64,000 nt of DNA from Arthonia radiata (Eukaryota > Ascomycota > Arthoniomycetes > Arthoniales > Arthoniaceae). Position 1 is the stretch's first letter. Every line of letters begins with the position of its first letter. The position numbers and the translations under genes were made by a program. The stretch is taken from the NCBI GenBank assembly GCA_002989075.1, contig PSQN01000005.1:1873241-1937240 (forward strand), in the 5' to 3' direction. The notes under the pieces are model-generated. The model worked only from the letters and a program-made list of their open reading frames with translations, searched no databases and was not told the origin of the DNA. Shown piece after piece: positions 1-64,000 of the stretch.

Positions 1-135
1 ACGGCCGGTGGCGCGTATGCGTTTTTCGCCGTTGGCGGTCAGGGGGATGTCGGTGGTGCCAGTGTGGCGGCCGTTGAGGGACCACTCGGTCTCGCCATGG
101 CGGACGAGGAACACTCTTGGTACCGGAGGGCTCAT
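1..135 (-). CDS. SHB17-like histidine phosphatase, N-terminus (cut by window edge)
   Basis: The reverse strand from 135 reads 45 codons with no break to the window edge. Near residues 8-17 it has [10 protein letters not shown], the RHG motif of the histidine phosphatase (phosphoglycerate mutase-like) superfamily; His13 would carry the phosphate. The following stretch [13 protein letters not shown] is characteristic of the fungal SHB17 group, whose yeast member is a sedoheptulose-1,7-bisphosphatase feeding riboneogenesis. That is family knowledge; the substrate here is inferred. The start at 133-135 is the only ATG close to the motif and gives the short N-terminus usual for the group. Most of the protein lies outside the window, so a general phosphoglycerate mutase-like phosphatase remains possible. 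Confidence 0.8.
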
Positions 136-225
136 GATGGAACGCGCTCAGTACGATGGGAATGGAGTACTGAGCGAGTATTTTGCCGCTCTGAACTCTC
201 TTATGTGAACCGTTCGGCGTCAAAT

Positions 226-830
226 ATGGAGAGGCGCACTCAAGAGACCAGGCCTGTGAGGCGCGGGTTGGAAAAGCTGGGTGCTGTTATGACTGAGGAG
301 GCATCTTTGGCATATGATGCGGCGAGGGAAGGTGAGCCGTATCGTCTAATGCGGACGTTGCGGCTTGAACTATTGTTATATGATTGTGATGTTGAGAGGC
401 AGATTGATGAGATGACGTTGGAGCGTGGGATGACGGAGCTCTCCGAGCTGTCCGCAACTGCAGCTTAGAACTCTCAATAAGACAAGTTGAAATAGAATCA
501 CGGCTGATTGAAAATGACAGTGACTTCGTGATCAATGCGTTTGAGCTGCTTCTAGACGTACAAAGCCCGAAAGATTCCTGCAAAGCGAAGACTGGGCGCC
601 GTCTTGCTCGCCATGCCTTCTTCATAACCGTCGTCGACAAGGCCGCAATACGCAGAACCGATGTTGTCAATGGCACTGGTACTCGTTTCAATTTCTTCTC
701 TTCAACTCAATCTCATCCGGTGCAGCGGGCAGCTCAGGTCTGCATGTACTGCTTGCTGTCGACACCACCCTCTGGGAACTCAGGAATCGGCAACTCGAAG
801 CGCTTGCCCACCTCATCCACCACCTTCTGA
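226..830 (+). CDS. Doubtful hypothetical gene with helical, acidic reading frames
   Basis: Two overlapping plus-strand frames look more protein-like than chance. One runs from an ATG at 226 to a stop near 468 and is rich in Leu/Glu with heptad-like spacing. The next frame is open from about 462 to 830 and begins with a similar charged helix. A GTGAGC donor near 332 and a TTAG acceptor near 467 would join them in frame, giving a roughly 136-bp intron, longer than the neighbours' introns. The second frame runs about 95 bp into the 3' exon of SUB2 on the other strand, which argues against it. No domain is recognised. It may be a decayed gene or simply chance; otherwise 136-733 holds nothing I can name. 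Confidence 0.2.
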
Positions 831-2739
831 TCCTCTTCTGACGACACGAACGATATCGACAGACCCTTGGTTCCAAATCGGCCAGCGCGACCGACGCGGT
901 GGAGATAGCTGTCAGCGTCTGGAGTCATGTCGTAGTTGATTGCGAGGTTAATCCGCTCAATGTCAATACCACGACCGAAGACGTCAGTCGCGACGCAGAT
1001 GCGCTTGTTGAAATCCTTGAATTCCTTGTAGCGATTGATACTATAAGACAACATTAGTCAATGTGCAATGGACAAGTCTGGTGAATGTGACATACCGCTC
1101 CTCTTGGCTGACGCCAGAATGGACCGCAATGGACGGAAAGTTGCACTCGCGTAGAAGCTTGTCGAGCTCGGTTGCACGCAGTGTGCTCTTGACGAAGATG
1201 ATGACTTGGTTGAATTCAAGGTCGTCGAGTAGTTGATTGAGACGGCGGTTCTTCTCGCCCTCAGACAGCTTGATGTAGTATTGAAGGAGGCCGTGAAGGG
1301 TCAGATCGGTCTGCTTGTCGACGATACACTCCAATGGGTTCTGCATAAACTTCAAGCAGATCGGCTTGGTCTGCTCAGCAAGCGTTGCAGAGAACATCAT
1401 CACCTGCTTCTGTCGTGGTGTGGCGCGGAAGATCTCCTGAACGTCGCGGCGCATGTCTTGAGCGGGTGTCAGTGCGTCTGTGTGGTCACAAGGTAGAGTT
1501 TCGTCCACGTACCGACTTGATCCAGCATCTTGTCACACTCATCGAGGACGAACTGCTTGCAGCTGTTCAGACGCAGGTACTTGTCCCGCACGAGGGCGTT
1601 GAGGCGACCGGGAGTAGCAACGATGACGTTTGGGTGCTTCTCCTTGTTCTTGAGAAGCTCGATGTCGTTCTGCATGGGGATTCCTCCGTAGAAGACGCTC
1701 GTCTTGACGTCCGGTAGGTACTTGCTGAAGCGGGCGTATTCGTTCTTGATTTGGAAAGCCAGCTCGCGAGTGTGGCACATGACCAAGCATGAAGCTTCAC
1801 CAGCCACTGGCTCCAGCTGCTGCAGAGTCGCGAGGACGAAGATTGCTGTCTTGCCCATACCGGACTTGGCCTGGCACAGGACATCGGTTCCGAGGATGGC
1901 CTGAGGAATGCAATGTTGCTGGACTGTGTGGTAAATGATGTTAGAATTTTGCTCCTCATGGTAGGTTTTGCGCGCATCGAGAATGAGAAAAGTCGTGAAG
2001 CGTCCGTCCATCCTGATGCCGTCTCTTGATCTTGCATGGTTTACTGCCAGTTACGATCCGCCTCCTACAACGCGAATGCGCCTCGTTGCACCTGGCATCA
2101 TACTGAAGCAGCGCCAAGCACAGCAGCTACTCCTCCTTCACGTGTCGGATCATCTCCAGCTTCCTTCGCGAACGCTTCTCTCTTAAACAGCGCTTCCGAT
2201 ACATCTTACTCTCATTGAATGATCAAGTCCTTGAGTAGAGATTGTCACAAGCAGCCGCAGCGCGCAATTCGGCTACAGCGGGCTTGGACAGGCGTTGGAG
2301 CGAGATGACCGCACCAGTGTTTGATACTTGCTTCGCCAAGCTCGGACGACATTGAAGCTCGTGACCTCTGGTCGTTTATGCTCGTACGTCACTCAAATGT
2401 ATATTTTCGCCTTTGCTTTTGGCTTTCATGACCCTCTCTCTCAAGATGGACGGACGCTTCCGAATAGAAATGACGACGATACAAAAAGCGCTAGAAGATG
2501 GTGAGGCGTAAGGACTAACCCTCGGACGGATGCTCGAAGCCGCAGTCGGTGATGGCTTTCAGAAGCTCGGGTCGAAGCAGAAAGTCGCGAAATCCAGTGG
2601 AATGAACGCCGACATAACTGCCTTTGGTTTTCTCGCCGTCGACGGCTTTGGCGCCATTGGTTGTTGCTTGGGTGACAGTGTCGTTTGCCTGAATTTCCTC
2701 GTCGTCGTAATCAATGAGATCTTCCTCGTGAGACGTCAT
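734..2739 (-). CDS. SUB2: SUB2/UAP56 DECD-box RNA helicase, 4 exons
   Basis: Exons on the reverse strand: 2739-2520, 1923-1513, 1456-1096 and 1040-734, giving 432 residues, the usual SUB2 length. The start MTSHEED matches the conserved MSxHEED start of the family. Visible motifs: Q-motif around residues 67-81, Walker A AKSGMGKT (92-99), the DECD box (201-204) typical of this subfamily rather than DEAD, SAT (233-235) and HRVGRAGR near the C-terminus. SUB2 is the TREX-associated ATPase that loads export factors on nascent mRNA and acts in spliceosome assembly in the nucleus. Introns are 596, 56 and 55 bp; the two short ones have GTACGT/GTATGT donors and CAAG/ATAG acceptors. The first intron is about ten times longer than the rest and carries a long-range stem (separate entry). 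It is divergently paired with RPR2. Confidence 0.96.
1924..2519 (-). other. Long first intron of SUB2 (596 bp)
   Basis: The donor GTTAGT at 2519 and the acceptor CACAG at 1924 are set by the uninterrupted family sequence HPSE|VQQ across the junction. All other introns seen in this window are 49-58 bp. No open frame in it extends the protein. I looked for snoRNA C/D boxes and saw no convincing pair. Its main structure is an inverted repeat described separately. Confidence 0.85.
1997..2460 (-). promoter_or_regulatory. Long-range stem inside SUB2 intron 1 (arms 1997-2016 and 2441-2460)
   Basis: The segment 1997-2012 is the exact reverse complement of 2445-2460 (16 of 16). In the transcribed strand the pairing runs four bases further, with one G-U pair, giving a 20-bp stem that closes a 424-nt loop. 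One arm sits about 60 nt inside the donor and the other about 75 nt before the acceptor, so folding would bring the splice sites close together. Such bridging stems are known in long yeast introns; a regulatory role here is inference. Confidence 0.7.
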
Positions 2740-3047
2740 GGTCGTGAGTGGCGGGTTTGCTGGTTCTAGAGACGAAGAAGTCAGAAGATCGGTTGCGACA
2801 GCGAAGCCGAGCTGTAGAGTTGTGGGACGTGATGATGGGAGAAGAAAAGTTGGATGTGGGCGTGCAGGCAGAGGAAGAAAGAGCAACAAAGGCGGGCGCG
2901 AATGCCAAACGAAGGCAACTGCACGCTAGTGAGCTTGCGGCAAGGCCTGATACTAGCACAGCCCTACAGATGTTGAGCCTCAATTCGTCACTCCAGCACA
3001 AAGTGATGCTTCCAGAATGTAAATTTGTGACCCTGAGGTCTTCAGAG
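2740..3047. promoter_or_regulatory. Shared divergent promoter of SUB2 and RPR2
   Basis: The 308 bp between the two divergent start codons must hold both promoters and 5' leaders. I see no clear TATA box. A plus-strand frame is open through it in phase with RPR2, but it has no ATG before 3048 that fits the family start. Confidence 0.6.
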
Positions 3048-3650
3048 ATGGCAAACAAAGGAAAAGAAAAGCCCAAGTCCGTGCCTAATAGGCATCTGCA
3101 CGCCAGGGTATCGTATCTCCATCAAGCTGCAGCGTATCTGCAGGCATTGCAACCTGTTGAACGTATGACCACAGCGTCAGAGAGCAATCTGAGCAGTGAA
3201 AATACGAACTCACTCGTGGAGCCGGAAGATGCTTCAGTGAATCCTGCGACCTCGGCAAAGACTCGCGAAAACACCTCGAACATCGTGCTGACCAGTGGTT
3301 TGAAGAAATGCGCCGAAGGAGTCCCCAGCCACGCCGGTGATGGTCGACTTCTGCTTTCACAGTTACGGCCCATCATGCAGAAGGGTAGGATCAAAGTGAG
3401 CCCGACCATTAAGAGCAAGGCGTGTAAGAAGTGCGCAACTCTCTTGACTCCAGATATTACCTGCACGACATCCATCGGAAATGATAGCCGAGGTGGTCGT
3501 AAGCCTTGGGCCGATGTGCTCGTTACGACTTGTCTGATGTGTGAGGCAGCAAGGCGCGTTCCTGTCGGCGCAAAACGACAGGCCCGAAAGAAAGACCGAG
3601 CAGCAATCTCACGAGAGAACGAGACATCAGGGCGAGTTGAATCAACGTAG
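3048..3650 (+). CDS. RPR2: RNase P/MRP subunit RPR2/Rpp21/SNM1 family
   Basis: Single-exon gene, 200 residues. The conserved core is split: residues 14-32 (NRHLHARVSYLHQAAAYLQ) and 100-168. Two Cys pairs, C126/C129 and C162/C165, form the zinc ribbon of the Rpr2/Rpp21/SNM1 family. Lys/Arg-rich segments on both sides fit RNA contact. The family protein binds the RNA of nuclear RNase P, which removes 5' leaders from pre-tRNA, or of RNase MRP. The sequence does not settle which particle it serves; RPR2 is the likelier. The start at 3048 is chosen because homologues begin with a short basic run just before the NRH motif; the frame is open upstream but without a family match. A low-complexity Ser/Asn/Glu insert lies at 40-75. 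The gene converges tail to tail on MIC19 with 135 bp between stops. Confidence 0.88.
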   Translation: MANKGKEKPKSVPNRHLHARVSYLHQAAAYLQALQPVERMTTASESNLSSENTNSLVEPEDASVNPATSAKTRENTSNIVLTSGLKKCAEGVPSHAGDGRLLLSQLRPIMQKGRIKVSPTIKSKACKKCATLLTPDITCTTSIGNDSRGGRKPWADVLVTTCLMCEAARRVPVGAKRQARKKDRAAISRENETSGRVEST

Positions 3651-3785
3651 CTTACAGCCGCCTGACTCAATCTCTGGCTTTCTTGGTATGGTCAGATCAC
3701 GACTGCAAGGCCATGCCGAGGATTTCCAGGTCTGTGGTGTATCGTACAAAGAATTCACGATTATTGTTGCCGTCACTGTCCGCGC

Positions 3786-4481
3786 TCAACCACCATTTCC
3801 ATCCATAAAGCGCTTCTCCAATCTTCGTACCTCCTCCTTAAACACGTCGACTTCTTGCCAACAGTCTAACGGCCGACTATCGTTGTCTCTCAAGCACTTC
3901 ACCACACCGTCTTGCGCCTTCTTTACGCCAGCATCCAGCTCCCGAACCTGTTTGCGTTCCGCTAGCCGCTTTTTGAGTACATCTATATCACGTTGTAACG
4001 TCGGCGTGTCAAGATCTGGTCTGCTCGGTACTTTGCCGGGACTTTGACCGGATAGCCAGTCGCCTATGCGGTTGAAAAGCGGCTTCTCAATCATGCCTGC
4101 GGAGGCCGCTTGCTCTGGCGCGGGCTTCGGTGGAGGCGAAAAGGGCTCTTCTGAAACAGCTTTGGAAGTTGCTGAGAGCTTCTCAGTGGACTGGGCGTGT
4201 AGCTTTTCGAGTTCGGAGGTGACGCGAGATTGGATGTGTCGTTCAAGATCTCTCGCACGTATTGAGTCGGTCTGCGCCGGGTCAGTAAGAACTCCTATTC
4301 ACGCCACAAAGGGGCCGTACCTGCGGACTTGACTGTAATGAGTCCATCAAGCCTTGTGAAAAGGATACAGGGGTGTTTCTGCCATTGGTGAGTTTTTGAG
4401 CTGCCCGGCGAGAGGACCAGGGGTCGCGTACGCTGAAAAGGTGTGTTGGGATGCATCTTGCTTTGACGACGATGAACCCAT
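3786..4481 (-). CDS. MIC19: MICOS subunit MIC19 (AIM13), 3 exons
   Basis: Exons 4481-4432, 4378-4321 and 4271-3786, joined in frame to 197 residues. The N-terminus MGSSSSKQDASQHTFS has the Gly2 and Ser/Lys pattern of an N-myristoylation site, as known for MIC19. Next comes the family motif TPVSFSQGLMDSLQSS (19-34), a charged coiled coil (about 40-70 and 125-160), a Pro-rich linker and the C-terminal CLRDNDSRPLDC, a Cx10C pair (C162, C173) that can form the disulfide known to regulate MICOS assembly in yeast. MIC19 sits on the intermembrane-space side of the inner membrane and links MIC60 to the rest of MICOS at crista junctions. Introns are 53 bp (4379-4431) and 49 bp (4272-4320). The first intron begins after only 50 coding bases, so the start is easily missed. 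It is divergent from NAA50. Confidence 0.9.
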
Positions 4482-4809
4482 CGCTGCCAGAATATGACGC
4501 CTTCTTCGGCCTTTGGGCGCGTGGTGGACTGCTGTACGGAAGCCACAGATTCAGCGCGACGAGAGTAAGCTGGTCGTCGCAAAAGGTTCTTGCAAGTCTT
4601 GGCAGGTACCGCCGGAAAAACATTGGTGCGGCGACGCCTATCTCAGCTCTGCTTGCCATCTCAACCTTCTGCCTTTCGCCAGGTGAGTTTCATCTGTCCA
4701 GATCGGTCGTCTATACTATTGCAAGATCGTGCAGCTAATATAAAGTGTCAAAGCTACTCAAAACCAGCTTGCATACACGCGTTCAACATAGGAGCTTGAT
4801 AACCAGAGC
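4482..4809. promoter_or_regulatory. Shared divergent promoter of MIC19 and NAA50
   Basis: This is 328 bp between divergent start codons. A TATA-like TATAAAG lies at 4739-4745, about 65 bp before the NAA50 ATG. I see no other clear site, and open frames here are shadows without ATG-led coding sense. Confidence 0.5.
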
Positions 4810-5577
4810 ATGCCGCAAAGCACCATCGCGCAATGGCTGAGGGGAGCATCTTCTGGGTCCGAGACCACGTCAACGAATACCAGAGCGGCGCCCGTCCTAG
4901 CGACCAACTCGGCGGACTCATTCAAGATCCCTTTGACTTCGGATAACGGCTCCTCGCTGGCTTCAGTTCCCACAGGTCTCTCAACTACGATTACAGCGAG
5001 CAAAGCACCGTCAACGCTGCCTGCCAACGTTACGATCGCGCGGTGTACAGAACAGTACATTGCTCCATTCCGTCGGCTGACCTCTCTATTGCTACCAATC
5101 CAGTATCCGGACTCTTTCTACAAGGAGACACTGGAAGACGACGTGATTGCTTCAATCACGCGTGTAGCACTGTGGACGCCGTCGGAAAGCCTGCGGGATG
5201 CCAATAGCGTAGTGAAGAGCCTACCATGCGAAGCGGACAGCGAAGTGAAAGTGGTCGCAGGCATCCGCTGTCGCCTGTTTGCCAGTCCTCCACACGAGCC
5301 CTCCATCCATGAACCAAACATTTATATCTCCACCATTGGCACACTTGCGCCTTTCAGACAGCTGTCACTTGCATCACGTCTACTGGAAGAGATATACAGG
5401 GTCGCCGTCAACGAGTATGGGATTACCAGAGTGTACGCGCACGTGTGGGAGGCAAATGAGGAAGCGTTGGAGTGGTATACACGGCGCGGATTCACCGTGT
5501 TGCTGAAAGAGATTGGATACTACAAAAGGCTGGCGCCGCAAGATGATGCATGGCTGATCAAGCGCGACATCGGATGA
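4810..5577 (+). CDS. NAA50: NAA50-like N-terminal acetyltransferase, N-terminally extended
   Basis: Single-exon gene, 255 residues. The C-terminal 175 residues are a GNAT fold with NAA50 signatures: LLPIQYPDSFYKETL (94-108) that shapes the peptide pocket, the beta4 strand plus acetyl-CoA loop TIGTLAPFRQLSLA (175-188), the HVWEANEEALEWY segment (211-223) and the closing GYYKRL (236-241). NAA50 acetylates Met-starting N-termini co-translationally beside NatA. The acetyl-CoA loop reads RQLSLA where the usual pattern is [RQ]xxGx[GA], so the middle Gly is Ser. The first 75 residues are a Ser/Thr-rich extension starting MPQSTIAQWL; filamentous fungi are known to have extended NAA50 proteins. The ATG at 4810 is the first in frame and has a TATA-like box upstream. 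A cohesin-acetyltransferase or generic GNAT role is less likely. Confidence 0.88.
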   Translation: MPQSTIAQWLRGASSGSETTSTNTRAAPVLATNSADSFKIPLTSDNGSSLASVPTGLSTTITASKAPSTLPANVTIARCTEQYIAPFRRLTSLLLPIQYPDSFYKETLEDDVIASITRVALWTPSESLRDANSVVKSLPCEADSEVKVVAGIRCRLFASPPHEPSIHEPNIYISTIGTLAPFRQLSLASRLLEEIYRVAVNEYGITRVYAHVWEANEEALEWYTRRGFTVLLKEIGYYKRLAPQDDAWLIKRDIG

Positions 5578-6176
5578 GTGGCATTTGCGGCAGGCGGACC
5601 GATCCAGGCGAACGATGAAAACGCGATGCAACGGTCAGGCCATATGCACGCGACATCTCACAACATTGAGAATCTAGACGCCAATACGCGAAGCCCAGCT
5701 CCTGCGCCGTTGGAGGTGGTATTGGGGGAAGTTGATGGTGGGCTTCCTTAAGCGGGGCACCGGCGAGAAAGCCTTGGCAAAAAGACAGCTTCGAGACCCC
5801 TCCCTCTTCCGTCGCACCCTCACCACCTGTACGCCTCGTCTCACACTGCAACACTCTCTTCGGCCCTTCTGCAGGCTCGTTTTCTCAACAATCACCTTGG
5901 CCAGCCCCATTAAACACGTCGCTACTCCCGTTCTTCCTCGTGGCTGCCCGCGAGCTTTCTCAGAACCGCTTCACTCTTTCTCTTCTCGCACTCCTTGCTG
6001 TACTCTTTGCAACCCTCATTCGACAACACCTCCAGCTCGAAGACCAGTCAGCTCACTTACAACGTTTGCAAGTTTTCGACACGTCACAGGCCGACGCTGC
6101 CACCGACAGAACTTTCACTTGCCCAAACCCGGAGGCCGAGTCGCGCAAGACTTTTCACGCAGCATCTGAACGCAGC
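5578..6176 (+). promoter_or_regulatory. Glucokinase promoter and pyrimidine-rich leader
   Basis: This gap separates NAA50 from glucokinase. Roughly 5,790-6,070 is rich in C and T runs (for example 5,795-5,830 and 5,960-6,010), typical of fungal core promoters and leaders of highly expressed genes. A frame open from 5940 runs in phase into glucokinase but starts with GTG, so it is read as leader. Confidence 0.5.
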
Positions 6177-7879
6177 ATGTCTTTGGCGGACTCGGCCAGA
6201 GCTATTGCTGACTCTTTTGAGTATGGCGCCAAAGACATCAATATCGGTGTCAAGGAGTTTCTGAAGCAGATGGGTCAGTGAAAAGACTACTCCCAGCGGT
6301 CGAGCGGCTACTGATGGGTTTACGCATAGACGTGGGCTTGGGTCAAGTCGGCGCGACACTCCAGCAGATACCCACATATGTGACCGCAGTACCAAATGGC
6401 ACAGAGAAGGTAAGACTTTCTTCCTCAGCCTCAACGCGATTCTGTCTGACCTCACCCTAGGGCCTGTACATGGCCGTCGACCTCGGTGGCACCAACTTCC
6501 GCGTCTGCTCGATACAACTACATGGCAACACCACTTTCTCTCTCACGCAGTCGAAAGTCCCCATACCTCGCGAACTCATGGTTGCCAAGTCATACAAGGA
6601 CCTCTTCTCCTTCCTCGCCAAGCAGATCGAAGCCTTCCTTCGCGAGCACCACAAAGAGCACTTCGTCAGCCATACGGAGAGAAGAGGCAGTACAGTAGAA
6701 GGCTTCCAAAATCTAGAGATATTCAATCTGGGCTTCACCTTCAGCTTTCCGGTACAGCAATACGGCATGAACAAGGGCACTTTGGTGAGGTGGACAAAAG
6801 GCTTTGACATTCACGACGCGGTGGGGAAAGACGTCTGTGAGATGTTACAAGATGAGATCGACATACTTGGACTGCCCGTCAGGGTCGTAGCGCTCGTCAA
6901 TGACACAGTGGGGACGCTCATGGCGCGCTCATATACCTCACCCGGCAAATCCGGCACTCTGCTGGGCGCTATCTTCGGTACCGGCACCAATGGCGCCTAT
7001 GTCGAGAAGCTCGATCGCGTGAAGAAACTCAAGACAATGCAGGGCTCCGAATACGATACCACCACCGGCGAGATGATCGTCAACACCGAGTGGGGCTCCT
7101 TCGACAACGAGATGCGTGTTTTGCCGAACACCAAATACGACAGCGATCTTGACGCCGCGAGCAACAATCCCGGTCTGCAGATGTTCGAGAAGCGCGTGTC
7201 CGGCATGTTCTTGGGTGAGATCCTGCGGCGCGCCATCGTCTCGCTGGTGGAAGACCCGAAGATCTCACTTTTCCATGATAGCTCAAGCGAGCACAACGAT
7301 TTACACACTACCACGAGCGTCGATCGAGACACGCCGCTCTTCATAAACTGGGGCTTGGATACGTCGTTCCTGTCGATTGCACATGGCGACAACTCCGAAG
7401 GCCACCGTCTCACGCGACAGGCCTTGGATAAGGACCTTAAGATCTTCGGTGCGTCGGTCGAAGACGCCGTAGCTGTACGCACGCTCGCCACAGCCATCGG
7501 CCGCCGTGCAGCCCGCCTTTCCGCTGTGGCAATTGGCGCGGTCGTCCTCGCGACTGGCAAGCTCGACAAGAAGGAGGCGCCGGCGGGCATGCCTCCCGTT
7601 GATGGCGCGGCACCTAGCACGCTTGTCAATGGTGATGAGATTGCAGAGGAAGACATTATCGATATCGGCGTCGACGGCAGCTTGGTGGAGTTCTATCCCG
7701 GCTTTGAGACGTACATCCGTGAAGCGCTGCGAGAGATCGATGGCATTAGCAATGAAGGCGAGAGAAAGATCAGAATTGGCATCGCGAAGGATGGGAGTGG
7801 TGTTGGCGCGGCGCTGATCGCGCTTGTAGCGGACAAGATGGGCGTGAAGACGCCGGGGCAGAATTTACTGCATGTGTGA
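6177..7879 (+). CDS. glkA: Glucokinase (hexokinase family), 3 exons
   Basis: Exons 6177-6273, 6330-6409 and 6461-7879 give 531 residues; introns are 56 bp (6274-6329, donor GTCAGT) and 51 bp (6410-6460). It phosphorylates glucose at O6 with ATP in the cytosol, the entry to glycolysis. Visible: the phosphate-binding loop AVDLGGTNFR (64-73), the sugar-binding hexokinase signature around 149-174 (LGFTFSFPV...KGTLVRWTKGF), catalytic Asp207 in VNDTVGT, GTGTNGAY (232-239) and NTEWGSF (267-273). IPTYVTAVPNGTEKG at the second exon junction is typical of the fungal GLK group rather than HXK. At about 500-530 residues it matches fungal glucokinases; an Ala/Pro insert near 430-455 adds length. The start gives MSLADSARAIADSF, the usual GLK opening. 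No mitochondrial targeting sequence is evident. Confidence 0.95.
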
Positions 7880-10653
7880 GCTGGCACGCTGAGCTCAGAG
7901 GTACGAAGAGTTGCAGGGAGAAAGGTGCGTGTTTTACATCTACATAGCGATGCTGACAAGCCCAAGTACATGTCGTCAGACCAAATACCACTTCCTCCAG
8001 TCCATGGGAGCGTAGAGGTCACACCCTTAAACCCCGTAGGCCGCCCATCCTTTCACGTCTTTCCTCACACTCTACCACGCGGCATGAATGATCTTACGAG
8101 AAATACGCCATAGGGGCTTCAAAAACTCACGCGTTTGCGCGCTACAATGCAGCCGGCAAAGACCACAGTATCACAACGACCAGCCGCCATTCTGATGAAG
8201 ATGAAGAGCACCAGCAAAAATGAGCACTGACAGCATCTCTGGAAGTACTTACGCCTGCTGAATGATGGTATGACTATGTGAATACGGCACGCAGTTGCAG
8301 TGATGCAGTGTGGGAGGTGCCCCCTCTTACGGTTGTCTTTGTCGTGGAACAGTCGTCGAAAGACCAGTGGACAGCCGTAAAAACAACATCTTCTTGCTTT
8401 TATACCCTCCGCCTGCTATGCTGAAGTGAGTTGAAGCTTGCCCAAATGGGGCCGCATAACGCTTTTCCTGGGTTCACTGAAGAGCAAATAATATTACCTC
8501 GATGGTCGTGCACCATGTTGTCTTATCACATCGTTGCGCGAGATTTGCGAAAACAAAGCAAGCCGATCCTGAAGGGGCTCGAGGAGCATTGATATGTGTC
8601 GGCGAAGTAGCTGAACGAGCTTCGTCGATTGCAGAACCATTGACGTTTGGGTGAGCTGCGTTCGGTGACGGTGCGATACAGGTGAAGGGCATCAGCGTCT
8701 CTTGCCTTATTGGGTGCGTGCAGCAGAACGCCTTCTGACCGCGGTGTGCGAACCGTCTGCGACGATTGGTTTTCATGGTCGCGACCCCTCGGTGACCTTG
8801 TAATGTCGGTCCGGACTCTCTGATATAGGGTTCATTGATCTTCCGAACTCGACGGTTGTGCAATATCAACACCCTTCTTCAACTGTGTTACTAGAGTAAG
8901 TTACTGGCGTTCTGTGAGAGTCGACCGCAGATTGATAGTCTGTACCAGGCGTTCTGCTCTCGGATCACCTAGATAACCAGACCATGCACTTTATGAGGTA
9001 GCAAAGACGGAATTGAGTGACCGCAGGGGTAGACAAGTCTACCTTCTCGCTCAATGGAGCTTTGTTGGTCGTTACGCCGTCGCTGCAAATATTGTTGGCT
9101 TTGGCGATGCTTCTGAGTGCATGGACGTTATCATCGTTCTCCGGAGTCGTGTTCACATGTGTTGAATTAATTCCACTGCAGGTAGACGGAGCTTCAGATG
9201 GGCAGCGCATAAGGATGGCCCCTCAAATCCGAAGAATTGGCAAGCTCATCGCCTTTGTGCTCCTATGTGAGGAGCATGCTGACTCCTACGCAGCGTCGTA
9301 CCTATAAGCTGAGCACCTGTGCGCAAGTGGATCAAGGGGTATCTGCAAGGCGGCAGTCCTACACATCAAGAAGGTATAAAGTCTCATGCGAGCACGAAAG
9401 ATTGTTGGCATTCGTTATAGAGCATTACAATGTTCGAGGAAGACGAGATTGTTAGTACGCCGGGGGTCTCAAACTCACGATAATGAATCAAGATGGATTC
9501 ATAGTCGCTCTAGCAGTAAGTCTCCATCTCGGCGCCAGCGGTGTTGTTAATAGGTTGCAAGGTGAAGAATATCATCGCTCTCGCACTTCCGATGGCGTTG
9601 CGTCCAATGGTTGACACTTTACGGAGGCAGCTAAAGATTGTGTAGATGTGTGCACGTGTGCAACTAGCAACCCCTGACGCGGATGGATCGGAGAGCTCAT
9701 CACCTTGATCCCCTTCAATGAGTAGCATGCTAAGTCCTATACATTATCCATTCATACCCGTCAATGCGCGAGCACACTTAGCGTGCACGAGTAATCAGTC
9801 TGCGCATCAAAAAGGTATAAAGTCATACGCCAGCCGAATAATGGCTGGCAGCAACTTGTAAACATCGGGATGTTCAAGACTAGATCTTTGACGACATGCC
9901 AGGGGCTCAAGACCCACCGGTACGAATTTGACTGACAGAAAGGAGCCTCTGCAACTGTTAGGCCAATGTTGCTGAGTTTGGCGATATCGCTCATCATCGC
10001 TGGAAGATGAAAAATAGCACTGCTCTTACATATTCTGACACACGGAAGGCGTCCAAGACAGCCTGTGAGTATGTAGCCCCTCAGTACCGTCAGGCGCATC
10101 TTCAAGCTCTCATCCTCATTTACCATTGATGAGGAACGATGAGACCTGCACAACGTCTGCTTTATACCTGGCCAGGCGCGTGCGGACCCAGGCACTTTGG
10201 ACGGTGGTACAGTCTTGTGTGGCAACAAGCTATAGCCTACTTAATGTTGGGTACCGCGGTCAGGTTGTGGAGTTTGCAGTATGTGAGATCTAGACAGGAA
10301 CTTCGTGAGGGAGTGCAAATGACACGAGTATGAAGCGACCTATATCAACAAGCTTGTGCAGCGCTTTGTCTGAGGGCATTGGCGAGTGTGTAGGATTGCG
10401 AGACGATGGATATCATTACGGTGATGTGTCCATCGGGGTCAGCTCGCTTTCTTCTCCACTGTCCTCTTGAAGAAATTACCTTTGAGGTGGCGTACGTCTG
10501 AGCGTAACCCCCTTTCTGCACGTGTTCATTCAACTTCCATTTCCATTTTGCCGGTGCTTGCTAGAGGCTTGCTGGGTTCTATACGGCGTCTTATCAATGT
10601 CGCTCCTGCGCATGCGAACCTGGCGATATTTGCCAATTACTCACGCTGAATGC
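7880..10653. other. Gene-free stretch of normal composition; left part of old tandem array
   Basis: No frame here has a recognisable domain or a convincing exon structure. GC content is like the flanks, so RIP has not acted visibly. From about 8,113 on, a diverged unit recurs (see the array entry). The first 230 bp should hold the glucokinase 3' UTR. Confidence 0.6.
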
Positions 10654-11427
10654 CGGCAAACATCTCTGGTATACATCCAAATTTCGGAAATTTCTTTGAT
10701 ATACCGATATTATTAGTAGTATCCCGCATATACCTTTAGAGTATATCTCTAATTTAGGCAATTTTGCTGTATATATATATTTACCCTAGTATACATTAAG
10801 GGTACGTAGAGCTAAGTATGGCTAAAACTTGTCTATATACAATACTACCTAAGTACTCTCTATAGAGATACTATATACAATTTAAGTTTGTTTTTTATTA
10901 TAATAAGTATAGAAGAAAGCCCTTAAAAAGGGTAATATAGAGTAATAGAAACTATATTATATAATATTATTTAGTTTATAGAGATATACAATAAGAAGCG
11001 CTAAGTATATAGAGCTATACAGCTATAGAGCTTTATAAAACTAAGATTTACTTATATATAATACTAGTATTCTATATAGAAATACTATACGTAATTTAAG
11101 TTTATTTTTTATTATAATAAGTATAAAAAAAGCTCTTAGAAAGGGCTCTATAGTATAGTAGCTTTTATTAAAATATAACGTTATTTAAGTAGTATAGGCT
11201 CTATTATTAATATATAGTATATAAAGGGTGTTAAGCTTCAGTTCATATAACAGCTAAGAATCTTTAATAGGTAAATGTACCTTAATGTATACTAGAGTAA
11301 ATAGAAATATACAGCAAAATTACCTAAATTAGAGATATATCTTAAATATATATGCGGGATACTACTAATTTTATCGGTATATTAAAGAGATTTCCAAAAT
11401 TTGGATGTATACCAGAGATGTTTGCCG
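10654..11427. mobile_element. Mutator-like MITE (774 bp) with ~148-bp TIRs
   Basis: Terminal inverted repeats 10654-10801 and 11279-11427 pair almost throughout, starting CGGCAAACATCTCTGGTATA. The exact 10-bp target duplication CGCTGAATGC lies at 10644-10653 and 11428-11437. Long TIRs with a 9-11 bp duplication are the mark of Mutator-like elements. There is no transposase frame, so it is non-autonomous. Differences between the two arms are mostly C/T or G/A. The core carries a duplicated ~120-bp unit (about 10,820-10,935 and 11,040-11,150). Confidence 0.85.
10820..11150. repeat. Internal duplicated unit of the MITE
   Basis: The stretches 10,820-10,935 and 11,040-11,150 match closely, sharing the AATTTAAGTTTGTTTTTTAT-like string and an AAGTATA...AAAGC tail, offset by about 215 bp in the same orientation. 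Confidence 0.6.
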
Positions 11428-14400
11428 CGCTGAATGCAAACACTAAAACAGTCGCATGCAAGCACCGACTGTATTGTAGTCCAAGGTTCAACGACGTCTC
11501 GATAGGTGCTATGAAGATCTCTACCGGTTAGGGGATCAAGACTGGAACCACGAATCAAGATTGCTTGAAAGGCTCTGTAGCCGTGTGTATTGGTCTTTGA
11601 GGTAGGGATTTGTGTTTATGATATGAAGAATGAATAGCATCAGTATCTTGCCTGCGTCTCCCCTTGCTTTCGACTCTTATAGTTACCCGCTCCACAATGT
11701 CGCTGCAGTAGCATAGTTGACAACATATAACCCCTGAGCAGCTTCGCCATTACTGCTTCCGCGGCGTCGTCGTGCCCAGTGATGGTAACAAGTCTGGCCG
11801 CGGTGTAGTATATACATCCTTCCGCTCGCCAGGCTAAAGCTTGTCGTGGGCCTTGTTTGTTAGCCGCCGACCCTAGGATTTTGGAGGTGGTGTTGCCTTC
11901 GATGATTTGGAGATACAACGCTGGTACTGAGTTATAGACGTAGCCAAAGGTGTAAAGCGATCTTCCACCTCTTTGTAGGGGCTTAGGACTCAGAGTTTGC
12001 AAGGATAAGCCAAGCTCTGTATCAGCGGACTTTGCTGCGGTATCTCTCTTGGTGTCTGTATCGAGGCTGGCGCGATATTTATTATTCCACGGGTAATGGT
12101 CATTGGCGCTCGTAGATATCGCGTAGCGATGCGTTCAACGTTCAATTTGTACGCAAGCAACAGTCATTGTAGATAGCATGAGATCAAACATATCCCCTCT
12201 GGAAGCTCATCCTAGCCTCATTTTTCTACCTCGCTCTTCTTTGACGATGAGGAATATGCGTTGTGGGTAATATGCATCACTCGCTCGTTACGCTAGGACT
12301 GAAACTAAGTCATATCTATAAACAGCTGGCACTGATCCTATACAGTGATTTTAACTTCTACAGGTCTAAGGTAGGGAGTTTTCGCAGAGGTTGTAAGAGT
12401 CGCAGCATGCAACAATGCCAGCAACATACATACATGGGGACTCAAGACCGAGTATAAGCCAACTTGTCTCAACAGTATCTTCGGTGGGTTAAATTGGTCC
12501 CTAAGCTCAGCGGTATTGCTTACTCCGGCTTGGATAATAATTGCCATCATTCTCAGTTACTGTGTTGCGCGGATGTCTTTGCTTTATTGTCAAAGGTTAA
12601 TATGATACGCAAGCAACAGTCATTCGCTCAGCTATGGTCCACTTTGCCAAGATACGGAAGGTGCTTCTCTTTATCAACTCCTATCTCGGTATACGGCCGT
12701 TTATACTCTTCACTTACGCCGCCAGGAGAAGTGCCAGGACTTGTAGTTGTATCGCTGGCTCTAGGCCTCTGTGCGGTGTTGCGTCGAACAGGTTGGGGCA
12801 TTATCTCAGCATTGAATCGTGGAAATCACGTTATGTGGAAAAACGACCGCGATTAAGTTGAAGGCATCATTCAGGGGCTAAAGCTCACGAGGATGCGCTG
12901 AGCTCGCAGCTTCGCAGCGGTATGTATACACCGTCAAGGTCAGCGGGGTTGCTATTGATTTGCACTTGCAAACATTATTATCATTGAATCGCGCTCCCCG
13001 CGTGCTCTATGTATATTGCTGCTTCCGCGGCATACTTACAGCAAAGACTCTTTATAAAGAAAGTTGGGGTGCCTCACGCCCCCCTGAAGCCGTTTACCTA
13101 GATTGGTCTATCAGCTCAATATACGTTGATCAAGCGAAGTCCCTGTTATGTAGCTCTTATGCATCTGCGAATTTGTATTCTGCATGTCTATTCGCTATGC
13201 AAGATTCGCGTTGTCGTACTCATTAGACTCTTGATGAAGTAGAGTGTCTGCCACGCCTGCGAAGTGAAAGTGGAGATGTCTGAGGGAGATGATATGCATT
13301 ACCATTGTGTTCGTGCGGGAGACAGTGTGGGCGGCGTTCATATTGATACTGATGACCCTGAAAACTGGATGCGTTGGTTCTTGGGAGGTTGATGGACTTG
13401 ACCATCCCCTGTCGAACATGAAACACTTGTCTTTCTAGGAACGTCCGTGCTAGCTTGTCGAAATCCAAGTCTTCTAGTCCAATACCTGAACCAAGGGTCC
13501 TCTTAGTCCTCCCACATTCGCATGTGAGAGGCAACTCAGGTACAGAGATGGCGCATCAATTGCTGTTACTCTTGGAAGTCTTCGTCTTACATTGTAGAAG
13601 CAGACCTCCCATTTCGAAGGGCCAAGTAAGGAAGATTGTGGAAGTCTCAACCTTCGCAGAAGCTCCTTTACTTCAAGAGAGTAGAGCAATCCAAGCTGTT
13701 TTTGCTAGCCTTGTACCAAAGTAAATCGGCGCTGACAGCCATCAGCTACAGTTCCTCCAAAAAAGCAACGCTTCGAAACGAGGTCTGAATGATTCGTAAA
13801 GAAACGCTTATCCCCCTGACCTGCTAGACTGTGAATGTATTGTGCCTTACGCTGTGTATAAGCGTAGATACTCTGACTGTGCATTACTTGTCCCTAGTAA
13901 AAGCTAGGCACTTGATCGTCCTTATACGACGTTAGCTCCGCATTACATCTAGCACTTTGTTTGGGCTGTCTGGTCTTTGACAACTTGAGGTGTAGCATTT
14001 AATATAGCACTACAGCACACCTGAGGGGATATCGATATCAAGCAGGTGAGGAGGCTCATGAATATTGCTTGCGTGGGCTTGAGCTCCGTACGAGATTAAT
14101 GCAGATAAGCACTGTCTGTTGTTAACGTAAGGATTGCAAGCTCGCAATATAGCAGCCTCTTCTGCATTGTCCCTCAGGTGTTCCTGAAGGTCTTTGGAAA
14201 CTTATAACTTGCTTGAAAATATTGCGGCAAGTTCTAATAGCTTTCATTGTTTCATCTTGCCATTGTAGCGGTAGCCCGACGCTGGGCGCAGGTAGGTGAG
14301 CTTACAGTCCCGTAAAGGTAAACATATGACTTATTCCTTGTAAAGCCGTCGCGATTGTGCAGGGCTGGCGTGGTCATCAGATTCGCAGGGCTTGCGCTTC

Positions 14401-16707
14401 TGGAGTAAAACTCTCCACAGGGGCGCGCTTCGCTGTTGTCGCTAATCGATCACTAAGCTGCTACAAGCTTGGGACAGCTAAAGAGCACCGGCCTTGCGCG
14501 ATAATCGTACGGTGTCGATGATCTCCATCGCGGCATGGTTTATGCAGCACGGCAAGCGCCACGAAGTCTTTAGGAGCGACTGTTCGCTCCCTTGTTCCTC
14601 AAGTGCCTCGTGAGACCCCTCATACCTCCAACTGCAAAGTTATGCTCTTGCGTCTTGTTGCCACATCAGACGCCACAGCTCTTTCGCTAAATAGATAGAA
14701 GTAAGCAGAGACGTGGAGCTTGAGTTATGCGACGTACGCCTTGCAGGCTCATCTCTTGAGTGATACCGCAAAAGACCACGGAGATTACTGCTATGGTCCT
14801 GCAATGTCAGAATACCGCTTTCGTCCAAAGGCAAGTCCACAAGGTTATTAAGGGGGCATGCTGGTGATTTTCCTCAACACCAGAACTACCGGGCAGATGT
14901 GTTCGCCTGGCTGCTAACTCTCAGCTCTGCTAGCGAACATTGTTATTATGTTTCTGCTTTGCACAAGAGACTGCTGGCAGTAAAGTCTTACTTGCAAGAT
15001 AGGTATTGACCTGCCCCCAACGCGATGACATCGAGCCGACACCATTAGATGCATTCGGAACTCTATGCAGCTATTATAAGCTTATGCGTTCTTGACCCTC
15101 AAGCACGTCTACGCTTCATGCGCAGGCGCCTCACAAATATAATTACCGTCAAGCAAGGCACGTGTTACGCTGATGGCGCCGTTCGATCTGCTCAAATATC
15201 AACACGATTGCACAGCGAGATTACCTCCCAACACAGCCAGCTCGACCTGGTTGCAGGCTGGTATTTAGGGGGTCCAGGGGACAATGGTCAAGTTTTTGTC
15301 TGAGATGTAATCAGACTTGGTACACTGTATTTCGCTGGACGCAGAGCGCGCAACGCACCCCAAATCATCATCTTCGGGTAGGACCTGAAATAATGCACAT
15401 CAGTACGATCTTCCGATTGCTGGAGATATGCAGCAGGACTGGCGGAGTGCAAGTTCTCCGCAACACAGAGTGGCTGTCGATTGGCGCCCCTTTTCAGATA
15501 TAGAGAGTTGCGAAAGCTCTCGAGAATGCACCTCTTCTTTGGCATCACTATACTGGTCAGTCTGCTCGCCCTCACCACTATGCGTAAGCATCTGCAGACT
15601 CGCAGCTGTAGGTTGATATTGACGCTCATCGGCGCTTACCCATTTGAGCGGAAGCATCGGCGAGGTGTGACATCGAGAACTGTTTGTTGTCTGCACATCA
15701 TCCCAGACGACACAGAGCACGTACCGCGCCTGGAGGCGAACGGGCAAAATGGTCAATCGAGGCGGCTTTTGCGTCCGTGCGATGCGCGCTCGGACATGTC
15801 TCGTCTTTGCGCGACAGGAGCAATTCCTGATGACCTGCGTCGTCTCTGCGGCGTGCGCAAGATCTTGACACCGTTTAATGCGAGTTGTTCGGAACTGGCT
15901 CTCACTTCTCCGTAACTCGATTAGCATGAAATGTCTGTCAGTGGTGCCCCTGTTCACGTCAAGCGGCTAGATCTCCATCTGACTTAATCTTTTGAAGCCT
16001 TCCGAGACGATACGATAATGCCACACCTGCTTCGATACCTAGATAACTCGCGTCATACAGACTGGCATGTGATGCCGAGATAGTGCGCAAGATGATAGCA
16101 GTCACGAACCATGTAACAGCAAGCACGCCGCTTATGCGAGGGAGAAGAACCGCTGCTTGGGAGCCCAAGGAATCAAAGGCGGTAGGGCAAGCTGAAGCGC
16201 TCTACGACTCCTTAGCGGGGGACTTGAGCAGAGAAGTCGCGGTCGAATTTGTAAAGCATCGCTCTTGCTAACGACTTTAAGCATCAGCGCGTACTCAGCA
16301 AGTAGCGAAGAGCAGCTGCTTGTATCGATGCGAGATTGTCGAGATCATCGACCATCCGGCCCTTTCGCTTATCTTGCCTTTGATCCGTAGTGCTGCATGT
16401 TGAGCTTGAAGAAGCTGTGAGTCTTCTTTCGGGACTGCCACATATGGTCGACCCGCTCACACCAAGATCTTCGATGGGTTGATGTGCGCAAACCGGGACG
16501 GATGAGGTATTTGAATGGGATTGTCCGAGTAGACAGATTTCGGTAACTGGTAACATTGTGTACCGACAGTTGACAACTTGACCTGATGCTAACGGACTGT
16601 GGTATCTGTTGCAAACAAGGGGTCGAAGCGATGGAGGTAGGCGACAGCCGAAAAGCGAGAGGTGAAAGGCTAGCTCATCTCTGTTAGGTGGCGGGATTTG
16701 CCAATTA
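11428..16707. other. Gene-free stretch of normal composition
   Basis: The first 1.9 kb continues the ~440-bp array. From about 13,300 to 16,700 I see no genes, tRNAs or clear repeats; frames up to 185 codons exist but lack ATG-led starts, motifs or plausible introns. Composition stays like the euchromatic flank up to the base where the AT-rich island starts. Confidence 0.55.
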
Positions 16708-16850
16708 GCGTATTCAGAACGTAAGCCATATAGCCCGAGCGTCCTAATTTCTTAGTAACTTACCGTAAATTTCTAGACTAGCTATTTATAACTATATTAT
16801 TGCTATCGCTCCTACTTTTTCTATCTACTTTTAGCTAAATTAAAGCTAGT
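16708..16850 (+). repeat. Left terminal inverted repeat of the island
   Basis: It pairs with 59,750-59,899. The outermost ~65 bp match with only transition-type differences, such as TATAGCCCGAG against TATGGCCCGAG; further in, the match is patchier. The inner limit is approximate. Confidence 0.8.
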
Positions 16851-16975
16851 TTTTTGTATATAGACCTCTAAATTAAGGTAGTAGTAATATTATATCTCCT
16901 AAATAAGTAAAATCTAGTATAAAGGGCGCGTATACCGCTATTACTAACGCTCAGCTAAAAAGCTCTAGTAATATT

Positions 16976-17483
16976 TATTGGAAATTAACCAACTAGCTGG
17001 TTAGCCGGAACCCTTAGGGGCCCGGAGTATCGGACAGGTCCTACCAGCTGTCTCGACCTAAAATAGAACAAGCCTTTTACCTAAAGGGTCGGGCCTAGTA
17101 GCCCGGGCTTAGGACAAAAAGGAGCATTGTACGACCCGTCCTAGACAGCTGGCCTATAGTTTAAGACAATACAGAATAAACTTAGAGACTAATAGTTTTA
17201 AATAGACAGAATTACTGTTTTATACAGTAAGTTACAGGTTATCTGGCCTCTATTAAAAGAACAGATATTTAGTAAGTTCTGTACGGACCGCTAGACTTAG
17301 ATATATAAGTTAAGATTCCTTTAGAGAATTCTAGCTAATAAGACAGACAATATAATAATAGCTTCTCCTTGCTATTAAGTATTGTACCTATATTAAGCCT
17401 AAGTATTATATTAGTTTTAAGCTAGTCTCGTCTTTCTACTCTTTATAGTAGTATTCTTCTTCTTTCCTACTACCTTTTTGATA
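16976..17483 (+). repeat. 5' LTR of Copia element
   Basis: It matches 21882-22389 over its full length; differences are mainly C/T and G/A. Confidence 0.93.
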
Positions 17484-20400
17484 GGTTATAAGCTCGGGTT
17501 AGCACCAATTCCTTTTAAATTTTCTTTTTAGAAAATATTTCCTCTACGACACCTATCGGCACCTCTAAACGATTCTATTACCAATCGACTCTAAATTTTT
17601 AGTTCAATTTAACTATTAGAACAGAATTTCCTTTTTTTTCGGAAATCTCTGACTATATATTCGGCTATAGACTCCTCTTATAAGATTTCTAAACTCAGGG
17701 GCTCGACTAATTGGAATATTTGGTCGATTCGAATAAAGGCTCTTTTAACTGAAAAGGGCTACGGTAATGTTATAATCCCCTTTTCCGGCTATTTAGCTAG
17801 AGATATTACTAAAGCTAGCCGCTAGAAACGATCGACAAGGGCAGCAGCCCTTATTCGACTAACTCTAGAAGACGGTCCTCTTATTTAAATAAAGGGGATC
17901 TATAACTCTCTAGAGCTTTAGAATAGTTTAAAAAGGTTATACGAATCAAAAGGTTTTAGTTCCGAGTTTCTAATTTGTAAGGAGCTCTTTAGCACTATAC
18001 TTAGTAAGGTAAAAAACCTTAAGCTTTACCTTGCTAAAATTAAACAATTAATGGACAATTTAGTAATCTAAGGACTAGCACTATCTAACAAGGTAGTAGC
18101 TGCCTACGTTCTTTACAATCTAACCTCCGAATACAAGCATACGGTGGCTATTATTAGCTAAAGCTACCGGCAAACGACTAGCGATATAAGTTTACAGGAC
18201 TTATTTAGTTAACTTATAGACGAGTCTCGCCGAATTTACGGTAGTACTCTAGTAGAAAAGATTTTTACTGTAATAGACAATAAATCGACGCAAAGGACCG
18301 GAGAACAATTAAAATCTCTAAGTAAAAACTAAGAAAAATGCCCCTTTTGCAACAAAAAGGGGCATAAACCGGCAACTTGTTGGAAAAAATATCCAAATCT
18401 CCGGCCAAATTTCAATAAAAGCTCTAAAAACACCGATTTTTCAATGTTTTCTGTACATAGTTCCAACCTATAAGAAGAACAATGCTTTATAGTATTACTA
18501 AACAGAGTTAATTATTCTACTAATTCTTAAATCCTCGATATAAGCTTAATAAGCTATATTTACTCAAATATTAACCTTCTAACAGATATCCGGCCAACTA
18601 ACCGAATTATTTGTTGAAGAGGGGGAAAGTTAATTCGAGCCTTTTAGATAGGCAAAGCAAAACTAATCTTTAAGAATAAAACAATTGTTCTAGATAAAGT
18701 TTTGTTTGTTAAGGAATTTAGAATTAACCTTCTAAGCTTTAATAAGCTTAGAAAAAGGGGAGGTAAGGTAACTCTTGGCTAAAATAAGCTAAAAGTTAAT
18801 TGAGCCGGACAACTAACTACCGAGGAGCGGTATATTAACGGCCTAATAGTAATAGAAGCTCAGACTATTAATACAGTCCGATCTCTCTACACTATTTCTT
18901 CGAAAACTGACCTTTGACATCAACGGATAAGATATATAGGCGAAAACGCCTTAAAACAGCTTAAAAAGGTTGCCCTAGAAACAGATTATTCGGACAAATT
19001 AGAAGATAATTACTAAATTTGCTTCGAAGCAAAGGCAACGGCTAAAGTTAGTTAAAAAACTCTAAACAAATCGGCTAATTATTTAGAAAAAGTCTACTTA
19101 AATATTTGCAGGCTAATTGTACCGCAAACCCCTTCTAAAGGTTAATTATTTACTAGCTTTATAGACAATTAAACCCGGTATACGACTACCGAGGTACTAT
19201 AGTCTAAAGATTAGGTTTTCGACGCACTATTTATCTATATTACTTAAAAAGAAACGCAGTCCGAGCATTCTTTTAAAAGACTATACTTAAACAACGCAAA
19301 AGAATACTAGGAAGGCCGGGTAAAATAGCTTCTAGAACAAAAAGAAGCTATTCTAACGATATCCATACTATATACTTTTTAGCAAAACGAACGAGCCGAA
19401 CGCTTTAACCGAACAATTGTTAGTAAAGTTCGAGCAATACTTTATACCGCCGGGCTACTCCAGATATATTAGGGTAAAGCGCTAAAAGCAGCTACCTATA
19501 TTTATAACAGGACCCCTTATACCGGATTGCTAGGGTTTATTACCCCGTACGAAGCAAAATACGGCAAAAAACCGGATGTCAGTACTATTAAAATCTAGAG
19601 CTTAGTTACTTATCTTAAAGAACCTGAATCAAAAAAGCTAGACGCTAGAGCAACTGTCTATATCCTTATAGGCTACAGATTGAACTAATATAAGCTCTTA
19701 GACCCCAATAATCGGAAGGTTTACTAGGAGAGAGACGTCTACGTTCAAAAAGGAAAATTTATTTGTAACCTACGAAGATCTACAGTTAATCGATTAACCG
19801 AGAGTATTTCTAAAGAGCTTGAAGAACAACTAGAAGTTAAGTTTAAAAATAAGCTAAATTTAACCGCTAGATCTTAAGATAATAGGGAGATACCTCTTAA
19901 TAAAGAAGGAAGTCCTTTATACGAGAAATAATATACCTTCCCTATATTTTAACAACTAGCGGACGAATCTAGATAAGAACTATACTAATCTAAAGCTCTA
20001 AACGAGTCTAACCTTTCTACCGAGTTAGATTATAGAAGTACCGAAGACCCCGGCCGAACAGACACCGATTACGCCCAGAAAATAGATTTTATATACAAAA
20101 ACGCTAACAAAATTTAGTTTAACAAGTTTTACAATAATCTAGAACAATACGCTAAACAGGCCTTAGTCGCAGTTACTAAAGAGCCTACTAATTTAAAAGA
20201 AATAAGGGTATCTAAGGATTAGCCTTCTTAGCTAGACACAATATAGTCGGAGCTTAAAGAGCTAGCTAACTAAGAAACCTAGATATTAATCGAGCTGCCG
20301 CCGGGTAGAAAGGCGCTAAAAGGGCGCTAGATACTAAAGATTAAGTACCCTCCAGAGGGCGAGCCGATTTTTAAAGTCCGCTAGATAGCTAAGGGCTGTT

Positions 20401-21881
20401 AGCAAAGACCCGGTCTCAATTTTATAGAGACCTTTACAAATATAGTAAATCTAATTACCTACCGGCTTATACTAGCCTTAGTAGTAGAGAAAGACTAGGA
20501 AATAAAGTAATAGAACGTAAAATTAGCTTATTCTAACGTAAAGTTAGACGAGATTGTCTATGTCGAGCAACCAACTGGCCTATCTAACGGAACTAATAAA
20601 GTTTGTCGAATAAAGAAGGCCCTTTACGGTCTAAAACAGGCCGGCCGATAGTAGAAAGCCTATCTTTAAGAATTACTAAGGGGCATAGATTTTGAACCCC
20701 TAGTATCCGATTAGTCGGTTTATATTTAAAGAACCAGAAAGCAGGTAATTTTAATCGTCTACGTAGACAATATATTAGCTGTATCTAATTCTACCGAAAC
20801 AATCTCTAAAATCTACTAGAAACTAAACAAGACTCTTACGGTTAAGGACTTAGGAGACGTTAGTAAGTTCCTAGAAATTAAAATTACCTAAGATCGCCCG
20901 GCAAAAACGATTCGCCTAGATCAATCGACTTATTTAGCTAAAATCTTAACCAAATACTTAAAGAAAAACGGCCGAATACTCGGAAAAATACCGCAACCCG
21001 TCGGCTCAAAATTAACACCGAATTCTAACTAAGCTAGCAGTACCAATATTTCTAATTATTAGCAACAAATTGGATCGATTTTGTATCTAACAACAAAGAC
21101 AAGACTCGATATTGCCTTTATAACTAGCCTACTAGCCCGGTACATATCGAATCCTAGTGAGAAGCACTGGAGAGTTTTAAGTAGCCTTTAGGCTTACTTA
21201 GATAAAACTCCTAACCTTAGCCTTTACTACAAATCTCCCTTAATAGACGGTATAACCGGCTATTGTAACGTAAATTAGAGAGAGAACCTCGGTACTAGGA
21301 GATTAACTACCGGCTATATCTTTCTACTTAGGAACGGAGCCCTTAGCTAGAATTTAAAGCTATAAAAAATAGTCGCCTTAAGCTCTTGTAAGGCCAAATA
21401 TATAGTCCTTAAAGAAGCTATAAAGGAACAGTTATTTATCTAATTAATTGCTACCAAACTGTCCGGGATTTTTAAAGAAAATTCGATTACTACCGTTTTA
21501 GCGGGTACTTTTAAAAAGTCTGCGGATAAAAAGACTCGGCGGGCTCCAACGCACCAGGCAAGCATATATTTGCCCGGGCAAGCCGGTTAAATTAGACCGG
21601 AGACCCCGATTTTACCGATAAAACTGTTACTTACCGACAGTAATTCGACAAAAGAACTTATAAAAAACCCTACCTTCTAAGCTAAATCTAAGCATATTGA
21701 TATACAGTATCACTATATTAGAGAAAACGTTCAGGCAGATTAAATAGAGCTTAAATACGTTTCTACAAAGAAACAATTAACAGACGGTTTAACAAAACCG
21801 ATCGACTTAGCTAAAATACTAACGTTTAAAACTTAAATTAGCTTATAATCTGGCTAAAACAACTAGTCGATTAAGAAGGTA

Positions 21882-22389
21882 TATTAAAAATTAACCAACT
21901 AGCTGGTTAGCCGGAACCCTTAGAGGCCTAGAGTATCGAATAGGTTCTACCAGCTATCTCGGTCTAAAATAGAATAAGCCTTTTATCTAAAGGGTCGGGC
22001 CTAGTAGCCCGGGTCTAGGACAAAAAGAAGCATTATACAACCTGTTCTAGACAGCTGACCCGTAGTTTAAAACAATACAAAATAGACTTAAAGACTAATA
22101 ATTTTAAATAAACGGAATTACTATCTTATATAGTAAGTTACAGGTTATCTGGCCTGTATTAAAAGAATAGATATCTAGTAAGTTCTATATAGACCGCTAA
22201 ACTTAGATATATAAGCTAAAATTTCTCTAAAGAATTCTAGCTAATAAGACAGACAATATAAAAACAGCTTCTCCTTGCTACTAAGTATTGTACCTATATT
22301 AAGTCTAAGTATTGTATTAGTCTTAAGCTGGTCTTGTCTTTCTACTCTTTATAGTAGTATCCTTCTTCTTTTCTGCCACCTTTTTAACA
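21882..22389 (+). repeat. 3' LTR of Copia element
   Basis: It ends in AACA, followed by the ATATT target duplication. Confidence 0.93.
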
Positions 22390-22394
22390 ATATT

Positions 22395-23849
22395 AAATGT
22401 TACTAGAGCCTTTATAGTAACTTACGCTATATAGTAGCGTTTAAAGAAAGAGAGTAGTAGATAATTAATAAGACAGTAGAGAGCTAGGCTTAGTTAAAAG
22501 AATAGTAGCGCCTTACTATAGTAAAGAAGAAGATATATACTAACTACAAAAAGGATAGTAAGAAGAAATCTAGCTAAAGTAAAGTACTATCGCTATAGTA
22601 GTCTTATTACTAATATAAGCTAGATACGTCTTATACTAACTATAAGCGTATATAAATAGAAAAGATAATAAAAGAGTAAATATAGCGTAAGACTACTATT
22701 AATATATCTAGTACTTATTATTAATAGCTAAATTATATAGAAAGCGAGTATATAGAGAATAAGGCAATTTAGAAAGACTTTAGCGACTATAATAAGAAGA
22801 AGACTAAGATATAGAGTAAGTAGTAATAGACACTATATCGCTATTATATTATATATTAGATTCTTATTAATTACCTTTTAAAAGTCTCTTCACTATACTC
22901 TATAGATAGTAACGAGTTTTAGTTATATAAGTACTTTAAGCTAGATACCCTAGAGATTATAACTAGTAAGTATCTTACTTAGCTTAATTATAATCTATCT
23001 TAGATAGAGATATATATTATTATTAAGTTAAATAATAAGGCTATATAAAAGTAGATAGTAACGTTAATATTAATCTAAAATTAGAATAATATTATAAAGC
23101 CTACTCTTCTATAAAAATTCTATAAGTATATAAAGTAGATACTTAATATACTAATTAAGGTAGTAGTACTATTAGCACTAAAGAAGACTCTATTAAAGGT
23201 AAGAGATAAGCAGTCTACTATAGTAATATTATTAACGTCTAATTCTTTATTTTACTACTATAATACTAAAATCAATTGTTAGATAGAGTATAAGCAAGCT
23301 TATTATAATAAGTATAAGAAGAAAAATAATATAGTAAAATCCTTACTAAGCTAATAGCGCTACTCTAGTAATAAGTATAAGAACTAGTATAGCTTCTACT
23401 ATATTAACTTTTAAAGTAATTACTATACTATTGCTTAGATATATAAAATATAGTAGAGCTACGCTATTATATTTAGCAGTCTTTAGAGTACTACTTTTAA
23501 TAATCTACTATAAGCTCTTTATATTTTTTAAATATATAAGTAGAAGCCTATTAACTATAAGATAAAGTATCTAAATAAGAAGATAGAGTAAAAGAAGTAT
23601 AATAGCTACTTTAATTAAATTATTAATAGCTATAAGCGTATAATTAAATTAAATATAATAGAGAAGATAGCTTCTATAATAGATTAATTTAGTAAGAGTC
23701 TTTCTTAGCGTATATCTATATCTATTTCTACTTCTACTTCTACTTCTACTTCTACTTCTACTTCTACTTCTACTCTAGCTACTTCTTCTACTACTTTAAT
23801 AGCAGTAGAGTTATCTTATAAATAGAGATTGCTACTACTATAGTTAGCC
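22395..23849. pseudogene. Second piece of the TIR transposon, decayed coding region
   Basis: It is extremely AT-rich and contains many TAG/TAA triplets in every frame, as left by RIP on Gln/Trp codons. Purine-rich runs suggest a former coding region on the plus strand. It ends in a TACTTC microsatellite that would code Ser/Thr repeats. I cannot name the transposase family. Confidence 0.45.
23735..23793. repeat. Microsatellite (TACTTC)n
   Basis: About eight tandem hexamers of CTTCTA/TACTTC phase lie inside the decayed region of the TIR transposon. Confidence 0.85.
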
Positions 23850-24321
23850 TGTTACGGGCACCAGCCCTAGACGGCCTAGCGTATACCCAAGCATCAACCA
23901 CCGCCAGTTATTTTAGCCCTACCAGCATTATTTCCGACTAAGCCTATAAACCCGCTATAGGCATTATTGAACAAGACAGCTATAAAAGTCTACGTTCCCT
24001 ATAAACCCGATATAAGCATTATTAAGATTAACGGATATAGAGAAACTTTCCTATGTACCTTAGACTATATAGCTAGACTAATAACTGACCTTAAAATAGA
24101 CTTTAGTCTATTAACTTAATATTTAAATATAAGTTCCTTAACTATATTTAAGTAACGTACTTTACCTTCTATTTACTCTAGTTAAGCCCCTCTTACCTTC
24201 TATAATCTATCTCGCCTCTTCTATCTTTTAGTCTCTAGTATGCAAGATACCCACTACTAAGGTCGATAAGTATACAAGATAAGTAAGCCTTAGTTCGGTT
24301 CTCCTAGCGACCGGTGTTATA
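23850..24321 (+). repeat. 5' LTR of Gypsy A1
   Basis: It starts TGTTACGGGC and pairs with 36530-37002. Its last ~290 bp also match, in reverse orientation, the LTRs of Gypsy A2. Confidence 0.92.
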
Positions 24322-26729
24322 CTTTAATAGACTCGCTACAAAAGTAGAGAAAGCAAATTAATTATATCTACTACTTTAGCACTTAATAGCCGTAACGCTG
24401 TAAATAGGCTGGCCAGCAAGATGGCCGCTACAGGTAAGATATTGAACGTTAATACTAAGATAAGTAAGAGCTTCTCCGGTAAACGTCCTGAACTTACTTT
24501 ATTTCTAATACGCTTGGCTGTATATTTTAAGACTTATAAGGATTAGTTCCCGAACAATAGTACTATAGTTTTGTTTACCGTATTCTATATAGATAGTAAG
24601 GTATATAAATAGTTTAACTTTTATCTTAAAGACTATCTCTATAAGGTACCTAACAAACGATAGAAAGAGACTAACGAGCTCTTCTCTAGCTTTACTGCGT
24701 TTTAGTAAAAGCTTCGATAGATATACGGGGATACAGATTCCAAACGTACTGCTGTACGTAAACTTAAGACACTCCGTTAAACAGAACCGACCAGCCAATA
24801 CGCCGCTGAGTTCCTGCAATATACTAACTAAACTAAATAAGATAAAGGACCCCTGGTCGATACCTTCTACGAAGGCTTAAAGAACTATATTAAGGAAATT
24901 ATCTATATCCGTAGAGAAAAGTTTACTGAACTAGAAAAGTTTATAGAACGAGTAAAGAAGATTGACGATAGCAACTTTGAAAGATAAATAGAAAAGAAAG
25001 GTAACCCTACTAATAGGTTCTATAGAACAAAGAATCAAGCAAACTTACGATAAGATCGAGGTAATCCAATAGAATTAGATTTTACAAAGCTTCGAGGGAA
25101 ACTAAACAATTAGGAACAAGAACACAGAATAAAGAACAAGCTATACTTGTATTGCAGAAAGCTAGAGCATTAAGTTAAAGAATACCGTTTCAAGAAACAA
25201 TAGTTTAATAGTACTAGTAGAAATAGGAATAACAATCGATCTTAGAGACCCTGTTTCCTACGACAATAGTTTAATATAACTACTTAGACACAGAAAGACA
25301 CTCACTAGGTTACTTCCAACGAAAAGTACAACGAGCTAAACTTATTTAATTTACATAAGAACTGGAATACGGACAGTAAGTTATAGAAAGAGACAAAGGA
25401 ACGACAAATAAAACAGGAACAATAAAATCTACAGGACTAAAATAATATTAACTGCACTATTCTAAGGTATTAGATATAAAGTACTATTGCATTATACAAA
25501 ACACTATCCTAGACCGTGTACTACAACAATAATTATACGATCTACGAATCTAACAAACTAGGGTCAAAATAATAGCCGAAGAAACTAATATTTCTAAAAC
25601 AAGGTTTGATATAAGAACTAGGCCTTACCCGAGGACGATTTAGGTTACCTTACCTAGAAACCTAAGGGGAATTTAAGAAAGAACAGACCGTAGAAGCTAA
25701 GCAAGATAGTAGCTATAATGCGTTATAGGCAAGATAACGACTTAAAGACAAAAATATAGATTCTAATAGTACAGAATTCTCTCTCGAGAACAATACTAAC
25801 TAGGAAGAGCAAACCCCAATCCGTTGGGAAGAAATAATATAGAGACTTTGTTAGTTGGCCTTTTATAAGGGGAAGTTAAGTACTAATAGAGAAATTAATA
25901 ATATTCTGGGATATATTTACTTACGCCTACGACAACTAGTAGACTACCTTATTAGAGGTCTAGAATTATATAGTCAGTACTAATATCTTTAATTAACAAT
26001 GTATAACTTATAAACGCAACGAGTTTTAACTAGCAATAGTTATATAATTAAAGTAGAGATCGTAAACAATAAACCAAACGTTATAATAAAAGCAGTATTA
26101 AAACACCTTACACAGGAATTCTTACAGCAAATTAACCGACAATAGGTTCCGGTACCTAAAATACTCTAGAACGTATACGATTAACAGGGAAAAGACTAGG
26201 CCGACTACTTCGAGGGTAGCAGTACCGGCCCGTTCAACGGTTAGACCCTCTAAGAGTCTAGCTCTATACGAGCTCGGCTACCTATAGAATATATCTATAT
26301 ACTCGGGCAACAATAAACTATAGAAACATTAAAATTATAATCGATTTAGACGTAATAAGCAACTTTATCTCAATATACTGCGTCGAGGAGTGTCAGATAC
26401 AAACACAAAAGAAGAAATTACTCTATACACTGTTTAGATTCTAAGGAGCAGAGAAAAGAGTTAACTACAAGACTTCGCCAATAGGTATAATAATTAAAAA
26501 TTATTAGAAAGAAATTACTTATAATATTGTAAATATTAACTAGTACTACGCCGTACTAGGTATACTTTAGTTATAACAATATAACCTAAAAGTAGATTAG
26601 AGAACTAAGAAACTTCTCTTTACTAGATACAAGTACTCTAAACAAGAGTCGTTCTACAGAACGGATACTCTACAAGCTATTTTTAGTAGTAAGAATAAGG
26701 AGCGCGATAAAGAACTTATACGGGTTAGT

Positions 26730-27003
26730 TGTTACGGGCGATGTCAAGAACAACTTATTAACTATACAGAGAAACAGATAGAATTCTAAAGCTATAGAAC
26801 AACTATTTAGAAAACTAGAACTGCTATTTAGTTAGTTAAAGCGGTTTGCCAAGCCTTTAACTTTTGCCTAGACAACCGAAAGTAAAGCTAGAAGAAGGTA
26901 AACTGGCAATTGATTGGTAGCAAAGAACAGTCTTCTTAATGCGGTAGGCGTGTTAACAGCTTTCAAAGGCGATAGTTAGTTGATCTAAGGCAGTTTCGTA
27001 ACA
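26730..27003 (-). repeat. 3' LTR of Gypsy B
   Basis: 274 bp, same length as 32453-32726; differences are nearly all transitions. Confidence 0.93.
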
Positions 27004-30000
27004 TTATTCCCCCCTTCGAGAAGCTAGTTGCCCTTAACCAGCGAGATAACAGAGGGTTTCAACTATCTAGGTCTTAGCTTACTCGGGTATTTCTTGTAGA
27101 AGCTCTTTAGTAGATTCTAAGCGTATTTAAAGTCTTTAATCGGGTACTATTTCCGGTCTTCGTTATAGCCGTACTATTTTACGCGGGCCTAGATTCGTTT
27201 TTAACTTTTTTATACGTTAATAATGTCTTTAACAACCTATTCGTTATTATTGTTAATTACGATAGGCTCTAGGTTGGGATACTTCTAGCCTTCTAAAGGC
27301 TCGTTAAGGTCTTTTAACAACATTAAGGAATTAAATGTTTTATAAATTTCTATTGAATCTAAAAGGTCTAGTGTATAGATATTTCCTCGACGGTACGTAA
27401 TTATATATAGTCCGATATACTTATAATTTAGCTTCTTTAATGGTCGCTTCGTTCGAATGTTCTTAGTTAACAGCTATACTTTATTCTTAACTTCGAAGGT
27501 TGTATTAGACCTCTGTTTATTAGCCTGCTCCGTTATCTTAAGTTAAGCTTATTTTATGTTTAATTTCTCTTCTTTCTACAATTTCTAGAAACAGTTGCTT
27601 ATAGCCTCTACTTTGTCCGATTAAACCCTCTTGTAGGCAGTTTAGTCCTAATTAACGGGTTCCGTTGTAGATTTAAAGCTTATCCGGGGTTCGTATCCGT
27701 AGGTTATACTAAATAGTAACATTTTGGTTGTTTCAGATACCGTAGCATTCGCCGCAAACTCGGCCGCGAGAAGCTTGTTGTACTAGTCGTCTTGATAGTA
27801 ATTTATAAATATTCTTAGATGCACCTCTATACCTTAATAAGAGATCTTAAACTAGCTATCGGTTTAGAGATAGTAAGCGGTTGCGAGCTTAATATTTACT
27901 CTTAAGCGCTTTATTAAGTGTCTTTAAACTACGCTGATAAACTGTAGATCCTAGTCAGACGTTAGAGACCTCGAGAGTCCTTATTTGTATTATATATTTC
28001 AGTAAATTAGGTTCGCTATTAATTCGGTATTCGTTTCGCTAAGTTTAAACTTATAGGGAAGAAATATTTTTAGCTTCGCTAATCTGTCAACTAGTATTAA
28101 GATAGCATTGTCTTTATTTAATCTAGACTTCGGTAGGTCGGTAACAAAATCTATGATATAGTCTAAGTTAGGCCTCTTAAGGGCCGGCAACGGCTAAAGG
28201 AGCCCTGCTAGCTTCTCGTTCCTTGGCTTAGTTCTCCTATAGACATAGTAATTGTCGACAAACTGCTTTATCTTTCTCAACAGTTAGAGAAACTAGTAGT
28301 GTCTAGCGAGCTAACGAATTGTGTTTCTAACTCCTAGGTGTCCTGTTTCTATTAAAGAATGTACCTTGTTAATTGCTTCGATAACGTAGAAACTAGACAC
28401 TACTAAGCGTTCTTGTACTAATAGCAGTTTATTAATATTTAAGCATAGTAGTAGATAATAGTCTTTAACGTTCCTATCGATTAAATCGTCTTCTTTATAC
28501 TTAGCTAGAGCTTTATAGATACGATCAAAGGCTTTATCTTTAGTATTCGCTTCTTTTATCAATTCTTTAAGTACCGCTAGAGGTTCGGCCTCGTCTTTTG
28601 TATTGATTAGGTATACTTAATAGTCTTCTTGAACCTCTGTAGACAGTTTGCTAGCGGGCAACAACGTTTAGAATATGTTAGGATCTTCTTTTGCTCTTAG
28701 GCCCGGGGCTCTTCTTATTAAAGCGTCTGCCTTCCTGTTTGCCGTCCCTCTACGGTACGTAATTTCGAAATTGAATACTAAGAGGAACTTAGCCTATCGG
28801 GCTTGTTGTCGAGTTAGTTGCTTAATTAATATAAAGTACTTTAATATCTAGTAATTAGTAAGGATTTAGGTTGGCTTATTAGTAGGTACAGACTACAGCT
28901 TCAGTCGGAATGTTTTAAAAGACTTAACGATCGCTAGTAATTCCTTATTATAGATAGCGTAGTTTAGCTCCGTAGAGTTGAGGCTCGAGAACTAGTAGGC
29001 TACCGGTCTTAGTTAGCCATCGTCGTTAAGTTGCGACAAAATACCTGCCGCTATCGAATCTAAAGAATCGTATTTTACAGATAATTGCTTGTTCGGACGG
29101 AAGTACGTTATAACTGGTTCTTTACTAACTTCCTCTTTAAGATGCTTGAAGGCTCTATCGTAGCTATCGTCCTACGGTCCGCTATTCTTCTTCGTTAGGC
29201 TGTTTAGTAGGTGAGCTATCTTACTAAAGTTCTAAATAAATTATCGATAGTAGTTGTAAAACCCTAGAAACCGCCGTATAGCAGTAATATTACCTTGCTG
29301 GAGTCTCTCCTAGTCTTTAATTGCTTGGACCTTTTTGGAATCTATTTTAGTTTCGATTAACGTAATAACTAGGCCTAAATACTTAATCTCTTGCTTGTAG
29401 AACTCGTACTTCTTAATGTCTGTATATAGGCCGATTGATCTTAGCTGTAATAAGACCTATCGAATATGTTCCTTGTGTTTCTTCTTTGACTTACTAAAGA
29501 TAAGTATATCGTCTAAATAAATCGATACGTACTTATTAAGCATATCTAAAAAGAAATCGTTTATAAATCGTTAGAAGGCCAAAGAAGCATTATATAGGCC
29601 GAACGGAACTACGTTGTACTTATAGTTTCTAAGGCGGGTAGCGAAAGTTGTAAGATTCAAATCTTCTTCTGAAGCTATTCTTAGCCGATAAAAGGCCTAA
29701 CGGATATTAAGCTTCGAGAACTACTGTGCTTTAGTAACCCTTACCAAGGTTTCCTCGATTAACAGAAGCGGATAGGAGTCTCTCTGAGTAACTACGTTTA
29801 GTCCTCAATAATTAACATACAAACGGAGTCTACCTCCTAATTTACGAACGAATAGGATCAGAGAGCTGTAATAAAAGTCGCTGGGCGAGATATACTGTTT
29901 AGTGAGGTTTAACCGTACGTAGTCTTTAATAAGACTAGCCTCTTTTGTTAGTATTCTCCTTAAGGGTTCTCGATAAGGTAATTTAGAGCCAAACTTTAGC

Positions 30001-32452
30001 TTTATCTTTAGGTCTTGTAGTTGGTAAGGTAATAGCTTGTCCGCGCTGTTCTTATTAAATATATTTAAAAACTTCTAGAACTCTTTAAATAGCTTTAATT
30101 TTAGATTAATCGTTTCTTAGTCTTTTTTCTGATAGGATTCAATGTCCTTTATAGTTATAGAAAATACTTCGGCGTTCTTCTGCTTTACTAGGTATCGAAA
30201 CGGAGCTGCACCTACAAAGTTAATCTACTAGGGGCTTCTAAGTATAGAGGTATCCTATCGCTTTTTAAGTCGCGGCTTAGGTTCCTTGTATATCTCTTTC
30301 TTAAAGAAGGCCTTCTAAGCACCTTCTGCGGCAACCAACGCTCCTTGTTCTTAATTAATCGAGCTCGTTCTAGCGGGGCTAATTGGTATTTGGGGTTGGG
30401 CCTGCTAATTAGCCTCGGGCCTCTTTAGTATCGTTACCTTCGCTAATAGTAAGGGCCGCTTATCTTCTATAATTCGGCTGTTTTGAGACAAATTCGGATC
30501 GATTTGGGCTAGTCTTAAGTTAAATAGAGATTTGGGTATCGTTAACCAATTCTATACCGGCTTCTGCTCGTACTTACAATCGTTTCCGAATTTTAGTAGT
30601 CCTTTCTTACAGTCTATCGATACGGAGTACGTTTCTAATTAGCGTTTCTCTAACAAGATCTTTTGCGTTCTTAGCTGGGTAACGTAGAACAACGTACGCG
30701 GGATTTAGTAGTCTTGTACCTGTACCGGCACGAATAGTCTCTTTTTAATAGTCTTTTCCGGCTGTCCTTTAAATTCTTAGGTAGTAATCGGTTTATTTAG
30801 CTTTACTAAGCTAATCTCGAACGTTTAGCAAATCTTCTCTGTAAAGCGGTAATCTATAACGGCAGCGATCTGGCAACCTGTATCTATTATCGCTAAGAAC
30901 TTAAGCGGGGTTTGGTTTCGGTTGCTAGCTATTAATAGCTGTATCTAGATAAACGGGTCGTTCTATATCTTTATATTATTTTTGATGCCGACCAGCTCTA
31001 AGGATAGAAAGTAGGATTTATTAAACTTCTCTAAAGCCTAACTGCTGCCTAATGCTAGCCGCTCTAATCAAACTTCGTAGAAGGCTATACGTTTCTCTAT
31101 TTTAGCGCTAGAGTCTTCTTAAGAGGGTAGTTCCTCTAGTAATAGTTCTTCTTCTAATACTTGTAGCAAGTAATGTCTTCTACGTTTCGTTAAAAAGGGT
31201 TCGTGCTTAGAGTCAATTAACGTACTACTAAGGCAGCCGGAAGCTCGACGGTAGCGGTAGAAGTTCTGGTTCCTGTTGGGACTAAGTTTGTCTACAACTA
31301 TAGAGGTCGATTCGGTTAAGAGTTATTCTCCTTAACTACGTTCACTCGAGACTTCGCCTTATTAATCTGCTAAATGTTTTGGTCGGCGAATTAAAGTTCC
31401 TTAACATAACTAGCGATAGTTCTAAACTTGTATAGTAGCGTAGCTTCTTTAAGGGAAATATTAATCTTGTCTTATAGATCGTACAGCTAAGTTAGTTTAT
31501 CGATATTAGCTTCGATCGCGTGTTCGTAGAACTAGGCGAGGAACTTAGACAATTTCTTCTGTCCTTGGCGTAGGTTGCGGTAGCCCTCGCGAGTAGTTTC
31601 TTCTTAAAATAGATCTCTGTACCGGTTCTCTAACGCCTAGTAGACGTCCTCCGGTATAGTCTCTTTAGCTCGGTCTAAGTAAGGTTCTACGTACTAGACG
31701 GCAGTTCTATTTAGACGTAATAGAATATAAGCTACTTTAATCTCGTTTAACGGATAGCGATTAGCGTTAATATATATCTTATTTTTTATACAACGTATTT
31801 ATAACTTAAGCTCTTATAAGGCCCCACTAGCGAAAATAGGAGGATCGGATACCTTCTCGGATTTCTCTTTATTGCCAATCTAGCCTAACGCAGACGTCTC
31901 CTTAGTAGTCTCTTCGCGACTCTTTCTAATTGTTTAGAGATTAACATTCTAACAACGATTTTGGCGCTCGTCCTCTTTAGTCTAGAGCTTACGTAATTGA
32001 GCTTAAGTATCGGTATATTTAACGTAGAATTCTATCTAAAATACAGAGAAGTCCTCCGACCGGGTCGTTATTAGGTTAATTATATTATCGTCTGTCGCGT
32101 AGCTTCTAATGTCTCTGTAAAATTGCGTATTAGTATTATTATTAGTAACTAGACGGTCTAGTAACGATTCTTGGGGTGCTATCTCGTATAGCAGGTATAT
32201 AACTATTAAAGCTTCGTGCTTGGGTAGAGTTAACAATACTTTTTATTATAGCGGAATCTATTCTACAAAGTCGGTTTAATTCGGTTCGGTTTCTACTAAC
32301 TGCCTCGCTCGGCGTCTGTTAGTTGTCTTGCTAAAGGATGCTTAAATGGTTCGACGGGTTTGTTGGATGCAGTACAACAGTCTTTAGTAGGTATTAACAC
32401 TACTAATGTCTGCTGCGTGTATATAGGTAAAAGGGATAGAGCTTTAGAATAA

Positions 32453-32726
32453 TGTTACGGGCGATGTTAAGAACAACTTATTAACTGTACAGAGGAACAG
32501 ATAGAATTTTAAAGCTACAGAACAACTATTTAGAAAACTAGAACTGCTATTTAGTTAGTTAGAGCGGTTTGCCAAGCCTTTACCTTTTACCTAGGTAACC
32601 GGAGGTAAAGCTAGGAGAAGGTAAACTAGCAATTGATTGGTGGCAAAGAACAGTCTTTCTAATGCAGCAGGCGTGTCAACAGCTTTCAAAGGCGGTAGTT
32701 GGTTGATCTGAGGCAGTTCCGTAACA
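32453..32726 (-). repeat. 5' LTR of Gypsy B
   Basis: Followed by the TTAGT target duplication. Confidence 0.93.
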
Positions 32727-35700
32727 TTAGTACTACTATACTCCGATACTTAGACATTCTACGAGAGAAGTCTAACGCAGTATCTTGTCTGTAGCCAACT
32801 ATACGTAAGTATAAACAAGAGACAACTGTACGCCAACAATTCTATACGACGACAAGTACTCAGTTAATTACTAAAGTACCCGAGAAATACAATCAATTCC
32901 AATATCTATTCGAGGAAGCTAAGCCGAACTTAGCTCTCCTAGAATATAAACCGTAGGATTATACAATACCTTTATAAGAAGGTAAGACACCAACATTCGG
33001 TCTAATATACTCTCTATTAGAAGCAGAAAATTAAGCGCTCCGCAACTATCTCGATAAGAATCTTAAGAAAGGATTTATCTAGGAATTAATATTACTAGCT
33101 AGATACCCGATACTCTTTATACTAAAAAAGAATAGTAAACTACGACTCTGCGTAAATTATAGACAACTAAATAGAATAACTATTAAAAACTATTATTCTT
33201 TACTATATATCGACGAAATAACAGATCGATTGTACAACGCGCAATAGTTCACTAAGTTTAATCTACGAGGAGCATACAACCTAATCTATATAAAGAAAGA
33301 TAAAGAATAGAAAACAGCTTTCTATATTAGACACAGACTTTTCGAGTATTGCGTTATACTCTTTAGGCTAATAAACGTACTAGCATTATTTTAGAAGCTA
33401 ATTAATAACATACTTAGTAATTATCTAAATATATTTATAACTACTTATCTAAACGATATCCTAGTATATAGCCGTATACTAAAAGAATATAAAAAATATA
33501 TTAAGAAGGTATTAAAAAGATTAGCGCGTGCCGATTTACAAATTAATATCGAGAAAACTTAGTTTTACCAACAATCTGTTGAATTTCTTAGATTTATAAT
33601 TACCGAGCACAGTCTCTAAATAGAAGATTTAAAGATCTAATTTGTTCTAACCTAGCCTATACTAAAGAATATAAAATAATTGCAACAGTTTCTTAGTTTT
33701 ACTAACTACTATAGGCGATAGATATCCAACTTTGGCCGAATTACAGTACCGCTGTCTCAACAGATAAAACAATCGATAGGATTCTTCTAGACGTAGAAAG
33801 AACAATTAGTATTTAAAGAGCTTAAGGAAGCTTTTAAGATTAAACCCGTACTAGCAATATTTAACCCCAACCTACCGATTATCATAGAAATAGACGCGTT
33901 AGACTATACGATTAAAGCATGCATAAGTTAAAATAATAAGGAAAGAAAGCTTAGACCAGTAGCTTTCTACTTAAGAAAGATATTATCTACAGAATAGAAC
34001 TATAACATTTACAATAAAGAGCTTTTAACTATTATAGCAGTATTCGAGATATAGCGAGCTTACCTAGAAGAAGCAAACTATACAATTATAGTATATACAG
34101 ACTACAAGAACCTAACTTACTTTACAACAATAAAGAAACTTAACTACAGATAAGTTAGATAGTTAGAAACTATAGCTCTATACGACTTTATTATTACCTA
34201 CAAAAAAGGTTTTAAGAACGATAGAGCCGACGCTCTAAGCCGACGTCTAGATTACCTTAATAATAAGAACCACGTCGAGCACACAATATTTCGAGAACAC
34301 AATAATAAGATTAGATACAATTAATTGGCTATAACAATTAAGTTTATTATTGAACTAGACAGCCGAATCCCAGACATTCTAAACGACCCTAAGACCTACT
34401 AGAAAAACAAGAAACGATATCTAGAATTAACTAAGAATAATAAAGACTATTATAAATTTTAAAACAAAATCTACGTTCCGAGGAATCTAATTCAATATAT
34501 TATTAGTAACTTCTATAATAACCTAATGAAAGAACACAAAGGTATTAATAATACTATTAAAAAGATTATACAAACCTATTATATCCCGAGAATTAGACAC
34601 TACGTTAAGAATTATATCTAGAAATGCGACATATATACAAGAACCAAGCACCCAAGGTATTTACTATACGGTAAACTATAACTACTAAAGATACCCGAGA
34701 GACTATAATATACAGTCTTACTAGACTTTATTACTAAGTTACTAACTTCCAAGGATTTACTTATAGAAGTAGCTTACGACGCTATTCTAGTTATATACGA
34801 CAAACTAACAAAGTACGCGTACTTCGTATCTTATAAGGAAGCTAGCAACTTAGAACAATTGGTATACACCTTCCTTCAGATTATCTTAGCCAATTATAGT
34901 TAATCACAAAGAATTGTCTTAGACAGAGACCAAAAATTTGTCTTACAATTTTAGATATCTCTAATATAACAACTAGGAACGAAACAGAAAATATCTATGT
35001 TATTCTATCTATAAACAGATAGATAGATAGAACGAACAAATTAAACACTAGAATAGTATCTCTGGGTATATATTAACTACTAGTAAAACGACTAGATATA
35101 ATTACTACTAGTAGCGTAAGTAGCGTACAACGATACAAAGAACGATATAACCAAGACAACATCGTTCTATGTCTTATACGGCTATTACTCTCTTTAAGGT
35201 AGATAACTACAGAACACTATAGAAAACGACACTGCTACGCAAACAGCAACAAATATAAAGACTCTGCACCAGCAGTTAAAGGCTGACAGCAAGTTTATTA
35301 ACGAACGAACAAGGAAATAGTATAACAAGTCAAGAACTATCCTAAATACAGACATAAAAGAGGGGGAAAGAGCTTACTTACTTATAAGAAACATAAAAAC
35401 TATTAGACTAAGCAAGAAACTTAACTATACTAAAACGAGACCGTTTAAAATCTTACAGCAATTAAGACCCGTAACATTTAAACTTAAACTCCTAAAAACA
35501 ATAAGAATATATCCTATATTCTATGTAGCGCTATTAAAGCTAGCCTACTTCCAAGAAGTAGAACGACCTAACCTAGAAATTCTTTTTAATAACTAAGAAC
35601 CTAAGTATAAGGTTAAAACGATTCGAGCTTATAAACAATATCGAGGCAAACAACATTATCTTATAAAATAGAAAGGATATTCCGAATATAAAGATTAATA

Positions 35701-36529
35701 GAAACTAGAATAAAACCTAACTAACTATAAAGATACTATTTAACAATATTAAAACTAGAATATTAGTTAGTTATAGTAGTACTAATACTCTAATTTACTA
35801 TCTAGTGCGCCTCGCCGGTACCTAGGTTATCTATAAATAAACTAGCCTACTACATTATAGAACTACTACCTAACTCTAAATAGAAGTTACTCTAAAAGTT
35901 AATAGATAACCCGCTCGGATATTTAAATATATTATTACTAGCTATCGACGTAGTAAACTTCTTTTGCTTCAACAACTTATTTTAAGCTAACTTCGCTACT
36001 ACCCGCGTACAAGTCTTCTTAACCTCCTCTTTTAACTTTCGGACCTTAGATCGGTTACGCTATACAGCCGTAATTAACGCTGCTGTCTAGAACTTTAACG
36101 CGCGTAACTAATGTTTTGTACGCTAAAGGGCAGCCGACTAAAAGGAATATTGAGAATAAACCAAACGCGCTGCAACTAAGTTAGTTTTAGGCATTACAGA
36201 AAGACAATAACAGAGTATACTATCTACTATCGATACTCGTAAATTACAACTCTTCTTATCCCGAGTACACACTAAATATATTGCCTTTCTAAACTAAACC
36301 ATACACCTTTTCTTAGTCGACACATATCTAAAACAAGAAGGTATTTTAATACTACAGACTTTAATTAACAGGTATTAGCTATACTTTTTATTAGAACCCG
36401 CAGTAACGGACTTTATGCGAGGTATAGCGACTTACAGATTAGTTACAAAAGAAGAGATGAAACGTAACTTATAGATATTTAAAAGGCTAAGGGTCAATTA
36501 AGGACAATTTAACTAGAAGAGGGGGAATT

Positions 36530-37002
36530 GTATTACGAATACCAGCTCTAAACGGCCTAACGTATACTTAAGTATTAACTACCGCTAGTTATCTTAGCTC
36601 TATCAGCATTATTTTCGACTAAGCCTATAAACCCGCTATAGGTATTATCGAACAAGACGGCTATAAAAGTCTACGTTCTTTATAAACCTAATATAAGTAT
36701 TATTAAGATTAATAGATATAGAGGAACTTCTCTATGTACCTTAGACTATATAGCTAGACTAATAACTAACCTTAGAATAGACTTTAGTCTGTTAACTTAA
36801 TATCTGAATATAAGTTTCTTAACTATATTTAGGTAACGTACTTTACCTTCTGTCTACTTTAGTTAAGTTTCTCTTACCTTCTATAATCTATCTCGCCTCT
36901 CCTATCTTTTAGTCTCTAGTATACAAGACACCTACTACTAAGGTCGACAAGCATACAAGGCAAGTAAGCCTTAGTTCGGTTCTCCTAGCGATCGGCGTTA
37001 TA
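36530..37002 (+). repeat. 3' LTR of Gypsy A1
   Basis: Preceded by a purine tract (about 36,511-36,524) and followed by the TAGCC duplication. Confidence 0.92.
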
Positions 37003-37007
37003 TAGCC

Positions 37008-37479
37008 ACTATAAGGTTATTAAGTCTAATTACCTTAGAAAAAAAGAAATAGAAGGGTTTTAACGTCTACTTTATTTACTATATATATAAAGCTAAGATA
37101 GACTATTAGCGTAATAGCTATACCTACTTATAGTAATATATTCTTAATAAAATATAGTCTTTAATAAATATCTACTTTATATCTAATTCTATATTAGATT
37201 TCTTTTAAAAGATAATAGATTTAGAGCTTCTAGAGGGTCTAATTTATAAGCTAAGTTAGAATTTAAGAAAGTTTAAGTTAGCGTATTATACTAGTAAGAT
37301 TCTATATAATTTAAATACTAGTTGGTATAGTAGTAATAGTAGCAACTAAGAAGGCTAATAAGATAAGAGTAAGATTTTGAATAGAAGTAGTGTTAAAAAT
37401 TGTTTTAAGTAGAAAATAAATAGATTTAAGGTTAATACTTTTATTAGTATAAAAATTATACTAAAATAAAAGCGCTATA
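37008..37479. pseudogene. Third piece of the TIR transposon
   Basis: These 472 bp between the TAGCC duplication of A1 and the start of A2 are the same AT-rich, stop-filled sequence type as 22395-23849. The gap between the two related Gypsy elements is therefore older host-element sequence. Confidence 0.5.
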
Positions 37480-37928
37480 CATAACGCCGGTCGCTGGAAG
37501 AACCGAGCTAAGGCTTACTTACCTTGTGTACTTATTAACCTTAATAGTAGGTATCTTGTATACTAGAGACTAAAAGGTAGGAGAGACGAGATAAATTATA
37601 AAAGATAAAAGAGACTTAACTAAGTAAATAGAAGATAAAGTACGTTATTTAAATATAGTTAAAGAACTTATATTTAAATATTAAGTTTATAGACTAAAGT
37701 TTATTTTAAGATTAGTTATTAGTTTAACTATATAGTTTAAAGTATATAAGTATATTTCTTTATATTTAACAGTTATAATAGCTCTTCTGTCGCGTCATTG
37801 GGATTCTATTATAATATAGCGATGTTACCAATATTACTATATTAGAGTTATTGAGTATTCTATATAATACTCTAATAAGGCTAGCTGCGCTTAGCCTTAT
37901 ATTAGTTAAATATAGTAAGACTGTAATA
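37480..37928 (-). repeat. 3' LTR of Gypsy A2
   Basis: Its first ~290 bp are the reverse complement of the 3' part of the A1 LTR; the rest is unrelated to A1. Confidence 0.9.
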
Positions 37929-40900
37929 TAAGGTCTCCTCTTTAAGGCAAGTTGTTCTTAACGGCCCTAAAGATATTAAAACCTCGTTATTGCTTAGTAA
38001 TAGATTTAATTCTATAAGTCGTTATACTTAAAGTTACAAAGACTTCTAACGCTAATAAAGCGCTTTAGATTAATACTATCTTTACTAAAGTCTATAGTCG
38101 AGAGATACTTCTATATTCTTATTACTCTTATTTAGATAAGAAGTGTGTTCTAAAGTTTAGAAAGGTATTGTACTTTATGTATATTTACAATAAAAAGTCG
38201 TATAACGTTTATTTATCGTTAGAAGATAGTTAGTTTCTATTTTAACGTTCGTTTAAACTAGTTTTAACTTATTTAGCTTAGAGTATTCGTTCTTAAAACT
38301 TATAAGTATTAAACGCTCTCTAAAGGTAGTATAAGCGTTTAGTAAAAGAAAAGAAAGTCGTTTGTATAGCGAAAAGGCAGCGCAAAGCTATTAAAGCGGC
38401 GGTTGTTAATTTAGAAAAAGAGCTTAAAAGGTTATACGTTTAGATACAAAATAAAATAGATTAGAATAATATATTGTTTAAAAAAAATAGCTAGTAGCTA
38501 TATTTAATAGTAATATTATAGATATACTAAGTAGTTTAAGTATAAATTTTTGTAATAATTTATACCTAGAGTTAGGTAGTAGACTACTATTATAGTAAGC
38601 TAGTTCGTTTATAAATAATCTAAGTACTAGCGGAGCGCATTAGATAGTAAATTAGAGTATTAGTACTATTACAACTAATTAACATTTTAGTTTCAATATT
38701 ATTAAATAGTGTTTTTATAGTTAGTTAGGTTTTATTTCGGTTCTTATTAGTTTTTATATTTAAAATATCCTTTTTACTTTATAAGATACTGTCGTTTGCC
38801 TCGGTATTGTCTATAAGCTTAAATTATTTCGACCTTATACTCGGGTTCTTAGTTATTAGAAAGGATTTTTAAATTAAGTTGTTCTACTTCTTAAGAGTAG
38901 ACTAGTTTTAATAGCGCTATATAGAATATAGAGTATATTCTTATTATTCTCGAAAGTTTTAATTTAAATATTACAGATCTTAATTGCTGTAGAATTTTAA
39001 ACGGTTCTATTTTAATATAGTCAAGTTTTTTACTTAGTCTCGTAGTTTTAAGATTTCTTATAAGTAAGTAAGCTCTTTTCCCCTCTTTTATGCTTGCGTT
39101 CGGGGTAGTTCTTAACTTATTATACTACTTGTTAGTTTATTTATTAATAAACTTGCTGTTAAACTTTAACTACCGGTATAGGATCTTTATATTCATAGCT
39201 ATTTGTATAGCTGTCTCGTTGTCTATTGTACTTTAGAGTTGTCTGTCTTAAAGTAGGTAGTAGCTATATAAGACGTAAAATAGAGTAGTTTTAGTAGTAT
39301 CGTTTTTTATATTATTATACATAGTCTATACTACTAGTAATAGTTATACTTAGTTATCCTACTAATAATTAATGTATACTTATAGATACTACTCTAGAGT
39401 TTAGTTTATACGTTCTATTTGTCTGTCTGTTTGCGGGTAAAATAATATAGACATTTTTTGCTTCGTTCTTAGTTATTATATTAGAGATGTTTAAAATTAT
39501 AAGATAAAGTTTCTATCTCTGTTAGAGATAATTCTTTATAGTTGCTTATAGTTTGCTAAGATAATCTAAAGGAAGATATATACTAATTATTCTAAATTAT
39601 TAGCTTCCTTATATAGTCCAAATACACGTATTTTGTTAGCTTATTGCATATAACTAAGATAGCGTTGTAAGCTACTTTTATAAGTAGATTCTTAAAAAGT
39701 AGTAATTTAGTAACAAAGTCTAGTAGAACTAAACATTATAGTCTCTTAGATATTTTAAGTAGTTATAATTTACCGTAATATAAATACTTTGGGTATTTTA
39801 TTCTTACATATATATTGTATTTATAAATATAACTCTCGATATAGTATTAGATCTTTAGAATATAATAAGTTCTTATAATTTTTTTAATTGTATTATCGAT
39901 ACCTTTGTGTCTTTCTGTTAGGTTATTATAAAAGTTACTAATAATATATTAGATTAGATTTCTCGGAACATAGATATTTTTTTAAAACTTATTATAGCCC
40001 TTATTGTTCTTAGTTAATTTTAGATATTGTTTTTTGTCTTCTTAGTATATTTTTTAGATCGTTAAGAATATCTGGGATTCAGTTATTTAGTTCTATAACA
40101 AATTTAGTTGTTATAGCTAGTTAATTTTATCTAATTTTATTGTTATATTTTTAAAATATTGTGTGTTCGATGTATTTCTTATCGTTAAGGTAGTCTAAAC
40201 GTCGACTAAGAGTATCTACTCTGTCGTTCTTAGAACCTCTTCTGTAAGTAATAATAAAGTTATATAGAGCTATAGTTTTTAACTATCGAACTTATCTTTA
40301 GTTAAGTTTCTTTATTATAATAAAGTAGGTTAAGTTTTTATAGTTTATATATACTATAATTGTATAGTTTACTTCTTTTAAGTAAGCTTATTATGTCTCG
40401 AATACTGCTATAATAGTTAAAAGCTCTTTATTGTAAATATTGTAGTTTTATTCTATAAATAATATGTTTTTAAGTAGAAAGCTACTAGTTTAAGCTTTCC
40501 TTCGTTATTGTTTTAACTTATATATACTCTAATTATATAGTCTAACGCGTTAGTTTCTATAATAATCGGTAAGTCAGAGTTAAATATTGCTAATATAAGT
40601 CTAATCTTAAAAACTTTCTTAAGCTCTTTAAATACTAACTATTCTTTTTGCGTCTAAAATAATTTTATCAATTATTTTGTTTATTAAGACAGCGGTACTA
40701 TAATTTAGCTAAAGTTAAATATCTATTGTTTATAATAGTTAGTAAACCTAAGAAAATATTATAGTTATTTTATATTCTTTAGTATAGGCTATATTAAAAC
40801 AGATTAAATCTTTAAATCTTCTATTTAAAGACTGTACTTAGTAATTATAGATCTAAGAAATTCAACGGATTATTAATAAAACTAAATTTTCTCGATATTA

Positions 40901-42254
40901 ATTTGTAAATTGGTACGCGCTAATCTTTCTAATACCTTCTTAATATATTCTTTATATTCTTCTAGTATATAGCTATATACTAGGATATCGTTTAAATAAG
41001 TAGTTATAAATATATTTAAATAATTACTAAGTGTGTTATTAATTACCTTCTAAGATAATACTAGTACGTTTATTAGTTTAAAGAGTATAACATAATACTT
41101 AAAAAGTCTATATCTTGTATAGAAGGCGGTTTTCTATTCTTTACCTTCTTTTATATAGATTAAGTTATATACTCCTCGTAGGTTAAACTTAGTAAACTAT
41201 TGTAGGTCGTATAATTAGTCTATAATTTCCTTAATATATAGTAGTAGATATTAGTTTTTAATAGTTACCCCGTTTAGTTGTTTATAGTCTATATAGAGCT
41301 TTAGTTTGCTATTCTTCTTTAGTATAAAGAGTATTAAATATCCGGCTAGTAATATTAATTTTTAGATAAAACCTTTCTTAAGGTTTTTATCGATATAGTT
41401 GCGGAGCGCTTAATTTTCTACTTTTAATAGAGAGTATATTAGACTAAATATCGGTATTTTACTCTTTTATAAAGATATTGTATAATTCTACAGTTTATAC
41501 TTTAATAAAGCTAAGTTTAGCTTAGCTTCTTTAAATAAGTATCGGAATTAATATATTTCTCTAGTATCTTAGTAATTAACTAAGTATCTATAGTCGTATA
41601 GAATCGTTAACGTATAGTTGTCTTTTATTTATACTTATATATAGTTAGCTATAGACAAGATACTACGGTAAACTCTTTTTATAGAATATCTAAGTATCGA
41701 AGTATAGTAGTACTAACTCATATAAGTTCTTTATCGCGCCCCTTATCTTTACTACTAAAAATAGCTTATAAAGTATTTATTCTATAGAACGACTCTTATT
41801 TAAAGTACTTATACTTAGTAAAGAGAAGTTTCTTAGCTCTTTAATTTACTTTTAAGTTATATTGTTGCAACTAAAATATATCTAGTACCGTATAGTACTA
41901 ATTAATATCTACAATATTATAAGTAATTTTTTCTTAATAGTTCCTAATAGTTATATTTATTAGCGATGTTTTATAGTTAACTCTTTTCTTTGTTCCTTAA
42001 AATCTAAATAGTATATAAGATAATTTCTTCTTTTATATTTATATTTAGTACTCTTTAACGTAGTATATTAAAATAAAGTTGCCTATTACGTCTAAATCGA
42101 ATTATAATTTTAATATTTCTGTTATTTATTGTTACCCGAGTATATAGATATATTCTATAAGTAGCTAAGCTTGCGTAAAGCTAGACTTCTAGAGGATTTA
42201 ACTATTAGACAGGCCGGTATTACTACTCTTAAAGTAATCGGCTTAATCTTTTTC

Positions 42255-42536
42255 TATAAGAGAGCGAACTAATAACAGCAGGGACGCAATACCAAGAGCT
42301 CTATTTAATTGTAGATACAAAGAGAATTAGATATAGAACAAGAACAAGAGGTCGGGCGATGCCTCTATATATATTAAGAGGATCTAAATTACCTAATAGA
42401 TGCGCTAAACTAGAAACAAGAAAGCTAGGGGCAATAGTGTAGTTAAGATGTATTAAGAACGTTAATCAGAAATTGCAATAATGCGCTAAGCGCTCGGAGG
42501 TCCAGCGCTCAGAGGGCCTAGAACGGGTTTATAACA
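42255..42536 (-). repeat. 3' LTR of Gypsy C
   Basis: Pairs with 56549-56830; ends TTTATAACA. Confidence 0.92.
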
Positions 42537-45500
42537 GTAGGTCTCTCTTAACGAAGACGAGCACCTACGAGCTAACTAGGGTATTAATTTAATAGGACCG
42601 GAATGTTGAGAATACTTAATATAAAATTGAGCCACGGCTTTAAGCTTATCGATAAGTATTTATAGTTCTTAGGTTTGCTTGTCGGTATCCTAGTAGACTA
42701 AATACTAGAGTATACTACGACGGAGACGAGAGTCAAGGATATCCTTAACGTACTACTTCTGTTCGCTATCTTTAGTAACGATTAACGGACGTAGTTCGAT
42801 GTATTAACCAGAGAGCAGATCGATAGATACTAGTCGGAGCTTAAACAAATAAAAAACTGGATAACACTATATTGTTAGTAGAAGAGACAGACAGTAAGCG
42901 TAGGGACTAACAACCTTCTTTAAAATGAAGGGGCCTTTTTAGGAGCGTAATAGCTTCTTGCTGAGGCGTGTAGTACTAAAGTCTTTAGTACTGATAAAAA
43001 TACGGTCACTAACTTAGTACCGAGGATATAGATCGTAGGAGCGGTTTACGTATTCTTCTTGCTTATACTAAGCAAATTCTATAAGTTTGCGATATTTGTC
43101 AACGATTTAGTTTATCTTAACAGCAAACTCGTCGGCGGAGACTTAATTGCGGAGCTGACTTAAGAATAGATTACCTTAAGGAGTACGAGGAGGTTTAAAA
43201 GACATACGAGAGTAATAGCCTAAGTTTATAAAGAACGGAGTGCAGCTAGTTGTAGCGCTTTAGTAATTGTTAACAGCAAACTTAGTTATTGGGAGCTAGG
43301 CAGCCTAGTCGTTTTGTAGGTAATTAACGTAGGCACGGAAAAACGTTTAAGACCACTATTAGCGTTCTCTATTTAACTATTAGTCTAGGAATAGTACGCT
43401 GTAGAAAACTTGTCGACCGATCTTAAACGCTAGGTTAGTTGGCGCTAGAAGATAAAGACAAACTATGTGCCTCGATTAGATACAATAGAACTTAGAAGAC
43501 CGTAAAGCTTAAAAATATAGGCTAGAAAGAGATCTGCGACGGCTTCTACTGATATATCTTTGTAGGGAATAAAGTGTTTTATCTTAGTAAGTCTGTTAAC
43601 GACTACCAAGTAGTTATAAACCTTAGATAAGCTAGACAAGGGGCAAAAATTAGGAAGCTGAACGATAAAATCTATAGAAATATCTTTCTATCGTTGTTAA
43701 GGAACTAGAAGGGGGTAGAGCTAACTATACTAACGTTGAAGCGATAGCTTGGTTCGAATATAGATATAGTAATTGCGTACAAAACGCTTGACCGCTAGGT
43801 AAATGCTAGGCTACTAGAAAGAACGACGGAGGAGACTTGAAAGCTGGGCGGAACTAGGATAACCAGAGGTAAGATAGGTGTGAGCACTTTTTAGCAAGTA
43901 TAGGCGAAGCTTATCGTTGTTTGAGACTACTTAACAATCGTAGTAGTAAACGATATCGTCTTAAACAAAATAGATAGAGAGATCGATGTCTTTACAGCGG
44001 ACAGTACTAGAAAGCTTAAGATTACAGAGGAGTTGTTTGTACTAAGGATTATTTCGACGGAAGTTAGTCTAGAGCTGTATAATCTTGAGATCTTATTCTT
44101 TAAGATTGAGAGTAGTTAACTGAGAAACAGAAACTAGAGGATCGCTAGAAAGTAGCGGACTTAGACTATTTATTAAGATTTAAGGAACAGGTGTTAAAGA
44201 CTAGATACAGATTTTTAAAATACTCGGAGCGGGAGCGAGACTTAGACTTAAACGCTAACTTTAATTAGAGATTGAAGCCGCTTAACGGCTTAACTAAGGA
44301 GATATAGACCGGGACTACGACTAAGAACTTAACTAATAATTTCTTAGAGATCGACGGAGAGCGTTAACTAGAGCTGGGGTAGGACTAGGGCTACCGTAGT
44401 TTAGAGGTTTATTAACAACTTCTAAATTGCGCGTATGCTATAGCTTAATAAGCATCTATTGTTAGTAAGCTGTCCTTAGGTCTAGAGCTATATTCCCCCC
44501 TTTCTTAGGGAGATTACTAGATCGACGAGTAAAACTATTGGGCTTTTTATCTTTTTTACTAGGACAATAGGCCAACTAGAAATCGAAACGAGATAGAAAT
44601 TTAGCTCAGCGGGCTTAACGACGGGAGAGATTCTTAGTAGTTATAAACTACTCTAGGTTTTTGTAATTAATAATTATCTAAATTAAATATAGTAAGCTCT
44701 TAAGCTTTAATTGCTATTCTTCGAAAGACTTAATAATCGCTAATAATTCTTTATCGTAGATCTTATAATTGTACTCAGCGGGCAACATCTTTTAGAAAAA
44801 GAATGCGACGAGGTAGAGAATACCGTTGTCGTCGTACTAAGACAGTACTCTAGCATTGACCCAATCTAAAGAATCTATTTTAACGATAATTAATTTTCTT
44901 AAATTAAAATAGATAAAAACAGGACCTTTGGTAAACATTAACTTAAGTTTCTCGAACGTAGACTGACATTATAGAGACTAGAAGAATATTTTACCCTTGT
45001 GCGTAAGCTTAGTAAGCGGAGCAGCGATTCTTAAAAATCTAAGAATAAAACGACGATAGAAGTTAGCAAGGTCTAAGAAACTTTAAACATCTTTAATAGA
45101 ACGGAGTTGGGGCTAGTTAACAATAGTCTTAATGTTCTTAAGATCTATTTGAATGCTCTTAATAGTAATAATAAGTTCTAAGTACTTAGTTTTCTGAACT
45201 ACGAATTTATACTTCTTAAGGCCGCATTATAAGCTGGCCTTGTTAAGCTTCTCTAAAACTTGCTTAATGTGTTTCTAATAGGATTTCTTATCTTAAGAGT
45301 AGTTTAGGGCATTATCTAGGTAAGCGGTATAAAAGTTATTAAGATACTTCCTTAGAGTATTATTAATATAGTACTGAAACGTTGCTGAGCTATTATAAAG
45401 GCTAAATAGCAGGACAAGAGACTTAAAAAGACTATAGCGTGTTTAAAAGGCGGTTTTCTATTCTTTACCTTCTTTTATATAAATACGGTTAAACGTAGAG

Positions 45501-46069
45501 ATAATATTAAGCTTTGTATAGTACTTAGCTTTAAATAGTTAATTAAGAGTTTTGTAGATAAATAGGAGAGGATACTTAAATTTAATTAACAGAGCGTTTA
45601 AGCCTCTATAATTAACACAAACTTAAAGATCGCTATTTAGTTTCTAGACAAATAAAACTAAGGACGCGGCTAGACTATAACTAGCGCGAATAAAGCTAGA
45701 ATCGAGGTTTTTCTTGAGCTATTGAAGCAACGCCTTTGCTTCGGATTAACTATAGAAGTAAAGGGGGCCGTAGAGTAGTTCTAAACCGAGCTTAAGCTTA
45801 ATTTTGTAATTATATTGATAGTGTGGTGGAAGGGTTTTTGCGGCTTTTTTAGAGAATACTTTGCGAAAGGCTTGCAACTCTGTTAACAAGCGGGACCAAT
45901 CGGTGTCTTCTTGATTGAGACTAGACTATAACTATAAAGGTTTGTCTACAAGAGCTTAAATCTATTTAACTGACATAGAATATATTTAATACCCTTTATG
46001 GGCTAGTAACGTAAATAGGGCGGCACTTACGCGGAGAATGCGGTAGCGTAACGTCGATAGAGGTAAGTT

Positions 46070-46460
46070 AACCTGCTTGAGAGCAGTTAACGGACAAGCA
46101 GCCTGCTGGGAAGCAGCTACGGACTTGGAATTCGGGACGGCCTGCTTACAAGCAGCCGGTAACTTGGAAGGAGGAACAGCCTGCAGCCTAGTAGCTATAG
46201 AGCTAGAAACTAGAGGAGCAAGCTGCTTAATAGCGCTTAACGGAACTAGAACTCTAGAGGTAGGCTATACTAAGGCAGCTTGAGCGTAGGTACGCGACCT
46301 TTAAACTAGAGTAGTCTATACTAACGTAACTACAAACTTAGAATTTAGCTTAGTCTGCTTAAGAGTAGCTAAGAAACAAGGAACTAACGGCTTAAGCTGC
46401 TTAAAAGCACTTAACGAACTAGAATTGCTGGCGGTTAGAGGTAAAGGGGCTAAGATAAGC
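46070..46460. repeat. Low-complexity AGCAGC/GCTGCTT repeats in Gypsy C
   Basis: Imperfect repeats of AACGG, CTGCTTA and AGCAGC strings occur at 30-60 bp spacing, in the Gypsy C part between gag and reverse transcriptase. Composition is richer in GC than the surroundings. Confidence 0.5.
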
Positions 46461-46708
46461 TTTTGCCGCTTAGCTTCCTTTTTCTTGAGTTTAGACTCTA
46501 ACGTCTTTTAAACTCTTAACCTATGCTTCTTTGTAATAGAGTCAATCTACTTTAAATTAGCAGAACTAGGGGCGTATAGCTCTTCTTTATAGCTATAGAG
46601 ATTATCGAAAATAATATAAATTGTAGTGTCGGTAGATAGAATACCGTAATGCTAGAAACAGAAATTAAAATCGAAACGGAGGGTATTCTAGTTAAACTAC
46701 TAGATAAC

Positions 46709-47401
46709 TATTAGGATGCAGCGCCAGCATAACCTAACCTGCTATAGTTAGTGTTGTACAAACATATAAACAGCTAATTACGACTGTAGAGTTACGTAAC
46801 TTGCTAAGACGTGCTAGACGTGCTAGACGGACTAGACCGTCTAGCAGCCCTAGTAGCTCTAGTACTACTAACCGTTACGTAACCTATTAAGACGTGCTAG
46901 ACGTACTAGACGTACTAGACCGTCTAGCAGCCCTAGCAGCTCTAGCAGACCTAGAGCACGAGCTATATCACAGACTATATAGATAGAATAACTATCCACC
47001 TTAGTAGATAGATATCCGTAAATTTAGATTTAGAATTAATATTATCGTTTAATATTGACTCTGAGGTGTTGAACCTAATTAGTTTTTCTTGCTGTAACGT
47101 AACTAGTGAGCTACGAGCAATTCTCGTAAGTATTGGCGCGAGACAGGACCCTACAGCTACGTCGGCGTGCAAATAGAGCGACCGAGTTTCGAAAGAGCTT
47201 TCCTGTGCGGCCTTAGTACAATTCTCCTAGCTTATTTACATTATCGGCTGAGTCCTTTGTTTAAGACTTATAGTTTGTTCCTTGCTTCCTTGACCTCTCC
47301 TCCCGAGTTAGATATCTTAGTAATTATCTCCCTTCCAAGATTATATTACTCTTGACATAGAATAAGACCAAGTAAAGCGGTTACGGCCGCCCGGCGTTAT
47401 A
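46709..47401 (+). repeat. 5' LTR of Gypsy D, with internal CTAG-rich repeats
   Basis: Pairs with 53664-54356. A unit of short ACGTGCTAG and GACCGTCTAGCAGCC strings occurs twice, at about 46,795-46,862 and 46,875-46,945. Confidence 0.92.
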
Positions 47402-50400
47402 CTTTTACGGATCGCCTTAAGCAACTAACAAACTAAGGTATATACCACTGTTCTTATAACTAACTTATCTAGAAACAAGACTCTATTAGAAAACAATTTC
47501 TCAGACAGTTCTTTAGAGAAAGAATAAACAAAGGTCCCTCGATACCGATCGTTTAGCCCAACTTTAGTACAGAGTGTACCAATCTCGTCCTTATACAGAA
47601 GTAAACGAGTAGAAAAACAGACAATACCACGAATGTACAAGTTAAGTACTCTAAACACTCTTAAACGAATCTTAGAGAACCTTCTTAAGAAAGCAATAAC
47701 CTAACTAGAATCTTTAAACTATCTTTAAAGGACTAACATGCCTTAAGACAAAGATGTTACTACAGTACGTAAAAACAATAATATTAAGATACCAGAATTT
47801 CGAGGAGACAGACAGTCTCTGTAAATATTTCTTAGCCTGTGTCGAATTAACCTTATTAACAAGCAAAGGGAGTTAGCCACTAATATAAAGAAGGTAATCT
47901 ATATAGAGTTATACCTGCGTAGAGATACACTCTTGTAGTTTTTACTACTCCTTAACGACTATCTTAATAACGGCAACGAAGCAAAGAAGAAAATAAAACG
48001 TGTATTCGAATCTTATATAGTATTTATAACGATACTCAAGGACATATATAAAGGAGAAAACTAGAAGCTTGAAGCATAATATAAGCTCGAAGGATTCAAA
48101 TAAGGCAATTTACTAGTAACATAGTACGCAGCCAAGTTTATGACGTACGCTTATATTACAGGATTCGACGAAGAAGCCTTAGTAGTTTAGTTCTACAAAA
48201 GACTCAACGAGGAGATAAAGAATCTTATGTTGTACGAGGAACGCGTAGAACGGCTTACGGACATCAAGTCTCAAGCAACGAGACTTAACCAACGACTTCG
48301 AGAACGGAAACGCGAACGAACTGGTAAACAGCCCAATTAGACACCGAACACGTCTCGACATCGCTACGACAACCGTCGTACCGAACCTATAAATCTTGAC
48401 GCGCTCTAGAAGAAAGGATCGTAACCCAGTCAAAAGAAATATAGAAAACTTTCGGAAAAGAACCGAAAGTATTAACTTGCTAATAACCTCTACCTTTATT
48501 GCGGTAAAGAGAGCTATAGAGCAGCCGAATGTAGATCTAAATAGAAAAGCCCGATTAAGAAGCTTTATGCTCTTAAACGAGGCGGATACAATAAGAAAAA
48601 CGTAGCCGAAGCGCTAGCGCAACTTGAAGCCTATACAATTAAGAATCCTAAGAATTCGTTAAATTCCCTTTTAGTATTGGCTAAATTAATATCGAAGGAG
48701 ATTACTAGCTAGAAACTAAGAATTAACTTAAAGAACGTATACAACATAGTTCTAATTAAGAGAATTGACTAAAATTGAATTTCGCCACGAGACAACTATT
48801 ACGAGCAGCTTTTAGTAGTGTTGGCTCGCAATTAAGAACAATAACTTTAAGAACTTAAGAATTACAATATTGAAGCTCTACAACAGCTTATAAGACTCAT
48901 AGCTATAGAAGAATTGGAAAACTAACCGATCAACGAATCTTAGGCCTTAGCAGCCAATAAAGAACAGCTTCGAGAAGAAGAGGAATCATTATTATCTAAA
49001 GAAGACGAAGAACAACCCGACTATATAGACGCAATATTACAATTACAAACGGCTAGGTTATATTTATAGGACCTAGAAGCCCGAGCAAGAACGTAGTTAC
49101 TTATTAATAGACTTAGGTTTATAGAACAAAGCTATAAACTAGTACTACGTCTCAATAATATTCTTATTAACACAACAACAGGAGTAGTAGTATTCCTAAG
49201 ATGATACGTAGTACGAGCAATTAGGACCAACGAAGAGTTTCGAGTATCAATCAAATAGTTTAGCGAACACTCAAATACCAATAAAACCTTCAGGAAACAG
49301 GTTATTGCTAACCACCACAATACGTAGAAACGGGCATACTTAGTATTATCGGGAAACGAATACGCCGTCTACAAACTTAAGGAAGAACAAGGACGACGGC
49401 GTCCAAGTCTCTACCCAAGAAGCTAGTAGAAACACTTTGTTTACTACTAGAAAAAGGACAGGAACGAATAAAAGTACTACTCAATAGAACCCTAGTTACT
49501 ATTATAATCGATTTAGGAGCAACAGGAAATCTTATCTACTTCAATACAGTATCCAAAATTCAGAAAAAACAATACAAGAAAGGATTCCTGTACGATCTGC
49601 AAGTCGCGAATAGATTTAAAAATATATATTAAAACGGTGCTATTACACACAAAGTCAGAACCACTATAAAAACAGCACAATTTTAAGAAAAAATTGTCTT
49701 AAACGTTATTAATACTAGAGCATATTAAGCAATTCTAGGAACACCTTTTCTAGATCGATATATACTACAATAGAGGAACGTACTAACGTTATTCCTAGGA
49801 CAGGAAGCAAGATAATACCGAACTATTTTGTTTATAGAAGATCTACAGAAAGATATTATCGACGAGTTAGTAACGGCTATATCAATCTATTATACTAAAA
49901 GACGTAGAGAGCGTGCCCAGGTAAGAGAAGTAGCCGAATTAATAAGCCTCGACACTCCTTATTCGGTATTACCTGAGAAATACTAGCAATACGAACGAGT
50001 TTTTAAAGAAGAAGCCGACAACGAGTTACTAAAATATACACTATAGGACCACAAAATTAAGTTTCTACCCGACTTAAATCCCAAGGACACAAAATTATAC
50101 CCAATGAGATTAAACTACCGAGACAAATATAAAATATACGTTAACAAACTCGAGAAGAAAGGATTTATTAGAAAATCGAAAGCTCTATTTGGATGCTCTC
50201 TATTCTTCGTTCCTAAGAAAGGAGACAAGCTCCGACCGGTTATCGACTATCGACCAATAAATTCTATAACGAAGAAAGACGGACACCCTTTACTACTTAT
50301 TAATAACGAAATAGACTCTCTTTAAGGAGCCTAATAGTTTACGAAAATAGATCTTCGCGGAGCATACAATCTAATCCGAATACGAGAAGGAGACGAGTAG

Positions 50401-53388
50401 AAAACAGCATTTAAGACGCCCTTCGGCCTCTATAAATACCTCGTTATACCTTTTAGATTGGTAAATGCTTTAGTAACCTTTTAACAACATATTAACAGTG
50501 TACTAGAGAAGCACCTTAACGAGTTTGTTACAGTATATATAGACGATATTATTGTCTATTCTAGAACGCTAGAGGAATATAAGCAATACGTTGTATAGAT
50601 ACTAGAACAGCTAAATAAACACAATCTTTGTGTTAAGCTCTAGAAATGTAAGTTTTATACACAGGAAACTAACTTCCTAGGATATATTATTTAGTCTAGT
50701 ATAATTAAAATGTTACTAGACAAGGTAAAAGCTATACTTAAGTAGTCTACCCTAAAAACTGTAAAGAAAGTATAATCCTTTCTCGACTTTAGAAACTTCT
50801 ACAGGAGATTTATTAATAGATACTCTAGAGTAGTCTTACTACTTACGAGACTTACGCAAAAAGATTTACCCTTTGTGTAGAGAAAGAATCAATAGGACGC
50901 GTTTTAGAAATTAAAGCAGTACTTTACGTCTGCACCAGTTCTAACGACCTTCAACTATAACAAGCTAACTACTATAGAGACAGATACATCCGACTACGCA
51001 ATTAAATTAGCATTAAGCTAACTAGATAACAAAAATATACTACATCTAGTAGCATTTTATTTAAGGACGATAATAGTACTAGAACTTAACTATAATATTT
51101 ACGATAAGGAGCTACTATTAATCGTCGAATTACTTAAATACTGAAAGTACTATTATGCAATACCTAAGCATTAAGTGTATGTTATTACTAATTATAAGAA
51201 CCTAACACAATTTACGACAACTAAGGTTCTTAACTAAAGATAAGTAAGATAGTTAGAAGAATTAGCATTGTTCAACATACAGATTATATATCAAAAGGGA
51301 TCGGAAAATTAAAGAGCCGACGCTCTTAGTCGAAGATTAGACTATATAGCAAACAAAACGCAAGTCTTATATATAATTCTATAAGAGAATTTAGACGGTA
51401 CGCTTAAATCTAACCGAGTCAGCGAACTCTTAATAATAATAAGAATTAAGGATTAGTCTAAAAGGCAAGAACTAATATAAGGGTACAAGAAAGATTAAAT
51501 AACGCAAGACATACGACTTAAAAATAAGAATAAACTTAAAACCTTTAAGGAAAAGATCTATATTCTATATAACATACAAGATATAGTTATTTAGGAGGCC
51601 TACGAAGAAGGTTACAGAGGAACAGCAACCACGATAGAGAAATTAATAAGAACGTACTTTATGCTAAAGTTACAAACAAAAATCGCAGACTTTATTTAGA
51701 AGTACGATATCTGTAAAAGAACTAAGTTAGAAAGACACAAGCCTTACGGCTTACTATAACCGTTATAAATTTCTAATGAACTATAGTCTTTACTAACAAT
51801 AGACTTTATTACTAACTTACTACTATTATTGGAACTAGGAAACACAACTAACTACGACACAATATTTGTTATTGTAGATCAATTTACGAAGTACAGATAC
51901 TTTATCTTTACGCGTAAGAGCGCAACAGCCTAAGAAACGGTATTTCTTTTATATAAATATGTCGTTACGCGATATAGGGCACCTAAAGAAATTATCTCAG
52001 ATAGAGATCGATTGTTTACTTTAAAATTCTGGGATGCAACTCTAAAACTTATAGAAACAAAAAGAAAACTATCAACAAGTTTTTACCTACAAACCGATAG
52101 ACAAACGGAACAACTCAATTAGACACTAGAACAGTTTTTGCGAGCGTATATTGACTACTTACAACTAATATAGATATAGTTGCTACTATTAGCAATGTTT
52201 ACGTACAATAATAGCGCAAGCACTACCGGAGAAACACCCTTTTACGTTAACTATAAGCAACATTTAACATTGACTAGAGACACTAGACTTTAAACTACGA
52301 ATTTAGAACTCGCCGACACCCTTTACAAGTACAGAAAGATTATTTACGACCACATAAAAATTGAACTGCAATAGATATCAGAGGGTATACGGAATACAGT
52401 AAATAAGTCTAGATCTAAGGGACTAGATCTTAAAGAGGGGGGTACTATTTATCTCTACAGACAATATATTAAAACAGATCGACTATACAATAAGCTCGAC
52501 TATATAAAACTCGGACTATTTAAGATCGTAAAGGTATTAGAACTAGTTACCTTTAGGTTAGAACTACTACTAACGATGCGTATACACAACGTCTTCTATA
52601 AGTTACTCCTTAAGCTAGCACCAAAAGAAGTACTAATAGTAAGCAAGAAAAAAGCAGAGGTACCTAACTTAGACAACATATACTAGGTAGAACGAGTACT
52701 TAGACACAAACAAACTTAAAATAAACTGTTCTATCTTATAAAGTAGAAAGAATATCTAAAGTTAGAAAATATATAGGAACTAGTAGAAAACCTATTGAGA
52801 GAACTTAAAAAGGACTACTACCAAATAAACCTAATGTAGCGAAGAAAGAAGCTACGCTACTAGGACAATAGACGGTACTAAGAATTATTACAAGGTTCTA
52901 AAGAAACGTTAAAACTAACGGCAGAATCTAAGTTACTAACAGTAGAACCCTTAGCTAAGAACTCTAGACTAGTATCTATAACCTACGACCCGTTCCACCG
53001 AGCCAAATTCTCCTCAGCACACATCAAGGTATCCCAACGAGCACGATCCGCAGCATCGCGCTTAGCCGCAGCTATCTAATTATTAGCATCAAGCAACCGA
53101 AGCTGACTCTTAGTATTCTCCTGCACTCGAGTACGAGTACGAGCAGTATTATCCTTAACTCTCTTCCTCTTTCGTTGACGGTCTTCCTCTTTAATTTGAC
53201 GCTTCTCCTTATAAAGCTCCTTACGACGCTCTTAAAGAAAGTCTATTACAACAGGTTAGCTACAAACAACGAAACAAACAAGACACGAACACACTATCCT
53301 CGCTTGTTATACGAACGTTATACACCGAACCAGACCGAGTGCAGGTAGCACAAGTAACGTCCTCTAATACTAGCTAACACTTCTTGCC

Positions 53389-53562
53389 TTAACGAAAATA
53401 GTTGGAACAAGGAGGCATGCTGTTTACGACAGGACGTTTAACAGCGAGAGAGCGACGAATAGCTTGTTCGAGATCTGTAGTAGAACGAGGCTTGTAAGAC
53501 TTACGAGGCTTAGATATACGGCTTTTAACAGCTAACTTAGTAAAGTCCTTCGAAGAAGACAT
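53389..53562 (-). CDS. Antisense accessory frame between pol and 3' LTR of Gypsy D (fossil)
   Basis: An ATG at 53562 opens 57 codons on the strand opposite to the element, basic and Ser-rich. It ends soon after a PPCSNYF segment, and further Cys pairs are visible in nearby antisense frames. The stretch 52,970-53,640 keeps more GC than the rest of the element. Antisense Cys-rich frames at this place are a feature I recall from fungal Gypsy elements; that is inference. It is treated as part of a broken element. Confidence 0.4.
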   Translation of the reverse strand: MSSSKDFTKLAVKSRISKPRKSYKPRSTTDLEQAIRRSLAVKRPVVNSMPPCSNYFR

Positions 53563-53663
53563 AACGGGCAACTTACAGCACAAGAAAAAGAAGAATAGGA
53601 AGCAGACAGCCTTTTAAGATCGAAAGGTTGATTGAGGACGAATTAACCCTAGAGAGGGGCTAA

Positions 53664-54356
53664 TGTTAGGATACGGCGCCAGTATAACCTAACCTGCTAT
53701 AGTTAGTATTATACAAATATATAAATAGCTAATTACGACTGTAGAGTTACGTAACTTGCTAAGACGTGTTAGACGTGCTAGACGGACTAGACCGTCTAGC
53801 AGCCCTAGCAGCTCTAGTACTACTAACCGTTACGTAACCTACTAAGACGTGTTAGACGTACTAGATGTGCTAGACCGTCTAGTAGCCCTAGCAGCTCTAG
53901 TAGACCTAGAGCACGAGCTATATTACAGACTATATAGATAGGATAACTATCTACCTTAGTAGATAGATATCCGTAAATTTAGATTTAGAATTAATATTAT
54001 CGTTTAATATTAACTTTAAGGTATTGAATCTAATTACTTCTTCTTGCCGTAACGCAACTAGTAAGCTACGAGCAATTCTTATAAGTATTAGCGCGAGGCA
54101 GGACTCTATAGCTACGTTAACGTGCAAATAGAGCGATCGAGTTCTAAGAGAGCTTTTCTGTGCGGCCTTAGTACAATCTTTCTAGCTTGTTTGTATTACT
54201 AGCTAAGTCCTTTGTTTAAGACTTATAGTTTGTCTCTTGCTTCCTTAACCTCCCCTTCCGAGTTAGATATCTTAATAATTATCTTCCTCCTAAGATTATA
54301 TTACTCTTGGCATAGAATAAGACCAAGCAAAGCGGTTACGGCCGTCCAGCGTTATT
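53664..54356 (+). repeat. 3' LTR of Gypsy D
   Basis: 693 bp, same length as the 5' LTR; differences are mostly C/T and G/A. Confidence 0.92.
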
Positions 54357-56548
54357 GTAACGTTATAGTTTTCTAGCTATAGAAGGCCAAGAAAAATAGG
54401 TTTATTAGAGAGGTCGGTAATAATAAGGTAGCAAAACCTTTTAATATAAGAGCCTATCTACAAGATAATACAAACAGTATAGGTAACCTAAGTATAAGTT
54501 CGAGCATTATCCTTAAAGTTTGTTAATATATAGGACTTACGGAGACGGTAGATTAGAAAGCCTTAACGTTACGCAAACTTTAAATTAATAAATCTAACGG
54601 ATAAATATCTAGAATTAAGGAAGATAGAAATAGAATAAAGTATATTCTCTATCTAAACTTAATAGTTAATGCGGGCCTAAATATTAGTATAAGTAAGGTT
54701 AAAACCCCTCTTATTATCTAAAAGAATGTTTTTAGCTTTAGTTAACAGAACTCGAAAAAGTAGATTTAAAGAAATAAGTGAGGGACGTCTCTATACGCGC
54801 CTTTGTATAGAGACTAGACATTTTCCGAGCCGGAAGGTAACTTGTTTTCAGGCTCTAGCTAAGAAACAGAGATCTCTTAACTATTAAGCTCGCCTAATTA
54901 ACCAAGGTTAGTAGAGCGAGCACAGGGACACTTGTTACGGTAATAATAGTCGGAACTATAAATAAGGCAGAGGCCTTATTCTTATCGACGCGTTCGCTTA
55001 GCGGAGGTAAGTCGACCTTTGTCGTTAAGATACATAGAAGTAGAACCGTAGTAATTGTATATGCTATTACTCTAGTTAGCTTTAGTAGGGGTTAACTGGA
55101 CCTAACGAACGGTACGGCTCTTATTAGCCTGGTTACCGTTACTTGGACAGAAAACATTAGAATTCGAACGGTAAACAGAAGCTAATCTAGAACCAGAGGG
55201 GTTATTTCCGTTAGACTGTATAGCGCGGTAACGACGACCTGCGCTAGCTTAGTAGATAATAGTAGTAAGTTCTTGTATAAGCTGCTTAAGCTTATAAGAA
55301 TAGTAGATAAGATAGCGAACGTTCTTAAAAGCTTTGTTGCTTAGGCTGTTTATAAGTAGTTATTTAAGTAGGTCTTAATCGACAATTTAGCTATCGTTAA
55401 CAAGCTCCTAGAAAGTAGAAAGGTGTTTGATAATAGATTTATTCTTCTAGCGGAGGAATATAAGAGATTAGCGTGCGTCCTAAGTATACGTTAGATCGCC
55501 GAAACGTTGATATAAGAGGCTAAGGAAGTTATTAAAGGTACGAAGGTAACTGACTTAGATACAGTTAATAAGATTAGAGATAAACTGTTAGAAATATAAA
55601 AGGGTAGGACTCTCTAGTATCGACAGTCTATAACTAATATAGGATTCTTTAGAAGGGTATCGATTACGATTAGTAATAAGCTTAATTTAAAGAGCATTGA
55701 TAAACTCTTGGTGCTTCTAAGGCTAGCGACTATCGAATTTCTTAGGATTAGCTGCGCGCTCGGACTTAGAGGCAGGTAGTTGAGGTATAGCGGGTAGCAA
55801 CTACGAACGTATAGCTGTATTAGAGGCTTAATTAGTAATATTGGAAGGGGTTGACTCTCGGGCGTAAGTATTGTTTATAGGCATAAAAGAGGAAGAATTA
55901 TGCGTCTCGTAGGGATTATAAGGAAAATCGGTTTAGAGTATATCTGCGACAGTTTCCTGTTTAGAGCGGAAAGATTCTCGGTCTATAGAACTCGAACGGG
56001 TTGCTTGAAGCTAGCTAACAGCCTCTACAAGCTCCCTTAGTCTGGTCTCGGTCTAGTATGTCTCGGACTGTGTATATTGTCGGAGGGCTGCGTTAAACTA
56101 ACGTTTTAACTCTTGCGCGGCTGCCGTAGTATCGCCGCCTAAGGATTAGAGATAGTCTTTAGCGCTTTAGAGCGTATTAATATAAACGGCTTCTTCGGAG
56201 GACTGTTTAAAGGGAAGAGGTATAGTAGAGGATAATTTATACCGTAGTATAACCAAGATTCGGAACGTAGGACTAAAACTCGGAACCCTTATAAATAGGC
56301 GTACAAAGCATTCTACGGAACTTAAATAAAGGAAGTACGACTTAGAAGTACTTAATAAGACTAAAAGGCCTATATAACCTAGTATAGCCTTAAAAGGAGG
56401 ATTAATATAATAGTCCTACACTATAGGTATAGACTAGAGCTAAGGATTAAGAACGACTAAACAATAAATAACAAGAAGGATTAATTGCTGTTGAGATTGT
56501 GTACAACAGACTGTAGTAGCCGCTACGGTAATTTTAATTTAATTTTAG

Positions 56549-56830
56549 TATAAGAGGGCGAACTAATAACAGCAGAAATACAATACTAAGAGCTCTATTT
56601 AATTATAAATACAAAGAGGATTAGATACAGAACAAGAATAAGAGGTCGGACGATGCCCCTATATATATTAAGAGGATCTAAATTACCTAATAGATGCGCT
56701 AAACTAGAAACAGGAAAGCTAGGGGCAATAGTGCGGTTGAGATGTGTCGGGAACGTTGGTTAGAAATTACGATAATGCGCCAAGCGCTCGGAGGCCTAGC
56801 GCTCGGAGGGCCTGAAACGAGTTTATAACA
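56549..56830 (-). repeat. 5' LTR of Gypsy C
   Basis: Followed by the TTTTC target duplication at 56831-56835. Confidence 0.92.
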
Positions 56831-58148
56831 TTTTCCTACCAATTATATACGTTCTAAAGTATTTTAGATACTAGAATCTATTATTAATTAATTTACTATA
56901 AGAATTTCTATATTAAATATTCTAGTACTACTCTTATTATAATATTTAGCTTATTATTTATAATCTCTACTTTAATTATATAACTATTACTAGTCAAAAC
57001 TCGTTATATTTATAGATTATATATTGTTAGTTAAAGGTATTAGTACTAACTATATAATTCTAAACCTCTAATAAGATAGTCTACTAGTCGTTATAAGTGT
57101 AAGTAAATATATCTTAGAATATCGTTAATGTCCTTATTAGCGCTTAACTTTCTATCGTAAAAGGCTAACTAATAAAGTCTCTATATTATTTCTTATTAAC
57201 AAATTAGAGTTTATTGCTTCTAGTTAGTATTGTTCTCAAGAGAGGATTTTATACTATTAGAATCTATATTTTTGTCTTTAAGTCGTCGTCTTACCTATAA
57301 CGTATCGTAAATACTATCTTACTTAGCTTCTACGGCCTATTCTTCCTTAAATTTCTCTTAAGTCTTTAGATAAGGTAATCTAGACTGTCTTTGAGTAAGG
57401 CCTGATTCTTATATTAAATCTTGTTTTAGAGATATTAGTTTCTTTAGCTATTATTCTAACTCTAGTTTATTAGATTTGTAAATCGTATAATTATTATCGT
57501 AGTATACGGTTTAAAATAGTGTTTATATAGTATAACGGCCTTTAGTTCCTATTGCCTCGGAATAGTACGGTTAATATTATTCTAGTCCTATAGGTTTTAT
57601 TACTCCTATTTTAGTTAACGTTCCTTTATTTTCTCTTATAACTCGTTGTCGGTGTCTTAGTTTATATATAACCCAAATAGGTTTAATTTTAGTAGGAGTC
57701 CTAAGTCTTAGAGTGTATTATAGGGTTTCGCTAGGTTAGTTATATTAAACTGCTATCGTAGCAAGCAGGGTTTCTAAGATTAATTGTTATTACGTCCGCT
57801 TCGTTCTGTAACATTAAACTATTGTTTCTTAGAACGGCATTCCTTAACTTAATGCTCTAGCTTTCCGCAATACAAGCATAGCTTGTTCTTCATTCTATAT
57901 TCTCTTTTCTAATTGTTTAGAAACTAGTTCTTGTGAGTTCTAAAGTATACAGCTAGGCGTATCAAGAATAAAGTAACTTCGGAACGTTTACCTAAGAAAC
58001 TCTTTTTTATTTTAATGTTAACGTTTGATATCTTACTTGTACTAGCTATTCTGTTAGCTAACCTGTCTGCAGCGTTGCAGCTGTTAAGTATTAAAGTAGT
58101 AAATATAATTAATCTACTTTCTCTACTTTCGTAGCGAGTCTATTAAAG

Positions 58149-58597
58149 TATAACGCCGGTCGCTAGAAGAACCGAGCTAAGACTTACTTATCTTATATAC
58201 TTATTAACCTTAGTAGTAGGTATCTTGTATACTAGAGACTAAAAGATAGGAGAAGCGAGATAAATTATAGAAGATAAAAGGGGCTTAACTAAGTAAATAG
58301 AAGGTAAAGTACGTTATTTAAGTATAGTTAAAGAACTTATATTTAAATATTAAGTTAATAGACTAAAGTCTATCTTAAGGTCGACTATTAGTTTAACTAT
58401 ATAGTTTAAGATATATAAATATGTTTCTTTATGTTTAATAGTTATAATAGCTTTTCTATTGCGTTATCAAGATTCTATTACAATATAGCGACGTTGTCGA
58501 CGTCGCTATATTAAAGTTATCGGGTATCCTATATAATACTCTAATAAGGCTGACTGCGCTCAGCCTTGTACTAGCCGGACGTAGTAAGACTGTAACA
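58149..58597 (-). repeat. 5' LTR of Gypsy A2, with two hairpins
   Basis: It contains a perfect 13-bp stem with 5-nt loop (58482-58512) and an 8-bp GC-rich stem with 6-nt loop (58546-58567). In the other LTR copy the first stem is eroded. Confidence 0.92.
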
Positions 58598-58602
58598 CTA
58601 TA

Positions 58603-59899
58603 TGTAAGTATATTAAGTTAAATATAAAAAAGTTGTACTACAATACTAAATTACAAAATATATAGTAAAAAATTGCTCTCTATTTTACTCTTATTCTATT
58701 ATTTAACTTTCTTTTAAAGACCTCTATATTTCTATTAAATATATAGCTATTAGTACTAAAGTAGAATTACTTTACTATATATATATTATAGTTAGCTTTC
58801 TATACTGTATATATAAGAAAGGCTTTAAAGTTACTCTAAAAGAATAGCTAATTATTCTAAAAGTAACAATAAATCTAAGTCTTTAAGATAAAGATAAGCT
58901 TAATTAAGCTATAATTAGATAAATAGAAAGGTACAACTTAATATAGCAACTATAGTACTTAATAGTATCTTTAATATAATAATTTAAATAAGATAAGATA
59001 TTATTAAGATATAATTTACTTTATTCTTTAAAGTAGAGACGTAGGTAAGGTATTAGCTTTATTACTATCTATTATAGAATCGCCTTAGTATTATAGTATC
59101 CCTTATAAATACTAGTATACGGTAGGTAGCTATTAGTAGAGAGTACTAGTAGAGTACTTTAAGTATTACTATAACTAATATTACCTTAATACTACGTTAT
59201 ATAACTAATATAAGTATATATATAGCTTTACTAGCTAGTTATCTGTTTAAATAGTAACTTATTAATAAATACTAGCTACTCTATAGTATAGTATTGTATA
59301 TCTACTCTTTATATCTATTATAGCTTCTAGTTATATAGTATAATCTACTAAGTAATCTTATTTAATATACGCACCTCTTTTAGTACCTAGCTTACTATTA
59401 GCTAAGAAACATTAATACTATACTCCTTCTATATAAAGATATAAATCTTATTTTAGTAGACTTATAGATAGTAAGTATAGTACTCTAGTATATTGTCTCT
59501 TACTATAGTTATTAGGCTATATAGAGCTCTAGTCTTATAGAAGCGTATACAGTATATAGAGTTAAATGTCTAGAGATTAGTTTTAATATAGTAAATAGTA
59601 TATATACAGTAATAGTATTTAATAATAATTACTTAAGAGTACTATTAATACTAAAGAAGATAATATAGTATTAATTATAACACTTGATTAAAATACTAGC
59701 TATATTTAGGTATAATATTACTATTATTAGCCTAGAAGGCCTCTTATATTAATCTATAGCTTTATTTTATCTTAATTCAGAAGGCTTTAAATAGAATATA
59801 ACGGCAATAATATAGTTATAATTAAACAGTCTATAAAATTGCGGTAAGTCGCTAAGAAATTTGGACGCTCGGGCCATATGGCTCGCGTTCTGAATACGC
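58603..59899. pseudogene. Fourth piece of the TIR transposon with its right end
   Basis: 1.3 kb, very AT-rich, with stops in all frames. The right inverted repeat covers about 59,750-59,899. Confidence 0.5.
59750..59899 (-). repeat. Right terminal inverted repeat of the island
   Basis: Reverse complement of the left end. It keeps more CpG/CpA sites than the left copy, for example in GGCCATATGGCTCGCG. Confidence 0.8.
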
Positions 59900-59901
59900 T
59901 A

Positions 59902-61194
59902 AAAGCCTTTTGCCAGCCATCCCAATTCTTCACAGACACGTTCTCATCGCACATCCCGTCCCCGAGGTTCGCGTCGTGTCTATCGGTGACTGTCCTCCCG
60001 ACGCAGAAACGAACTTCATTGGATAGTTGAAAATTGCTAATCGGTCCATACCATGCAATTATTCGGAGCCCCTAGATGGTGCCCGTTGCCGGGGTACGCG
60101 GTCTCAGGCGACTGTCCTGCAACCGCGCCTGTCATACCTTTTTACGAGATCCTGGCCTTGATGCTTTCAAATCAACATTCTGAAACTGCGACGAGTCCGG
60201 ATACACTCGCGTGCACAGGCCCTGAAGACCAGCGTATTCATGGACTCTCCACCAGACAGGGGCTCTGATTGCGCGACTTTGCTTCCGCACTTCGCTTCAT
60301 TATATCCGCCTCGAGATCACCAACGCATGCGCAGCTTTGCGACGCTGATACACACCGCCGTTGCTTCTATTCCTCCGACGTCCGCGAACACCGGATGCGT
60401 TCACGAACGCAAGGGCGCAAAGGCCTCATGCGACTTTTCTGTAGCTTTCGCGCCCCTGTTCAGTTGATACTACGCTGTTGAGAGGATCTTTCGGCGTAAT
60501 TTGTATTGCAGTAGACAGCCACCTAGCGCATCCCTCTGGGAATCCGTGCGACATGGGCCCTGCGCCCATGCGCCAGGTCTAGTCCACCGGCAGGTGATCG
60601 TCGAGCGATTCCGCGCACGCTCATCCAACGCGCAAGGAGAACATCCTAAGTCGGATCATACTACAAGGCCTAGAGAAAGCGACGCTAACTTCAAAAAATT
60701 ACGACCAAAAAGCAAGGTCGGCCCGTCAGAGCACTAGGGGCCGAACCAACTTTCGATCTAACAGATGGTGTGCCGCCTGTCGTACTCAGCTGCAACGAGC
60801 CTGGTCATATCATTATTATAGGCGTATTGACCTCTTTTGCGTCGAATCTTGCATGGGTCCTGTGCGAGAGGTTTCATTGACGTGGCCTTGCACCGGATTT
60901 GTCGCTTGTTGCCCCAGCGTTCCGTCTCAACCAGCAGTCGCATCATCGCGGCCTTCAAGAGAGAACAGATATGGCGAACCTGCATCACCTTCTCTGTGGA
61001 GGCTTGCACATGGCGCGTGCAAAGCGTGATTGGCGAAGATATATAAGGAGTTGAAGCGGCTTCGTCAAAGGTCGAGTCAAGAAAGCCTCGTATCGCTGCT
61101 TACCATCGCATCGCATCGACTTTGACGCAAGCGCAAAACCAAATTAAGCCCTTTTTGCCCCTCTCTCAGCTACAGCTGCTCCACCTAAAAAGAT
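59902..61194. other. Intergenic region right of the island
   Basis: Normal GC returns at once. ATG-led frames of 70-75 codons at 60053 and 60240 have no motif and overlap each other, so I do not call them genes. No tRNA or repeat was seen. The last part should hold the promoter and leader of the next gene, including a CT-rich tract near 61,150-61,190. Confidence 0.5.
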
Positions 61195-61648
61195 ATGTTA
61201 GTTTATGCCCTCGCTTCAGTCTGCGAGAAGTTGATTAACGAGCAAAATTCCCAGGTCGCATCCAGAGCACAGTCACGGACACTACAATTCATGGTCAATT
61301 CAGCGCATTGAAGAGCACATAAGAATCCATAAGAAAGATCGCAGTGATACTACCAAAGCGTTCAACGAACTGGACGGCGACTACGATGACGCAGCGACGG
61401 CACTGAACGAACTCGAGCTCGACTCACCAGAGTACAGGCGGAAAGACAATGAGATGAACCAGATAAACAACCGGCTGTCGACCATGGAGGAGAAGCAAAC
61501 GCATCTCAGAAAGGTGATCGAGGCTGCAGAGAAGGCCTTGGGGATAAAGCAGGGTAAGCCCGTGGAAGCCGAGAGATCGGGGACGCCAATACCCGGCACG
61601 CAGAAAGGGAAGGATATAGAAAAATCCCAGAGGACAGCACCATTGTGA
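61195..61648 (+). CDS. Small coiled-coil protein with intron-split start codon
   Basis: Proposed exons 61195-61196 and 61255-61648, 131 residues. The long frame in exon 2 has no suitable ATG of its own; going upstream it meets an acceptor (CCCAG at 61254), and a GTTAGT donor lies at 61197, directly after the bases AT. Splicing this 58-bp intron joins AT to G and makes an ATG in frame, giving MSHPEHSHGHYNSW. The body (residues 15-97) is a charged helix with heptad spacing, likely coiled coil, with an acidic DGDYDD turn (41-46); the tail is basic and low in structure. I do not recognise the family. A start inside the helix (Met68 or Met78) would be the alternative if the intron is not real. Confidence 0.55.
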
Positions 61649-63019
61649 GATGGGGGAAATTTTAGGCTCTCAGCGTTGCCGTATGACTGCATCGTAAAGA
61701 GCACGTTGTGTTGCAAGAGCCTTGGATATAGCACACTGGCTGTAGCTACGTCTCTGCGATCGATAGAAAACCTTTGCGCCCTGGCCTCGTAAATACGGAA
61801 CTAACGAGACTTTTCTTGGATCTTGGCAATAACTCGCGATCAAGGATTAATGTTTTTACTATCAGTGCGATAAGCGGTGCCTCGGCGATGCGCCTCCAAC
61901 CTATCTATCTGTTACTACTTGATGTTCATCTGCTTCTAAAGCTCAATCGAAGCTGTTTTTCATGATGCGTGTTCACTAATGCGTCAGCAACGGATAAGTA
62001 TAGAATGGCCAGCTGGCACCAAACCAGGGCTTTCCGGTAGGTATGAACACACTAGTGAAAGTCTGAGTGCTCTCTAAGCGCTACTTACTGCGCAATCGGC
62101 GTTTCACGCAACAGAGCGACTGCAGTCATTGTTGCTGCTGCTGCTCGTCTTCAGCGAGCTGCTCTGCTGGTAGAGACCCTGCTGCGTCTACACCTGGCAC
62201 GAAACGTCAAGTGGGGATGGCGCCCCTCGCGCAGTCCTTCCCGGGCGTGCGCTCGTACCAGTGATACATGGTTGGATGGTACTACTGGATTTATGCTATT
62301 GCCTTCGACTTCAAAATGTCACAAGAACGAAACGTGCAGTCCAGGGTAGTTTGGTTAGAATAGTAGCATCCAGATTGCAAAATGCCGCGACTTCTCTCCA
62401 AGCTCGCGACAGTATTTTGGTTGTGTGATAACTTGCGGTACAAGTTGGCTGGCGCGGAAAACTCCACGAAGCTGCCTTGAGGGGTCGATGGACGCTAGAG
62501 TACTGTTTACGGACATCTAGGGAATTACGCCGTGGACAGAATAGCGAGGTGAACGGAATGTGCGAGGTGTACTAATCGTCGATTCGAAGACGCCGCTCAC
62601 CATCAGAACAAGTGGTCGCGTTCAGATACGATGATGCGGCAGTCGATGCCATCTTGAACGGAACCATCTATCAATATGCTTCGCCCCTGTGAGTATCCGT
62701 ATCCTCGGCCCATTGGTTTGCTTATGAGATGTTTTCCTACGGCGATGCAACTACGCCAAAGCAAGCCAGTGCGCTCCTTGTTGTTGATGGTTTGCTGCAT
62801 CAACAGCGTTGTACTGGAAGCGATGAGTCAATTATAGCAACCCAAAGCAAGAAGTACCACGGTGTGGAGCAGGGGCAAGAAGCCTTAACCAAGTCTTCAA
62901 GGACTGTGTGGCTCCCGCGCGGAGCGCGTGCGTGTAGCATAGATACTACAGTTGATGCTCGTCACCAGCACGAGTTGTACATAAACTTGGGTTGGAATGC
63001 GAGACAGAATTTGGACGGG
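61649..63019. other. Intergenic region without supported genes
   Basis: Frames up to about 65 codons only, apart from a longer plus-strand frame from 62729 that looks like chance. A short GCTGCTGCT run lies near 62,130-62,145. Nothing else is seen. Confidence 0.45.
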
Positions 63020-63397
63020 TCATGCGCGCGCATGTGCTTCGTCTTCTTCTGCGCGCAAATATTGCAAGATGAACTGCCCCTTCTGGACGACTTTGAATGC
63101 ACCTTGACCCGTGGAGCAAGTATGACAGATGAGCGACCACGACCCAAGAGAGAATCTGCGGACTTCATAGAAGCGGGGGTCACTGCGCGGCTTCTGACTA
63201 CTGCGATCCTGGCAGCTTGTCATATTCGTCTGCAGGTTCGTACCCTACTTAATTCACCCATACATTGAGGGCAATGAGACTCACCTTTCTATACTGATCG
63301 CGTCCCGGTGCCTCGGATGTGCGGGCAAGATGAGCTCTGGCTCTATGGTGCTCATCACGGCATTCGCCTCGAAGGGAGAACACGGGCCAATGGCCGC
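63020..63397 (-). CDS. Doubtful hypothetical gene, two 3' exons
   Basis: On the minus strand, exon 63397-63285 ends in a consensus AAG|GTGAGT donor; a 55-bp intron (63230-63284) ends in CTGCAG, and exon 63229-63020 continues in frame to a stop. The joined frame is about 107 residues, Arg/Ser-rich, with a CHTC pair. Intron length and sites match the real introns of this window. The 5' end is unsolved: a likely acceptor at 63398 would need an intron of only about 38 bp to reach the nearest coding-looking ATG stretch (about 63,500). No family is recognised. Confidence 0.25.
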
Positions 63398-63509
63398 CTG
63401 ATGTGATCAATCAAAGTAGAGATACTGACTCGGACCCGTGGCTGGGTATATGAGGCGATGGTAGACAGCCCAAAGCACATCAACGCAGCTCGCCATCATA
63501 TGAATTCAC

Positions 63510-64000
63510 GGTATCCCTATGGCGCAGCGTGAGACAGGCGCTGAAGTTGCAACGCAATGCATGCCTTCATCACCCCTGCGTCCGTCTTCATCTTGAGCAA
63601 AGCCCTGGTTGACGGGCAAGGCAACAGCAGCGGGTCCCCAGAGCAGATAATCGACGATCTTGGTAGTCATGCAAGCCAGCGCGTCGGAGGATCTGATGCT
63701 CTTGATGGGTGCCTTTCATGCCGCCCAGTAGTGACTAGGAAACACGACTGACTGTGAATATCATGTAACGCCGAAGGTGGTCATCTTCGCCCGCTGAGCA
63801 GGACTTTAGCACGGGCTGCTCCGCACGAGGCCAAGAACATCTATGGCCCCTAGGCAATGACGATGGATTCTCAAAGTTTCATGCGCAAAATGCATGGTCA
63901 AAGGGAAGAGACAAGCGCCGACAAAGATGGCAGCATCGGATTAGTGAAGAAGGAGGCTGGCACATGGACGGAATCACGCCAAGCCACTAGCACCGCCTCG
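63510..64000. other. Right window edge, no supported gene
   Basis: Frames of up to 64 codons without motifs. Nothing can be supported. Confidence 0.4.

Follow-up and report, generated by a model that had tools for sequence, protein, structure and literature searches.

A 43-kb AT-rich island in Arthonia radiata as a layered nest of LTR retrotransposons within one TIR DNA transposon

How does an AT-rich island with sharp borders come to lie in a fungal chromosome? The island of ~43 kb on Arthonia radiata contig PSQN01000005.1 raises this question, and we examined it in a window of 64,000 nucleotides (the whole stretch of DNA analyzed). The 43,198 bp at window positions 16705-59902 (+ strand) make up a single TIR element together with its nested insertions. 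The left TIR (16705-16905, + strand) starts TTAGCGTATTCAG and the right TIR (59703-59902, - strand) terminates in CTGAATACGCTAA. The best conserved part is the outer 99 bp (16705-16803 versus 59902-59804, 86.9% identity), and a gapped alignment extends the match to ~200 bp, with 158 of 191 aligned bases identical. The outermost bases of the island are therefore inverted repeats, as the initial annotation had stated. Their termini read TTAGYG...CRCTAA, the TTA and TAA being part of the TIR. Measured over 900-bp stretches at both ends, the composite RIP index is -0.54 and -0.51 outside the island and +1.51 and +1.49 inside. GC content, whose change at the island ends had been noticed before, steps at both TIR ends, at the same borders as the RIP index. 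Because the outer repeat runs in inverted orientation and the duplication measures 2 bp, we dismissed Helitrons and LTRs as its source.

Six LTR elements occupy the island, three inserted directly in the transposon and three deeper. The direct insertions are element A, of Ty1/copia type (16976-22389, + strand, TSD ATATT), element D1, of Ty3/gypsy type (23850-37002, + strand, TSD TAGCC), and element D2, which belongs to the D1 family in reverse orientation (37480-58597, - strand, TSD CTATA). These 5-bp duplications bear out the three direct insertions already proposed. D1 holds element C (26730-32726, - strand, TSD TTAGT), which has RVT_1 and RNase H domains and is taken as Ty3/gypsy. D2 holds element E (42255-56830, no strand assigned, TSD TTTTC), in which the single piece tested gave no Pfam domain in three + strand frames. 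E in turn holds element B (46709-54356, + strand), taken as Ty3/gypsy from its RVT_1 domain. TSDs are exact in five of the six elements; for B, the scan gave no exact TSD, and the probable pair ATAAC/GTAAC has one RIP-type difference. The site of C is unoccupied in D2 and that of E is unoccupied in D1, with run-through sequence and a single duplication copy at both, base differences aside. Paired LTRs differ by 23-65 transitions versus 0-2 transversions, the mark of RIP.

Subtracting the three direct insertions, with one duplication each, from the 43,198 bp leaves 3,498 bp. Without the terminal TTA and TAA this is exactly the 3,492 bp given by the initial annotation. The residue consists of four + strand segments: s1 (the 5′ end, 16705-16975, collinear with sibling copies), s2 (22395-23849), s3 (37008-37479), and s4 (the 3′ part with the right TIR, 58603-59902). 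Elsewhere in this genome, the two sibling copies C12 and C2a are uninterrupted at the A, D1, and D2 sites and, base differences aside, contain a single copy of each duplication. Since these sites are unoccupied in two siblings, the three direct insertions are proven, and the earlier proposal that one DNA transposon is both the base and the oldest layer of the nest stands. TSDs inside another element, unoccupied sibling sites, and a RIP signature, the features that define a nested LTR cluster built on a DNA transposon in a RIP genome, are all present. We conclude that the island is very likely one ~3.5-kb TIR DNA transposon with layered LTR insertions.

Other copies with these ends, for which the initial annotation had suggested a search and whose absence it would have taken as refutation, are present in the genome. 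A 33-base end pattern matched 12 TIR ends genome-wide (five pairs and two single ends) and nothing in a reversed control, ruling out chance pairing of the ends. This pattern was composed from ends already seen, and it revealed no further ones. It replaced a 16-base pattern that did not discriminate, giving 14 matches with 2 mismatches allowed versus 21 in its reversed control. Copy C2a (16.3 kb; 16,283 bp) has both ends, holds an LTR nest, and reduces to 3,482 bp when insertions are subtracted at match borders. Copy C2b (42.6 kb) also has both ends and a nest; only the 5′ half of its transposon body, up to s2 offset 874, and its right end are recognizable. Thus, all three long two-ended copies contain LTR nests. 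The family also includes short members of 441 and 415 bp with the same ends, the C12 copy, which lacks the right end and in which similarity stops at s4 offset 755, and a C4 copy with the left end only, lying within a 1.37-kb stretch that is 99.8% identical to C2b, flank included.

In fungi, the centromere is often an AT-rich nest marked by RIP, and C2b (42.6 kb) is similar in size to the island (43.2 kb); both points would be compatible with a regional centromere, or with another AT-rich domain that has a function, in place of a chance nest. We nevertheless regard this reading as highly improbable: contig C2 carries two such elements, the insertions fully account for the anatomy, and LTR copies are dispersed, the places scored for each of two queries (40 per query) falling on 14 of 16 contigs. 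In a first look, three LTR queries gave 421, 197, and 73 candidates (40 scored for each). With so many copies of these LTR families outside the island, other sequences must serve as bases for nests as well.

To which target site, then, do these ends correspond? The initial annotation described TA flanks, a reading that fails because TA lies within the TIR (as part of TTA) and the duplication consists of two variable bases outside it. At the island this duplication is AA, at 16703-16704 just outside TTA and at 59903-59904 just outside TAA (neither with a strand). The dinucleotides outside TTA...TAA match in all five two-ended copies, as AA, AT, GA, AG, and TT; the outermost bases are thus the same at both ends of a given copy and differ from copy to copy. 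We scanned the five copies at 14 boundaries (shifts of -6 to +7) and lengths of 2-9 bp, and the variable dinucleotide and the built-in TA were the only solutions consistent with every copy. The chance of five matching dinucleotides is 9.7e-7, or ~1e-4 allowing for the 112 combinations of boundary and length; the 2-bp boundary was spotted post hoc. The pre-insertion junction would read ...TTTGCCAA then GCCTTTTG..., with one AA between the flanks, or, divided differently, ...GGGATTTGCCAA followed directly by GCCTTTTGCCAGCC..., where AA stands once and neither TTA nor TA is kept.

The variable dinucleotide also bears on whether the transposon is of the Tc1/mariner type (pogo or Fot1-like) with a TA target duplication. 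TA does occur at the inner edge of TTA...TAA in five of five two-ended copies, and long TIRs are compatible with relatives of this type. However, under a TA duplication the adjoining bases, which match in every copy and vary from copy to copy, would have to agree by coincidence. Together with the lack of such a transposase in 30 frame translations, a weak argument given their damage, this makes a Tc1/mariner origin very unlikely. TA as the target duplication is ruled out by the dinucleotide outside TTA.

We next consider what the transposon encoded. In s2, transversions between sibling bodies number 14, 9, and 38 by coordinate phase, a distribution that none of 200,000 simulations equaled in extremity. 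The start bin was picked post hoc; with the first bin included the counts are 16, 16, and 42 (hand chi-square 18.3, p ~1e-4). As most transversions between copies hit the same codon position, s2 was probably once protein-coding, with codons beginning at coordinates that are multiples of 3, a pattern most distinct from ~22495 onward. This frame is now full of stops. No clear codon periodicity of transversions was found in s3 or s4; the frame would continue into s3 in the same phase. The protein encoded by the body was probably the element's own transposase.

The initial annotation assigned this transposase to no family, and our searches leave that unchanged. Pfam comparison of 30 frame translations of the residue (window and siblings, stops as X) gave no transposase domain and one spurious match (E 0.41), while pieces were recognized from five of the six damaged LTR elements. 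A PDB profile search with four aligned frames matched only a surface glycoprotein (E 0.35), which we disregarded. Two structure predictions were unusable (mean pLDDT 35.3 and 36.1), and no family was recognized. A protein search of the A. radiata genome gave eight matches, all in known copies, and no undamaged relative; a genome-wide search with the Pfam Plavaka profile gave no match at E values up to 10. The damage to the frames is heavy enough for a known transposase type to escape a Pfam search.

A non-autonomous or composite element, with captured host sequence as its interior and no transposase gene, would fit the lack of a transposase domain in the 30 damaged translations and the existence of the 441- and 415-bp members. 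The body recurs in several copies and shows codon-like constraint in its s2 part, as an autonomous lineage would, and we consider a captured interior unlikely.

Taking the island as a nest on a single transposon, we envisage the following history. A DNA transposon of ~3.5 kb, with TIRs of ~200 bp beginning 5′-TTAGYGT, entered GC-balanced DNA, presumably by cut-and-paste movement, and duplicated two target bases. As a repeated sequence it was struck by RIP, as its composition shows. Ty1- and Ty3-type LTR retrotransposons then inserted into the transposon, further elements inserted into these, and RIP affected every layer, giving a 43-kb AT-rich nest bounded by TIRs. The first insertion may also have seeded heterochromatin, as the initial annotation proposed. 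Silenced DNA may gather insertions in this way by tolerating or attracting them. If nesting in all three long copies is typical, the family could serve to probe whether retrotransposons are drawn to DNA transposons hit by RIP or are merely tolerated there.

The family is unclassified and has a usable diagnostic, TTAGYG...CRCTAA ends with a free 2-bp duplication. No copy of the five has the 3-bp TWA duplication of PIF/Harbinger (no 3-bp repeat at either candidate boundary) or the 8-bp duplication of hAT (5-7 bp in variants; none at 5-8 bp with shifts of -6 to +7). Mutator-like elements duplicate 8-11 bp, and none of the five has a duplication of 8-9 bp, the scanned lengths ending at 9 bp. PiggyBac and Kolobok duplicate TTAA, and a 4-bp repeat occurs at neither candidate boundary in any copy. 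The 2-bp duplication, with five different dinucleotides, falls within the 2-4 bp of CMC elements (CACTA, Mirage, Chapaev, Plavaka). CACTA is a typical terminus within CMC; CACTA, TGT, and CATCA are all absent from the ends seen here. According to two reports, target duplications are 2 bp in Plavaka A, 2-3 bp in Plavaka B, and 2-4 bp in CMC (PMC12730594, PMC4482050), and Plavaka termini are TGT..ACA or CATCA..TGATG (PMC12730594). Our element thus resembles Plavaka/CMC in its short duplication and differs in its termini. ISL2EU shares a 2-bp duplication, described as AT inside AATT (PMC4482050), whereas AT occurs in only one of our five copies. Targeted literature searches on 2-bp duplications found no papers, and other searches gave general or related ones. 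We offer only as a speculative suggestion that the base element represents an undescribed eukaryotic DNA transposon lineage, with TTAG-type ends, a free 2-bp duplication, ends matched within each copy, a transposase outside current Pfam families, and dead copies that serve as repeated LTR landing sites.

Nested clusters on DNA-transposon bases are already published: work on Mycosphaerella graminicola describes 78 putative nested clusters of 7.5-63 kb with 2-7 different elements each, bearing a RIP signature and, in the case shown, GC below that of the flanks (PMC4522978). For eight clusters longer than 20 kb whose base is either a DNA transposon or an unclassified element, the TSDs of the primary LTR insertion were verified (PMC4522978). 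Those clusters involve another base family and genome, while here the ends of the base, its 2-bp duplication, and unoccupied sites in siblings are resolved. The A. radiata example is unusually clear-cut: an entire AT-rich island in a genome subject to RIP goes back to a single founding insertion, with exact borders, a defined order of events, and unoccupied-site proof. Like the AT-isochores of Leptosphaeria maculans, described as RIP-degenerated mosaics of transposable elements that alternate with GC-balanced gene regions (PMC4210507), the island is an AT-rich, RIPed mosaic, but one that resolves to a single base insertion.

The island of nested elements (16705-59902) belongs to a genome of 33.5 Mb in 16 contigs, with the window at C11:1873241-1937240. 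GC content shifts at its ends, as the initial annotation had described (0.33 inside versus 0.51 and 0.55 in the flanking 900 bp), and the composite index of repeat-induced point mutation (RIP) flips as well, with -0.54 and -0.51 in the flanks against +1.51 and +1.49 within the island. Together with the genome size, this RIP signature suggests a filamentous fungus. Comparison of the window with itself paired 16705-16803 with 59902-59804 as the outer inverted repeat (86.9%). To the left, 2748-7879 is an ordinary gene region, with frames carrying Rpr2, GNAT acetyltransferase and hexokinase domains. When the flanks are joined (16404-16704 and 59905-60204), one - strand frame stays open for 156 codons, compared to 19-54 for the other five; the insertion site may lie within or next to a coding stretch, or the frame may be open by chance.

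Direct repeats in the self comparison resolved the LTR pairs of six elements. Three are inserted directly in the transposon, each with a 5-bp target-site duplication (TSD): A (16976-22389; ATATT), of Ty1/copia type with RVT_2 and Pol_BBD domains, and two members of one Ty3/gypsy-type family with RNase H and H2C2 domains, D1 (23850-37002; TAGCC) and the reversed D2 (37480-58597; CTATA). Within D1 lies C (26730-32726; TTAGT; RVT_1), and within D2 lies E (42255-56830; TTTTC), which itself contains B (46709-54356; RVT_1). A scan found no exact TSD for B, whose flanks read by eye as ATAAC and GTAAC, a single RIP-type difference. Domains were sought in translated pieces with stops read as X; none was found in E, in one piece and + strand frames only. 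Within each pair, the two LTRs are separated by 23-65 transitions and 0-2 transversions. From the nesting alone, the order of insertion is the transposon, then A, D1 and D2, then C and E, and then B. Subtracting A, D1 and D2 with one duplication each left 3,498 bp, in four pieces (s1, 16705-16975; s2, 22395-23849; s3, 37008-37479; s4, 58603-59902). Thus, both the three direct insertions and the 3,492-bp residue reported initially were borne out, the latter plus a terminal TTA and TAA.

Searches with the residue revealed sibling copies in the same genome: one on contig C12 (778.8 kb and below), C2a (C2:1245219-1261501), C2b (C2:2056191-2098816) and a left end on C4. In the C12 and C2a copies, the sites of A, D1 and D2 are uninterrupted and each duplication is single-copy, barring base differences. 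These paralogous unoccupied sites are the strongest evidence that the four pieces form one element, and they uphold the claim of the initial annotation that a single TIR transposon underlies the island. Similarly, the site of C is unoccupied in D2 and that of E in D1. C2a is a 16.3-kb nest of A-type and D-type elements plus a solitary A-type LTR, and comes to 3,482 bp without its insertions. C2b, another nest, spans 42.6 kb and includes A- and D-type elements; the LTR elements of the window match 16,486 of its 42,626 bases. Its remaining transposon sequence comprises s1, s2 as far as offset 874 and the right end; s3 and the bulk of s4 were not detected. In the interval C2:2055201-2101200, the C2b nest also contains direct tandem duplications of 5.76 kb (89% identity) and 2.26 kb (88%). 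A 1.37-kb stretch that includes flank and the left TIR is 99.8% identical between C4:1120206-1121574 and C2:2055620-2056988, which is odd for a RIP genome and reflects either recent duplication or assembly overlap. The C12 sibling carries an insert of ~718 bp (~C12:776681-777397) with inverted ends of 81 bp (80%), possibly a nested short DNA element.

A 33-base pattern derived from the ends already observed matched 12 ends genome-wide, none of them new, while its reversed control matched none; a 16-base pattern was non-discriminating (14 matches versus 21 in the control). The proposed search for other copies with these ends returned five pairs (the window, C2a, C2b, and short elements of 441 bp and 415 bp) and single ends on C4 and C12. 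Every end reads TTAG. Within a pair, the outer 33 bases agree at 93% on average with zero transversions; between pairs, the means are 77% and 3.2 transversions. Random pairings agreed equally well in 23 of 20,000 trials, a result that is descriptive only, since related copies share descent. The agreement suggests that both ends of each lineage change together, as expected if one transposase binds both.

The initial annotation took TA as the flanking duplication. Only two readings fit all five pairs: a built-in TA, or 2 bp outside TTA/TAA. The bases just outside TTA/TAA match on both sides in all five pairs and vary between them (AA, AT, GA, AG and TT), with a chance of 9.7e-7 from flank composition, or ~1e-4 after allowing for the 112 combinations of boundary and length scanned. 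Therefore, the duplication is 2 bp of free sequence, TTA belongs to the TIR, and TA as the duplication does not hold. The 2-bp free duplication speaks against Tc1/mariner. An 810-bp AT-rich element at 10637-11446 (GC 0.26; inverted repeats of ~150 bp, 90.5% identical) has ends TTAC...CTAA with AA on either flank, and may represent a further family that combines ends of TTA type with a duplication of 2 bp.

Differences between paired TIRs (transitions/transversions: 17/16 in the window, 21/5 in C2a, 10/3 in C2b) fit an older base; the TIRs may not have started identical. We envisage that an autonomous cut-and-paste element would insert first and undergo RIP, and that LTR elements would then insert into the RIPed element again and again. 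Silenced DNA may attract insertions or may only tolerate them: nests occur in 3/3 long two-ended copies versus 0/2 short ones, with few copies and the short ones small targets. Since the LTR families recur across the genome (421, 197 and 73 first-look candidates, 40 scored per query), the majority of its nests presumably sit on other bases.

Transversions, which RIP does not make, were counted after aligning the transposon bodies of the window, C12 and C2a. In s2 from 22495 on, counts by coordinate phase, pooled by hand, were 14, 9 and 38 (chi-square 23.6; 0 of 200,000 simulations as extreme); the first bin was dropped after inspection, and including it gives 16, 16 and 42. Five of six s2 alignment gaps are multiples of three, piece edges excluded. 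By coordinate arithmetic, the phase is kept across D1 and D2 into s3 and s4, which gave no clear phase signal of their own (2, 5 and 6 for s3). Among the 488 codons of the s2 frame are 33 TAG and 16 TAA stops. No protein family was recognised in the stop-riddled frames of the residue, and predicted structures of its product were unusable. Pieces of 5/6 similarly damaged LTR elements were still recognised; the best-matched control, D2 (GC ~0.24), gave three families (E 2.5e-6 to 6.1e-5), one passing the Pfam cut-off. As reverse transcriptase is better conserved than transposase cores, the lack of a recognised family is not proof of novelty.

Published target duplications are 2 bp in Plavaka A, 2-4 bp in CMC and AT in ISL2EU (PMC12730594, PMC4482050); the Plavaka ends published there are unlike the TTAG ends of the window transposon. 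AT-isochores are described in PMC4210507. A nested cluster on a DNA-transposon base is a known kind, because PMC4522978 reports 78 putative nested clusters for M. graminicola and verified the TSDs of eight clusters >20 kb whose base is a DNA transposon or unclassified.
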